From Hysterangium stoloniferum (Eukaryota > Basidiomycota > Agaricomycetes > Hysterangiales > Hysterangiaceae): a DNA stretch of 64,000 nucleotides. The notes under the pieces are model-generated. The model was not told the DNA's origin. It did no database searches and saw nothing but the letters and a program-made list of their open reading frames with translations. This document shows, piece by piece, positions 1 through 64,000 of the stretch. The stretch is from contig WHVD01000093.1 of NCBI GenBank assembly GCA_015178975.1, forward strand, positions 62,001 through 126,000, read 5' to 3'. Within the stretch, counting starts at the first letter, position 1; the number at the start of each line of letters is the position of its first letter. The position numbers were made by a program, and so were the translations under genes.

Positions 1-271
1 GGGCCTCAAGAATCTGCTCGTCTGCCTCAGGATCGGGTTCAGGAGGCTGTGCGGTATTCTCAGGCTCTAGTACGGCCGCCACCTGAGCTTCAGGCTTTAC
101 TGAGTCAGGGCAAAAGGAGTCGCAGTACCCTGTCGCAGTTAAAGAAATTAAAGACATTGAGGTGGTGTCGGGCTGGGGCTGAGGGGGTTCTGGGTGCTGT
201 GCAACCATATGTGGGGAAGTTGACAAGGGTTCCTCTGTGTCTAATAAAGAGTCAAGTTGAGAAAATATTGA
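1..271 (-). CDS. Edge of a minus-strand gene (partial exon)
   Basis: Reading the minus strand from 271 to the window edge, one frame stays open. It gives a Pro/Gln/Glu-rich, low-complexity segment (for example QHPEPPQPQPDTTS, then PENTAQPPEPDPEADEQ). A plausible acceptor (CTACTAG) sits just upstream of 271, so this is most simply an internal exon running off the left edge. An in-frame ATG at 206-208 is an alternative start. No domain is recognised and the product is unknown. The plus-strand ORF over the same bases looks like a shadow. Confidence 0.28.
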
Positions 272-1071
272 CTAGTAGCAGTAATGACACCCACCAACAG
301 ACATGGGGAGCGTGGATGGTGATAAGAAAATGGCTAGCTGGTGGTAGTCGCTGTGTGCTGCATTGAGGATGAGGGTGAAGGGCACACTTGGCGGAGTTGA
401 TCTGAGATAGAACTCAACCTACTTTTTTAAAACCGGCCTTTATAACCGATCGACCTCCCTCATGATAATACAACAAATGAGTTTTTGTTTCTAATTACAT
501 TATTATTATTCCTGTTCGTCGGTAGGACTACTTGAGTTCGAAATGTCCGCCTTGATTTCATTGAAAATATGCACTACTTCGAGCCGGCGTTCAATATTAA
601 TCTTGACCTTCGTGATCCCACTTCATGTATAGCACCTTCATCGTTCTAAACTCGACTGCACTGCCATTTTCGATATTGAGTTCGTTGTTCGTCTGATCTG
701 CGTGATAAACATAGCTAGATAGCTAATTCTAATTAGTGCTGGAACCGTGCTTAAGTGAAGGACCTGATATAGTAGGGCTGTCGATCATTAATATTATCGA
801 TCAAACATCATTGGAATATTATGGTCAAATATTTCATTATGAGCTCGGGGAATTTTCGCTTTCTGGTTCTAGTGGGGGTAGTCCAATGATAAGGTGGGGT
901 TTAGCAAGGTACTTTAACTCTCTTGATGTGATGGTGCAGTAGAAAGATATAATAACTCCAACTGAATTCGCTCATCAAGGCATATTGAGGCAAGTTGCGA
1001 TATCGGTTAGTAGAGCACTGTAGGAAGTTCCTCTCAGCATCTAATACACTTATACTGAATTCCCTAGCAAT
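272..1071. other. No gene recognised
   Basis: About 800 bases of AT-rich sequence in which I see no convincing coding frame, RNA gene or repeat border. The 5' part of the gene at the left edge may start here. The LTR debris begins at 1072. Confidence 0.5.
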
Positions 1072-1141
1072 TGTCAAGACCCATTCCTGGATCCCACCCA
1101 GAACCTGACTTTTTACTAATACTACTTCCTGTCAATCCCTG

Positions 1142-1898
1142 TGTTACAACTGTGTTGCAACCATGTCGCAACCCAATGGTCCCCAAGGATATTACCGTCG
1201 ACTGATGTTTCAATTTATTGATCAAGTCATCGCATCGGAAACCATCAGTCGCCCAACACTGACATATGCGTTCACAGCAATTAAACCCTGTTTACACCCC
1301 TGTCAAATTATACTCGTACTATTTGGTTATACTTTGATACATCCCCTTTTTATTATGATGATCCATTCTACTCTATGTTTCACATATGCCCGTATATACT
1401 TGTAACCCTTGGGCTATTTCCTTTTATCATAATTCCGCTCTCGGTTAATCCATGGCCTCCAAACTTATTGTAACCTTCCTGTTCCTAGTCAAGTTTATTT
1501 GTCAGTAATGTTTCTGCTCTTCCCTTAGTTAGTATTTTCTAGATGCCAATAACTCGTATATAAATCCACTGTACATAGTTGTAGTTACTAGGCAATCAGA
1601 ATATCAACTCAGAACACCCACATACATCTCTATAAGCCTTGCATTAAATACCCTGCTCCCCACTTCTGCATGCGCTTGCCCACCCTTGGCCTCCGACCCC
1701 TCAGCCCGACACGCGGCTTATCCTTCATTTCCGATCAGTAACTCACCGTGAGGAATTCAATAGGACTAGTCTTTGCCTGCCCAAAATTTAAGGACACCCA
1801 ACAGTAACTTGTGAGGGTGCAGCACATAAGCTGAAGCCAAGTCCTTCTGATCAGTCCCCATCGGCCTACCGACATTAGTCAGTTTTCAGTTCTTAACA
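1142..1898 (+). mobile_element. Solo LTR, family G, TSD CCCTG
   Basis: A 757-bp unit that starts TGTTACAACTGTG and ends CAGTTCTTAACA, flanked by the direct repeat CCCTG at 1137-1141 and 1899-1903. TG...CA ends and a 5-bp duplication are the hallmarks of an LTR retrotransposon insertion reduced to one LTR by recombination. A second full copy lies at 10034-10775 (minus) and an internally deleted copy at 2228-2530. The shared LTR motif is at 1812-1845. No coding sequence. Confidence 0.88.
1812..1845 (+). repeat. Conserved LTR motif, reference copy
   Basis: Core GTGCAGCACATAAGCTGAAG followed by CCAAGTCC. About fifteen copies occur in this window, in LTRs whose other sequence differs strongly. 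In most it lies about 50-120 bp from the LTR 3' end. Other copies: 3027-3060(-), 6137-6173(+), 6251-6285(-), 7337-7370(+), 7590-7623(+), 9241-9273(+), 9845-9878(-), 10087-10120(-), 11276-11308(+), 48791-48825(+), 50461-50493(+), 50744-50777(-), 52042-52075(+), 53253-53285(-). The function is unknown. Confidence 0.8.
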
Positions 1899-2108
1899 CC
1901 CTGCCAGTTCATTCAAGAAGAATCTGCATTCTCCAGAGCCTGAAGCCTCTCTAAGAATACACCCACTTGCAAACTTGGTATATATTACTTGTTCAGTGCA
2001 ACTCTGCACTACTTGATGATTGGAACCCTCAGTTAACCTTCCCTTTGTCTATAGTTTAAAATTATCTAACTACATCCATACCTTTTGTTAGACCCATTCA
2101 TCTCTTTC

Positions 2109-2907
2109 TGTTAGGATCCCAGTCATTTGCCCCCCCCCCCCCCCCCACACAACCTTATTCTACTCTCCCTACCCTCTGGCATCCTGCCATTGGTACCCCT
2201 GACCACCATGTCACCACTGACAGTGCCTGTTACGACCGTGTTGCAACCCAAAGATAACCAACAATGCTATCACCTCAAATTATCATCACAACTTCATATC
2301 AGCCATTGTCGGTAAACCCGACACTGATGTACACCCTCATGGCGATCAAACCCCACTACAGCCCCTGTCACATTATACTTGTACTATCTGGTTATACTCT
2401 GATATGTCCCTTTATCCTTTGATGATCTGTTTATTCTATGTCTCACCTATGCCTGCATATACTGTGGACTGTTTCCTTTTTTGTAGTTATCCCTGTCAGT
2501 TCCCCGAACCTCCCATCCCAGTTCTTAACAGTGCTCTGACACTTGTTCCACTATGGTTTTCCCTTTCTGTCATCCTGTCCCACCTCTGTCCTGACACTCT
2601 CCCATCACCTGTTCTACCTGTGGATGTTATCTGCCACCTCATACCCTCTAGAATACTTTTACTACATTATATTTAGTTCTAGTCTGATCCTACCCTTTTC
2701 CATGCTTCCTTTGACCCATCACTACTTCTGTTTCCTTGATTGGCCCTCCACTCACCTGTTACACTTTTGTATAAAGTTTCTACCATGTATGCTACTACTC
2801 TTCAGTTCTAATATCAATTTAAATTACCCCTGTTTAGTCTTCAGTCTTCTTACTCCCTCTCTAATATCCTCTAAGGCATCATCAGCAAGCCATGACTCTG
2901 AGCACCT
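2109..2907 (+). mobile_element. Truncated LTR, family F, host of a small solo LTR
   Basis: It begins TGTTAGGATCCCAGTC and shares its body (TGGCCCTCC... and GGCATC...GCAAGCCATGA) with the family-F LTRs at 5555 and 8708. It lacks a family-F 3' end and joins minus-strand family-I sequence near 2907. A 16-base poly-C tract sits near 2131-2146, a likely site of length instability. Confidence 0.6.
2228..2530 (+). mobile_element. Internally deleted solo LTR, family G, imperfect TSD
   Basis: It begins TGTTACGACCGTG and ends CAGTTCTTAACA like the 757-bp family-G LTR, but is only 303 bp, so about 450 bp of interior is missing. The flanks are GTGCC on the left and GTGCT on the right, a 4-of-5 match expected of an aged duplication. 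Confidence 0.72.
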
Positions 2908-3189
2908 CTTTTCTGGGAAATGTCCCATGGAGTCCCCAGGTAATAAGTCTGGGGGAGTTTCCGGGGATATTAGTACAAGGGAGTGTGGTATCAGAATAAT
3001 TACCAGAAGTGGTGTTGCTGAGAGATGGACTTGGCTTCAGCTTATGTGCTGCATCCTCATACACTCATTCAGGTGTCCATATTTCGAGCTGACAGAATGC
3101 ATGCAAGGAAGATGTAGATTCTGGAGTTCCTGTGGGAGATCCAGGAATTGAGTGTGCAGACAGACAAGAGAGTAGAGACTGGGTCAGGG

Positions 3190-3258
3190 GTGTAACTTGT
3201 TTGAGAGTGTAACTTGTTTGAGAGTGTAATTTGTTCGAGAGTGTAACTTGTTCGATAT
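3190..3258 (+). repeat. Four tandem 17-bp repeats inside an LTR
   Basis: The unit GTGTAACTTGTTTGAGA is repeated four times with one or two changes per unit (AACTTG/AATTTG, TTTGAG/TTCGAG). It lies within the family-I LTR and is absent from its relative at 50602-53051, so it arose after the two separated. Confidence 0.85.
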
Positions 3259-3441
3259 TCAAACTGGATTCTAAGTACATGAATATAGGAGACTTATATA
3301 GACTGTGAAATGTAATAATACCAAATCTGGTATTAATGAGGGGCATAACTATTAAACATAAAATGAAACAAGTAAATACCAAACTAGATATTAGGGACAG
3401 AACAGAACGGGAGTGGGGTATGAATCATGACAGGTCATTAG

Positions 3442-3561
3442 TGTTTGATGAGGTGTAATGAAAACGGACAAGGTTTATTTACAATGACTAAGCTACTGTA
3501 AAGTACGAAATAGCCAAGCGTTGAAATGCGTCAATGGCTTGCAATACAACATACGCTAACA
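3442..3561 (-). repeat. 3' LTR of the gag-only element
   Basis: 120 bp, plus-strand termini TGTTTGATG and GCTAACA. It aligns without gaps to the other LTR at 4748-4867, with nine differences. All are transitions and eight lie at CpG-derived positions (CG versus TG or CA). Confidence 0.92.
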
Positions 3562-3896
3562 CGCCCACTTTGCAAGTTGTTGAGATGTGTAGTAAGTCCA
3601 TACACACGAAATATGAGAAATAAACCATTTTTAACACACAAAAATATTGTGCCCACAATGCAAAATCCATCCCGAAGTTGACACAAAAACCCACTGCGCC
3701 CACTAGATGCAGAACCGCTTGAAAATTTTGAGAAACTTGCTGCACCCACTAGATGCAATATTCGTCTGGTACATTTGGTGTCGAACCAAACCTCAGAGCA
3801 TCCTTGCTCTTAGAACGTGTTCCCCCAACCTCCCAGATGACAAACAAATGCTGGACCTTGGAGCCCTACTCGCAACTCCTAGTCCATGCAATGATT

Positions 3897-4689
3897 TCAA
3901 GTGTGCAAAATATAAGCACTCATCCCTGTGCTATCAGTGGGGATCTCCTGGTTTTCAGTAGGTAATCCACTTGAAGGTGAAACAACTGGCCTCGGCGCAG
4001 GACAAAAACGCACAATGTGACCTTCGCCGTTGCATCTATAGCAATTCTTCGGCTGTCGCATATTTGGTGAGTCGACTTTCATTTTCATGGCAATCTGACC
4101 CTCATTTTCTTTCCGCCCTTTTAGATGGCTTTCTTCCTCTACCAGCGCCGTGGAAATTTCTTCGACTGTAAGTGATCCCACATGCTGCATAAGAGCAGTT
4201 GCTACCACACCAAATTCCGGAGCCAAACAATAGATGAGGACATTCAGCACATCCTCATCACGTAACTCGACTCCAATCGCTCGAAGCTGCGAAGCCAGAG
4301 TCAAAATGCCATGGACATATTCCATCACTGGCTTTTTGACATCATGCTGATACATATAGAGCTGGCATTTTAACAAAATCCGATTGGCCTGATTATTTGC
4401 CTGATAGATTTTTGCAAGTGCTTGCCATGCCTCTGGTCCAGTGGTGCAATCCCGAATATACGATTGTTGGCTTGACGCAATTGTCAATCCAATTGCCGTG
4501 TAACCATCCTCCGAATGCTTTGCCCAATCCAAATACTCTTTGCTATTCTCATCCTTAGGTGCCTTTGTTCCACCATTAACAACACTCCATGATCCAGCGC
4601 AAAATCATTGACAGTGAAAATTTCCATTCGTGGTAGTTATCACCTGAGAGTTTTGGGATACTTGCAAGTAAGGCATTGATATTAGACAT
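3897..4689 (-). pseudogene. Copia-type gag of the TR-GAG element, one frameshift
   Basis: It starts at the ATG at 4687-4689 (MSNINALLASIPKLSGDNY, the usual start of copia gag, with the later W of YHEWKF). The frame shifts once near 4600, then stays open to a stop at 3897. The body carries the UBN2-like gag region and ends in a CCHC zinc knuckle (CYRCNGEGHIVRFC, C-x2-C-x4-H-x4-C) with all four ligands intact. Gag would form the particle and package RNA. Apart from the frameshift it is well preserved. Confidence 0.82.
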
Positions 4690-4729
4690 AAGATGATGAG
4701 ACAGTATTAGTGTGACTTTTTAAAGCAAT

Positions 4730-4747
4730 GGGGCGGGGCCCATAACC
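4730..4747 (-). promoter_or_regulatory. Primer-binding site, half-tRNA-iMet type
   Basis: The minus strand directly inside the 5' LTR reads GGTTATGGGCCCCGCC. GGTTATGGGC is complementary to the anticodon stem-loop region of initiator tRNA-Met (GCCCATAACC), not to a tRNA 3' CCA end. Drosophila copia is known to prime from a cleaved initiator tRNA in this way. The copia element at 34390-39747 has the same arrangement. Confidence 0.65.
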
Positions 4748-4867
4748 TGTTCGATGAGGTGTAACAAAAACAGACAAGGTTTATTTACAATGACTAAGCT
4801 ACTATAAAGTATGAAATAGCCGAGCATTGAAATGCATCAATGGCTTGCAATACAACATACGCTAACA
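4748..4867 (-). repeat. 5' LTR of the gag-only element
   Basis: 120 bp, plus-strand termini TGTTCGATG and GCTAACA, followed on the right by ATTAG. The internal side at 4736-4747 carries the primer-binding site. Confidence 0.92.
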
Positions 4868-5554
4868 ATTAGACCATAACAGGAACAGGGCTCTATTGGA
4901 GGGGTTCTGGGGAGTCTGGTTGGGCTCCAGTGACTGGTCTGTGAGATACAGAGTGTTGGGTGTATATAGGGTGGAGTCCAGAGTCCAGCTGGTTTTCCAA
5001 TGACTGGTACATGAGACACATGACAGACCATTTGACCATAATGGGAGCAGGGTTCTATGCTCTGTTAGAGGGGTTCCAGGAGTCTGGTCAGAGTCCAGTG
5101 ACTGGTCTGTGAGATACAGAGTGTTGGGTATAAGCAGGTTGATGTCCAGGTCCAGTGGAGTCTGAGGACTGGTGTATATGACACAGTGTCAGATATAGAT
5201 AGGTTGAGGTGCAAGTCCAGTGGAGTCTGACAACTGGTGCATATAGGGTGATGTGCAGGTCCCAGGAGTCCAGTCAGAGTCCAGTTCAGGAGATGACTGG
5301 AAACATGTAGAGATGTCAACTGTGAATGGGTGGAGTCTGTGGATTCTGGATCATAACAGAAGGTGTCTAGTCGGGGGGCAGACTGACAGAATGAGATGTG
5401 AGTCAAAGGTTACTTGAGGGATGAGGGTCAGGTTCCAGTGGATTCCGGATCTTGATACTGGTCTGGAAGGTGGTTCAAAACTTAATATAACATCTGGAGA
5501 TATTCCATGGAGTTCCTGGGAATGGGTCTTGACAGGTGCCACAAGCAGTGATAC

Positions 5555-6808
5555 TGTTAGGATCCCAATTTTTTTGGACCCCCACAAGCTGCTTTAGCCT
5601 CATCATCATCCATCATCCCACTATCAGTACCCCCACTCATGGTAGCACTGCCTGCAGTGCCCCCAACACTTGTTTCTTTGTATCTCAGCACCTTAGCCAT
5701 CCATCCCACCTCCATTCTATTCACTCCTCTGTCACTGTTTCCATGTTGCCACCTCATACCTTTTAGTATACTTTGTTATATTGTATTTAGTCTTTTGCAT
5801 CCTCGTTCATTTTCCTACTTCCTCTTGACCCATCATCACTCTCATTTCTTTGATTGGCCTTCCAATCATCCATCTCCCTGTAGTATAAAGTTCTTTCATG
5901 TATGCTACAGTTTCCTCATTTGAAAATTGACTTAAATTATTTTCCCCCTTTTAGTTTTCAAGTCCTAATATTCCTACCTAATACTCTTCAAAGGCATCTT
6001 TGGCAAGCCATGATCTCACAACTCTCAGTAATTCAGCCCTCTGGTTGGGTTGATTGAGTTACAGTAAGTGTTGATATTTGTCTCCTATCATACTATCCAC
6101 TCTATTTGAAATACTGGAGCACCCTAACAGTTCATATGAGGGTGCAATGCAATGCATACATTGAAGCCAAGCTCTACTACATTTATAGAACTTATTCTGG
6201 AACTATCGGAAAGTCACCGGGAATTTGGAAACTATCAGATGTGTAGGGTCAGGATGTCAGCTTCAGCTTACATGTGCTGCACCTCTACACAAACACTCAG
6301 AAGTCCTTAATTTCAAAGGTGGGACTTATGCTGGAAGATACGGATATTTAGAGTTCCGAAGAGTTCTGAATATTGAGCATACAGAAAGATGGAAGAGGGA
6401 ATAAGAAACTAAGTTGATATCAGATCTAAAGTAAAGTACAAATTCATGGAAACTAATATAAGTCTTCTTGTTATTGTACTACAAACTAAGACCACAATAA
6501 GACGGAAATGGAAGTATTCTGAAACAGGAATACAATAAGATGGATTGGGGAGACATTATTCCAAAATGGGAATATAATAAACAAACAAGTGAATACTTGT
6601 CAATGGACAAATTACCAAATGCATAACAAGGGAAGATTATGGAAGATATGGTAACTATGATGTTCCGTAGTCAGAAGTCAGAAGTTGGATATTGAAACAT
6701 CCGGGAACGGGTCATAACAATAGAGTCGGACCTTCCAACTAGTATGATCTCTATCATCAGCCCTTCTGACTTAGAGCCTCTCCCCCCTCTTAGGCTTAGA
6801 TCTTAACA
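5555..6808 (+). mobile_element. LTR of family F, host of a solo LTR
   Basis: It begins TGTTAGGATCCC, includes GGACCCCCACAAGCTG and the LTR motif (6137-6173), and ends AGATCTTAACA. The piece before 6190 and the piece after 6719 rejoin into the same sequence as 9260-9400. No TSD is visible (left flank GATAC, right flank GCCCT), and further family-F pieces follow directly, so this is probably a tandem or recombined LTR. Confidence 0.65.
6190..6719 (-). mobile_element. Solo LTR, family S, TSD ATAGA
   Basis: A minus-strand LTR whose right end reads ...GGAACGGGTCATAACA and whose flanks carry ATAGA at 6185-6189 and 6720-6724. It matches the complete plus-strand copy at 48360-48902, but lacks the last ~25 bp at its 3' terminus (left side here). 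The LTR motif lies at 6251-6285. Confidence 0.82.
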
Positions 6809-7722
6809 GCCCTCTGACATAGAGCCCCCTCTTAACCCCTTCTTATGAGATCTTAACAATCCCCAACCACAGTGTTACCACCTGCAGCATCCTGACACAT
6901 GTTTCTCTGTAGATTACCATTTTGGTCATTCCATGCTGACACTCCTGTCACCCACATGTACATTTTATTTGCCACCTCACAACCTTTATAATACTTGTAT
7001 TTCATCACATTTAGTTTGATCCTTGTTCCTTTTCCCACTTCCTTTGACCTGTCACACTTCCCACTTCCTTCATTGGTCTTCTGATCACCCATTATATTTT
7101 TGTATAAAAACCCTATCATGTATGCTATAGTTCTTCAGTTCAAATATCAACTTAAATTATCCCTTTCATGTTTAAGCTCCTTTCCTTGCTCCTAATATTC
7201 TTGAAGATGTTGATGGCCACCCATGACTCTTATCCCCATGACCCTTAGCATTTTGGCCTTCCAGTTGATTCAGCTAAGTATCATCTTCAGTCTAAAATCA
7301 TACTACTTGCTCCTCTTGAAATACTAGAGCACCCTAACAATCTATGTGAGGGTGCAACACATAAGTTGAAGCCAAGCTCCACTTGTTTTGTAGAATCAGA
7401 CCTCCCAGTTAAGTACAAAATACCCATCAGCCCTCCAACATCATTCCCCATCTTGTCTTTAGACCTTAGATCTTATCAATGACCCTTAGAATTTCAGCCA
7501 TCCAGTTGATTCAGCTAAGTATTGTCTTCAGTTCAATTTGTACTATTGCTCTTCTGGAAATATGTACTAGAGCACTTCAACAGTTTATGTGAGGGTATAA
7601 CACATAAGTTGAAGCCACGCTCCACTTTTTTTGTAGAACTGGACCTTCCAGTCAAGTACAAAATACCCATCAGCCCTCCAACATCACTTCCCCCTCTTGT
7701 CTTTAGATTTTAGATCTTAACA
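6809..7722 (+). mobile_element. Tandem, truncated family-F LTR pieces
   Basis: Three successive pieces end in AGATCTTAACA-like termini (6858, about 7475, 7722). The last (7476-7722) is a partial duplicate of the LTR 3' third of the piece before it; both carry the LTR motif (7337-7370 and 7590-7623). There is no coding sequence. The block abuts Helitron helicase coding sequence at 7723. Confidence 0.6.
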
Positions 7723-8632
7723 TTTCCTTCCAATCCTGCTGCACTCTGGCATGCATTTAAAGAGTGCATTTATGATGACTTGAAATATATTCTTCAGACA
7801 CAGGTGGCTTTGGCAAACCCATCTGCTGACACAGTCTATGACTTTGGACTCTTTAAACTTGATGAGATTCTTCATACAGGTAGGAAATCACTTTCAGAGT
7901 ATCCTCATATGTATGCCTCAATATGCAAAGCCATGGGAAGAGAGAATGGGAAATTGATTGATCAATGAATAAAGAGCTTATGTATGACCAAGAAATTGAG
8001 CAACTGAAAGCAGATATACTGTAAATACTGAAAAATTACATGAAGGACAGAGGATTGTATATAATGAGATTATGAATGCTGTCATTGCAAGACATGAAAC
8101 TGGAGGGGATGGAAAGCTTTTCTTTTGAATGGACCTGGTGATACTGGAAAATCATTTGTTTGGAACACTCTGGCACATGCCTGCTGAGGCAGAGGACTCA
8201 TTGTACTCTGTGTTGTATCTTCTGGCATTGCTTCACTTATTCTGAGTGGTAGATGGACATCTCATAGCATGTTTTAAATCCCTCTGTACAATGAAGAAGA
8301 GCTCAGACAAGGCCATTCTGATGAAGGAGGTTAGCCTTCTTATTTGAGATGAAGTTCCAATGCAGAATCACTTCACCTGTGAGGCAGTAGATTGGAACCT
8401 CAGAGATAGACATTATTGGTACATGTCTCTCATGATCTTATCTTTGGCATAATTTCAAGATCCTGTTTTTGACTGATAATATGTATGTGTGTGGATCCGA
8501 CTGATCAAGAGAGTGCTGCATTTGCCTAGTGGCTTTTGGATATTGGACATGGAAAAAAACATGCCTCTGAACCATATGTTTAAAATGCCTGAACACATGC
8601 TATGTGGACCAAAAGTAGAGAATTTAGTCTCA
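7723..8632 (+). pseudogene. Helitron RepHel helicase domain, decayed (part 1)
   Basis: Pieces of a PIF1-like helicase in shifting frames: PAALWHAFKECIYDDLKYI, then a Walker A block (FLLNGPGDTGKSF in place of the usual GPGGTGKTF), then CVVSSGIASLILSG and HSMF-like text, an acidic Walker-B-like stretch (about 8340), and finally CICLVAFGYWTWKKTCL-type text that in the right frame reads LDIGHGKNMPLNHMF. Stops and frameshifts show that it is dead. This domain is typical of the rolling-circle transposase of Helitrons. The gene continues at 11377 after a TE insertion at codon level. Confidence 0.82.
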
Positions 8633-8707
8633 ATTATTATTAAGACTGGAAAACCTGCCAGGTCCAGGTCCCCACCCTATAAACACTTCACTCTCTTACA
8701 GTATGAC

Positions 8708-9401
8708 TGTTAGGATCTCTGTCATTTTGGACCCCCACAAGCTGTTTTAGCTTCATAACCCTCCATCATCCCACTATTGGTACCCTGGCTCATGGTAGCA
8801 CTGCCTGTGGTGCCCCCAACACTTGTTTTGTTGTATTGTAGCACCTTAGCCTTCCATTACATTTGCTCCCCTATCATTGTTCCATGTATACTGTATATCC
8901 CATTTGCCACCTCACACCTTAGTATACTTTTCTATATTGTATTTAGTCTTGCATACATCCCTGTTTCCTTCCCTACTTCCTTTTGACCCATCATCACTCT
9001 CATTTTTCTGATCAGCCCTCTGATCATCCATCTCCCTATAGTATAATATTGAATTATATTACCCCCTTTTAGTTCTCAAGACCCACTATTCCTATCTAAT
9101 ACTCTCAAAGCCACAACCCCTTATGTACCTCACAACTCTTAGTACTTTGGCCCTCTGGTCAATTGAGCTAAGTGTTGATCTCTGTTTCTATTATACTATC
9201 CATTCTGTTTGAAATACTGGAGCACCCTAACAGTTTGTATGAGGGTGCAACACATAAGTTGAAGCCAAGCTCCACTACATTTATAAAGTTGGACCTCCCG
9301 ACTAGTACAATCTCTATCATTGCCCCCCCAATTAACTTGTTTCTTATCATCAGTCCCCCTGACTAAAGCCCCCTTCTTTCCTTTTAGCTTAGATCTTAAC
9401 A
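8708..9401 (+). mobile_element. Solo LTR, family F, TSD ATGAC/ATGAT
   Basis: A 694-bp LTR beginning TGTTAGGATCTC and ending AGATCTTAACA, with near-identical flanks ATGAC (8703-8707) and ATGAT (9402-9406). It is the cleanest copy of family F in the window. The LTR motif is at 9241-9273. Confidence 0.78.
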
Positions 9402-9784
9402 ATGATTTACCAACTGGGCTCCATCCAGATATTCCAAAGCCTTAGATGTTTGAAGATCTTTGTCCCAATCCACCTCTGAACCCATTTGATGTCTGGTTTA
9501 TTATGCCTCCTGTGTTTGTTCCCATTCCAGCTTGACCCTTGACCTTAGTATGGTATGGCCAGTTTTTTCTTGTTCACCTGTTTTGTCTTTTTGTCTTGCC
9601 AGATTTGTAGTACAATAATCTCTAGCCTATATAGTCTAGTCAAACATGTACTTACAGTCCAATCAGAAAATCAACTTAGCACACCTAGTATTTTACCTCT
9701 CACTCTAAGAACCCAGTACCAGTGTATTATTGGAACCCCCAGGTCTCCTGCCTCTGACCTTGCATATTCCTGAACCTCCCAGGA

Positions 9785-11230
9785 TGTTAAGGTGCGTGCA
9801 GAGCTTAGTGGAGGGTTTCCAGAGAAATCCACGATAATCTGGTAGGACTTGGCTTCAGCTTATAGGCTGTGCCCTCACAAAATCATATTGTCCAATTTCA
9901 AACAGGTGGACAGGAAACCTGGGGAGTCCCAGTGTAGTTGATAGATTGAAAGACCAGTTGGGAAGCCCACATGCTCTGATGAGGTCAATAGTGAGCATTA
10001 TAATATGGGAGATGGGGATGGAGTGAGGACCAGTGTTAAGAACTAAAAACTGACTAATGTCAGTGGACCGACGGGGACCGATTGGAAGGACTTGGCTTCA
10101 GCTTGTGTGCTGCGCCCTCGCAGTTATCCATTGGGTGTCCTTAAATTTCAGGCGGGTGAAGAGTAGTCCTAATGAATACCTCTCGGTGAAACTACCAATC
10201 GGAATCGAAGGATAAGTCGAGTGTCGGGCCAAGGGGTCCAGGACCGAGAGGGGGCGAGTGCACGCGAAGGCGGAAAGTGGAATACTTAGTATGAGATTTC
10301 TATAGTTGTAAGAGGGTATTCTGAGTCGATATTCTGATTGCCTAGTGACTACAACTACAGTGGGTTCATATACAAGTAACAGGGGTCTAGAAAATACTAA
10401 CTGGGAGAAGAGCAGAACACGGTATTGACAAGTAAACTTGACTAGGAATGGGAGGTTACTATTAGTTCGGAGGCCGTGAAATAACCGAGAGCAGAATTAC
10501 GAAGAAAGGAAATAGTTTGAGGGTTACAAATATATATAGACATATGTGAAACATAGGATAGAGTGGATCATCATAATAAAAGGGACATATCAGAGTTTAA
10601 CCAGATAGTTCGAGTATATTTTGACGTGGGCGTAAATGGAGTTTGATCACCATGAAAGCATACGTCAGCATCGGGGGCCGATGGTTTCCAATGTGATGAC
10701 TTGAACAGTAACTTGAAATCGTCGAAAGGTGGTGATAACCTCAGAGACCAATAGGGCTGCGACACGGTCATAACAACCAGTTGGAAAGCCTGTGGGCTCT
10801 GACGAGGTCAATAGCGTTGTAAGATGGGGATGGAGTGGGTATATACTGAGTAACTGGAGGAGGACTTAGTCTGAAAACTTAGTTGATTTTCTGACCAGAT
10901 TGTATGTACAACATTAGCTAGTTTATATAGACTGTAGAATGTATGCAATACCAAATCTGGTAATAATGAGATCCAAACAAGTAATCATGAAATGAGATAA
11001 GTAAACACCAAATTAGGTGTTAGGGGTGGAATGGAACAGAGGTGGAGTCCAAAACATGACAGGTCATTAGACCATAATGGGAATGGGGCTCAGTTAAAGA
11101 GCTGTCAGGTTATCCAGGCTTTGACATGTGCAGGTCCCAGCAGAGTCCAATGAGTGATGCACAAGATACAGAGGGTTGGGTGTAGATGGGCTTGATGTCT
11201 GGGTCCCGGTGGGGTTTTCTGGTCCTAACA
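9785..11230 (-). mobile_element. LTR, family J/H, minus, host of a solo LTR
   Basis: Plus-strand left end TGTTAAGGTGCGTG, right end TTCTGGTCCTAACA. It is interrupted by the solo LTR at 10034-10775. An internal ~75-bp tandem duplication (ACCAGTTGGGAAGCC... at about 9951-10028 and 10776-10841) brackets that insertion. No TSD could be matched (AGGA left, CACAA right), so the ends are approximate. Confidence 0.55.
10034..10775 (-). mobile_element. Solo LTR, family G, TSD ACCAG
   Basis: 742 bp; left end TGTTAAGAACTAAAAACTG, right end CACGGTCATAACA, with ACCAG at 10029-10033 and 10776-10780. It is the reverse complement of the family-G LTR at 1142-1898. It lies at the fourth level of a nest: Helitron, LTR J, LTR H, LTR G. 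Confidence 0.85.
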
Positions 11231-11376
11231 CACAATTCCTGTGTCCCCTCTCTGAAGTTGGATACAACAATCATGCAAGGGTGCAGCACATAAGCTGAAG
11301 TGAAGTCCTATCTGCCACCTGGATTATCTGTGAGTTTCCCCTAGAGACCCCTGTAAACCCAAAGCTTAACAATTAT

Positions 11377-11914
11377 TTATCCAAACATACAAGACCCTCA
11401 GATTCTTACTGATGAGTTTTTATTGGAGCAAGCCATTCTTGTTCTTGAAATTCAGATGTAGATGAAATCAATGATATACTCTTTGAAAAATTTCCAGGGA
11501 TCAGAGAAACTTACAACAGTGCAGACAGTGTCAAAGGTGGAGACAATGAGAATGAGATATTATATCCTGCTGAGTACTTAAACTCAATCAATTTTGGAGC
11601 ATTGTCACTAAGTAAAGTAAACTTCATCTGAAACCTGGAGTACCATTAATGCTTCTTCAGAACTTGGATCCTGGACAAGGGCTTTGTAATGGAACAAGAT
11701 TGATACAAATGACTCACAGAGTAAGTAAAGATCATAACAAGACAGGACCTTCAGCAGGAGACATCCCTCAAATAACAATTATTCCAACTGTAACACAGTT
11801 GCCTTTTGAATTGCATTGCTGGCAGTTCCCAGTCTGACTGGCATTTGCTATGACCATCACCAAGTCACAGGGTCAACCTTGAAAATTAGTTGGATTGGAT
11901 CTGCACACTCCTAC
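11377..11914 (+). pseudogene. Helitron RepHel helicase, decayed (part 2)
   Basis: It continues the PIF1-like helicase after the family-J LTR. Recognisable in shifting frames are PNIQDPQILTDEFLLEQAIL, then VPLMLLQNLDPGQGLCNGTRL, IPTVTQLPFELHCWQFPV and AMTITKSQGQ (the late helicase motifs, where the usual text is FAMTINKSQGQ). Several frameshifts and stops. It stops at the border of the TIR element at 11915. Confidence 0.85.
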
Positions 11915-12823
11915 ATAAGGTAGGCGTCACTTTAGTTCAGCACCCTATGTAATCATATTACTAAGTGCCAAGAGCGGCCAAATTTGTGAATCAAATTTTT
12001 GAAAAATTTATTATGAAGTCAAAAAATGAATTGGAGGGTCACTATACAGAGAGTTCTTGAATCTCTGGGTAATAATCTCTAGGATTTTCATCATTTTCAT
12101 CATCTGAGTCCAAATCATGAGCAAGATCTGGTAGAGGTTCTTCCTCAAAGTCATCAAGAAAGCCCACCAAGGTGAGAGATCCATCTTCTTCATCCACAAT
12201 AAATGCTTCCTCATACATCTTTTCATTGCTTTGATCTAGATTGAGAGAAACTAGAGATTGTGCAGCTTTAGACTTCTGAGGCATGGTAGTAGAACTGTGC
12301 AACTGCGTGTTTGCTACTGTGCTGTTTATGTAATGTGGCCTGTGATCAAGTGTACAGCTTACTGCACAAGTACATGTGCAACTATACCCTCTTTTTCTTA
12401 GGAGAATTTTTATGTAAGTAATATAGGTATATCTATTTGAATTTAATACAACCTAATTTAATACAGTTTTCTTTCCCAATTTTAGGCCCTTAAAACAAGG
12501 CTGCCCAATATATCACATGATGATTATGTAAGTGGCCACTACTGACACTGTTGAAATTTTGAAAATCTCAGAATCACATGGAAATGTGTTTTTAAGCATT
12601 CAGAGACTCGAAAAAAAAGTCAAAATTTGTAAGTCCTACTACTTGGCAAGGGTGAATTATTTTTCAAGTTTTAAACCTGAGAACTGGAGGAATGGATCCC
12701 AACTCCACTTCCCTGGGCTTTAATTACAGATTATCTATGTTGTGGAAGCACAGAAAGAAGTGCAAGCAGGTCACTTTTTTGCTTACATAAACAGGTGCCA
12801 AACTAAAGTGATGCCTACCTTAT
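11915..12823. mobile_element. Non-autonomous TIR element inserted in the Helitron
   Basis: About 909 bp with inverted ends: left ATAAGGTAGGCGTCACTTTA, right (reverse complement) ATAAGGTAGGCATCACTTTA; similarity fades after about 55 bp. Removal brings together the helicase text before it (SAHS) and after it (HEQFYVGVLRGTNWG). The second Helitron copy at 54911-54950 shows the uninterrupted form. TA lies at both edges, so a TA target duplication is possible but not certain. No transposase domain is visible. Confidence 0.78.
12042..12302 (-). CDS. Small acidic ORF inside the TIR element
   Basis: 86 codons with a strongly acidic second half (EEDGSLTLVGFLDDFEEEP and DLDSDDENDEN). It starts MHSSTTMPQKSK; the second Met (MPQKSK) is as likely. 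It covers a third of the TIR element on the minus strand. I recognise no domain. It may be the remaining exon of a transposase or cargo gene, or chance. Confidence 0.3.
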   Translation of the reverse strand: MHSSTTMPQKSKAAQSLVSLNLDQSNEKMYEEAFIVDEEDGSLTLVGFLDDFEEEPLPDLAHDLDSDDENDENPRDYYPEIQELSV

Positions 12824-12951
12824 CTTCCTCACATGAACAGTTTTATGTTGGTGTTTTAAGAGGGACAAATTGGGGAAGAGTGCAAATCTTCTTCCACAAC
12901 ACTGATATGACTCCCAATATAGTGTTTAAGGATGTTGTTATTGACCCATAA
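12824..12951 (+). pseudogene. Helitron RepHel helicase, C-terminal end
   Basis: HEQFYVGVLRGTNWGRVQIF followed by TPNIVFKDVVI matches the end of Helitron helicases (HGQLYVALSR.. and NIVYKEVL). In the copy here LSR has become VLR. A stop follows at about 12949. It joins 11377-11914 once the TIR element is removed. Confidence 0.82.
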
Positions 12952-13607
12952 GTAAATATTCAGGCAAGGTTGCAAAAAGAGACTGACTTATGTCTTTTAG
13001 GTTCAACAAATTCAAAAAATATATAATTGTATATAATGTTAATCATTTTAAAATAAACTTCTCTGAGCTAAATCATGTGCCCTGATAAATAATTAGAATT
13101 GTTGATATGGAGTAAAGGTGTGGGGTGGGGTATGTGGGGCTTGCCCTCCACAGGTTCACCCCTCAGGAGATGACGAGGTTACCAATATCATCTTTGTCAT
13201 CAGCCAATTGCAACGCGGATGCCATATCTCTCTAGTTCAGACTATGGAAGTTAACTTAAGGGGAGAAATTTGTTTGGGTACGTACTTACGTTAAACAAGT
13301 GTGATAATTTCGCTACAGAGATTGTATCACCTTTTATGGTACGGAGTTGTCGCCACCATACATAGATGTGGTGTCGTGTAACCACCCCAAACTTGAACAT
13401 TTCCTGAGAATCAGCAGTTGACGCCATTGTTACTTTGAGTTTATTACGGGCATTTTTATTCGAATATTAATCCAATTCTAATCCAATATTAAATTAAAAT
13501 AAAACATAAGGTTGGTAAGGCGTTGAAGGTGTGGTAACAATAAAAGCAAAAAGTTATTGGAATAATCCTCTCCAGACCTTGGAGGGTATACACGACCAAT
13601 AATCGTT
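12952..13607. other. Helitron tail and intergenic sequence
   Basis: 12952-13110 still aligns to the tail of the second Helitron copy (55040-55220), including GTCTTTTAGGTTCAACAA and TTGTTGATA. The two copies diverge after TTGTTGATAnnGAGT, so the Helitron 3' end is near 13115 and 55222. No clear CTRR terminus with hairpin was found. The rest, up to the SUR2 stop codon, has no gene that I can see. Confidence 0.45.
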
Positions 13608-14725
13608 TTACTGCATCTTTTCCAACTTCTCCTTGGTTTTTTGTCTCCGAGCATCGATCTCGCTCCGTGTCATGCGTGTCTTGAGCAGTACATCCCAGTG
13701 TATGAAGTATGGTTGACTGAAGTTGGATTTGATGCCGATAGCCTGTGACGAAATCGTCAGCGCTGGAACTTATAGCGGGTATACCATTACGTACCTGATG
13801 GTGGATATCGTGGTAGTCAGCATTATTCCCAAACAGCGCTTGTAATGGATCCCATGGTAGTGCATATCCGCAATGGTCGTCCACGGTCTTGAGGGTCGAG
13901 ACCGCAAACAGAAGGCATGCCTGGCGGATACTCATAAACGTCACGGCTTGTGCCAATGCAGCGCCGAGTGTGTCGAACAGGAAACCCTCCAGAGGGTGGT
14001 TATAGAGAGCGCCAAATGCATACGGAACATACAGCCGATGGTGCACAGAGTGAATATGCTTATATAGTGTTTTGTTCATATGGAAGGCACGATGTAAGAA
14101 ATACTGCCATGTATCGATAATGAAGCTAGATGCTATTAGGGACATACCGAATCCGAGAGAATAAATATACTCACATGGCAAGTAGGAACTGAAATATAGG
14201 TATACCCCACCAATACAGCCATGACACGGTATGTTGGCCTTGTGCAGCCAAAATCTTGATCCCTGTTGCATCTCCAAATAATGCAACAACGATTCTTGCG
14301 ACCCAATTACTCAACGTCCTCATTTCCCCCGTGTGATTGCGGAATGCATCGCTCTCGCTATCATCCAGCCAAAATATACCCATCAACGTTTGGATGGCCT
14401 GTTGCAATAAAACTGCAAGGATAACCGAATTTCTAGAAGCCAGATTCTTCGTTTTGACCTCCTCCGACTCGTGTAACCGGTACTTTGCCGGCCACTGAAA
14501 TATATCCATGTCCAGGACATGAAAAAAGAGAGAAAGGGCCCAGTACGATACAAGGGGTGACAAGAGCGACAAAGTCTTGTCATCGATGCCTGGTATTACC
14601 GATTCTCGAGATACATGGTACAATGGGTATTGCACAGGGCTTGGGACAAGTGCATCAGAGTCGAAAAGAATGGAAGGGAAGAATGTAGTGTTGAATGTAT
14701 TGTACTTGTCAATTAGGGCATTCAT
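13608..14725 (-). CDS. SUR2: Sphinganine C4-hydroxylase (SUR2), intact, 3 exons
   Basis: Exons 14175-14725, 13795-14125 and 13608-13742; introns of 49 nt (GTGAGT...CTAG) and 52 nt (GTACGT...ACAG). Together they give 338 aa, close to the ~350 aa of the family. This ER membrane di-iron enzyme of the fatty-acid-hydroxylase superfamily adds the C4 hydroxyl that turns dihydrosphingosine into phytosphingosine. All three histidine boxes are present: HRAFH (195-199), HSVHH (209-213) and HDIHH (289-293), with the family text YVPYAFGALYNHPLEGF. The N-terminus has several hydrophobic spans and the C-terminus is charged and Lys-rich. The start is the first ATG in frame. It lies between Helitron debris and an unrelated gene, and nothing is broken. 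Confidence 0.93.
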
Positions 14726-15321
14726 GGCGTTTCGCTAGCTTGCTCTAATGCTGTAAAGTTGAATAAGATATGGGATTAACGATGGTGAGAAACAGAAATT
14801 GGCTCACTGTACGGTTATAAGATGGCCTCCCGCGTCTAAATTAAGGCTTACATAAGTAACTCCAAATTGACTATCATCCCCTTCTATCCTCCATCCGAGG
14901 GGATATCAGTCAAATCATTGTGTACTTTCCCGTAGTCTGTCTCCGAGAGCACAGCGAAGAGTACACATCGCTTCAATGTCTAAAAGGGCATATCTTCAAG
15001 TACTTTGGCGCCGTAAGCCGGGCATTTCACGGTGACACCACCTTATTTTTATTTTGTCTCAGATTACCTGGATTCAACACTCAGCACCACTAGTGTATCT
15101 GATTTTTATGGGTCCTCTCGCTGCTGAATTATCCATTCCATTACATCAGATATCTTGTGGAGTTGCTGCATATCCATCATGAGGCTATGCATAATCTGTA
15201 AGAGTCGAGTCGTCCTGTCCATTTAAGGAAGTTTAATTAGTTAACTAAATATTAAAATTGAATAATTAACTAAATATTATAACGAACTAAAATAATTACA
15301 GTAATAAAAAAATTATATCGG
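14726..15321. other. Intergenic, likely SUR2 promoter
   Basis: About 600 bp between the SUR2 start and the stop of the next minus-strand gene. It should contain the SUR2 promoter and the 3' end of the neighbour. No tRNA, repeat or ORF of note. 15220-15310 is a very AT-rich stretch with repeated AACTAAATATTA. Confidence 0.5.
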
Positions 15322-16284
15322 TTATTGGTTAGAACGAAGATTGGGAGGGCAGGTGGCAGATGGAAACACAGGCTCAGAATTCGTGTACAGTCTAGATTGT
15401 TGGAGGTAAGATAAATGAACGCTATAAGAAGATGGAGGTGGCTCCAGTTTAGGAGGGAGTGATGCGTAGAAGGGCTCAGCGGATGTAGGAGGCTCCAGTT
15501 CAGGAGGGAGTGATGCGTAGAAGGGCTCGGCGGATGTGGGAGGCTCCAGTTCAGGAGGGAGTGATGCGTAGAAGGGCTCGGTGGATGTGGGATGATAAGA
15601 CGAAGAGGGTAAGGATGTCGTAGGAATTTCTGTCAGTTCAACCAGCTGCGTGACCCATTGTTGGCGTGTGATCTGTATCCAGCCAGCATCAGTCATTGCT
15701 TGATGTTTGGAATACCGGGCATGCTTTTTGGCTGATGTGCCAGTAGATTTATCTAACGAATATTAGCAAAAATGGAGCTGACTGAGAAAATATAAAGCTT
15801 ACTTGGGGTCACCCAGGTGATTGGAGGAGGAGATCCAGATACTCTCTGCAGTCGTTTATCTCATGAAAATTAGCAAAGAACATCCAGAGGGAATGTGAAG
15901 CTTACTGGCTATCACCACTGAATGCTCAGAGGATGTTGATGATCCCCGCTGTCGTTTATACTGTCTCAATGGAAGTGCACTTGCAGATGTTGAAGACTCA
16001 ATGATCTGTGGAGTACACGGTGTGGGAACCTAGAGCCATTCAACTACAAAATGCTGGAAATTTTCAGCATTCACCCAATTTATAGCATTCTTGTTGGAAA
16101 GAAAGTCGCCAGATGCTTCAATGATACCAGTAGTGAAGTACTGAAAGAATTAACAATCAATTTAGCTGTTGTCCGCACTCCAAGGCGTAAATATTTATAC
16201 ACTCACTTTTGTCCAATACACTCTGATAATGTCATCTCCTGCCACTTTGAGAAGGCTTGACAGGTTGATTGAGCTGGAAGACAT
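15322..16284 (-). CDS. Unknown multi-exon protein with 17-residue repeats
   Basis: Model: exons 16207-16284, 16048-16140, 15906-16005, 15803-15859 and 15322-15752, giving 252 aa. Introns are 66, 42, 46 and 50 nt; three have good donors (GTGAGT, GTAAGC, GTAAGC), two with a TGCTAAT branch site. The frame is consistent across all joins. The 42-nt intron (GTAGTT...CCACAG) is needed to remove an in-frame TAG at 16030-16032; without it the product ends after 62 aa. The N-terminus reads MSSSSINLSSLLKVAGDD. The last exon holds three copies of PFYASLPPELEPPTSAE-like repeats. No domain is recognised and I assign no function. Confidence 0.5.
15435..15590 (-). repeat. Three 51-bp tandem repeats in a coding exon
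   Basis: Period 51 bp (17 codons), so copy changes keep frame. The units differ by only a few bases. They encode a Pro/Glu-rich segment with FYASLPPELEPP in each copy. Confidence 0.88.
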
Positions 16285-17363
16285 CAGTTGAGAATGGAAG
16301 CAGGAAGCAGGGTGTGTGACGTGTCCTGACTGTGATATTGACACGTTGTGTCACAGAGATCACACTTTGTTGTGATTTGTTTATTTGTATTTTTACTCAC
16401 GGGGGTTAACAGATCATGTGGGGGTTATCCCAGGTTATCGATGTGGGTGAATGTGGGTGGTCACGTGCATGTACATGACTCGACTCTTACAGATTATGTA
16501 TATACTCATCCATCATCTGTCTCGGGCGACAACGCCATCATGTCGGTCATAATCTAAACGGGCCATACCCGCGCTTATCACACAAATCTGTATGGAAGTT
16601 ACAGAAACTGTGACATGTGACTGAATTCCTAATTGGGTACACAGCGGAATATCCTCTGCAAAAACAAAGTTCTTCTGAGAATGTCCACACTTCGAAAATT
16701 CACATGAAATTTCAAATTCTGTAGGATCCTGTAGGCACCTTCCAAATTGAACCAAATACTAAAGCCCTCACTGTGAACCCGTGTCCAATGAAGGATACCC
16801 TTTGTCCTCTGCTAGCTGTGGACCAAAAACACTATATCTAATAAGATTCCAGCATTGATGGTATACCCAAACCTTCATATGACTTTTGGAAAGTGGCGGG
16901 AGAACTCTAGATTATATAAAATATCGCACTTTCAAATATCGGAACACTTTCGGCTAAACTTCCTATTTCCCATGAATTTCAGAAAATATTCAGAGTTTGG
17001 GAATTTGAGCCTGCCATCAAGAACCGCTCTATGGCCACAGGTTTCTAGGCACTTTCCAAAGTGACTACATATATCTCAGAGAATTCTTTAATATATTTAA
17101 AATTATCGTGAAAACTTTATATTTTCTGAACTAAATCTAGAGCATATTTCGGGATCGAGAGTTTCACATTACAACCCGTTCCCTTGCCTTAAGTTCCGTG
17201 AGCTTTACCAGGCATCAGTGAACATTCAGCGTGATACCGCGGCTCCCATATTTCCAACAGTATATATCCCCGGCGATGACTAACGTATCTATCTCTTGAA
17301 GTTTCTTACACATTCAAGACTACAAGTTTATGTACAGATATCAGTAAATGTGCACACTTTGGT
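16285..17363. other. No gene recognised
   Basis: About 1.1 kb upstream of the repeat-protein gene. It should contain that gene's promoter. There are only short open frames without recognisable text. Confidence 0.4.
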
Positions 17364-17871
17364 TTGGGAATCGCATTCTGTATAGGAGAGACAGCTAAAG
17401 CCAATCAGAAATATGAATTCACTAGTGCCAGAGCAGGGATAAAGATACCAGAGACCTGGAAGCACACTATCACGTCGCTAAAACTAAACTGGACTTCTTT
17501 ACCGGAACATTTCCCGGAGTTTTCAAACTTGGACCATCCCCCGCCCAAGCTGCCGTGCATCCTGGTTGTTCTTCTTCAAGTTTCGAGTCACTTGTTCAAA
17601 TTCGGTTGCTTCATTCTCCTCATCGTCCCCGTCCCCGTCATCTTGGTACGCGAACAAGATATTCATCAGCCTTCAGGGTGCGACTCCCGTGAATGTGGGT
17701 GTTGTAACCCCTGCTTCTTGGAAATTAGCTCCTTTAAATGCTTCCTCTCATGGTGTTTCCGTCGGGAAGCTCGGATCTTTAGTCGTCAATCCGCTCTTCT
17801 TTCAAAACATCAACGCAGGACTGACATGTGTTTCTGCCCTTGTGGTTACTATTGATTATTTTAATCAGTAG
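17364..17871 (+). other. Possible coding fragment, strand unclear
   Basis: Two overlapping plus-strand frames (163 and 101 codons) are open here. The second has ordinary protein composition in its C-terminal part (ATPVNVGVVTPASWKLAPLN). The minus strand also has an acidic open stretch (DDGDGDDEENEATEFEQ) at 17560-17650. No start context, introns or family identify either, so I record it only as a possible gene remnant. Confidence 0.2.
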
Positions 17872-19385
17872 CCTATATCTGTATGTATCATCTTATATGG
17901 GGAGTGTCCTAACAGATAATAGAGGGGAGGGGGGATAATTCCGGCCTGTTCTACGGGCGATGCCAATCTGAACCGTTAGGAGCATGTGTTTTTGAGTTTT
18001 ACGCCGGTGGCACCACCGTCGGCCTATCTTTTCACCGTTTCCATGCCCCGCCTGGACCTGTACTATCAGCAATTAATTTATCTCTTATATTCATCCGCTG
18101 CAGGAAATAATCGCACCTTCCACCCTCACAGACATGCTCTCAACGCAGACCACTAGTCGTATGTCGACTACAGACCCTCAACTCCTGAGACATCCGTTCC
18201 CACCTCTCTACCCAACATCAATGCTCAAAATGGGCTGACACTAGTGGCAACTGAACGGTTTCTATTCAAATGTGCAAGCTTGATCTCGTGTACCTTTCAT
18301 ATTAGTCATGTTGACATAACATGGTTGTCAAGTCTAGACAAGACTACTTGAGACTTTTTATACACTTGTTGAAAATAAGCATTCCCCCAATCTTCATTAT
18401 CTTTCTTCTCCGTCATCCGATGTATTCTAGCAGCTCGTTTGTTTAACGATCCCAGTACTAAACAGTAATGTTACACTTTGACTGGGATGGGATTATTACC
18501 ATAAATAATAATACCGATGTTCGGACGCTCGCTTACAGCGCCGCCTTTTGTTTAGTTGTGTCCACCCCTATGCAAGATACTATATAAATACATATTCTAA
18601 ACAATGTAATTAAAGGCCGTTTATATGAGCACTTTGGATTGGCCGGGGGTCGGATGGAGGTCACCATGATGTTTGAAAGAAGAGTAAATTTAAAAGAAAG
18701 AAAGGAGTGTGATGGGACCTCCCAGTGGGGAGCTAGTGTGCCAGTTCTCAGTAAATATGTTGATGCAGACCGAGTTAAAATCCATGAAAAATATTATCAT
18801 TAATAGTTTCTTCTCTTGTCTCTAAATGATATGGCTGATTATAGTCCTCAAATACTCACTTAGACATTCACCTCGATTTTTTCATCTATATTTCCTCGAA
18901 TCCCATACACCCTAATAACCCATAATCCTAAGGCAATAGTTTATGATTCAGGGAGGCTTGACTATATTCGGCCATGATGATTTGCTACTGTCAAAATGGT
19001 ATCCACGGAGGCAACCGGATGTGCCATAAATAGCGCCGCCTTGGACAATATCGAGCCCCTAACAAAGCGTAAGTTGGCTATTAACGGATATGGAAGCAGC
19101 GACCTGGGTTGCTTCCCTATCTGAACGCTCCACAGGAGAAAAAGAGGGAGAAAGGAATATTAATGTCCCTACAGTGTGACTAGTCTGACCTATATTTGGT
19201 ATATATGTGTGGTGTACATTCAAACTCCGCATATCAGGGTCTTTGCTTCTCGTGGTAAACACCATTTCTCTTCTTTGCTCAACGCCCTCTGCGTTCCGCA
19301 ATACCTTTCCCTCGTCGTTAAGAACGACGTCCTCTCTTTACGCCCCCACGCTCTTTAGCAAAATACCAAATAACTAAATTTCTAG
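17872..19385. other. Intergenic, upstream of the membrane-protein gene
   Basis: About 1.5 kb without a convincing gene. The last 200 bp before 19386 are CT-rich (TTTCTCTTCTTTGCTC), as is common upstream of basidiomycete genes, and probably hold the promoter of the next gene. Confidence 0.4.
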
Positions 19386-21226
19386 ATGTCTGCCAGGCCA
19401 CACCGTAGAGAACACCTGCGAAGGGCGGATCGTCTTGAAGCTCGTTTTGACCCATTGAACCCCAACGTCCCGCCCGAAGTCTCAAAGAGCTCATCTACCC
19501 CTGCAGATCCAAAGAAGAAAGCAACCCCCACTGTTAGCTTGATTTCCAGTACAAATGGTGCCGCTCAATTTTCTTGTTAATGATAAATGCTGATCGGCCG
19601 GGCGACATTGTCTCTGTTGACATTGCGTCTTTTAGATCCTGTATTGCCAACAACGACGTCCACCCCTGTTCAAGTGCTTCCCCCATCAGTTGTTACTTCA
19701 CTGAGCACTTCTTTAACCGTCGTCACACCGCTTGTGTCCAGCACGTCAAGCAGCAGCATCCCGACACCTGTCTCGTCCTCGACTTCGACTACCTCCCTTG
19801 TGCGCACTTCCCCCTCGGTATGTGGATCCATGTTTGATTATTAGCCCTTTCCATATTTATCGTAACAGCTTGTCACGACGCCGACCGTACAACGTACACC
19901 TACCATTAATTCGGTCCCTGTTGCGGCTTTTTCCACGATGCCCAGTGCATCGTTTTCGAGTACCACCCCCAGTCCAACAGGCACTCCCTCGTCTGGAATG
20001 GGTGGGGGTACTATTGCTGGTATCGCTGCAGGCTGTCTTGCTGGTATCGTTATCCTTGGAGTCGCCGGCATGTGGCTAATCGTGCGTTTACTATATTCAG
20101 TTTCTCAAATTCTCTCTTACACCTTCCATAGAAGCGTTACTCGCAGTCAAGGGAGGAGGAGTCCGATGCCACCCCGTTCACTCGCCACTCCTGGATGCGC
20201 AACTCTGTCGCTCTGCCAGATGATGGCCCTGCTCCACCCCCAGCGCCAAGCTCCAATCCCCGTCCACCGACCATGATTGAGCGAAAACAAGCTAATTTGG
20301 CTGGTAGAGGATATCCCCAAGGCGGGCTCCAAGGATACGGTCAAGGAGGATTTGGCCAAGGTCAACCAACATATGGTCCGGCACCAAGTGGATATATGTC
20401 TTCTCCGTATCAAGATTCACCATATGGTCGGCCACCTATGGGATATGCACAAGGTCAACAAGTTATGCCTCCACACCAGCAGACCTTCAGTCCTATTGCT
20501 TCCCCGCCTTTGCACCCACCGTCCCCAAGCATCATCGATGAGACTGCCCCTCCCGTCTCGTACAACAATGCTCACCCGGTTTACTTCACCCGCCATGACT
20601 CCATGCAATCCGATGTGCAGTCTCCACAGGAACACACACTTCCAAACCCGTACGAGGCATCCCAAGGAGCCGGTTACGCAACTCTTGACCGCGCAAGTGT
20701 TACCCCGTATCAAGCGAAACAGTATGCCGAGATCTCGCGCCAATTGGAGGCCAGTGGTCCCTTGCCGTCGCCGTTTGAAGACCCTGTCCCTTCGGCCACA
20801 AACCAACGCGTTGATTCTAGCCCGCCCGTGCTCCCAGCCATGCGCGCCATGTCCCCCGTCACCGGGGCCATGCATTCTAATGATATGATGCGTGCCATGT
20901 CTCCGCCTGCCGCTCGTGGATTCGCAGTCCCTTCTCCGATATCCATCCCCTCCCCTGCATCCCCGAAGTCTCCAAGCTTCAAGGCGGCAATGCCGATGAG
21001 CCCTGCAGTTGTCACTGTTCCGGCTGATATGCATGTGGGACGGGAGACTCCCGTGCAGTTTGGGTTCAATGAGCCTGCCGTCACCGCGGAGATTAGTGCG
21101 CCGCCTGCTGCAGTTGTGAAGACCCCAACGACATCTAACCCGAAGAGAATGAGTATGGCCTCAAAAAAGAGCGTTGTTAGACCGGAGACAATGTACGATG
21201 AGGAGGATGCTTATGGCGGAATTTAA
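19386..21226 (+). CDS. Ser/Thr-rich single-pass membrane protein, 4 exons
   Basis: Exons 19386-19575, 19636-19817, 19869-20081 and 20132-21226; introns of 60, 51 and 50 nt (donors GTTAAT, GTATGT, GTGCGT). The product is 559 aa. Residues ~45-165 are Ser/Thr/Pro-rich (SSTSSSSIPTPVSSSTSTTS) and probably O-glycosylated outside the cell. One membrane segment follows (GTIAGIAAGCLAGIVILG, ~170-195), then KR and a long Gly/Pro/Gln-rich cytoplasmic tail ending MYDEEDAYGGI. There is no N-terminal signal peptide, so the single span may act as signal-anchor. The layout resembles fungal surface proteins and wall sensors, but no WSC or other sensor domain is seen. The function is unknown. Confidence 0.82.
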
Positions 21227-23203
21227 CCGCCCCCCGTGATGTTTTTTTTTTACCAACCAGCTTTCGAAAATTATTATTGCTAACTCCGATGCTTGTTTTT
21301 GAAATATACTCGACAGTCGTTAACAAATCACGTCGTCCCTTTACTTTCACAATACCCTGGTTAATGAGCCCGCCTAGCTCATTGATACCCATTTTTACCG
21401 GCCCTCCTTGGTGGTCGTATCGATTGACTCTTGATGTCCATCTTATGGTCTACTTTCCTTCGACTATAAATAATACCTTTCCTCGGGGCAAATTATCTTG
21501 TTTCCATTTCATATGTTTCCCATAGGGGTGAATGTCACTTTTGAAAAAAAAAAAACTTTTTTAGCCATGGCGGAAATCAAAGTGGAAGGTTGACTCTTAA
21601 AGTGTGATCTCGAATAAACTGATTGTATAAAAAAACAGGTACTGCGTCAGCCGGGATCAACATGCCATACATTGAAGCGCTTTAGCATGTGTTCTCAGTT
21701 TAGTGTCTGCCACATGATGATCCGATGATCCCAAGTGCGCTCTTCTGACGCTTGAAAAAAAAAAACTTTGATGACCTGGGTGTAGTCGAATCTTTCCATA
21801 TTTCGACACTTGTGTCATCTTGTGGAAGCTTGATGGCTAGAAATACCATTATAAATGAGGTGGTTGCTCCGTTTCAACGCTCGAGACGCAGAAGCAGATC
21901 CCTCCCAGGCGGCACTGATATATCTTGGCAAATCTACGTTTCGTGTCGTCTAGCGCTATCTCGGAGTGCTCCCTAGTTCAATTAATCTCAGACGGCCATG
22001 ATGTCCTTTTAGTATTCACTGGCTACTTCCTATATATATAAGTAGAGAAAGGATGTGATACTTAGACTCTTTTACTCGAACTTTTATCTACCTAAATAAT
22101 TTCCGACTGGAGGAAGATGTCCAGCAGACAGCCTTCCACTAGTTTGGCGTGTTCATCCGAGACTGGAGTGGAAAGGCCAAGTGCAACTTCCAAGTCGGAA
22201 AAAATGGGGTATACATTGATCAACATATAAGCGGCTTTGATGAGTATTGCTGGGCCGTGATGGTGTGTTCCAGGGTCATGCCCTTCCTCAGATCAACTAC
22301 AGCCCCATTCCACTGAGATTCCAAGTTGGTTCAGTAAAACTTCCTGAAAAATTATTATGAGCATTTCCGTAAGTATATTTTGTATAACCTGAAGCTATAA
22401 GGGCTGTGCGGGGATTTTTGACCATTTTTGTCGCGCTTCGTGGAGAGTCACTGGAGTATGGCGACAAAGGGGACTCAAAAAAATAAATTCCTGGAGTTGC
22501 ATTATAGAGTCATAAATATTAATTTTCTTTCCATCAAAGGGTTTTATGAATATATCGTGATACTCTGAGCCGTCATATCAGTAAATTCCGGCGAAGTTTG
22601 GTAGGTTGTCACATGTCGCCAGGGAGTCCGCGAATCGACCAGACGTGGACAATCAATCAAAATTATTATAGAGTAATTTTAATTGGGGTGAAAAGCAGTA
22701 TTTGATGCTTTCAGATCCAAAGACACCATGGAGAGTTAAATTACCTGTAATGGATTAACTCTCACGCAGTTTTTGTGTTATTTATTTAAACGCAACGAGC
22801 CTAAGGCGGAGTTCGAAATTTAAAGAAAAATCCCCGCTTCGACCCAGACAAATTGTGCCATATGTCAAGAATGAGGCCCAATTAAGACACAATAATTTGG
22901 GATGTGTATGATATAGTATACCTATAAATCCATGTATATACTTGGCCTGACAACAAGGTATTTAATATTGAGTCAAATATCAGTGCAGTACCGAAGAGAA
23001 CACGTTTGACTCGACTAAAGGCAATTTACGCACACGCATCATAATTTCACACTAAACAGACAACAAAATGACGACACATGCGGAACAGAAGACGAACAAT
23101 CGAAAATGTAGTCACGGGAATCTTCTGCGGAGTATTGTGACACCAACATTACCATGCTGGGATTAAAGAAATATGCCTGCGGGAAATCCAGTATCCCATC
23201 AAT
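21227..23203. other. Intergenic with a possible short gene start
   Basis: About 2 kb. A TATA-like run (TATATATATAAG, ~22032-22043) is followed by a pyrimidine-rich leader and an ATG at 22117 opening MSSRQPSTSLACSSETGVER, but the frame closes after 37 codons and no convincing second exon was found. 22790-22870 resembles 40985-41055 (GAGTTCAAAATT... and GACAAATTGTGC), a shared dispersed repeat. From 23126 the sequence belongs to the duplicated F-box unit. Confidence 0.4.
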
Positions 23204-24903
23204 TCAATCAACAACTTCTCGATGCTCGTGCAAGCCCATGAACATATCTCCCCAGTACAGGCTTACTTGTCCTGTCTCATAAACCTCCACATCGTAAAAA
23301 TTTTCAAGGTGTCCTTGAGTATCCCTGACCAGAAGAATATGTCTATAATACCCCTCCACGTATTTAATTTGAGTGCCTCGGCATAGAGTGCCCATGTATA
23401 TACGGAAGCTCATGGTTTCGTCGACTGGAATGGATTGATGGCCTTCGGGCGACAATACCTTCCATTTGAAGACCCCGTTTAGATACCTTAATTTTTGGAG
23501 GGAGGAAAGGGAGGCTATGTGGGCATCTAGCTGCGTTAAAGCAGTATTAGAATGACACAGATGAGAACGAAAAAAAAAAAAGCTTACAATAATAGGCGGG
23601 GTAGTATGTGTTAACCCAATATCGGCTTCCAATCTTTCCAAGTCCTTGAGGTATGGGAAAAAATCGGGGAGAAAACGGGATGCACCGTGGACAATGAGAC
23701 TGCGTAACAAGGTCATGGGCTTGAAAAAATCAATGTCGCACTTGCTGAGGGATGCCTCTAAATGGGTAAGACGTTTAAAAACTTCATGAGGAAGTGTCAA
23801 TGTGAGCGGGATGTCTCGGTTTGGAATCGCCAGTGACCTTAAATGAGGTAATGAGTGCGGAGAAATCCACGGGAGGCTCCACCCCGTTTGACGCTCAAAT
23901 ATCCCCCTCGATAGATGAACACATTCGAGCATTTGATGTCTATCCCAGAACTGTGAAAGAATACGAGCCCTGTCAACATCTGTTGCATCAGCTTCGAAAA
24001 GATAGATGTCAATGATAGTGAAGTGAGTTAAAAGTGGCCAGTGCCCCTGGAGAAGGAGGGAGGGAATATTAGGGCACATGACCATACCAAGATAGAGACA
24101 AGTGAGAGGTGGACAGGGGATAATCATTTGTGTGACAGCGTCTTTTAAGGGGGGATCCTCCCCTGCATTATAATAATCTCCATAGGCAATATGGATGGCG
24201 ACCCGACTAAGATTCTTCAAATCCCAGAACTAAAATTGATCAGAAATATACATCACACGGATGACAGGATGACAAACTGCTAGGTCCGAAACTAAAAATC
24301 TATTTCGACTTTCCGGCAACTCCATACTACTTAACATCGATACGTGAAAGTCCTCTAAATGGGGACATGAAGCCACAAGTTTGAGAAAAAAGTTAGCTGT
24401 TGCAGTTGCCGAGATTTCCAACGGATGCGCCGCGATAAAAGTCTTCAAATTCCCCATGCGTGAGATCGCCTCGATGCATGGTGCCAGCTGATGTGCAGGA
24501 CGCGCCACACTCTGAAACCTTGGTTCATTTTCATCTTCAAGAGCGTCCGTTATACCGACCGGGTACAAAATTGGCACACCCTCAGATTCTTCCAGGGTTT
24601 CATCGACGAGACGGACAAAATAGATACGCAGGGCCAATTGCGGATGAAGATTGATCGCATTCCACACTTCGTCCCGATGGAAATCACAACGAATGTATCG
24701 CATTTGAGCGTAGTAAGGGATGATTGTTTTAGCAAAGGATGAGCACGTATATCCGAGGCTGGTGAGATCAACAGGGTCTTCTATCCAAGCCAGTATCATA
24801 TCAAAAAGCTCGAAGGGAAGTCCGGCAAATCTCGAGCGTGTACTCATGATAGCTTGTAAAAACGCGTATGTAAACAGCGAACAAGTGGATTTGGTTCCGA
24901 ATA
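23126..24903. repeat. F-box duplication unit, copy A
   Basis: This block (23126-24903) matches 27518-29310 along its whole length, from GCGGAGTATTGTGAC past the F-box start codon to ACAAGTGGATTTGGTTCCG. Identity by eye is roughly 90% and includes both introns. It marks a direct segmental duplication of one gene with short flanks. Confidence 0.9.
23204..24847 (-). CDS. F-box / leucine-rich-type protein, copy A, 3 exons
   Basis: Exons 24278-24847, 23588-24229 and 23204-23530; introns of 48 nt (GTTTGT...TTTTAG) and 57 nt (GTAAGC...CGCAG). The product is 512 aa. The N-terminus is an F-box (FAGLPFELFDMILAWIEDP, then LGYTCSSF), which in known proteins binds Skp1 and links a substrate to an SCF ubiquitin ligase. 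The rest has irregular Leu-rich blocks (LRSLAIPNRDIPLTLTL, LKDLERLEADIGLTH) such as F-box proteins use for substrate choice. The second intron happens to be readable in frame in this copy; comparison with copy B (56 nt, frame closed) shows that it is an intron. No disabling change. The substrate is unknown. Confidence 0.83.
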
Positions 24904-25388
24904 GAGCGCTTCTTTAATTGGACCCATACCACCACCACAACGAATTTTCCCACTCCCCAAAGGCCAGCAACGAGGGATTATCGTAAGTCTGCTTCCCAGA
25001 TCCAGCTCTAACCTACACAAGAAACCTCACCTATCCTCTCCACACCTCCATACTATGGCACCCCAAAACCCGAACAACCTAAACACACCAACTCAAACCC
25101 AAAGTTGGGCCTCTGAATCTCCACTAACTTTCCCACACCATTTCACCCCATACTGCCCATACCATGAGATTATTTCCTCCTCCATACTTCACAGTTGGTG
25201 TTGTTGTTCAGTTACAGTGACTCTCAACACCTTTTCAATGTTTGACATTTGCATATTGGCAGGCCATAGAAAAAATAGCAAAATATCTCAAAAAAATACA
25301 GTATATAGCTAAACATATGTAGAATCAGTGTCTAGAATATTATTATGTAATATCCATTTTTGGGTATGCTAAAAATAGTTTATTCAGG
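24848..25388. other. Spacer with a possible truncated gene start
   Basis: After the F-box upstream sequence, a CT-rich leader (CCTATCCTCTCCACACCTCC) precedes an ATG at 25055 opening MAPQNPNNLNTPTQTQSWAS. The open frame is lost near the Tc1-like element at ~25211-25389. It could be the 5' end of a host gene cut by the transposon. 25211-25270 holds ACAGTGACTCTC and ACCTTTTCAATG, possibly the outer end of the Tc1-like element. Confidence 0.3.
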
Positions 25389-25444
25389 CCTGCTCATTGA
25401 AAAGGTTTTGATGCTGATGATTATAATGCAATATATGCTATATT

Positions 25445-25763
25445 TTAATACTTGGTATATCCTCCCTTGGCCTTTATGACTGCCTCAATCCTTCTTGATA
25501 TGCTTTCAATTAACTTCTGACACTCAGAAGCTGGTATATCTTCCCACTCCTTCTCTATCCTCTCCCACAACTCCAGAATCCCACTTGGTGCAGTGGCATA
25601 CTGTCCCAGCTTTGTCTTCAAGTAATCCCATAGATGCTCAATTGGATTGAGGTCTGGAGATTGGGCAGGCCATGGTAGGACAGTCATTCCATTATTTTCA
25701 AACCATTCCTTTGCCTTTTTGCAGGTATATTTTGGATCATTATCCTGCTGAAAGATAATTTTT
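25445..25763 (-). pseudogene. Tc1-like transposase, C-terminal catalytic part
   Basis: It reads IIFQQDNDPKYTCKKAKEWF, then WPAQSPDLNPIEHLWDYLK, the second Asp and the Glu of the DD34E catalytic triad of Tc1-like DDE transposases. It runs open to its stop at 25445. The upstream part of the domain lies on the other side of the insertion at 25764-26415, so the gene cannot be expressed whole. Confidence 0.85.
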
Positions 25764-26415
25764 GTTAGGACAACACTAACAAGGCTACCAAACACAAGAG
25801 AGAATATAGAAATGTGAAGTGAAGAGGAGATAGCTCAATGACAGGGGAGATCACACTTGTTTTAGTGGGATTCCTAAGAGATTGAAACTAAAGAAATGAG
25901 TATGTACAGGTCTACTATTTATACTATTTATTTAATATTTTTTATTTATTAGAAGTGTAAGAAAAATATTAAAAAGGCATGTATGCAACCCTACAGTGCA
26001 TAGCTGCATCTTGGTGCTTATGTAATCTCTGCCCAGCTCTATGTAGGTCTGCACGGTACACCAGCACTTGCATAAGTGCCAACTGCATTTGCAGTGCCAG
26101 CACATCTGGAAGCCTCATGGGCACACAGTGTGGTGCACTGTGTGGCCATCAGGGCATAGGTGGCAGTGCCATCATCTGGCCATACCGCCACTGTGCTGCA
26201 TTGTGGTGTTGTGCGCTGTGTCATTGTATAACTGCATGGCCATGTTTGGTGTAGGTGGCACCATCACTTGGCCGTGCCACCATTATGCTGCATTGTGGCG
26301 CTGTTGCACCATGTTGTTGTGTTGCTGTGCAGCCATCTTTCATATAGGTGGCACCTTTGCCTGTACTGTTTGTAGATGCAAAATAAAACAAAACAAAATA
26401 AAATAAAAATAAAAT
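25764..26415 (+). mobile_element. Insertion with A-rich tail inside the Tc1-like element
   Basis: About 650 bp of unrelated sequence interrupts the transposase between LDPAKIV and IFQQDNDP. The left part begins with an inverted repeat (TTGTTAG...CTAACAA). The right part (about 25975-26380) is rich in TGC/GCA, almost free of CG, has two ~94-bp units each starting GGTGGCA (about 26159, 26252, then a partial at 26347), and ends in an A-rich tail (AAAATAAAACAAAACAAAAT). The tail suggests a SINE- or LINE-like retroposed sequence. The class is not identified. Confidence 0.5.
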
Positions 26416-27200
26416 CAATACTCTGACAATTTTAGCAGGGTCCAACTGGTAATACCTAATACTGTTTTGGAGGTCTTCATCCAAGATGCTCCTGTAAAGT
26501 TTCCCATCCATTCTATCCTCAATCCTGGTGGCATATCCCACACCCTCCCACATGAAGCACCCTCAAACTATGACAGACCCTCCACCAAACTTTACTGTTC
26601 CTTGAACTAGCCTCTCATTCAGGCTTTCCCTAGTATTTTTCCATGCCCACTTCCTCCCATCTGACCAAGATTTATTTTAGTCTCATCAGACCATATAACC
26701 CTCCTCCAGTCATCTAAAGTCCAATACTGGTGGGCCAAAGCAAAGTCAAGCCTCTCCTTCATGTGTCTCTTGGACAAAAGTGGCTTCTTCTTCTTCACAA
26801 CTGCTTTCATCCCTGCACTCTTCAAGCTCCTCTGAACTGTATGAGCTGAGATAGTGTTGTTAGTGATGGTCTGAAGTGTTTTGGCTATGTCAACTGCAGT
26901 TTCAGTCTTTCCAGAGATGATCAAATGGACTGCATGACCAATGTTGGTGGGAGAGAGCTTCTTGGGACGACCTCCAGTTGATTTTGGGAAGGTAGGAAGA
27001 TATTTAGAGTGAAGTCTGGAGATAGTACTAATGTTAATACCAGTTATTGAGGCAATGTATGGAGTGGAATAGCCATCTTCAAGCTGGGAGATAATGTATT
27101 TATTGTTGCTGATCAGGTGTGATAGAGTCCATGATAGATTGCTGGTAATGAAAAGAGCTAGGAATGTCAGAATTGACTATAAATCAACAAGTCACATGAC
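26416..27200 (-). pseudogene. Tc1-like transposase, N-terminal part, broken
   Basis: From the right: an HTH region (in pieces near 26930-27110, including GGRPKKLSPT-like text on the minus strand), then TLQTITNNTISAHTVQRSL, then YWTLDDWRRVIWSDETKIN with the first catalytic Asp. After a frame break at about 26640, the pieces GRMDGKLYRSILDEDLQNSI and YYQLDPAKIV complete the text up to the insertion. Frameshifts make it a pseudogene. Confidence 0.8.
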
Positions 27201-27302
27201 CATGTTGAATACAATCAACAAAATCATGTGATTTGGCCAGTTAATATAGCATATGTATATTGCATTATAATCATTAGCATCAAAACCTTTTCAATGAGCA
27301 GG

Positions 27303-27594
27303 ACATCAGGAAAGTGGGAAGATCAGTAAGTATGCCATCTATATTGTCTAGAGCCGCTAGCTAGACTCGGCTAGACACCCTACTTTCACAAGATCCCTAT
27401 TTACTAGTCAGTATAAAAGCTTACTATAGATCTAGGGACTCTAGGAAGGCTAGGGAGTCTACATAATGGGTGTAGACATTCCCAAATCCCTGATGGAATC
27501 TTGAGCAGCGCGAGACTGCGGAGTATTGTGACGCCAACATTACCATGCTGGGATTAAAGAAATATGCCTGCGGGAGATCCAGTATCCCATCAAT
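27303..27594. other. Spacer between Tc1 element and F-box copy B
   Basis: It contains short direct and inverted repeats of CTAG-rich sequence (GCCGCTAGCTAGACTCGGC, CTAGGGACTCTAGGAAGGCTA). The F-box duplication unit B starts at 27518. Confidence 0.5.
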
Positions 27595-29310
27595 TCAATC
27601 AACAAATTCTTCTCCATGCTCTTGCAAGCCCATGAACATATCTCCCCAGTACAGGCTTACTTCCCCTGCCTCATCAACATCCACTTCGTAAAGATCTTCA
27701 AGGTGTCCCTGAGCATCCCTGAACAGAAGAATATGTCCATCATACCCCTCCACGTATTTAATTTGAGTGCCTCGACATAGAGTGCCCATGTATATACGGA
27801 AGATCATGGTTTCGTCGATCGGAATGGATTGATGGCCTCCGAACGACAATACCTTCCATCTGAAGACCCCGTTTAGAGACCTTAATTTTTGGAGGGAGGA
27901 AAGGGAGGCTATGTGGGCATCTAGCTGAATTAAAGCAGTGTTAGAATGACACAGATGAGAACGGAAAAAAATATGCTTACAATAACAGGCGGGATAGTAT
28001 GTGTTAACCCAATATCGGCTTCCAATCTTTCCAAGTCTTTGAGGTATGGGAAAAAATCGGGGAGAAAATCGGGTATACCGTGGACAATGAGACTGCGTAA
28101 CAAGGTCATGGGCTTGAAAAAATCAATGTCGCACTTGCTGAGGGATGCCTCTAAATGGGTAAGACGCTTAAAGATTTCATGAGGAAGTGTCGATGTGAGC
28201 GGGATGTCTTGGTTTGGAATCGCCAGTGACCTTAAATGAGGTAATGAGTGCGGAAAAATCCACGGGAGGCTCCACCCTGTTTGACGGTTAAATATCCCCC
28301 TCTCGCCCTCCGCAGATAGATAAACACATTCAAGCATCTGATGTCTATCCCAGAACTGTGAAAGAATACGAGCCCTGTCAACATCTGCTGCATCAGCTTC
28401 GAAAAGAAGCATGTCAATGATAGTGAAGTGAGTTAAAAGTGGCCAGTGCCCCTGGAGAAGGAGGGAAGGAATACGAGGGCATATGTCTATATCAAGATAG
28501 AGACAAGTGAGAGGTGGACAGGGGATAATCATTTGTGTGACAGCGTCTTTTAAAGCAAGATCCTCCCCTGCATTATAAAAATCTGAATAGGCAATAGAGA
28601 TGACGACCCGACTAAGATTTTTCAAATTCCAGAACTAAAAAATTGATCAGAAATATACATCACACGATGACAGGATGACAAACTGCTAGGTCCGAAACTA
28701 CCAATCTTTCTCGACCTTCCGGCAACTCTATACTATTCAACATCGATACCTGAAAGTCCTCTAAATGAGGACATGAAGCCACAAGTTTGAGAAAAAAGTT
28801 AGCTGTTGCAGTTGCCGAGATTTTCAACGGACGCGCCGCGATGAAAGTCTTCAAATTCCGCATGCGTGAGATCGCCTCGATACATGGCGCCAGATGATGT
28901 GCACGATGCGCCACACTCTGAAGCCTTGGTTCATTTTCATCTTCAAGAACGCCCGTTATACCGACCGGGTACAAAATTGGCACACCCTCAGATTCTTCCA
29001 GGGTTTCATCGACGAGACGGACAAGAAAGATACGCAGGGCCAATTGCGGATGAAGATTGATCGCATTCCACACTTCGTCCCGATGGAGATCACAACGAAT
29101 ATATCGCATTTGAGCGTAGTAAGGGATGATTGTTTTGGAAAAGGATGAGCACGTATATCCGAGGCTGGTGAGATCAACAGGGTCTTCTATCCAAGCCAGT
29201 ATCATATCAAAAAGCTCGGGGGGAAGTCCGGCAAATCTCGAGCGTGAACTCATGATGGCTGGTAGAAAGGCGTATAACTGTAACAAGTGGATTTGGTTCC
29301 GAATAGCCGA
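27518..29310. repeat. F-box duplication unit, copy B
   Basis: Direct copy of 23126-24903, about 4.4 kb downstream and in the same orientation. It holds a complete gene and about 50 bp beyond the start codon; homology stops after GGATTTGGTTCCGAATAG. Confidence 0.9.
27595..29253 (-). CDS. F-box / leucine-rich-type protein, copy B, 3 exons
   Basis: Exons 28684-29253, 27981-28634 and 27595-27924; introns of 49 nt (GTTTGT...TTTTAG) and 56 nt (GTAAGC...TTCAG). The product is 517 aa, against 512 in copy A. The F-box (FAGLPPELFDMILAWIEDP) is nearly identical to copy A. A few extra codons (AEGERG) lie in exon 2 and most changes are scattered substitutions, so both copies appear maintained. An in-frame ATG eleven codons upstream (MLQLYAFLPAI) exists, but alignment with copy A supports the start at MSSRSRF. 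Probable SCF adaptor; substrate unknown. Confidence 0.83.
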
Positions 29311-30102
29311 TCACTTGGTAAGCAAATGCGGCAAAGAACTGAACCAATTGGCCAATCCAAATGCACTAAAACATCACCCGCAGAAGCAAAAGCCTACTGC
29401 TATGCAGAGCTTCATCCTGAGGGTAATACTCGAGCTACTACACCCGAAGGGGGACCACAGAGTGCATCGACACAACACAGAAATTGTTGAATGGGCTGAT
29501 GAAACAAATAACGGAACCGAGCGACGGGAAAATAGCTTTGCCGCTATGTGGGGAGTGCTCCTCAAATATAATCGGTGTACAAGCTGTCGGGGCGGGTGCC
29601 TTTTGGGGGAATGCCCCTGCATCTTGTCAGGAAAACCGGGAACACGATCTGGACTCGGAAGATCCTATAAATATGACGGAGAAGGATGTCGCCGGGTCGT
29701 AGTGCCGAGGAGGCCTCCATGATCGGCTCGAGCTCCTCGCTAGTAATAGCTCGCCTATTTGTACTGTAAACCCTTTCCCCTGATGGAACGACGTGGCTGC
29801 TGCAGCACTCTTGACATCCGTCAAATTATGCCTATGATTCTACTTATATTCTCTCTACCCAGGGTGCCTGGCGTGAACCAGTTGACTAAGTAGCGGCGTA
29901 GCTACGAAAAAAAAAATGACAACAAATATATATCCCTCACTAGCATTCATCATGGCTGTCAAACCGCGCATCTCATTTTCTAACATTACACTGTTGTACA
30001 TTGCGCTTAAATCCAAAGCAAGGTAGATACAAATGAAGTAGTGTTCGTGTCTGCAGTCCCATCAGGTTGCGAAATCGAAAGCAGCCATCCGAAAATAAAG
30101 TA
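29254..30102. other. Unresolved region between two genes
   Basis: Several overlapping frames are open on both strands at 29290-29720 (plus strand: TEPIGQSKCTKTSPAEAKAY, later LPLCGECSSNIIGVQAVGAG), but no consistent gene model or family was found. 29760-30100 contains nothing recognisable and should hold the 3' end of the next gene. Confidence 0.3.
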
Positions 30103-31096
30103 TTATCGACCTCGCCAAGGTGTATAATGCACTGGATACCGAAGCGAATCTCTCTGCTTCCAGTTCTTTTTCGCTTTGTCCCCTCCGGGTTCTAAATCCC
30201 GACCGCTGCCCTTTTTAATCCCGATTCCTTCTCCTTCCGAAGGCATTCTCATTTCACCGAGAATAGCCCTTTCTCGGACTATTGCTCTCCGTCGTCGTCG
30301 CCTTTGTGCGGTGAAGAACCATGTAAGTCCTGCAAGTAGAATAAAGGCTGCAGCTGCGACGACTATTGCCGCTATTGTTCCCGTTGAAAGAGAGTGCGTG
30401 ACAGCTGGTGATTGATCGGGACCGGAGTGGTGTGAATGCGTGGGGAGGGGGGACGAAAAAAGAGACGTCGAGGATAGGGAATCGATAGATGATTGGGGAG
30501 GTGATAATGAACTAGGGTAGGTGTTTATTAACTGAATGATTGATTAAAATACAGGAGACTCACGTTGCGACGTCTTCGATCTCCACGACAAACGATAAGA
30601 CATCTAAACTGCCGCTGCCTGAACCAGCCCATGTAACCACGACTGTATGATTTCCCCCACCTAGGGATGTTCCTTTAAAGGCAGTTATGGATGTGTCTAT
30701 TAGGACGGATGGGAGATCATCGACGGTCACAGTGGCCAATGCTCCAGACTCCGGACCAGGGACAAATGTTATTTCAGAGCCATTGAATGTGAAGGAGACA
30801 CGAGGAATGAATATCGGGGAAGAGTCAGTGGAGTTGGAGGTGTCAGGTCCATTAGTGCTGGTTACTGGGACAGAAGTATCCGATCCATTACGAAACCTGG
30901 GCATGATCACGTCAAAATCTGTCAATGAGAATGGAAAGGAGTCGCTCTACCAGTCGGTGTTACAGCCAGCTATGTTCTGGATAAAACACGGGGTTGGTGA
31001 GTAAATGACTTGTGGGGAACTATTATCGATGGTTATGTTGCTGGACGAGACGAGAAGAGCTGTAAATAACAATGCAAAATAGGTGGAGGGGTGCAT
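30103..31096 (-). CDS. Secretory-pathway single-pass membrane protein, 3 exons
   Basis: Model: exons 30964-31096, 30564-30918 and 30103-30511; introns of 45 nt (GTAACA...GACAG) and 52 nt (GTGAGT...CTAG); 298 aa. The N-terminus is a signal peptide (MHPSTYFALLFTALLVSS), then an extracellular domain with many N-glycosylation sites (NGSD, NSTD, NGSE, NHT), a Ser/Thr/Pro/His linker, one membrane span (STGTIAAIVVAAAAFILLAG, ~207-228), then RRRRR and a basic tail. The layout is type I. The 45-nt intron removes an in-frame TAG at about 30948; if it is not spliced, the gene is broken (CNTDW-stop). The protein family and role are unknown; probably a surface protein. Confidence 0.7.
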
Positions 31097-34000
31097 GAGT
31101 GGCCAGCCTCATCTACAGCAACAGCAGCGACAACTCGGAGGGGAGTGGGATGGGAGTGCAAAGTGTCCCGGAAGTGAATTGGACGGCTACTCGGGACGTA
31201 AGCTTTTCACGACAGTACCCTGACCCACACGTGTTGGGAGACGCTGATCCTAATCTCATTGTAAGACTTCGGACACGAACGTCCGTAAGTTGATGCTCAA
31301 AGAGGAAGTTCACCTCGCACGCCGATCCATCGAAGCGCGAAGAAGTGTAATTATGGCACAGGGCGCTTATGTAAGGGGGCCCGTGACGGAACAGCGCTAG
31401 AATATATCAATATATGGCTGAATATAGACAGGGCACATCAACATATGTTAGTGTGTACGTGTCGTCATTACCTGGATACATGGCAACAGATATAAATCTG
31501 GCGTTGCATTCACGATTAGCAGAAGCGGTGATCTGAAGCCAATCAGTGTTAAAATAGGCATATAAAGAGCCCCGCGATAATCGATTACGACTAGATCTCC
31601 CTCCCACACCCTCCCACACCCATCCGTGCAACCCGATGCACCAGCCCGCGTTTCAACTGTTGGCTACGCGTCGCAAGATTCTCGCTCAACATCCATATTC
31701 ATATTTTCAGCCTTTACCAGCCTTCATTATTATTTTATTTGCTTCTTGTGATCGGCTGTAAGGAAATGCTTATGTAATATTAATACCTCCCGACACCTAC
31801 AGCAAGCCTCCTGGAATACTTCGATTAATCATGCGCTCTGTTCCGGTTTTCGGCCTGGATCCATCACCTTGTGCAACCATCGATCGTGACCAGGAACGAG
31901 AATCTCTAGTGAGCGATCGTTCACGATTTATTAGTTGAAAGGAATCATCCAAAACTCCTTCTGTTGTCAGCGAAATCGCACAAGTATCATATTAGAGTCG
32001 GATCGCGAGCGTTTTCGTATATATATGATTTTCTTTACTACCGAGCGTCGCTGACGTTGGCGTCGTATCAACGATTACTACGAAGAGATATTCTAATCGC
32101 AAATATCTCGTCAATCACTACTCACCTCTGTTTTGGAACAACTTGGAATCCCATACTTATTTGCTTTCTATCTGCACACGGATGTTCCACGGGTCTACCA
32201 TACGAACGCCCCTAGACACATTGGCAATAAACAGATACAAACTGACATTCTTTGGCTTGCGCATGTCGCTGTTCAGATTTACTTCAGATATGGGTCAGGG
32301 AAAGTTTTGCATTGATCCTCCCTTCATTCTTCATTTCCAACACCGAAAATTCAAATACTGGACCGATTTTGCACCGCAGAAAAACTCTGGATTACGCTAG
32401 GCACTCGCAGGCTTGGTGCTGATAGATACATCACGTCGGGTTGACGCTAGATCGAATTCACTAATGATGTCAAGCTTATGAGATCTTGCAATGTATTGGA
32501 CCTTGCGCCGAATCTCATTGCGCATATGGGCTCGCCTTCTTTAAATGCTTCACGCTGACGCCCTGCTGCGGATTACTGTCAAATATGTAGAGCATACAAC
32601 TTACACCCGCATTACTCGGGCTGTCCGTTGATTTGTGCAGTAAGCTCATACTGCGTCGGCCAATATTGGTTTCCAAGATTTAATGCAACTCTCGCCAGAT
32701 CCTACATTCATACATACAGTTTCCTTCATACAACGAACTTCCTGCATCCAGAAAGATGTCGATCCATGACACAAGCCTCACAAAACTTTCCCCGAGCAAG
32801 TCAACTAAGTATCTTAAAATTCCGTCGGTAGCTTCGTAAATTTTAGTCCGATTACTAAAATCCCGGCATAGTTGACTCGAGCCATGAGTAACCACTAGGT
32901 TTGTTATGATTGTTTCAATCGCGATATACCTTTACATGTGATGATGGCCAAGTTGGTCCCCATTGAAAGGCCCTGGGCGTTAGCCTGCCAGTGACCGTTC
33001 TTTCGGAATGCTTGGAACCCCCTGTTTCAATGTAACCTCATATGGTCTGTAGCTCTCGGAAATTGATCCAGTCATTTGAAAAACACAAGACTAAACTTGG
33101 ACCAGGCGCTCGTTTTGTGGTACTCATGCGCACAGCCACAATCGTACCTGGATCAGCCATTTTCCATGAACGCTGGAACCCTCGCACATTAGAGACCATC
33201 GCTGCTGTAAATCATCTGAGTGAAGGTTGTTCAAGAAATGCGGCTTTCGTTCATCCCCCTCCGGACGTCCGAGCTGATGTAGAGTAATCACGTTCATAGG
33301 TTAATTATGGGTCTCTGCTGCCCCCTTTTAGTGTCGACTGACGACTACCTTAAATATATACAATGGCCGTGATGAACCCACGTCAATTTTTTGACATATT
33401 TCACATTTTTCATTGGGCCCACGGAGGTTACTCTCGTGAGGTGTGAGGTACACTGTTTCAAGAATGGATCGTCGTATTTCAACAATAGCTGGAGAGTAAT
33501 ATATCATAAATGAAGATCCATGGGGAAGATGATCTGCTGTGAAATTTATGAGTTATTTTCTCCATAACATAGCATGTTTATCCTTTCTTTATATCCGTAC
33601 GCAGTTATGCCAGGCCCACCCGTTAAAGTGTGTTCACCACAGCTGAGTAACTAAGTTACCTGAATCAAAACTCAAGAGGAGACAATCAAGTAAATTGGGA
33701 GATAATAAAAATAGCATGGCGATAGAAGTCAAGGGAGAAGCTGGATATCTTGTGATACATATGTAGTAACTTAAAGCGGGGAGGGGCGAGAGCCTACAGG
33801 GTATTCCAAGTCGCTGTTGTTGAGCGCAGGGAGTACGCTTCGACAAGATTCATGTGGATCTCTCACAGGATTGGTATCAAAGCATCTATTTATAACAAGG
33901 TACTAGGTAGGGTGTTGACAGTCGTCAAGACATTCATTAACGTATTAACGTCACCTGTCTACAGTAGCAAGCTGAAGGCGTTAGTCAGAGTACAAAGAGG

Positions 34001-34384
34001 GACAAGCCTTGATGTACAGCCATCGGTGTATCGGCAGCTAGAGAATTTACACTAATGACCTGGTCTGACATACCGCATTACATAGCCCGAGCTTTGGTTG
34101 GTTGGGCAAAAATAAGGACGAGAAATTATATACTCGGATGACATGTTATCCTTTCTATTCAAGCACACTACACAAATATCGATATAGCGGAGGATATGGA
34201 GGATACTGACGAGGCGGCCCGCCCTAAATGATCCGTACTCGACAGGGGGACGGCATCTCTGGAGGAGTGCGTCGAAGCTAAGAGGCACATAATAATAATA
34301 ATAATAATAATAAACTAAATCAAACCAAGGCGCGATTCCCAAATGTAAGTGCACTGTTGTTTAGCCAGCTTAAGAACTTGAGGA
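31097..34384. other. 3.3 kb without a recognised gene
   Basis: Mixed-composition sequence. Open frames are short, overlap on both strands and show no family text. No tRNA, LTR ends or TIRs were recognised. It should include the promoter of the gene ending at 31096. Confidence 0.4.
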
Positions 34385-34389
34385 GAAGA

Positions 34390-34591
34390 TGAAGATTAAT
34401 GAGTGAGAATAGTTATTCATTATTGTTCTTTACACTAATTCTCGTATATATATATCATACAGGTGGATAGAGTTTATCCACTAAGTGGATCGATACATCA
34501 TAAACCACATCATAAGCTGCATCATCTATTGTATCATATGTGCAGCTCCACTCGTTCTGGTGCCTATACCTTCAATGCTCGTATCTCAATA
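34390..34591 (-). repeat. Copia 3' LTR
   Basis: 202 bp. Plus-strand ends TGAAGATTAATG and CGTATCTCAATA. Inside it at 34592-34600, the minus strand reads AAGGAGGAG, the expected polypurine tract. It differs from the other LTR mostly by CG/TG/CA transitions. Confidence 0.9.
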
Positions 34592-34777
34592 CTCCTCCTT
34601 GAGTGTTGAAGTACCAATACCCAGTTGGCGCGTATGATAAGAATGAGTCGATGGTGGTAGCAACTTTGTCAAAATATCTGCAATCATTTCCTTCGTGTGT
34701 CAATAGATAAGTTGGATCATCCTATTCTCGATTAAGTGTCGAATAAAATGATATTTGACTTCAATATGTTTCATTCT

Positions 34778-35338
34778 TCATAGAGCATGTCGATTATGAG
34801 CAAATGCGATCATCCCTTGATTATCCTCGAAAATCATGGTCGGTTCTTCGTAAATAATATCCAATTCCTCCAAAAAATGTCTCGTCCACATAACTTCACA
34901 TGCTGCCTTGGATAAAGCGATGTATTCAGCTTCTGTTGAAGACAGGGCTACCATCGACTGTTTCCTCGAAGACCAAGATACAGCCCCCAATCCTAAAAAT
35001 ATGATGTATCCTCCAGTTGACTTTCTGTCCTCTGTATTGCCAGCGAAATCCATGTCTGAGTACATGTGTAAACAAAGCGCTCCTCCTCCCAAATGAAGAT
35101 CGCGATCTCGAGTGGTATATAAGTATTGGAGGACTCGTTTCACTATTGCGACAATTTGTTAACAGAATATGCAATATCTGGACGTGATACCGTGGCAGTG
35201 AACATTAAGCTACCTATGATTTTGTGATATGGGAGTTTCTCCATTTCTTCACATTCTTCTTTAGTTTCAGGTCACATAATGGATTGGAAATCAATTTTAA
35301 GTGGGATAGGGGACCAAATTGGTCTTGAATTCTGTATG
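34778..35338 (-). pseudogene. Copia RNase H and end of RT
   Basis: It reads MYSDMDFAGNTEDRKSTGGY, then SWSSRKQSMVALSSTEAEYI and FEDNQGMIAFAHN, the typical copia RNase H text (usually YSDADWAGD, STAEAEY, DNQGAIAL). D in the first motif and E in STEAEY are kept. The frame is broken near 35150 and at the stop near 35270. Confidence 0.9.
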
Positions 35339-36300
35339 TTAAATTTCTTTGCGATGTTTTCGATGTATTCCTTTTGTGATATGAATAGACTTTGAATCAG
35401 TGTTTCGACAAATGCTTGTTCCCAGAATCCAGTGAGCATCTCCTTCGCTCGAAATCCCAAATCGTTCACTAAATGCCTTTTCGAGATCTAAGAGTTGTTT
35501 TTCATCACTGACAGCTGTTGCATCGTCCACCCAAAAAGCAACCACAGCCCAACTTCCATCATCCCGTGTCTTAAAGAATGTAGTGCTGTCAAAGTCGGAA
35601 CAGTACCAGGTAAGTTCTTCGACCATAAATCCATATAACGTTTTTCTCCACTCATTTCCTCCTTGTTTCATGCCATACAGGGCCTTCAATAACGGCAATG
35701 CTAGGTGCTCCTTTCTGGGTTCTTCAAATCCTTCCAGCTGCTGAACCCAAACTTTCTCCTTCATCGTCCCATGTAAGTATGCTGACTTTACATCAAATTG
35801 ACGTATGGCTGAATTCGTTATACCTCCCAGCACTAGCAAGATTTGGAACATTTCCCATTTCATAACTGGTGCATAGGTTTCATTAAAGTGAAGACCGGGA
35901 ATCTGACTGAAGACCGGGAATCTGACTGAAGACCGGGAATCTGACTGAAGACCAGGAATCTGACTGAAGCCCTTGACGACAATGCGAACTTTTTGCTTCA
36001 CAAGGTCACTGTTTTTGTATGTTCCACGACATACAGTTCCTGTCTTCAAAATTCATGTTCTGGGTGGCAGTTCTTCAGGTGGTCCGAACACATCATGATC
36101 CAACATATTTTGCCATTCTACTTGTCGCACCTTCTCTCCCATGTGGCTCCTTCTTCTCCTGGCATGTTTAGTGCCTCCTGGATCGGTGGATTACTTCCTA
36201 TGGCAGAATACATAATGAGTCCTTCATCGTGTCCAGCTTCTTCCTCATCTGCTAAAATTGCATTTCCAGCTATTTCTCTTATATTTCCAGATTGTGACAT
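35339..36300 (-). pseudogene. Copia reverse transcriptase, with a 19-bp repeat expansion
   Basis: Text from the start: IQEALNMPGEEGATW (entry to the RT), KTGTVCRGTYKNSDLVKQK, VVKGFSQIPGLHFNETYAPV, SAIRQFDVKSAYLHG, LKALYGMKQGGNEW, and AVVAFWVDDATAVS, where WVDD takes the place of YVDD. A frame break and stop lie near 36050. Between VVKGFSQIPG and HFNETYAP a 19-bp unit is repeated four times, adding 19 residues. Confidence 0.9.
35889..35968 (-). repeat. Four 19-bp tandem repeats inside copia RT
   Basis: The plus-strand unit GAAGACCGGGAATCTGACT occurs four times with one change (CCGGG/CCAGG). Three extra units equal 57 bp, so the RT frame is retained while the domain gains foreign residues. GGGAATCTGACT within the unit is identical to a variant 12-mer of the minisatellite at 51256-52843. 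Confidence 0.85.
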
Positions 36301-36402
36301 TCCACACAGGATATCAGGTATGTTTGAAATTAGCTGTGACCAATCTGATGATGTACCAATTTCTTTTCCTTTTTCATCAATGGGTCTTGGATGTGGAGGA
36401 AT

Positions 36403-37518
36403 TCATATTGTGAGCCTAGGCTGTGGTTCGTCTGGCATCACCTTTAATTGAGGTTTGTAAATTTCCTTCATATCTGCAACATTTCTAAATTGTCCTTCAT
36501 CTCCATACAGGACTGGTGATGGCAATGTCATCACATTTTCATGGAATATTGCATCCCGCACCTTTTCAATACATCTAGACCCAGGATACCATACCAAGTA
36601 ACTGGTGGAATATGGTTCATATCCAACCATATATCCCATTCTAGAACGTGAGTCCAATTTCTGTCGTCTTTGTTTAGGAATAGCAATGCTGACTGGGCAG
36701 CCGAAAATTCGTAAATGGGATAGATCTGGCCTTTCCCCAGTAACATGTTCAATTGGCATGTGTCTGTCATTCATTTGAGTTGGACTTTGGTTTTTCAGGT
36801 ACACCATCATCTTGACAGCTATGGACCAAAGGAACTTGGGCAGTTTTGATGAATACAACATTGATCGGCCCCTATCAGAAATTGTGTGTATGCCCCTTTC
36901 TGCAACTCCATTTTGCTGAGGTGTATAAGGAATTGAGGTGAACAATGATATGCCTTTGGATGATAGATATCTCCTGAATTCCGAATTGATGAACTCGGTC
37001 CCATTGTCTGCCATTACACCTTGGACCTTTGCATTAAACTGCATCTCAAGTTTCTGTATGTATTCTCGTATTTTCTGAACAGCCTCCAATTTGATTGCTA
37101 ATGTGTCAATCCATACAGCATGTGAGTAATCGTCAAGGATTATTATGAAATATCATTTCTTATCGAAGCTTATTGTCTCCATCGGTCTGGCTAAATCCAT
37201 GTGGAGGAGTTCCCCAAGTCATGTCGCTTGAGTTCGGCCGGTTTTGAAAAGAGTGTGATGTTGTTTTCCTTCAATGCAAGCAATACAGTCTGCTTCGAAT
37301 TCTTCATAATCGTCGATTTCAATTCCAGATGCAAAATGCTGTGCCAGATTTCGGATGGCAGCTGTGTGTAGATGGCCCAATCGCTGATGCCATAACATCA
37401 AGTTGCTTGGCAATTTCATAGAGTATGCTACAGGTATGTTGTCCAAATTTTCTTGTAACTCGCCTTCTGATAAATTTGTATACCTGCATATTGATGACGA
37501 GGCTGGAATCATCCTGAA
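36403..37518 (-). pseudogene. Copia integrase
   Basis: N-terminal zinc site: LWHQRLGHLHTAAIRNL...CIACIEGKQH (His, His, Cys, Cys). Core: DNGTEFINSEF with a catalytic Asp, then YTPQQNGVAERGIHTI with the catalytic Glu. The C-terminal part has PIEHVTGERPDLSHLRIFGC, the GKKP-like end common to copia integrases. The frame changes between 37090 and 37219. Confidence 0.9.
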
Positions 37519-37926
37519 TTAGAATGGATACACATTTCCACTTTCGACGGCTTCACCTATGGTTCGTCCTTTCGTATCGACAATTCTTGAACCATTTATG
37601 TTAAGATCAACTTGATAGCCATCCTTAAAGAGCTGCGCAGGATTCAGCAATTGTACCTTGGCTTCGGGTGTCCATTCGACATTCAGAATTTCACCTATGA
37701 ATTCTGGTCCAAAACTTGACACATTCAATTTCAACATTCCAACACCCTTGGCATAAATGTAACCACCATTCGCTGTTTGAATTCTCTTCGGTACATTATA
37801 TGCCATAAAATTGTGTAAGTCCTGGATATTTGGCACATAATGTCCTGACGATGCAGAATCCAGGAAATATTTGTGTTGAGTCATGTCTTTACCCATAAAG
37901 AATACTGAATCCACTGCTGTAAACAT
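37519..37926 (-). pseudogene. Copia aspartic protease
   Basis: It carries KYFLDSASSGHYVPN, where the usual LDSGASxH active site reads LDSASSGH. Catalytic Asp is present but the Gly of DSG is changed to Ala. It continues with a copia-type linker (TKGRTIGEAVESGNVYPF) toward integrase. Confidence 0.85.
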
Positions 37927-37929
37927 CCC

Positions 37930-38824
37930 TCAGCTTGAAACTGAGGTTGATGGGTTATCAGGTGCGTTAGCCAGCCCTTTGTCCTGTTTTGATTGTCCTC
38001 CTGATTGCTGAAGATTCTTCTTTTTCCTTTTTGGACAATTTTGCGCCCAATGGGACAAATCTCCACACTTGTAGGATCCTTGCGAACTTCTATTATTTGG
38101 CCTGCCTCGTCCCAGGTTCCCACGTCCGTGCTGGAATTGTCCCCAGGACCTGATTGGATCACCTTGAGTACAAAATGCAGAACCATCTGTAAACCCAGGG
38201 TGTATTTCTTTTCGTATTTCGATTTGTCGAAGCTTGTTAACGATTTCTTCAACAGTGTCCTTATCATAGTCGATTGTTGTTGACATGATATCGAAATCTT
38301 CTGGGAGTGTGCTCATGAAAAGACTAAGGTAATTGGGGTCTGCAATGCTGTGTCCTGCTTCTAACAATTTGATTCAGATAGAATCCATTTGGGCCTTATA
38401 CTCGATTATTCCAGTGCCATCGTACCTCATATGTACGAGTTCGGAGAGTAACATTGCCCTACTGTTAGCAAGACATGTTCTGTAAGTATTTTTCAGTTTG
38501 TTCCAAGCGTCAACAGGATTATCATTAGTCATAATAGCTACCCTTGGTTCACCTTCTACATGCAATATTATTTCGCTATATGCCCTCTTCTTTCGAAGCA
38601 CCCACTTCTTCAATTTCCAATTCATCTTTCGTCAGGGTGTCCAATTTAGCATGCATGGGATCTGCCAATTCTCCAGTTATGACTTTCCACTGGTTCAAGG
38701 ATTCGAGTACAGTCTTCATACTTGCGCTCCATGTAAAGTAGTTGTCCTTTTGTAGCTTCAGAAAGACTTGATATGTGCTTCCAGTACTCGATTCATAGTC
38801 CTTGATCTTCTCCAAGGTAGACAT
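37930..38824 (-). pseudogene. Copia gag, broken
   Basis: It starts at the ATG at 38822-38824 (MSTLEKIKDYE...), with the family Trp in NYFTWSASMKTVLE. A frameshift near 38600 and a stop near 38374 break it. The middle has STLPEDFDIMSTTIDY, typical of UBN2 gag. The zinc knuckle reads SYKCGDLSHWAQNC: the first Cys has become Ser, so the metal site would be lost. The C-terminus is Gln/Lys-rich. Confidence 0.87.
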
Positions 38825-38867
38825 AATAATAATCCTGAGTGATTCAAAGTTCTTTTACTAATAAGAA

Positions 38868-38885
38868 GGGCCAGTGCCCATAACC
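38868..38885 (-). promoter_or_regulatory. Copia primer-binding site, half-tRNA-iMet type
   Basis: Directly inside the 5' LTR the minus strand reads GGTTATGGGCACTGGCCC. The first ten bases equal those of the gag-only element at 3442-4867 and complement the initiator tRNA anticodon stem-loop. Confidence 0.65.
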
Positions 38886-39747
38886 TGAAGATTAATGAGT
38901 GAGAATAGTTATTCATTATTGTTCTTTACGCTAATTCTTGTATATATATATCATACAGGTGGATAGAGTTTATCCACTAAGTGGATTGATACATCATAAA
39001 CCACATCATAAGCTGCATCACCTAGGAGGGTGTTTATAATTACTATAATCTCAAATATTTACTAATAAAAGTCTTACTTTTACAAAACTCCATCTTTAAA
39101 TAGTGATATCTATTCTAAAACAATTATATCATCAAAAAACAACCATCAGAAATAGTTCTCCATATTACATCTTATACAACCCATAGTTATTTAACAAATT
39201 CCATTGTATATAATTTCCTTCTTTTTACAGACGTCTACTAATACTTTTATTAGTACTTTGTTTTTTAAAAGTTGTAATGTAGTTATTTCCATGTAAAATA
39301 TGTAAAATATTATTGGAAAATTTTCATACCACAGCTGTCTTTATTAAGTAAAACCCCTATATATTCTGGGTATGTTGAATCAAGTAGAAATCTGTTCAGA
39401 TCCATTCCGAAGTAATACATATGTATTTAGAGGTGCCAATGATATACATATGCATGGAATGGACTATTTAAAGGTATCTATTTTTTAAAAGTATTAGTGT
39501 TTCAAACTACTAATTTTTTTTATTGTCTAGTTGTGTCCAGAAAGATTCATTAGTTTGTAATGTATGAGAGAGTTTAAAACTTTCAAAAAGTTTTAAAAAC
39601 CAAATTATGTTTGAATCACATCCCAGATGTTTAAATGACCTTTAGAGTATATTAGAATTTGGTATACTTAATAGTTTTCAGATATCCTCCCTATTGCACG
39701 GCTCCACTCATTCTGGTGCCTATGTCTTCAACGCTCATATCTCAATA
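38886..39747 (-). repeat. Copia 5' LTR, split by a DNA transposon
   Basis: LTR sequence at 38886-39024 and 39694-39747 rejoins into ~193 bp matching 34390-34591. The insert at 39025-39690 and one copy of CTA interrupt it. Confidence 0.88.
39025..39690 (+). mobile_element. 666-bp MITE-like DNA transposon (PIF/Harbinger-like?), copy 1, TSD CTA
   Basis: It starts GGAGGGTGTTTATAATTA and ends TTTTCAGATATCCTCC, an imperfect ~24-bp inverted repeat headed by GGAGG. The 3-bp CTA duplication (39022-39024, 39691-39693) is confirmed by the uninterrupted LTR copy at 34530-34534. A second, inverted copy is at 47968-49172. GG ends with 3-bp target duplications suggest PIF/Harbinger relatives, but TWA is usual there, so the class is tentative. 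There is no ORF. Confidence 0.82.
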
Positions 39748-41479
39748 GAAGAGACAATAGAGACAAACATATCTACAATGATGACTTGAGGATAACGGCT
39801 GCTTAGGTGTTGCATTGAACAGGGTCATGTTCAACGAAGCTCGTTGTGGTTACCATGAGTCTTCTGCAAGTCTCAATAAAATACTTATCCAGTGTCTTCC
39901 AAGCTGTCTTTGAGGTCTGTAATGGTAGTAGTGATGGCAGGAGTGCTTGAGGGAAAGTCATTTACTGTGAAAATCTGTGGTATCGATGTAGTGCCGAGGA
40001 TCTGAAGTGTAGACTTGGACATGATGCATGAGGCTTTGAACCTTTCTGGCCAAATCGACATAGACCTGAGTTCATGGAATACAGATGCATTCTTTACAGA
40101 CTATTTGACTCGTTGGAGGAGATCGCTTTCTCTTGTAGACATTTTAGTGCTACAAGTTGACCATGTGAAGTACACACCTTGTCGAAGACTGGCAGGAAGA
40201 GTTCATGTCACTGGTATACATACTGGCTAGCCTGCAGACTGATCATGGGTCATTAACTATGGGTGGCAATCATGACGAAACCCAGTAAGAGAACTATAAT
40301 TGCGATGATGCTCTATATATAAGTCAAGCTCTTCAAGTCATTAATATTGATACTCCATTCTCTAAGTTGGGCATGTTCTATTCCATGCCCGAGGGTTGGA
40401 CATTCTTTTGTTTTCGTATTTGTTTGAATAAACGGAGATTGATTGATTATAATCCCACTATTTGAGCCACCATCCTCTGACACATAATTCATTGTGGCAA
40501 GCAAAAGAATCTATGAGGTCCGCCTGACCCAACCGTCAAAATTTAGACTTTATTCAATAAGTCTGATCCTTCTCATGGGCAAAACAGGCAGGGCTTCCAA
40601 CAATTAAAGATCCATCACAAAACCTATGTAAGAAGCCAGAAGAAGGCATGTGTTATATCAGAAATGCAATATCTAGATAAAATCTTGATGTTGTTTCAGT
40701 ACTCATGACTGATTGGCATAGCCATTGAGGATGCTCACGGTCTTGCTGTGCTCTTCTGGGCTATATTATACTATCAGAATATTTGATGGACAATCAACTT
40801 AGTACTTTACAGTAGCTTAGTCATTGGTTATATTCTACAGCTAGGAAAAATATACAAAAAAATATTAAAATTAAGATAGTCTAGAGTTGACCTTTCTCAA
40901 ACATCCTAGGGATATTGTCTAGTAGAAATTGATGTCCATGGTACTTCTTCTTTGCCCACACAGCTTGTGCATTACAACTGTTTCTAAGGTAGAGTTCAAA
41001 ATTAAAAGGAAAAAATTCTGCTTTGAACCCACTGACAAATTGTGCTATATCTGGAGGATGGTTACAATTTCTTTAATATTCAAAATTTTATTGAAAAACC
41101 CTCATGTTTTTAAGTGAGACTATTCCCTCTGGCTATAACTACATATCCTATGAGTTTATATTTTATTACTCCAAATGTTATCTTTAAGGCATGTATTCCC
41201 TTTTCAAATATGTATGTATGTATATACAAATATTATGGTTAAACAAGATTATTTGGGTTACAGTGGCTCAAAGAACTGCCCCAATGTTTTCTCATTTTTG
41301 AAAGGTTAGGTTGGTATGGACCACTGACATAAGCAGAAAATTTAAGTAAATTATCAAAGGTACTATAGGATCATGGCTTGAAGGTAAGCCTTGGTTCATG
41401 TGATTTGAATAAAACCCATTAAATAATAAATAAAACAAAACAGCTACTCATTGGGACAGTTTTTTGACCCTTTATTTTT
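39748..41479. other. TE debris without clear borders
   Basis: On the minus strand, 39878-40024 opens an ATG frame (MSKSTLQILGTTSIPQIFT) that resembles a retroelement gag start in layout but is only 48 codons. 40799-40824 matches the inverse of the 120-bp LTR of the gag-only element (GTACTTTACAGTAGCTTAGT). 40985-41055 resembles 22800-22870. No complete element can be built. Confidence 0.4.
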
Positions 41480-41860
41480 GTTATGTATGACCCATTCCTG
41501 GATACTTCAACATCTGATATGATCTGAAACATCCAACTTTCCACCTCAAGTCTCTGATCCGACTTCCTGCCTTAATATCCAATGACAACTTAGAAGAACA
41601 ACTGGACAAATTGAAAAAGAAATCTTCCAATGAACCAACTGAAATGATGTTTATCAACTCCATTGTGAAATTCACTGACTATCTGAAATCTGCTGAGGAA
41701 AGTAAAGAATCTTCCCATACCAGAGTTAAAGAACCTGAACCATTTACCAGCAAAGATCCAAAGAAATTTAAGAATTTCCTTCTCCAATGCCATTTCAATT
41801 TCCATGATTGACCCACTGCATTCAAGTCTGATAGTCAAAAAGTCAACTTTGCACTCTCAG
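41480..41860 (+). pseudogene. Gypsy gag fragment fused to an LTR-like start
   Basis: It opens with an LTR-like TGTTATGTATGACCC/GATACTTCAACATC, then plus-strand gag text: EPTEMMFINSIVKF, VKEPEPFTSKDPKKFKNFLL, QCHFNFHD and, after a stop, FKSDSQKVNFALS. The same text in minus orientation is at 49537-49776. It breaks off at 41860 where the next transposon begins. Confidence 0.75.
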
Positions 41861-42055
41861 GCAAGAACCAGCACCTGTGTTCTGCCTCCTCAATGATAAG
41901 TTGAATAAGTGGTTTCTCTTCCTTGAAGTCCTGCTGATGTGACAACATTTTTCACATGCACCAATCAGTTCACATGGACTCCTGCAGGATGTCAGTGTGC
42001 ATCTCGATGGGTTCATTCCTTCTGCTGCCACCAATGCTTCATGGCATAGCTACTC

Positions 42056-43771
42056 CTATGCCTCCTGGGAGTGTTTGTACATCTGGCATTCACTGACTGC
42101 CTTTCCACCATTTGCCACCTGAAGAACAGAAATCAGACCACATTCCTCCAAGATATGCTGCATCCCTTTTGCTTGGCCACAAAACTCAAAATTGGGATGA
42201 TCCTCTGGGAGATCATTTGAGAAAACCATTGTCTGTGTCACTCCATGCAGGATTGGGTTTGGATTATCCATTGGGATATAGGTATCATGCATGATATGCT
42301 GTTTCCCCCCTGGTCTAACATTCATTTCTTTCACATTTAGGGCATTTTTTGCATAAGCACCATGTGCCAATGACTGATCAAAGACAAACTCTGCCACAGC
42401 ATTGGGATACATGCACTCAAAGATTGGAATTGTCTGGTTCACCTTCATGAGCATGGTGAGTAATATCCTGTACTGAATGTACACAGAGCCTCACTTGTTC
42501 AACAAGTTTATCATTTGTCCAGAAACCATCATGGTTCTTGCCTGGGTAAATAATCTCTTGAGTATCAGTGTGCTGGAGCTGCTGATCATTTGGTAGTGCA
42601 GCATTCTCCTGGAGCTGTATCTCTGACAATGTAAGTTGTCTTATGTGCTCAACGATGAAATCTGACACATGGATGGCCCGACCTTGGCCCTTCTTCTAAA
42701 GTGGCATCTTCCCATCACATACATACATATGATGTCAAAGATCATTTGCATGGATGATCATCTCATCATGCATCAATGGTACATGGAGTTTTTGACCTGG
42801 TTCCAAGTTAGGTTCAATAGGCTCAAAACCATCATCTGTGTAGGCACATCACAGCCTGATTTCACAAGTCAACAGGTTGTATGAGAGTGTATGGTATAAT
42901 AAAAATACATACATATACCTTTCATTTTGAAGGAATTTGTCCAAAAACTGCTTGCAGTAAGCAATGACATCTTCTCATTCATGACCATCAATATAGACAC
43001 CTTTTTTTACCTCCTTTAGTTTGTATCCAAGCTTGGCAAGCCAACAATGTGCTGTCCCTTCTGATATTTTCTGTCCTCCTGTGTCCAATCCTAATGATGG
43101 GATGATGATATTATTCACTTGCTTCATTAAGAGGAGAGGAGAGATTTTCAAGTCATAAGTACTGAGTGGCCTGAGCCTTGCAGTCAAGCATTCACACTCA
43201 CCCCACCATTTGCTAGAACAGTGAGGTATCATCACACTGCTTGTACTATCCTTTCATTATTCAGGAGGGAGGGATGGACATGATGCTTCCCTTTACTGAC
43301 TGGAGGCAGAGTTTGAAAGCAAGTGACATATCTGTATAGCTTGCAGATCTTCCATGCCATGTATGGTCCCCTTCCAATAGAAGCTGCAATAGCATGGCTG
43401 GCTTTCATCATTGGAGCTCTGATCCTTGTGTTTTGTTGATATTTCTCCCATAGTTCAATAAATTGCTTGAGAGAGTTGAGGTAAAACAATGAAGTAAATG
43501 ATTTATATTTTTTTGCATCCACAATGAGCTTCTTAACAGTCTCTGCAACTGAAACTGACTCAGAAGTATCATTGTCATTAGCAGTTATATCCAGGAAAGC
43601 TGTGGCCAGGGGAGTATAATCTTCCTCACCTTGCCCTGCAAGATGGATCTGTTCACTGACATTGGACTTCATGGCAGGTGTTATTGTTTCTGTGGGAATT
43701 GTCAGAGGAGGTGAAGGGAAGTGAGGGGTTTCCCTGTCAAGTGGGTGCTCTGTGATGTGGCTTGAATTCAA
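42056..43771 (-). pseudogene. Fungal DDE transposase of the IS630/Tc1-like clan, broken
   Basis: In order on the minus strand: FLDITANDNDTSES, KYKSFTSLFYLNSLKQFIEL, ASIGRGPYMAWKICKLYRYV, GKHHVHPSLLNNERIVQAV, STYDLKISPLLLMKQVNNII, HCWLAKLGYKLKEVKKGVY, HDEMIIHAND (first catalytic Asp, ~42740-42770), GKNHDGFWTNDKLVEQV, FVFDQSLAHGAYAKNAL (second Asp, ~42345-42395) and GKQHIMHDTYIPMDN. This block order is that of a transposase common in Agaricomycete genomes. Many frameshifts. The third acidic residue, expected nearer 42056, was not located. Confidence 0.8.
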
Positions 43772-44675
43772 AGGAGATAGAGGGGGCTGTGGGGGTTTGG
43801 TGCTTCAGCTGGGTGCCTGGTTCTTCAGCTGAAAGAAGGAAGTAATCTTTGTATTGTTTTGGGCAGCTTCCCACAAGTTTCTTTGGCAAAGGTAGGTCCT
43901 GGTTCAGCCAGTTCCAGTATAAGATGGCATTGAATACTTTGACATTTTTGCTGGCTTCTGATCCTATAAAAAGACCTGGCATTCAAGATCAGGAAATCAT
44001 GGTCATAAATAGATCAAACTAATGCTGCTCACTGAGTTCATGATACTAGCCCAAAAGCGGTGTGCAGACACAGCTGCCTTGCAAGCACATTGTTCAGTAT
44101 AATCAACAGTTTCTTTGGCCACAAATTCATCAAGATCTCCCTTGTGCCAATGCTTTCTCTTCTAGCCTGTACAAATAACATTGTCATCTGACTCTCCTTT
44201 GTTGTCACCAGATTTATCACCATCCACAGACCCTCTTCCATCTCAGAATCATCCATTAGGCTGAATGACATTCCTCCAGTGTGAGTCTCAAAGTGGGCTT
44301 CATCTTCAGAATCTGATCTATCATTTGGTTCATAGTCCAGATCAAGAACAACAGGTTCTCAACAAGGCTATTATTGAAGTACTTGGCTCCATGAGTTCAT
44401 TGGGACTTTGCCTGCTTCTGTCTTCTTGTTGGAGGGGCCATGTACAACCAATGACTCAGATATGCTTTCACAAAAAGGAAATGGTTGTGTAATCAATGGG
44501 GTTTCATGCAAAATTCAGAATGGTGCTAATTAAGCCTATGTTCCTATCAAGACTTTTGTCTGGGTGCTTTTTGACAATGAGCTCAGTCAGGTCTTGTGGG
44601 CCATAGTATAAAAACCCAAAAGTGAATGATTACATAATCAGGAGTAATTTTCAAAATTGCAGATTTATGCATATT
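43772..44675 (-). other. Decayed 5' part of the DDE transposon
   Basis: Minus-strand ORF pieces at 43737-43982 and 44038-44271 (TTKESQMTMLFVQARRESIG) probably belong to the transposase N-terminal region. No domain can be named. Confidence 0.4.
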
Positions 44676-44770
44676 TCACCCATGTTTCCTATCAAAAAAT
44701 CTTTTTGGAGGCTCACAGAGGCCATGGAGAGCTGCAGCAGAGGTGCCACATCTTAGTTGTCGACACTGTA

Positions 44771-45640
44771 AGAATGACTGGATATCCTTGACTTCCTGTG
44801 GTTCAGGCCAATCATGGACAACTTGAACCTTAGTTTCATCCATATGGAGACCATCAGGTCCAATAATGAAACCTAAATATTCAATAGAATCCATGTCAAA
44901 GTAGCATTTTTACCATTAGTGAAAAGACCTTTTTTTGGAGTCTTTGGAAAACTTCATGGACCTGCTCATTATGATCTTCGGAAAATACCAAAATGTCATC
45001 CAAATAGACTATAATACATACATCAAGCATGTTGGAAAATATATCATTGACAAAACATTGAAAAGTGGAGGGAGTGTTGGTAAGGCCAAAAGGCATAACC
45101 AACCATTTAAAGGATCCATAGCAGGTGCAGAAAGCAGTCTTCCATTTGTTGTCTTCAGCAATTCAGACCAAATGATAGGCATGTTTAAGGTCTATTTTGG
45201 TGTAAATCTGAGCTTTCTGTGGGGGATTGAGTAAATCAGTAATGGGCAGAAGTGGATATGTATCTTTTTGTGTTATGGAATTTAAACCTCAGAAATTGAC
45301 ACAGAGTTGAAGGGAACCATCCTATTGACAAATGTTCATCCAAGAACTCCCAAATAGATGAAATTTCCAATTGGGACAATGGGTAAATAGGTCCTAAGGG
45401 TGGGTTTGAACTGGGCTCAATATCAATTTTTAAGTCATAAGGCCTATGTGATGCAAGCAGTCAGCTTTCTGCTTACTGAAAATATCTGTAAAATCATGGT
45501 ATTTTTCGGGAACTCCTTCCAGGTTGACTTATAGCTTAGATAATTCTGGAGTTGCAAAACATCCAGATGCTTCATCAACTTTGAAAAACACTGTGATCTG
45601 TCCAGCTTACTCACCCTAACAAATGCCACAGCATTGATGA
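44771..45640 (-). pseudogene. Gypsy reverse transcriptase, broken
   Basis: Minus-strand text: KYHDFTDIFSK-type start, [69 protein letters not shown] (YLDD active site intact), SIEYLGFIIGPDGL, WPEPQEVKDIQSFL. It stops at the TIR at 44768, just before the usual GFANFY. Frame breaks and a stop near 45350 disable it. Confidence 0.9.
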
Positions 45641-46060
45641 GAGAGATTTTCAGAGGTTTGGAGGTTTTGGTAGAAGCTAGAGATCCATTGAGACTGAAGA
45701 GGCTCTAGCTAGATTAGACATTACAGGAGGAATGGAAGTGTTGGGAATCCAGAAATTATTACTGCCCAATACCCAGTCAATCAACAGATTATATTGGGTG
45801 AGCCAGTTGTATCCAAGAATGACCGAACAGCTAGAGTCCAACTGTGTTATGAAAAAAGTAACCATCTGGGATGTTCCACATGGGAACTGGATAAACATGT
45901 CACAGGCTTGAGTAATTGCCATGTTGCTAGTGCTGTCAAACAGATGCAAAGAAATTGCAGGAACAGAATGAAGTTTCAGATTATGTTTCATGGCAAAGGT
46001 GGTATCTACACAACAGTGTGTGGAGCCAGAATCTATCAGAGCTCAGAACATTAAATTTCC
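45641..46060 (-). pseudogene. Gypsy retropepsin-like protease
   Basis: Minus-strand [20 protein letters not shown] gives the DSG active site (about 45990-46050), followed by [16 protein letters not shown] and [18 protein letters not shown], the usual second half of gypsy proteases (LGxxWLxxxNP). The frame changes after AMKH. Confidence 0.85.
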
Positions 46061-46975
46061 AAGAAGGTCAGAGATGAGTTTTACAAATAATGAATTGGGG
46101 TTAGAGAGAGCAGATGTGTTGAGACAGATAATCTCAGAAACATGGAGAGAGTCAATGCAACCCTCCATCCATGCAGATTCCAGAGGGTTGCTTACTCTTT
46201 TTTCAACTCTGTGGTGGGTTTCTCCTTGGGTGTAGAAGCTGTCATGGAAGTTGCTGCACAAGCCTTTGAAGAGTTTGACTTAATAGTGCAGTTGGAAACC
46301 TTGTGTCCACCTTTTCTGCAGAAAAGACAGAGATCATTATCCATGCATCATTTCTCCTTTGGGGTGAGTTTACCATCAATACCCAACAAATGGGAAATGT
46401 TGGGTTTATCAGAAGTTGACTGTTTTTCCTTGTTGGATTTCTTGTCTTTCTTTTAATTGGAATTCAATTTGCCAGTATTAGTGCCAGAGTTGCCAGTGTT
46501 ATTGCCAGTGTTATTGCCAGAAGACTTGCTAGTCGACACCTTATTGCCTTGAGAACATTCCATTGGATTTTCTCAAGAAATTTCCACTTTTCATTCCCAG
46601 TAGTGGGCATCAGATGTCTGAGCTTTCATCCACATGAGTTGGAGAGTTTTGGCTTTCCATCTTTGCAGATGTTGTCTTTTAGATGTGATGGAAGACCCAT
46701 ATAGAAATGTGTCTGAGGGCCAAATCATCCCATCCACAGTGTGCAGCAAGGATATTGAACTTGATGAGATAATTGGAAACTCATTGATTGTCCTTCATCT
46801 TAAGTGCCATTAGTTCATTTTCTGCTTTGCTGGATTGATCATAAGGTCCAAAGTTAGTTTCCAGTTCTTCCACAAATGTGTCCCAGTCATCAAGCCATAG
46901 GGGGTCTCATTGGATATTCTGGATAGTCTGGGTTCAAACCAATCCTGAGTGGTATCCTTAAGATACAAGTTCCAC
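46061..46975 (-). pseudogene. Gypsy gag (copy 1), C-terminal two thirds
   Basis: CLFCRKGGHKVSNC (C-x2-C-x4-H-x4-C, about 46290-46325) is the zinc knuckle. Upstream come an Asn/Ser-rich stretch (about 46470-46530) and gag text LMALKMKDNQ, FVEELETNFGPYD and YLKDTTQDWFEPRLSRISNE. The N-terminal part is replaced at ~46975 by unrelated sequence. Broken in several places. Confidence 0.85.
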
Positions 46976-47646
46976 TGTGAGTTAAATCCCATTGAGATGT
47001 ACTGGGGGTGGGTGAAAGCATGTGAGTTTTCAACATGGAAAATTGACAGCAACTGTCACAGTATCTGAGAATTTGTTCAACCACAGGCTTCTGCAATGCT
47101 GGTAATGGCACATTTTCCACTGTGAAGTGTCTTGTGCCAGAGTTACTTGATGCTTGCCCCATTCAGACAATCCATGCCTTCTTTCACAAAACCTGGTGCT
47201 ACATGGATGCTTACAAGTATAAGGTTCAATGTCTAAGGCTATACTCATGCTTACTTTTTTTTTAAATTCACAGGAAAGGCCTTAATGCACTGCAAGCTGA
47301 ATATGCTGTTAAAAAGTACAGATCTCACCAGCATTGTGGGCCAATGGTAATGATGAGCCTTGGGGTGAACTGATGTGGTGGAGTTAATGGCCTGTGCTGA
47401 GCTACCAAATACCAAATACAGTAACTCCAACTTTACTCCACTTGATACTGACTCAAATTCACTTGTCTTAATGGGCAGTTGGTAAGGTGACAGATTTCCC
47501 AAAATTTATTCAGATAGCCCCAACCATCCAACATAGTAGTGTACATTCAAGTAATCTAAGTCTCAAAATATGCAGTTTTGAAGGAGTAGATAGGATTTTG
47601 TTTTCACCTGTGACTGAGTTGCCTATTTTGAGCTGTTGACACTGTA
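46976..47646. other. Transposon remnant with a TIR at its right edge
   Basis: Minus-strand 47030-47248 contains EPYTCKHPCSTRFCERRHGL, which resembles a degenerate zinc-finger start of a transposase. It ends at GCTGTTGACACTG/TA (47632-47646), a TIR related to the one at 44768. It is probably a rearranged piece of the same transposon family. Confidence 0.45.
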
Positions 47647-47845
47647 GGCTTTGCAAATTTCTACCAATGATTTATTTGAACTATTTGGATATTACAATAC
47701 TGCTTACTTGCTTTATCCATAAATCTCAACCATGGGCTTTTGACAATAAATGCCATTCCACTTTTCAGACTTTAAAAAATACCTTTACTTCCACTCCAAT
47801 TCTTTCTCATTGGAAACCTGATGTTCTGATCATTGTGGAAACTGA
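47645..47845 (+). pseudogene. Gypsy RT/RNase H piece in inverted orientation
   Basis: It begins GFANFY-like (GCTTTGCAAATTTCTACC) exactly where the minus-strand RT at 44771 stops, then SQPWAFDNKCHSTFQTLKNT, ILSHWKPDVLIIVETDA, the normal gypsy RNase H start (TPILTHW..., VETDAS). It points opposite to the RT part. Near 47845 it switches abruptly to minus-strand gag sequence. Confidence 0.85.
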
Positions 47846-47967
47846 TGCTTTGCTAGTTGATGCCTTATTTCTTTGAGAATGTTCCATCAGATTTTCTTGG
47901 GAAATTTCCACTTTTCATTCCCAATAGCAGGCCACATGAGTTGGAGAGTTTTTGGCTTTCCTTCTTT

Positions 47968-49172
47968 GGAGGATATCTGAAAACTATTAAGTATACCAAA
48001 TTCTAATATACTCTAAAGGTCATTTAAACATCTGGGATGTGATTCAAACACAATTTGGTTTTTAAAACTTTCAAAAAGTTTTAAACTCTCTCATACATTA
48101 CAAACTAAAGAATCTTTCTGGACACAAGTAGACAATGAAAAAAATTAGTAGTTTGAAACACTAATACTTTTAAAAAATAGATACCTTTAGATAGTCCATT
48201 CCATGCATATGTATATCATTGGCACCTCTAAATACATATGTATTACTTCAAAATAGATCTGTCAATGATTCAACATACCCAGAATATATAGGTAATTTCA
48301 CTTAATAAAGAAGGCCATAGGATGAAAAATTTCCAATAACATCTCATATATTTTACTAGTGTTACGACCCGTTCCCGGATGTTTCAATATCCGACTTCCA
48401 ATCTCTGGCTACGGAACATCATAGTTACCGTATCGTCCGCCTTCTTCCCTTGTTCCGCATTTGGTAATTTGTCCATTGACAAGTATTCACTCGTTTGTTT
48501 ATTATATTCCCGTTTCGGAATATTGTCTCCCTGATATGTCTTATTGTATTTCCATTTTAAGATTATTTCCGTTTCCGTCTTATTATGGTCTTAGTTTGTA
48601 GTACAATAACAAGAAGACTTATATTAGTTTCCGCGAATTTGTACTTTACCTTAGATCTGATATCGACTTAGTTTCTTATTCCTTCTTCCGTCTTTCTGTA
48701 CGCTCGATATTCGGAACTCTTTGGAACTCTGAATATCCATATCTTCCTTTGTAAGTCTCACTTCTGAAATTAAGGACTTTGAGCGTTTGCGTAGAGGTGC
48801 AGCACATAAGCTGAAGCTGACGTCCTGACCCTATCCGATAGTCCCGACTTCCCAGTGACTTTCTGATAGTTCCGGAATACATTCCCGACACGGCACTTAA
48901 CAACTAGGAAATAACTACAGTTTAGTTTTTAAAAAACAAATTAACAACAAAAGTATTAGCAAGTATTTACATAAATTGGAAAACTATATACAATAGGTTC
49001 TATTAATTGACTCTGAATTATTTAGGATGTAATATGAAGAATTGTTTCTTATGATTGGTGGTTAACAATATAATACTCTCAGAGGATATGTCACTATTTA
49101 AAGATGTATTTTTGTAGCAATTTTGCTTTTATTAGTAAACATTTGATATTATAATGATTATGGACAACCTCC
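47968..49172 (-). mobile_element. MITE-like DNA transposon, copy 2, carrying a solo LTR
   Basis: It reads GGAGGATATCTGAAAACTA at the left and ACAACCTCC at the right, the reverse complement of the element at 39025-39690, with TTT on both sides (47965-47967, 49173-49175). Without the solo LTR and its duplicated ACTAG it is 657 bp. It lies in gypsy gag at a site whose empty form is visible at about 46655-46665. Confidence 0.82.
48360..48902 (+). mobile_element. Solo LTR, family S, complete, TSD ACTAG
   Basis: 543 bp; TGTTACGACCCGTTCCCGG to GGCACTTAACA, flanked by ACTAG at 48355-48359 and 48903-48907. It keeps many CG dinucleotides, unlike its relatives at 6190-6719 and 53176-53645, so it is probably the youngest of the three. 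LTR motif at 48791-48825. Confidence 0.92.
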
Positions 49173-49776
49173 TTTGCTTTGCAGATGTCATCTTTTAGGC
49201 ATGATAGAAGGCCTATATAGAAATTGTGTCTGAAGGTGGAATCATCCCAACCACAGTGTGCAGTGAGGGTATTGAACTTGACAAGATAATCAGAAACTCA
49301 TTGATTGACCTTCATATTAAGTGCCATTAGTTTGTTTTCTGCTTCACCAGATTGATCATAAGGTCTGAAGTTACTATAGTTTCCAGTTCTTTAACAAATG
49401 CATCCCAGTCATTGAGCCATATGGGAGTCTCATTGGATATTCTGGAAAGTCTAGGTTTGAACCAATCCTGAGCAGTATCCTTGAGATAAGAGAGCATGAT
49501 GTTGACTTCTTGACTGTCAGATTTAAATGCAGCAGGTCAATCATGGAAACTGAAATGGCATTGAAGAAGGAAATTCTTCAATTTTTTCATGTTCTTGCTG
49601 GTAAATGGTTCAGGTTCTTTGACTCCAGTATGGAATGATTCTTTGCTTTCCTCAGCAAATTTCACAATGGAGTTGATGAACATCATTTCAGTTGGATCAT
49701 CAGATGATTCTGTTTTGAATTTGTCTGGCTGTTCTTCCTCATCATCATTGTTGGTAACTTCAGGAGTGTTGGGATA

Positions 49777-50547
49777 TGTTATGACTGGAATTCCCACCAG
49801 ACTCCAGGCACTAACTTATATGCACCCACACCCTATATGCACCAATTGTCAGTTTACCGGAATTCCCACTGGACTCTGTACATCAGACTTGTCCACGTTT
49901 GACTTCGTTATGTCATGTATCAGTCACCGGAATACCTGCCGGACTCCATCCCTGTCTATGTCTGACTCTGTCCCACACATCAGTCACTGGACCCCACTCA
50001 GAAAACCCATCGTCCCTCTAACTGAGCCCCGTTCCCGTTATAGTCAAATGACCTGTCACAATTCGGACTCCGCTCCCATTCCATTCCATTCCTAATACCA
50101 AGTTTGGTGTTTACTTATCTCGTTTTATGTTTGTTAGTTTCATTTTCATTATTACTGGATTTGGTATGTTATTCATTCCACAGTCTATATAGTCTGGCAG
50201 ATGTTGTACATACAATCCAGTCAGAAAATCAGCTTAGATTCTCCCCAGTAATCTAGTACATTTTCCGCTCTAAACTCCTCTTTGAATTACACTGCTCTCG
50301 CTAGTCAGAGCCCACGGGCTCTGACGCATCTATCACTCAACCTCCACCTTATTTATCTCGACTCCCCGACCTCTCAACCCACGACCCCTCAACCCACAAA
50401 CTCCGCCCAGACTCCCTGGGATTCCCATCCACCCATTCGAAATTGGACAACCCAATCTCGTGAGGGTGCAGCCTATAAGCTGAAGCCAAGTTCTACCAGA
50501 TTTCCTGCAGGTTTCTCCAGAAACCCTTTGTGTACACACCCTTAACA
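49777..50547 (+). mobile_element. Solo LTR, family A/B, TSD GGATA
   Basis: 771 bp; TGTTATGACTGGAATTCC to CACACCCTTAACA, flanked by GGATA at 49772-49776 and 50548-50552. It splits the gag codons VVKY/PNTPEV. Nearly the same as 51321-52128. LTR motif at 50461-50493 (CCTATAAG in place of CACATAAG). Confidence 0.92.
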
Positions 50548-51255
50548 GGATATTTCACTACCTCAATGACTTCTTCAATGGAAGCTGATGTTGTGGGCTG
50601 ATGTTAAATTCCGGATCTCAGGGTGGATCTTCCAGGGATATTCCAGACACTTCCCAGAAATATGTCCTTGGAGTTTCAGAGAATTAGTCTGGGAGTTTCC
50701 GGGGATTAGTAACGGGAGTATCGAAATATTATCAGAGTACAGATGGACTTGGCTTCAGCTTATGTGCTGTACCCTCGTGCACTCACTTGGGTATCCATAT
50801 TTCAGAGGATGAATATATGTTGGAATGTTTATGGATACTCAGAAGTTCTGGGAGTTCCAGATATCTGGAGTCCAGAGAGTTCCAAAGATTGAGTGTACAG
50901 AAAGACAGAAGAGATACAAACTAATTTGAGATTGAAACTAAAGAGTAAGTACATGGCTATGGAAGACTATATAGATGTTCCAGTAATTGTACTACAAATC
51001 TAGAAGTATAATACGACAGATTAGGATGAAGATTCTGAAATGGGAATACAACAAGAACAATAAACAAGTGAATGAATAACTGTTAACCTGTCAGCTACTA
51101 AATATGGAACAAAGATGAGGTTCAGAAATATAGAAACTATAAATGTTCCATAGTCAGAAGTCAGGTCAGATTTTGAGGTGGATGTTGTATCGGATATTGA
51201 GGTGGATGTCAGAAAGTCGGATCAGAGACTTGGGGTGAAAAGTCAGATCAGAGAT

Positions 51256-52843
51256 GGGAGTCTGACTGGGAGTCTGACTGGGAGTCTGACTGGGTGTTTG
51301 ACTGGGAGTCTGACTGGGAGTGTTACGACCAGAATTCCTGCTGGACTCTGGGCACTAACTTACATATGTATATGCACCCACCTCCTATATGCACCAATTG
51401 TCAGTTTACCAGAATTCCTGCTGGACTCCATACATCAGACTTGTCCACATTTGACTTCGTTACTTCATGTATCAGTCACCGGAATACCTGTGGGACTCTG
51501 TCCCTGTTTATCTCCAACCCCATCCCACACATCAGTCACCAGACCCCGCTTGGAAAACCCGACATCCCTCTAACTGAGCCCCATTCCCATTATAGTCAAA
51601 TGACCTGTCATGATTTGGACTCCGCTCCTGCTCCATTCCCATTATGGTATTATGACCTGTCACAATTCAGACTCCACTCCATTCCGTCCCATTCCTAACA
51701 CCAAGTTTGGTGTTTACTTATCTCATTTTATGTTTGTTAGTTTAGTTTTCATTATTACTGGATTTGGTATGTTATTCATTCCACAGTCTATATAGTCTGG
51801 GAGATGTTGTACATACAATAAGTCAGAAAATCAGCTTAGATTCTCCCCAGTAATCTTAGTATATTTTCTGCTCTAAATTCCTCTTTGAATCACACCGCTC
51901 TTACTAGTCGGAGGCTCTGACACATCTATCACTTGACCTCTGACCTATCTATCTCGACTCCCCGACCTCTCAACCCACAAACCTTGCCCAGACTCCCTGG
52001 GATTCCCGTCCACCTGTTTTAAATTGGATAAGATGATCTCACAAGGGTGCAGCCTATAAGCTGAAGCCAAGTCCTACCAGATTTCCCGTGGGTTTCTCCG
52101 GAAACCCTCTGTGTATGCACCCTTAACAGGGAGTCTGACAGGGAGTCTGACTGGAAGTCTGACAGGGAGTCTGACTGGAAGTCTGACAGGGAGTCTGACT
52201 GGAAGTCTGACAGGGAGTCTGACTGGAAGTCTGACAGGGAGTCTGACTGGAAGTCTGACAGGGAGTCTGACTGGAAGTCTGACAGGGAGTCTGACTGGAA
52301 GTCTGACAGGGAGTCTGACTGGAAGTCTGACAGGGAGTCTGACTGGAAGTCTGACAGGGAGTCTGACTGGAAGTCTGACAGGGAGTCTGACTGGAAGTCT
52401 GACAGGGAGTCTGACTGGAAGTCTGACAGGGAGTCTGACTGGAAGTCTGACAGGGAGTCTGACTGGAAGTCTGACAGGGAGTCTGACTGGAAGTCTGACA
52501 GGGAGTCTGACTGGAAGTCTGACAGGGAGTCTGACTGGAAGTCTGACAGGGAGTCTGACTGGAAGTCTGACAGGGAGTCTGACTGGAAGTCTGACAGGGA
52601 GTCTGACTGGAAGTCTGACAGGGAGTCTGACTGGAAGTCTGACAGGGAGTCTGACTGGAAGTCTGACAGGGAGTCTGACTGGAAGTCTGACAGGGAGTCT
52701 GACTGGAAGTCTGACAGGGAGTCTGACTGGAAGTCTGACCGGGAATCTGACTGGGAGTCTGACTGGGAGTCTGACTGGGAGTCTGACTGGGAGTCTGACT
52801 GGGAGTCTGACTGGGAGTCTGACTGGGAATCTGACTGGAAGTC
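51256..52843 (+). repeat. 12-bp minisatellite, about 65 units, split by a solo LTR
   Basis: Unit GGGAGTCTGACT. A short arm (51256-51320, about 5 units) and a long arm (52129-52843, about 60 units) were contiguous before the LTR at 51321-52128 inserted. From about 52141 to 52740 the array is a near-perfect 24-bp dimer (GGGAGTCTGACT plus GGAAGTCTGACA), about 25 times; the right end returns to single 12-mers. Because 12 is a multiple of three, it is open in several frames on both strands ([20 protein letters not shown]), which yields long but spurious ORFs. Confidence 0.95.
51321..52128 (+). mobile_element. Solo LTR, family A/B, inside the minisatellite, TSD GGGAG
   Basis: 808 bp; TGTTACGACCAGAATTCC to GCACCCTTAACA. 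The duplicated GGGAG (51316-51320, 52129-52133) is itself part of the 12-mer unit. LTR motif at 52042-52075. Confidence 0.9.
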
Positions 52844-53175
52844 ACCTACTGAAGGGCAGAGTCCAATGAGTTCCGGGTCATAACAGGAGGTGTCTAAATG
52901 AGGGCAGAATACCAGAATGGGATTTGCCTTGAAGGGATGAGGGTCGGGTTCCAGTAGATTCTGGATCTTGATACTGGTCTGGAAGATGGTTTGGAACCAG
53001 AGATAATATCTGGGAAATACTCTGAAGAGTTTCCAGGAACAGATCTTCACAGCTGACTAGGGTTTTGGATTGAGTGCTATAAAGTTGCAATGGGGATTGA
53101 AGTTGGGATGGTCCTTCAGCAGCTTTGTGTTTGGGACCTATGATGAGTGATTCACAGGATTGAAATCTGATATAC

Positions 53176-53645
53176 TGTTAAGTGCTGTGTTGGGAACGTA
53201 TCCCAGAACTATCAGGAAATAACTGGGAACTTGGAAACTCCTGGATAGGGTCAGGACATCAGCTTCAGCTTATGTGCTGTGCCCCTATGCAAATACTTGG
53301 AATGTCCTTAATTTCAGAGAAGGGATTTACACCAGAAGATTATGGATATTTAGAGTTCTGAAGAGTTCTGAATATTGAGTGTACAGAACAAAAGAAGGAA
53401 TATGAAACTAAGTCAATATCAGATCTAAGGTAGAGTACAAATTTGTGGAAACTAATATAGGTTCTTTCATTATTGTACTACAAACTAGGATCACAATAAG
53501 ACAGATTAGGGAAGTATTCTGAAATGGGAATACAACAAGCAAATGAATGAATACTTGTTAACTGACAAGTTACCAAATGCAGTACAAGGATGAGGTTCAG
53601 AATTATGGGAACTATAAATGTTTGGTGGATAGAAGTCAGATGTAC
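53176..53645 (-). mobile_element. Truncated LTR, family S
   Basis: It begins TGTTAAGTGCTGTGTTGGG, the reverse complement of the end of the LTR at 48360-48902, and follows it to about 53645, where it breaks off before the ...GGGTCGTAACA end. LTR motif at 53253-53285. Strongly CG-depleted. Confidence 0.72.
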
Positions 53646-54337
53646 TAATTAAAGTGGATCTATTGTAAAGGATAGATAAGCATATTATATTTACTACTAA
53701 ATCATAAAATATTGCAAATAGTAAAAGGTATTAATGAGACAGGTAGGGTTGACCATACTAAGGACAAGGATTGAGATGGAATAGGGACAAATGCAGGGGG
53801 CATAATAAACCAGATGTCAAACAGGCTCAGGAATAGATCAGGGTGAAGATCTTCAAGTATCTAAGGCACTCAGGATATCCAGTTGGTGTCCTGTTAATTG
53901 GTCATCCTGTAAAAAGAGAGATAAGTAGTTATAGGGTGGAATCCAGGGCCTGGCAGGTTTCCTGGATCCTAACACAGAAAAAAGATAAATATTCTGAGGT
54001 GGCAAATGGTATGGTGAAGTGATGCAAGGAATAATGGAATGCCATTGGAACAGAAATGAGATGGAGTGGCTAGAAAAGGAAATAATGAAGTGGGTGTGTT
54101 GTGTTATTGGGACACTATCATTGGAGATGCTGCTATTGGGAATACCAATATCAGTATGCCAGAAGACAGTACAGGTTGAAAACATACATAGGGTCCTGAA
54201 CAACATAGTTCTTAACAGGAAGGTTCTAAATAAATATTTGAACTGGAGATTAGTAGAATACAAGACAATAATTTATACTAAAAAATTCAATGACAGACAG
54301 ATGAGTGGAATGGAAGGAAAGTGGGGTATGAGTATGA
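53646..54337 (-). mobile_element. LTR debris, partly family J
   Basis: 53755-53900 is the reverse complement of 9403-9545, and 53960-53975 (TTTCCTGGATCCTAACA) is a family-J terminus. The remainder is AT-rich with no coding text and resembles family-F LTR sequence in places (GAGGTGGCAAATGG). Confidence 0.5.
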
Positions 54338-54592
54338 ATGAAGATAAATGGGGAGCTAGAATGTGCAGAGGCCCCCAATATGACATGGGAAGATGGAAGT
54401 CCAATGTGGAACAAAACACCTGATGGTGACATGATCAGACCAAAATGGAAGGTAATACAAAAAATGAAGATAAATGGGGAGCTAGAATGTGCAAAGGCCT
54501 CCATATTGGATGACATGCGAAGATGGAAGTCCAATGTGAAACAAAACATCTGATGGTGACATGATCAGCCCAAAATGGAAGGTAATACAAAA
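54338..54592 (+). repeat. Two tandem ~126-bp repeats
   Basis: Units at 54338-54463 and 54464-54592, starting ATGAAGATAAATGGGGAGCT and ending GGTAATACAA. They are about 90% alike. No function is seen; the overlapping ORF is a by-product. Confidence 0.85.
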
Positions 54593-54649
54593 GTTATGTG
54601 ATTAAGTATTGAGGCACTACCAACAAAGATGCTACAATCAAGAGGACCA

Positions 54650-55060
54650 ATGTCAGGATGCTGGATGAATAATGTTTGTGGAAGGATGTTTGGAGTGCTT
54701 GGAATAATACCTGTCATAATGGAACAAGACTGTAGTTGATACAAATGTCTCACAGAGTACTTTGAGTGAAGATCATAGAGCTGGCATTCATCCCTTGAAT
54801 AACAACCATTTCAACTCCAAAACAATTATGATTTGAATTGTACTGTCAGCAGTGTCCAGGTTGGCTCAGGTAATATAACTATCAGTAAGTCAGAGGTCAA
54901 TCACTGAAATAGTGGGATTGGCATCTGCACACTCCTGTCTCCTCAAATGCTTCAAGAGGAACAAAATTGGGGAAGAATGAAAATACTATTCTAAGCCAAA
55001 TATAACTGCTGATGTAGCATTTATGGACATTATTATTAACACATAGATAAGTAGGTAAGT
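54650..55060 (+). pseudogene. Second Helitron helicase C-terminal fragment
   Basis: It parallels 11660-11960 plus 12824-12960 without the TIR insertion: TGGAACAAGACT...TTGATACAAATG, then TCAGAGGTCAATCACTGAAA and GCACACTCCTGTCTCCTC. The translated pieces (IQMSHRVL, FELYCQQCPGWL, HTPVSS) are those of Helitron helicases, with many stops. It serves as the empty-site reference for the TIR element at 11915. Confidence 0.78.
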
Positions 55061-56727
55061 ATTCAGGCCCAGTTGTAAAGAGAGATATATGTCTTTTAGG
55101 TTCAACAATTTCAAAATGTACATGAAAGTATATAATTACAAATAATAAAATTTAAATAAGTTTTCGAGTTAGATGACATGCTCTGATAAATGCCCTAGGA
55201 TTGTTGATACTGAGTGGCTTTGTAAGCCGGAGTTGCTTGTCACACTGGTTGCTTGTGCTTACAAAGCAATGACATCCCTCCTGCCACTCCACCAACAAGT
55301 ATGGTGTGCGAGAGATGTGTCAAGGTAAACTTTTGCACAATGTACCCTCCTATAAATTAACAATTATTGAATAGAAACTCTCAAAAGTAGCTGCTCCAGA
55401 CCCCTTCTCGTCCTCTTCAAGTCAGGTCGCTTCCGGCTCACGCAAGATTGGAGAGAACAAGCTTTTGACAAAAGCTGGTGGCTCTAAAAGCCGGTATACA
55501 GTATGTCGAGTGGAGACTAATCAAATATCATTTAACGCTTCTATATAGCCGTATGGGGGAAAGTGTAAAGATTGCAGACAGAACGTGTCTCAGAATACAG
55601 CCAAATACTGTCATGGTACGTGATTCCATCTGATCCAACATGTGGAATATCTAATACTGCATAGGATGTGCCTATAAGAAAGGGATATGTAGTATATGTG
55701 GAAAGAAAGTTCTCGATACCAAAGGCTATGTCATGTCCAGCAAGTGATCGATATCCATTGAAATCGAGAGGCCGAGGGAATAGACGGATGGTCAGAGGAG
55801 CGTGTTGAACAATGTATATGTACGAGTACTTCAATCGAATATGAACGCCGCTACTTATCTTCTACATCCTTTATGGACCGTTTCAATTGTCGCAATATAT
55901 ACTCGTTTTGAATGGCATACTATTTTTTAGACGATACAACAATTTACGTAATGTAGAGTTCTTGCACTCCTCACTCGTGGCATGTTCTTCTCAGCAGATG
56001 AATCAGGTCAAATACGAGTTTCAGCTGATCTTGAGTTAGCAGCTCTTAAGTATGTCTGTGAACAGTACGTCTACAAATATCCCTGCCATTGTGTCGAGAG
56101 ACAGTATCCGACCACCGTTAATATATAGGACAACATGTATTATCTCCCCCATACGAAATGTTGCTCTATTACTTTAACCCGACTTCTGAGTGAGACCTTG
56201 GCCCACATGGTAATTCCCGTTTTTCTCCTGCTAATCACAGCTCAAAATTGCACATCAGACATGTGCGTATATATTCTCGAGTTTCGACTGTAGTGTTGAG
56301 TTTTGGAACAACTTGACGATGTATCTGTAATCTGAAGGAAGCACCTTGATGTAACGGAGTCCTGTCTTCTAGGCAACTGAGTTATTTGTTCTTTGTTTGC
56401 TAAAGCGATTACTCGGGATCCGATCCTATGCAGACATCACGGTTGTCATTATCGTAATCTAGTCTGTGGCTACACCATAACTCATGTGAGGCATAACCAA
56501 CTCAACGCAGACCTTTTCCCTCTTGCTTTAGGCGGACGCTAATACCCTTCGCTCACATTTAGCTTCAAACATGGCCTGAAAACAAAAAAACTCCCGCGAA
56601 TACTACGCTCCCTTTTCAGGAAGGCATTGAAGCCACTGAAGTCGACAAGATGACTGGCGGTACCTCATACCTTGCAACACAGTATCCAGGACAACTTTGG
56701 TTGCGCCTCGTTGACGATTTACCATAG
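55061..56727. other. Helitron tail, then intergenic
   Basis: 55061-55222 parallels the Helitron tail at 12960-13115. Beyond it, a minus-strand frame at 55541-55834 (97 codons, FPRPLDFNGYRSLAGHDIAF) has ordinary protein composition but no recognised family; it may be a gene remnant. 55850-56720 shows nothing else and should contain the 3' end of the next gene. Confidence 0.35.
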
Positions 56728-57744
56728 TTAAATTGAAATATCGCGCGCATCACGTTGGGCTTGTTCTGCTTCGAGTGCAAGGAGAAAAGCCTCAGCAACA
56801 TCGACTGCCTCCTTGGACTGCTGGGGATATGCATTTATGTAACCAGTGCGAAAATGTTGATAGATTGGATCAATGGCGCGTGGACGAGGGTAATAGGGAT
56901 CGTTAATGAAGAAAGCGTCTACAAGTTGCTTAATGTCCTCCTTCTTTCTGAGCCAAGAACGCAGCTTGGAAGTAGTAATTAGTTGTGTAGAACGACCTTG
57001 AACGGCAAACAAGCAATATACCTGATTGAAATCAATAACATACACCTCTATGCCACTGAAGGATGCCCCACCCATGACAAACTCAATGTCACGGCCATCG
57101 TATCCAGCCAGCCAGTGTAGACGTCCCAACATTTCTCCCATGCCAGTTGCGATCTCTTCAACTGATGGGAGGGTAGTGCTAGTTACACTACTAAGGACTT
57201 GGGTGTAGCGAGCAACATCCAAGGGGAAGTTCGCAGAGTTAAAGAACTTATTAGGCCTTCCACCGGTTGCTATGATTTTGCCGAAATAAAGTCGACAAAG
57301 CGATGGTACCGGTGCATCCTTAGCCGTCGTTGGATAAAACAATACACGAATTATTTGAGCGGTTGCCAACGGAAGAGGAAAGACTTGATCCATTGCATAG
57401 GCCGCGCTTCCCAAGTTCAAGGCTTCGAAATCATCCTCCATGACGGAAGGACGTCGAGTTCGGGTGCTAGATCCTGGAGGCGTACCCATGGGGAAAACAA
57501 AAGTGGGTTCAACATCTGGATCGTAGTACGCGAGAGGGCGAGGAATTGAAAAGAATGCATTAGTGTTGCAGGAATGGTACAGTGAGCAGAGCGCCTCAAA
57601 CTCCGCTTTGAGTTCCGGGGCACGCTGTAGCACAAGGACGTGCTTGAAAGCAACAGGGCGGCCAGTGAGGATGGAGACGGTAGCTAAACTGCCTCTACCA
57701 ATTGCCACGACTTTCCATTCAGGATTGGTGTCCGACGAAGACAT
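56728..57744 (-). CDS. DUF3669-like protein, 2 exons
   Basis: Exons 57022-57744 and 56728-56964; the 57-nt intron is GTATAT...CCAAG with a CTAAT branch site and happens to be readable in frame. The product is 319 aa, starting MSSSDTNPEWKVVAIGRGS. The text EMLGRLHWLAGYDGRDIEFV and VYVIDFNQ, with IRVLFYPT and FINDPYYPRP, matches fungal proteins annotated as DUF3669 (some called zinc-finger, some kinase-fold-like); the HWLAGYDGRDIEFVMGG and IDFNQ order recalls the end of a kinase-like fold. No catalytic site is claimed. The first true ATG is at 57742-57744. A pogo-like transposon sits 88 bp upstream of it. Confidence 0.75.
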   Translation of the reverse strand: MSSSDTNPEWKVVAIGRGSLATVSILTGRPVAFKHVLVLQRAPELKAEFEALCSLYHSCNTNAFFSIPRPLAYYDPDVEPTFVFPMGTPPGSSTRTRRPSVMEDDFEALNLGSAAYAMDQVFPLPLATAQIIRVLFYPTTAKDAPVPSLCRLYFGKIIATGGRPNKFFNSANFPLDVARYTQVLSSVTSTTLPSVEEIATGMGEMLGRLHWLAGYDGRDIEFVMGGASFSGIEVYVIDFNQVYCLFAVQGRSTQLITTSKLRSWLRKKEDIKQLVDAFFINDPYYPRPRAIDPIYQHFRTGYINAYPQQSKEAVDVAEAFLLALEAEQAQRDARDISI

Positions 57745-57832
57745 AGGGACAGTAATAAGCGTCAAGGCACGAGGTCAATGTGAGTGGACGGAAGCGCTGA
57801 CGGCATCTGTTTCCGTACTCGGAGTTGACTTA

Positions 57833-60582
57833 CAGTCGAACCCCTCTTAACCCATACCCCTCGGTGGATGGCCCAAGGTATGGGTTATGAGGGGTTATGG
57901 GTTTGGAGAGGTATGCTAAAAATAGTCTCAAAAATGGTGGAAAATTTGTAAAAAATCTTCGAAAGGATTATAGAATTATGTTAAACTACATTACTGCAAC
58001 AAGTGTAGACTAAGGTGTGTGATCCATCTATGATTTCTGAAAGAAGTCAGTTATAACAGTTTCTTTCAGACTCGTCGTTGCTTCGAGGCGGAGCTGCCGT
58101 TTGAATGAGCCCAGAATTGCTTCGAATTTGCGTGTGATGGGGTCATTCCTGTCATCAATGTACCTGTTGATGGTGGATACTGCCTTGAGAACATCACGCC
58201 GGGTGGGGTGAGGTTCAATGGGTATATCCTCATCAACATCGTCTCCACCATTTATCTCGATGTTCTCGTGTGCCACAATTGAATCAATAACACACTGATA
58301 TATTTCCTTGTCCGATGCCTCCATCAAGGCATGAGATTCACCAGCCGGGTTGAGAAGAGATTCAACATCCATTCGATTCTTCATCTGGAGTGCCCCTGTA
58401 GCAACCAAATCATCGAGTGCAGCCTCAACTTGCTTTTCAGTGTGGGCAACTGGATACATTTGGGACTCGGAGGAAGGATCATTGAGGAGTGAAGTAATTG
58501 GAATTAAAGGGTGAGACAAAGTGGGATTTATCTCAGGTAAGATTCCTGCTTTGCGCCAGCAATTGCGAATGGTCGTTGTGTCGACATCATGCCAAGAAGC
58601 ATCTGCTATCCGCATTGCTTGCAACTGATTGATGTCATAGATTTGAGCTGGTGTTATACCTTCGTCGTAACGATCAACAGCCCGTTGAATGAACCTGGTA
58701 CGGTAGTGGGCTTTGAAGCATCTGATGATACCTTGGTCATTTGGTTGGACATGTGCAGTGAGGTTTGGCTCGAAGTTTTCAACTTGGATGTTTTGAAGGT
58801 TGGTAGGAACAATGTGGCCAGAAAAGTTATCTTGAAGAAGAAGTATTTTTCGATTTTTGTCTCCAAGTTCGTGATCCCATTGCTGAATCCAGTCTTGATA
58901 GAGTTGTGCAGTCATCCAAGCTTTTGCATTATTTCGGTAGTAAAACCCCAATTGGATTCCGGTCTTCTTGTTGAAAGCTCGTGGCTGTGCTGCTTTCCCA
59001 ATGATGAAAGCTGGGAGTTTCTCAGACCCATCAGCATTTGTTGTGAATGTGTATGTCAACCTGAGCTTTTTGTTTTTGACTCCTGATTGTTTATGATCTG
59101 ACAGGCCTCTGTCTGGTACAAGTCTATGCATTGGAGTCAGATATGGAGGTAGAAATAAGGAAATAGGTATGTACCCATAAACAAGACCTGTTTCATCCAT
59201 GTTAAAGATATCACGACGCTCATATTTGTACTTTATAATAAGCTCTTGAATCCGTTTTTGCTCCCTCTCCACAGTGTCAGCATGTGCTGATGCGGCTTCC
59301 CCATGTCTCTTCATCTCCTTCAAGCCATTCCTGTCCTTGAAACGTGCCAACCAACCATTGCTCAATGCCAGTCTCTCATCTTCGGGAATACCCACCAAGT
59401 CTGCAAACTGGTTCCATTTCTGGCAAAGGACTTCCCCAGTAAGCAGAATTTCATCACCCATGGCCTTCAAAACCCATAAATACATCATTTCAGAAACCTC
59501 CGGATGCTCAGTCTGTCGAGCTCGTTTCATCATCCAGTCACTTTGGTGGTTTGCCTGTTCCCAAAGCTCATGCCATTTTGCTTCTTCTTTGATCCATGCT
59601 GAGACTAATGGCTGTTTGATCTTAAGGTTTGGGTAGATTGGATTGAAATGCTGAGCCGTCTTTGATTGGTTTTGGCCATTTTTGTGGTGCCAATCAAGGA
59701 TTTCTATGCGCTGAGCCAATGTAGCATTTTCTTTCTTTGTAAAAGTACGAGCAGTGACTGGCTTATCAGATTTCTTCTTAGGTGCTTTAGGTCCTTTCTC
59801 GTATATGGAATCTTCACAGAGTTATTAGTAATTTGCTTTTCTCAGGCATTAAAAAAGTTGTACATTTCCGTTTGTTTCCTGCAACCTTCACCAAGTCACC
59901 AGCCCACTCCCTCAGCTTCCTCACAATTGCCTTTCCATTTTCATCCAAGCGTTCAAGCCCTCGCTCATAGTCTGAGGCTGACTCCAAGGTGTCAAGAACA
60001 CATTGCTCATCAATAGTGTTTGCTTCATTGTCCAACCAGTGCCCATCTGATGACGAAATGGTTTCTGCCCTAGCTAGCTTTGCACTAAGTTCCTTCTTGC
60101 GAGTCTTGATTGTTTCTGTAAATTTAGCAAGCCCTTTCTTAAGAATTTCAAGTGGTCTAGGAGCCATACTATCCTTGGATATGGATAATAAAAGCTCAGT
60201 AGGTTCAATCAACAAACAACTATAGATACGACACATTCTATCAGCCACGGACACATATTTCAAACTCAGCTCAATAGGATTGTCATATTAATATTTTTCG
60301 AGGGGAAAAAAAATTGTAAAAGTTTACTTGGGGGCTATTCAGTAGGTGCAGTGGTGCATCATTGTGATGAGCTAACAATGATTGATTATTTGACAATAAA
60401 ATTAAGGGACTACATCTAATTCAGTATGGGTTTTGCCTTCTGAGGGGTATGGGTTATGGGTTATTGCGGACCTATGGGTTATGGTATGCAATTTCCTGCG
60501 AACCAAGTTGGTAGACAGCTCGAACTATGGGATATAAGGGGTTATGGGTTATCAGAGGTATGGGTTAAGAGGGGTTCGACTG
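57833..60582 (-). mobile_element. Pogo-like (Fot/Tigger group) DNA transposon, intact, TSD TA
   Basis: 2750 bp with terminal inverted repeats CAGTCGAACCCCTCTTAACC at both ends, flanked by TA (57831-57832, 60583-60584). Subterminal regions contain several ATGGGTTATG repeats on both sides (about 57885-57905; 60440-60570), possible transposase binding sites. The transposase gene between them has no visible defect. It lies in the 5' region of the DUF3669-like gene, in the same orientation. Confidence 0.93.
58028..60167 (-). CDS. Pogo-like DDE_1 transposase, intact, 3 exons
   Basis: Exons 59864-60167, 59175-59811 and 58028-59123; introns of 52 nt (GTACAA...GAAG) and 51 nt (GTACAT...CATAG); 678 aa. 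The second intron is readable in frame but its removal restores the family text GLVYGLVPDRGL. Residues 1-100 form a charged, helical region. Then come a CENPB-type HTH (TKKENATL, RIEILDWHHKNGQNQSKTAQ) and a second HTH (WNQFADLVGIPEDERLALSN then GWLARFKDR). The catalytic core has D307 (NMDETG), D412 (LLQDNFSGH) and D443 (QPNDQGIIRCFK). It should cut and paste the element at TA sites. No stop or frameshift. The start chosen is MAPRPLEILKKG. Confidence 0.88.
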
Positions 60583-61234
60583 TAGTTCACCAAATTTAAG
60601 GCATTTTGCTTCCGCCTCGCGGGATACTCTTAGACTACTATCCCGCGCAGGCGCCTTTTTGTATTATGTAATGAGACGGCTTTTCCCACGCTGTTTGGTT
60701 CCTGTGGTTAATCGAAAAAAAAAACGTAATATAATATAGGAAAGACGAGGGATCGTCAGCACTCAACGAGGACAATGACCGACACTGACGCTGATGTTCA
60801 ATAAATACCAACCAGGCGTCTTCCAAGGCAAAGTTTTCGGTGGCGGTGGTGATGGTGACACCTTTTTATCGTTCATCTACTTGAGTATACCTGAAACTGC
60901 ACTTCGCCGTTAATTCAGTGAAGCTATTTGAAAGGGTAGCGCATGATTTTGAAATCCAGATTTATTTATTTTTAAAAAAGGAAAGAAAAGATATGTGATT
61001 AATTACTTCTTAATGCATGAGATGGGACTCTGACCGTGATTATCTATATAGCGGTCTCCCAAAATGGAGATGAGGAGAGACTACACGGAGAGACTACACT
61101 TACAGCCTGAGGCACATATACAGCATTAAATGTGAGCATCTACATACCTGGTTAAATTTTGGAAAAAAGATAAACATATCACTGATATAATAGATGCTTT
61201 TAGGCTGTGAAGGCATTGAGTGGGATACTGCATG
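60583..61234. other. Displaced upstream region of the DUF3669-like gene
   Basis: Sequence that adjoined 57832 before the pogo-like insertion. It probably contains the original promoter of that gene, now 2.8 kb further from the start codon. No ORF of note. Confidence 0.45.
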
Positions 61235-61800
61235 GTGGGTGGCAAGCGAAGTATACAATTTATGTTGACAATTGGAGTCACCAAGAGGCCAGTCTTGCTT
61301 GGGCTCCTAACGACACCTTCAGTTGGCAGTTTTGGATTGGTGGTACTTTTTTTTTTTTTTTGTATATACAGTCTTGACATTTACTGGGATTAGGTGGAGC
61401 TAAGGTAATCGGAAATACCGCTCAAATGATCGGACCATTGGTTGCAAAGGTTCTATATTTTTGTGAGACCACATGTTTGATTCCAATTAGCTAATTTTAC
61501 AGGAAATCATCAATTTTGGTAAAGAGCATTTTGCTGCACAAACATCTGGTGAACCTGGCCCCAATGTCGGACGAGGAATCGGTTTGGCTATTGGGTTATT
61601 TTTTTTTACTTTAACTTCTGCTGTGATGCAACAGCAGGTGACTCGGGCATACGTCAGTCTACAGATTTTGAAATATTGACGACTATGTGTTATAGTTTTT
61701 CTGGCACTCTGTGAGCAATGGTGTATTAGCTCACTCAGCTCTTATTGCTTCAATTTATGAGAGAGGTGTTTTCCTTGCTCCTGCTGCCCATCCTGTACAC
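61235..61800 (+). pseudogene. ABCC (MRP-type) ABC transporter relic
   Basis: Plus-strand pieces in changing frames: QEASLAWAPNDTFSWQFWIG, GGAKVIGNTAQMIGPLVAKE, IINFGKEHFAAQTSGEPGPN, VGRGIGLAIGLFFFTLTSAV and, after a likely intron (GTGACTCGG...TATAG), FFWHSVSNGVLAHSALIASI with YERGVFLAPAA. This is the start of the first transmembrane domain of fungal ABCC transporters. The next exons, both nucleotide-binding domains and any start codon are missing, and frames do not join cleanly, so it is a fragment. Confidence 0.68.
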
Positions 61801-62776
61801 TCATAATTTCAAATAACATCAAAAATCATGAATACCATATACTGATCCACCCAAGTGCAAGTCACTGGTGGACAGGAAAGAATGTCACTGACCAAGTAAT
61901 CACACCATTCTAATATTATTACATATAAGTTGGGTCAAAATGGTGGGGGAAAAAACATGGTGAGTACTCACCAGCTGCTAATGTACCTGCACATCCCATA
62001 GATTGTAGTTGTACAGGGGCAGGACGAGTGGCGAAAATGACATTGTGTGCGCCCTTGGTGTGGCCTCCAAAATTGACGACTGCCACCACATACATTCAAT
62101 GATACTGTTGTGTGTGTGCCCTGTCAACTTTTCTGAGAATGCCCTACCGTGACTTTGAGAGTGTTGTTTACATTCATATGGCAAGTCATTCTGCACATTA
62201 CTTACACTGTGATAAGAATGCACTGCTGATGCCGTTCAAGGGATAATCATTTGCACTCTGTCACATGTGTCAATATGGGTGATATCATCCAATGAAGATT
62301 CCAACTAACATATACTCCATATGTTTACTGGCGTGGCACGGTCAGTCTTTATTCCAGCTCCAGTATATTTCAACTGCCCATCTACGGCGCAAAACAACCA
62401 GGGCGGGAGTTAACAAAGATCAGAAAGCGCCAACGAATGCCAATCATAAGCTTACAAGTGAACTTCATGAATCATGTGTCCTGCTGATAGTCGAAACTTT
62501 GTCGCAAAGAATTATCCAGATTGGCTACATCTGTTGGGTGTTTAGATGAGTCACCAGACTCTTCATCTCCACCCGCAGAGGAAGAACAGGTAGCAATATC
62601 TGCAGCAACAGAAAAGACTGTGTAAAAGATCACAAAGATGTTTTAGCTGCTAGTGCAGCCACTTTATCGACTGATCCTTCTACGGAAGAGTTGGTACACC
62701 CTCCTTGTTTGTTCCCACAATGTATCCCCCTCCTCTGAGTGAAAAGGCAAGAGGAAAGTTACATGCACGAAGCCCT
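61801..62776. other. No intact gene; possible continuation of relics
   Basis: Short frames on both strands only. 62360-62550 (plus) has HLRRKTTRAGVNKDQKAPT, which might be transporter debris, but the evidence is weak. From 62540, ESPDSSSPPAEEEQVAISAA leads into the next relic. Confidence 0.3.
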
Positions 62777-63345
62777 TCTCTAGATGGTAGTGACAGTACA
62801 ATATTGGGATATACAAGTTACTAGAGTGCCAGCGGATTTGTGGCAACAGAAGAATGGGTTGAATCATGGCAGAAGGGGCTTCCTAATGGAGTCCATTTTA
62901 CTTGCGGTCACTGAGGTACGTTTAATTAATCCTTTCGATTGTTCTTCAAATAATTATACCATTATATAACTATTAGCTTCTTCCTCTCATACAATCATCC
63001 TCCCCACTATCAGTTGCCCTACTTGCATCTACAATACTTGTAGGCATTCTTCCTCCTCCTCCAGCTATAATCTCTCGTTGGTTCCAATGGACAGAATGCA
63101 GCAAAGTTTGGAGAAAGGTAAACATTTTCTAACCCCTATCTGTCACTTACATCACACTCATTTCTTCTCTTTTCCATTAAGGACTGTTAACACGGCGTGA
63201 TCAGGCAATTGCAAATGTGACAAGTGCTGTTGGAAACATGTGGAGTGCCGTTGGCAGAGGCAGGACTGGTCAACCTGGCATAGGGAGCCCGAGAAGTAGC
63301 AGGGATGGTGGTGAGGGAGGCACGGGATGGAGGCAGTGATGAGGT
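62777..63345 (+). pseudogene. Relic of an unidentified gene
   Basis: Three plus-strand pieces look like successive exons separated by short introns: TVQYWDIQVTRVPADLWQQK with GLNHGRRGFLMESILLAVTE (62784-62910), SPLSVALLASTILVGILPPP with ISRWFQWTECSKVW (63000-63115), and LLTRRDQAIANVTSAVGNMW with SAVGRGRTGQPGIGSPRSS (63182-63340). The second has one hydrophobic segment and would fit a membrane protein; the third is a soluble, Gly/Arg-rich tail. No start or upstream domain is visible and I do not recognise the family. Confidence 0.4.
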
Positions 63346-64000
63346 GCTTGCTGTTTGACAATAAATATTGTTGAAAAAAATTGATATAACTATTGTTCCG
63401 TCTGAGTTGAGCTGGGCATGAACACATGGCATTTGCACAAATTCTCTTCATAAAGACTGGAATCAATTGAGTTATTGCGGGAAGAGCGAGCTCACATATG
63501 TATGCCCAGATCTATTCTCGACGCTATCGTTGCTGAATAGTCTATTATGTCTTCTGCAATTTAAAATTGTTGCCTTCTCACATTCCTTACTTATTGTCAG
63601 TCTGCTCTACCTTGGGGATGTGCCTGCTATTTTCATCTTATATTCAAGTCCATTGTGAGTTCTGGTATAGTAGTGATACAGTACATTTATTGTCAATAAA
63701 ATCATTGCCCAAGTGGGCGAGAAAACATGATTAGCTTAAGAACACTTGTAAGATAGTTGAATGGCATACTTCACAAATATATAAATTATCCAAACCCTAT
63801 CATTTTGCTGCGTTTGTTACTGTGGGCTTTAGATATACCCATATTCTTGCTTCGACAGGACCTAGCTGTACCATTCTTAATCTTCATCTCACAGATGGCA
63901 GCCATCAATCCGGTTGTTCCATCCATGGCCATGGGCCATTTAGCAAGGAACTCAGACTCATTGCGATTACAGCTATCAACCATTTAGCATGAGTTTTAAA
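63346..64000. other. No gene recognised
   Basis: AT-rich end of the window. Short overlapping frames on both strands (63757-63987) show no family text. Confidence 0.4.

Follow-up and report, generated by a model that had tools for sequence, protein, structure and literature searches.

A short block conserved in the divergent LTRs of putatively self-primed Ty3/gypsy elements of Hysterangium stoloniferum: a candidate RNA element of the leader

Long terminal repeats (LTRs) that otherwise differ in sequence share one short block in the genome of Hysterangium stoloniferum, which raises the question of what the block is and what holds it in place. A preliminary description of a 64,000-nt window (the whole stretch of DNA that was analysed) had listed 15 copies, in LTR families it called unrelated, and proposed as functions a transcription start or leader element, a packaging or dimer signal, a host-factor site or an RNA structure. 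Here we report how the block is distributed, where it lies relative to the inferred transcript start and primer binding site (PBS), and which explanation accounts for it best.

Copies of the block and the LTRs that carry it

A 28-mer scan of both strands of the window (≤9 mismatches) recovered 14 copies of the block, while a shuffled core gave 0 matches in 6/6 such scans, and a 20-mer at ≤3 mismatches found 11 copies versus 0 expected. The block itself is therefore real, the fifteenth reported copy not being recovered at either threshold. Across the genome, the exact 20-mer occurs 1,479 times, a CpG-intact form (exact 26-mer) 2,263 times, a CAAC/GTTG-type motif 311 times and a family 1b-type motif 848 times, the last overlapping partly with the exact 20-mer set; the reversed control gave 0 in each case. 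The host genome is large and repeat-rich. Relatives numbered 0 in viral contigs and 0 in prokaryote genomes. Searches against Rfam 15 returned 0 matches at gathering score in the window and 0 at E ≤5 in loci L049, L051 and L053, and in the absence of a covariance-model match a known RNA family was rejected as the block's identity. In the open-access literature, no retrotransposon paper was among the matches listed for the motif letters (three short strings), and no description of such a block was found.

Within the window, family 2 is represented by a copy without mismatches at 1817..1844 (+), held by a solo LTR at 1142..1898 (+) with a perfect target-site duplication (TSD; CCCTG/CCCTG), and by a copy at 10088..10115 (−, 2 mismatches) in a solo LTR at 10034..10775 (−; perfect TSD CTGGT). 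Family 0 copies lie at 9845..9872 (−, 4 mismatches), at 50466..50493 (+, 3 mismatches) in a solo LTR at 49777..50547 (+; perfect TSD GGATA) and at 52047..52074 (+, 2 mismatches) in a solo LTR at 51321..52128 (+; perfect TSD GGGAG), the right end of which has alternatives because a repeat array comes next. Family 1b contributes 48797..48824 (+, 5 mismatches), in a solo LTR at 48360..48902 (+; perfect TSD ACTAG), and 53255..53282 (−, 7 mismatches), for which a PBS remnant at 53164..53173 (−, 1 mismatch against the primer complement) begins 2 nt past the LTR end at 53176. Family 3 includes two copies with a CAAC..GTTG stem and 4 mismatches each, 7352..7379 (+) and 9245..9272 (+), the latter in an LTR at 8708..9401 (+; TSD ATGAC/ATGAT, 1 mismatch), together with a decayed copy at 7595..7622 (+, 7 mismatches) and a divergent one at 6147..6174 (+, 9 mismatches), whose stem, CAATG-CATA-CATTG, keeps its pairing. 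The remaining copies belong to family 1a (3027..3054 and 50745..50772, both −, 1 mismatch each) and to minor family 6 (11281..11308, +, 2 mismatches). The motif-bearing LTRs of the window thus have five perfect 5-bp TSDs and one with a mismatch; a scripted search found none for the other 8/14 copies, and locus L018 supplied two further perfect 5-bp TSDs. The LTRs end in TGTTA..TAACA and so combine TG..CA termini with a TSD. For the 7/14 window copies with a placeable end, the distance from motif to LTR 3' end was 54 nt (1817+, 10088−, 50466+ and 52047+), 78 nt (48797+), 79 nt (53255−, via its PBS remnant) or 129 nt (9245+).

In full-length Ty3/gypsy elements, each of the two LTRs carries the motif in sense orientation. 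On contig C1, same-strand motif pairs 6.8-7.3 kb apart enclose same-strand RVT_1 matches at four places, and the LTR pairs were compared directly in three such elements. A pol region at L035, itself seen without LTRs, has an RT 99% identical to that between one C1 motif pair; its order is protease, RVT_1, RT_RNaseH, then Integrase_H2C2 and rve (four pieces matched), and the two solved structures most closely related to its RT are 4ol8, which we take to be the Ty3 structure, and 7q5b (named Ty3-G). By domain content and order (PR-RT-RNaseH-IN), the motif-bearing elements are classed as Ty3/gypsy LTR retrotransposons. Chromodomain candidates numbered 2,268 in the genome, of which 150 were scored, some within ~1,300-aa frames; among those listed, none fell in the motif-bearing C1 elements. 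Loci were obtained through exact motif matches, so the survey misses gypsy families that do not carry the block.

When six copies, one per family, were compared, the median best identity of 28-nt windows over the motif was 21-25 of 28, whereas the null gave 15 ± 0.7 (maximum 17) and windows elsewhere (every tenth window) had medians of 13-18; these copies were hand-picked, and the family 1a piece possibly falls short of the true LTR end. Over the motif, identity to the weakest partner was 15-19 of 28, the family 6 copy having a damaged motif. The motif is the sole strongly shared part of the LTR between families, standing clearly above the null with neighbours near it, which bears out the earlier observation that its sequence is held while the surroundings drift. 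The families are nevertheless not unrelated as first described: the RT enclosed by a family 1b motif pair shares 88% identity with the family 2-type query RT, and because of this identity we place the motif-bearing families, judged by their proteins, in one lineage. The suggestion that an ancestral LTR diversified around the block thus holds in outline.

Position relative to the inferred transcript start and PBS

An 11-nt stretch at the inferred transcript start, 3' of a TATA box, is complementary to the 11 nt that begin 2 nt past the 5' LTR. Complementarity was exact over 11 nt in 7/7 copies checked, of three sequence types; these comprise three fetched elements, all with an exact 10-nt match at a 2-nt spacer (3/3), and four exact copies at the same spacer (three of family 0, one of family 1b) from a scan of 133 candidate ends. 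By offset (0-39), exact matches numbered four at offset 2, four at offset 3 and one at all others together. A fourth primer/PBS type, that of family 3, was predicted from the start site and then found, with 24 matches (reversed control, 0). Among the matches listed, 3/12 family 3 PBSs, the 12 being those on contigs covered by the family 3 motif matches listed, lie 95-128 nt downstream of a same-strand family 3 motif. In 13/16 family 1b pairs a PBS lies a constant 72 nt beyond the 5' motif copy, and in 0/16 one follows the 3' copy, in a comparison of 100 listed of 848 motif places with 37 PBSs typed from 100 listed of 262 (places up to C24:974111); 17 of these 37 places had no exact motif alongside among the matches listed. 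These results point to self-priming of the Tf1/sushi type, with a PBS complementary to the 5' end inferred for the element's transcript, a feature that the preliminary description had missed.

In the window, a candidate self-primer (≤1 mismatch) precedes 8/14 copies, its TATA box lying between −33 and −38, and the same search upstream of the other six found none. The primer ATCAGAATAT, whose match runs one A further 5' in intact elements, was placed at 1595..1604 (+, TATA at −38, 222 nt before motif 1817) and 10329..10338 (−, −34); GTTTGAATAT at 3255..3264 (−, −36); a sequence with one mismatch to GTTTGAAAAT at 5918..5927 (+, −34); GATCTGATAT at 48654..48663 (+, −34, 143 nt before motif 48797) and 53416..53425 (−, −34); and GTCAGAAAAT at 50220..50229 (+, −34) and 51822..51831 (+, −33). 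The inferred start thus lies 134 to 399 nt upstream of the block, mostly 215-270 nt. With TATA box and primer both upstream, the block is neither a TATA box nor, as had been proposed, the transcription start. Its placement within the predicted transcribed leader (R or U5) is well supported because the inferred start and TATA box lie upstream and the PBS downstream, in agreement with the leader element also proposed. Absence of upstream ATGs was dropped as proof of a scanned leader: ATGs numbered 0 in 3/3 elements, yet 48, 5 and 34 of 500 shuffles also had 0, the three include a near-identical pair, and the post-LTR stretch is ATG-free by choice of its end.

A candidate hairpin and the readings it permits

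The block can fold as CAGC-NYAUAA-GCUG on a GGC..GCC base, and the stem variants CAAC..GUUG and CAAUG..CAUUG keep their pairing, albeit through few independent events. RNAalifold recovered the hairpin unaided from an alignment of 42 of 75 copies (random within families), the covariation term contributing −0.5 of −8.14 kcal/mol. Of the stem cells, 98.2% pair, a percentage matched by 0/500 shuffles, and both-side changes occur in 2/4 stem pairs, a number that 9/500 shuffles reach. One of these, G-C to A-U, is found in 9/41 rows, exclusively of family 3, and may be a single event; the second is one sequence. Further pair types were no commoner than in shuffles (464/500 attain them). Folding-energy z-scores of the 74-nt module ranged from −3.24 to +0.96, mostly −2 to +1, in 28 copies (a random third plus three named ones) of a set from which 2/79 were excluded (L012:9072, whose match resembled chance, and the broken L009:8300); energies this weak were not used as proof of the hairpin. 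The early expectation of an RNA structure was thus upheld as to paired changes in the variant stems, and was not strengthened by folding energy, the covariation term or the number of independent events. Taken together, the data give moderate support to a short CAGC-NYAUAA-GCUG hairpin in the leader RNA.

GGAC..GUCC is possibly a second stem that closes this hairpin. MAFFT misaligned its 5' arm, so arm duplexes were the only test used there (75/82 copies): matched arms ranked 36 of 720 permutations, and own arms were the best partner in 3/6 families, with family 3 driving the result. Two other structures were rejected. A middle stem, CACCC/GGGTG, is seen in families 2, 1a and 3 and not in 0 and 1b. 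A conserved second hairpin 3' of the block, with family means of z from −0.28 to −1.30, stood out no more than upstream segments did (−2.04 to +1.20).

With moderate confidence, we read the block as an RNA element that acts in cis within the leader of a Ty3/gypsy lineage, itself putatively self-primed. On the best reading, such a conserved RNA signal would serve priming or packaging, although its exact function is one we infer. The hairpin would serve as a recognition site for RT-RNase H or Gag of the element during RNA choice, folding and priming, and recognition of this kind would keep the sequence fixed while its spacing from the start ranges over 134-399 nt and that from the LTR end over 54-129 nt (window).

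The same position downstream of the inferred start and near the LTR end would also suit a poly(A) signal hairpin at the R/U5 border, its loop YAUAAG acting as a degenerate AAUAAA. Sushi-clade LTRs have AATAAA significantly nearer the 3' end (PMC3601003), and a regular-expression scan of three fetched LTRs found neither AATAAA nor ATTAAA. We nevertheless regard a poly(A) signal as unlikely, because an AAUAAA loop occurs in 0/42 aligned copies and the conserved GAAGCC, the flanking letters and the 28-nt length would go unexplained.

The paired changes would be equally expected of an inverted repeat read as DNA, as CAGC..GCTG and CAAC..GTTG both are, and palindromic motifs are known from Sirevirus LTRs (PMC2829016). 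The block could accordingly be bound as DNA by a protein of the host or of the element, such as a transcription factor that acts 3' of the start; its location inside the inferred leader and the GAAGCC beyond the palindrome, nearly fixed yet asymmetric, make this quite improbable. That the block is functionless, shared by descent from a diversified ancestral LTR or by recombination between families, fits the single lineage indicated by RT and is very unlikely, as holding it at 21-25 of 28 with the remaining LTR near the null would take constraint or recurrent short exchange.

Relation to known elements and significance

The closest known systems are those of the Tf1/sushi group. In Tf1 of Schizosaccharomyces pombe, the PBS can pair over 11 nt with the very start of the transcript, and that of Tj1 matches the 5' end of its own mRNA (PMC4600332). 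The elements described here share the self-complementary PBS, exact over 11 nt as in Tf1. They differ from this group in that one genome holds at least four primer/PBS types, and may also differ in the leader hairpin, fixed in sequence, that is common to families with otherwise dissimilar LTRs. Retention of short conserved motifs, some palindromic, in very divergent LTRs is likewise described for Sirevirus elements, which, unlike the present ones, are plant Ty1/copia with a tRNA-type PBS; their motifs are given as PPTs, junctions, TATA box, integrase signal and CGG-CCG repeats (PMC2829016). The Metaviridae poly(A) motif is similarly a conserved LTR motif close to the 3' end, whereas the block is longer than AATAAA and of different sequence (PMC3601003 for the poly(A) motif).

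To our knowledge, experimental proof of self-primed reverse transcription exists for few elements. A U5-IR stem-loop is reportedly required for Tf1 reverse transcription (Lin and Levin, 1998), and our hairpin may be comparable to it as a leader stem-loop of an element that primes itself. A further possibility, which we put forward tentatively and consider unlikely, is that the hairpin acts as one recognition signal for RNAs of many families: despite their different LTRs and self-primers, these would keep it for shared or interchangeable element proteins, or for one host protein, that select RNAs, so that families, defective copies included, would be copied by each other's machinery.

H. stoloniferum thus combines, in one genome, thousands of motif copies, several co-changing primer/PBS types and a second conserved leader element of variable position. 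It shows how far LTRs can drift, with RT still 88% identical, around a block that does not, and it lets one ask which parts of the RNA, besides the primer match, self-primed elements need.

The block and its host elements

A search of the window with the 28-mer of the block (≤9 mismatches) found 14 copies, and six of six shuffled cores gave no window match in the same search; the recurrent LTR block of the preliminary description is real, although its count was 14 by this search and not 15. Exact copies of the 20-mer core numbered 1,479 across the 111-Mb genome (554 contigs), and its reversed control was absent. Block CpGs are frequently TG or CA genome-wide, as if the LTRs had been methylated and then deaminated, and copies with intact CpGs include those of full-length elements. 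CpG-keeping copies read GCGCAGC in place of GTGCAGC or GCACAGC, and a 26-mer of this form had 2,263 exact genome matches (control, 0 genome-wide). Since the GTG and GCA forms are those expected from CpG decay, the core first described is probably itself a decayed form.

Block-carrying LTRs start with TGTTA and end with TAACA. Perfect 5-bp target-site duplications (TSDs) border the LTRs at 1142-1898, 10034-10775, 48360-48902, 49777-50547, and 51321-52128, and one with a single mismatch borders that at 8708-9401. In full-length elements, two same-strand copies of the block, separated by 6.8-7.3 kb, flank reverse transcriptase (RT) matches also on that strand. Such pairs lie at four places on contig C1 of this genome, e.g., 270245 and 277289 (RT match at 272596) and 2163510 and 2170788 (RT match at 2165894). 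The paired LTR regions of three fetched elements were 99.9%, 96.3%, and 100% identical, and one pol frame, searched by pieces, matched protease, RT, RNase H, and integrase, i.e., the Ty3/gypsy order. Of the two best solved relatives of its RT, one carries the name Ty3-G and the other is presumably Ty3.

Ty1/copia remnants at 3897-4532 (gag with zinc knuckle) and 35339-37089 (integrase and RVT_2) lie outside the listed motif-bearing LTRs, and a 120-bp direct repeat (3442-3561/4748-4867) may represent the LTRs of the former. A 1.8-kb direct repeat (23125-24904/27516-29306, 92% identical) is without the motif, and two frames in its left copy had no Pfam match. The window also holds a 51-bp unit three times in tandem (15431-15592; copies 2 and 3 match copy 1 at 92% and 88%), a 563-aa frame (58028-59719) with a Tc5-type DNA-binding domain and DDE_1, apparently an open DNA transposase, and a protein matching DUF3669, which is chiefly ascomycete.

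Conservation and kinship of the families

Flanking sequence sorted 79 block places, from the window and 20 stretches fetched for their exact block match, into families 0, 1a, 1b, 2, 3, and a minor 6; of 80 modules, 3 fell in no family. One minus-strand copy (L012:5914) is family 6-like on its left and family 3-like on its right (AAGCTCCA), and is perhaps a recombinant. Directly after the family 0 solo LTR ending at 52128 is an array of ~60 12-bp units (AGGGAGTCTGAC/TGGAAGTCTGAC; 52126-52843). Since the TSD of this LTR, GGGAG, is a portion of the array unit and a short related array begins just ahead of the LTR (~51231), the LTR seems to have inserted into the array.

We compared 28-nt windows between families using one hand-picked copy of each from motif-fetched loci, so the comparison is uninformative on families without the block. 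Block windows had median best identities of 21-25 of 28 against a null of 15 ± 0.7, whereas the windows listed elsewhere had medians of 13-18 (TATA/primer zone, 17-18); the block alone stood out, being better conserved than its neighbours. The families, called unrelated in the preliminary description, are not independent. An RT from contig C3 was 99% identical to the RT inside one C1 motif pair (family 2, ATATAAG form); its identity was 96% with the family 2 RT at C1:27815 and 88% with the RT at C24:976303, within the family 1b motif pair C24:974006/980948, among 150 listed places that include no family 0 RT.

A probable hairpin in the block

RNAalifold, applied to 42 copies, found unprompted a CAGC/GCUG hairpin on a GGC..GCC base, with a small covariation term (-0.5 of -8.14). 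The four-pair stem was paired in 98.2% of cells, which 0 of 500 shuffles reached, and pairing was lost when the partner was slid. A-U replaces G-C in family 3 (9 of all 41 rows), and U-A replaces C-G in the window copy at 6147; two doubly changed pairs were reached by 9 of 500 shuffles. The loop-closing mismatch becomes a pair in three rows (A-U twice, G-C once). An outer stem formed by GGAC/GUCC (or, in family 3, by GGAGC/GCUCC) is plausible. Its matched arms scored -39.4, the mean over permutations being -32.5, and ranked 36th of 720, mostly owing to family 3; own arms were the best partner in three of six families. The RNA structure suggested earlier is supported in the form of a hairpin, though by few independent paired changes; a DNA inverted repeat would show the same pattern, and folding energies of the module were unremarkable. 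Rfam searches of the window (gathering score) and of three fetched loci (E up to 5) gave no match.

Apparent self-priming and a proposed role of the block

All three fetched elements have, starting 2 bases past the 5' LTR, a putative primer-binding site (PBS) that is the exact complement of an LTR-internal stretch (the predicted primer) following a TATA-like box. When all copies were scanned, four more had exact matches, one of them in family 1b; exact matches occurred four times at offset 2, four times at offset 3, and once at any other (0-39), while one-mismatch matches were spread over offsets (0 to 7 each). On extension, the match was 11 nt in 7 of 7 copies, and every primer begins with A (family 2, AATCAGAATAT; family 0, AGTCAGAAAAT; family 1b, AGATCTGATAT). 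The Tf1 primer match is likewise 11 nt, according to PMC7175516. For family 3, a PBS predicted from the nucleotides after the TATA box had 24 genome matches (reversed control, 0); among 12 on contigs with motif matches listed, three lay 128, 124, and 95 nt downstream of a motif on the same strand, and the remaining nine had no exact motif alongside among the matches listed.

The family 1b PBS pattern had 262 matches, and 20 of 37 PBS places compared had a motif among the matches listed. Among the family 1b motif pairs in the listed motif matches, the PBS lay 72 nt after the 5' copy in 13 of 16 and after the 3' copy in 0 of 16, the behaviour required of a PBS. This asymmetry fixes the sense strand and locates the block within the transcribed leader, between 134 and 399 nt (mostly 215-270) downstream of the inferred start and before the PBS, in agreement with the leader element proposed earlier. 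A primer (≤1 mismatch) whose TATA box lies between -33 and -38 precedes eight of the 14 window copies; a scripted scan found none before the other six. From start to first internal ATG, three leaders run 339-361 nt with no other ATG, which is weak evidence since 48, 5, and 34 of 500 shuffles, respectively, did likewise.

Self-priming itself is already known. Our search, which covered the open literature and this genome as the only eukaryote sequence, found no report of a sequence-fixed leader hairpin common to several self-primed families. In the main competing reading, the block would be a poly(A) hairpin marking the R/U5 border. This would suit the block's place, as Sushi-clade LTRs have AATAAA near their 3' end according to PMC3601003 and all three fetched LTRs lack both AATAAA and ATTAAA, but it accounts poorly for the long fixed sequence. 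The block sits in an apparently self-primed leader, has fixed letters, and varies freely in position, all of which would suit protein recognition more than a fixed geometry. Tf1 reportedly requires leader structure in addition to the primer match, a precedent for the block as a leader signal. Our preferred reading of the block is a cis RNA signal, which the element's own proteins would use in RNA packaging or priming.
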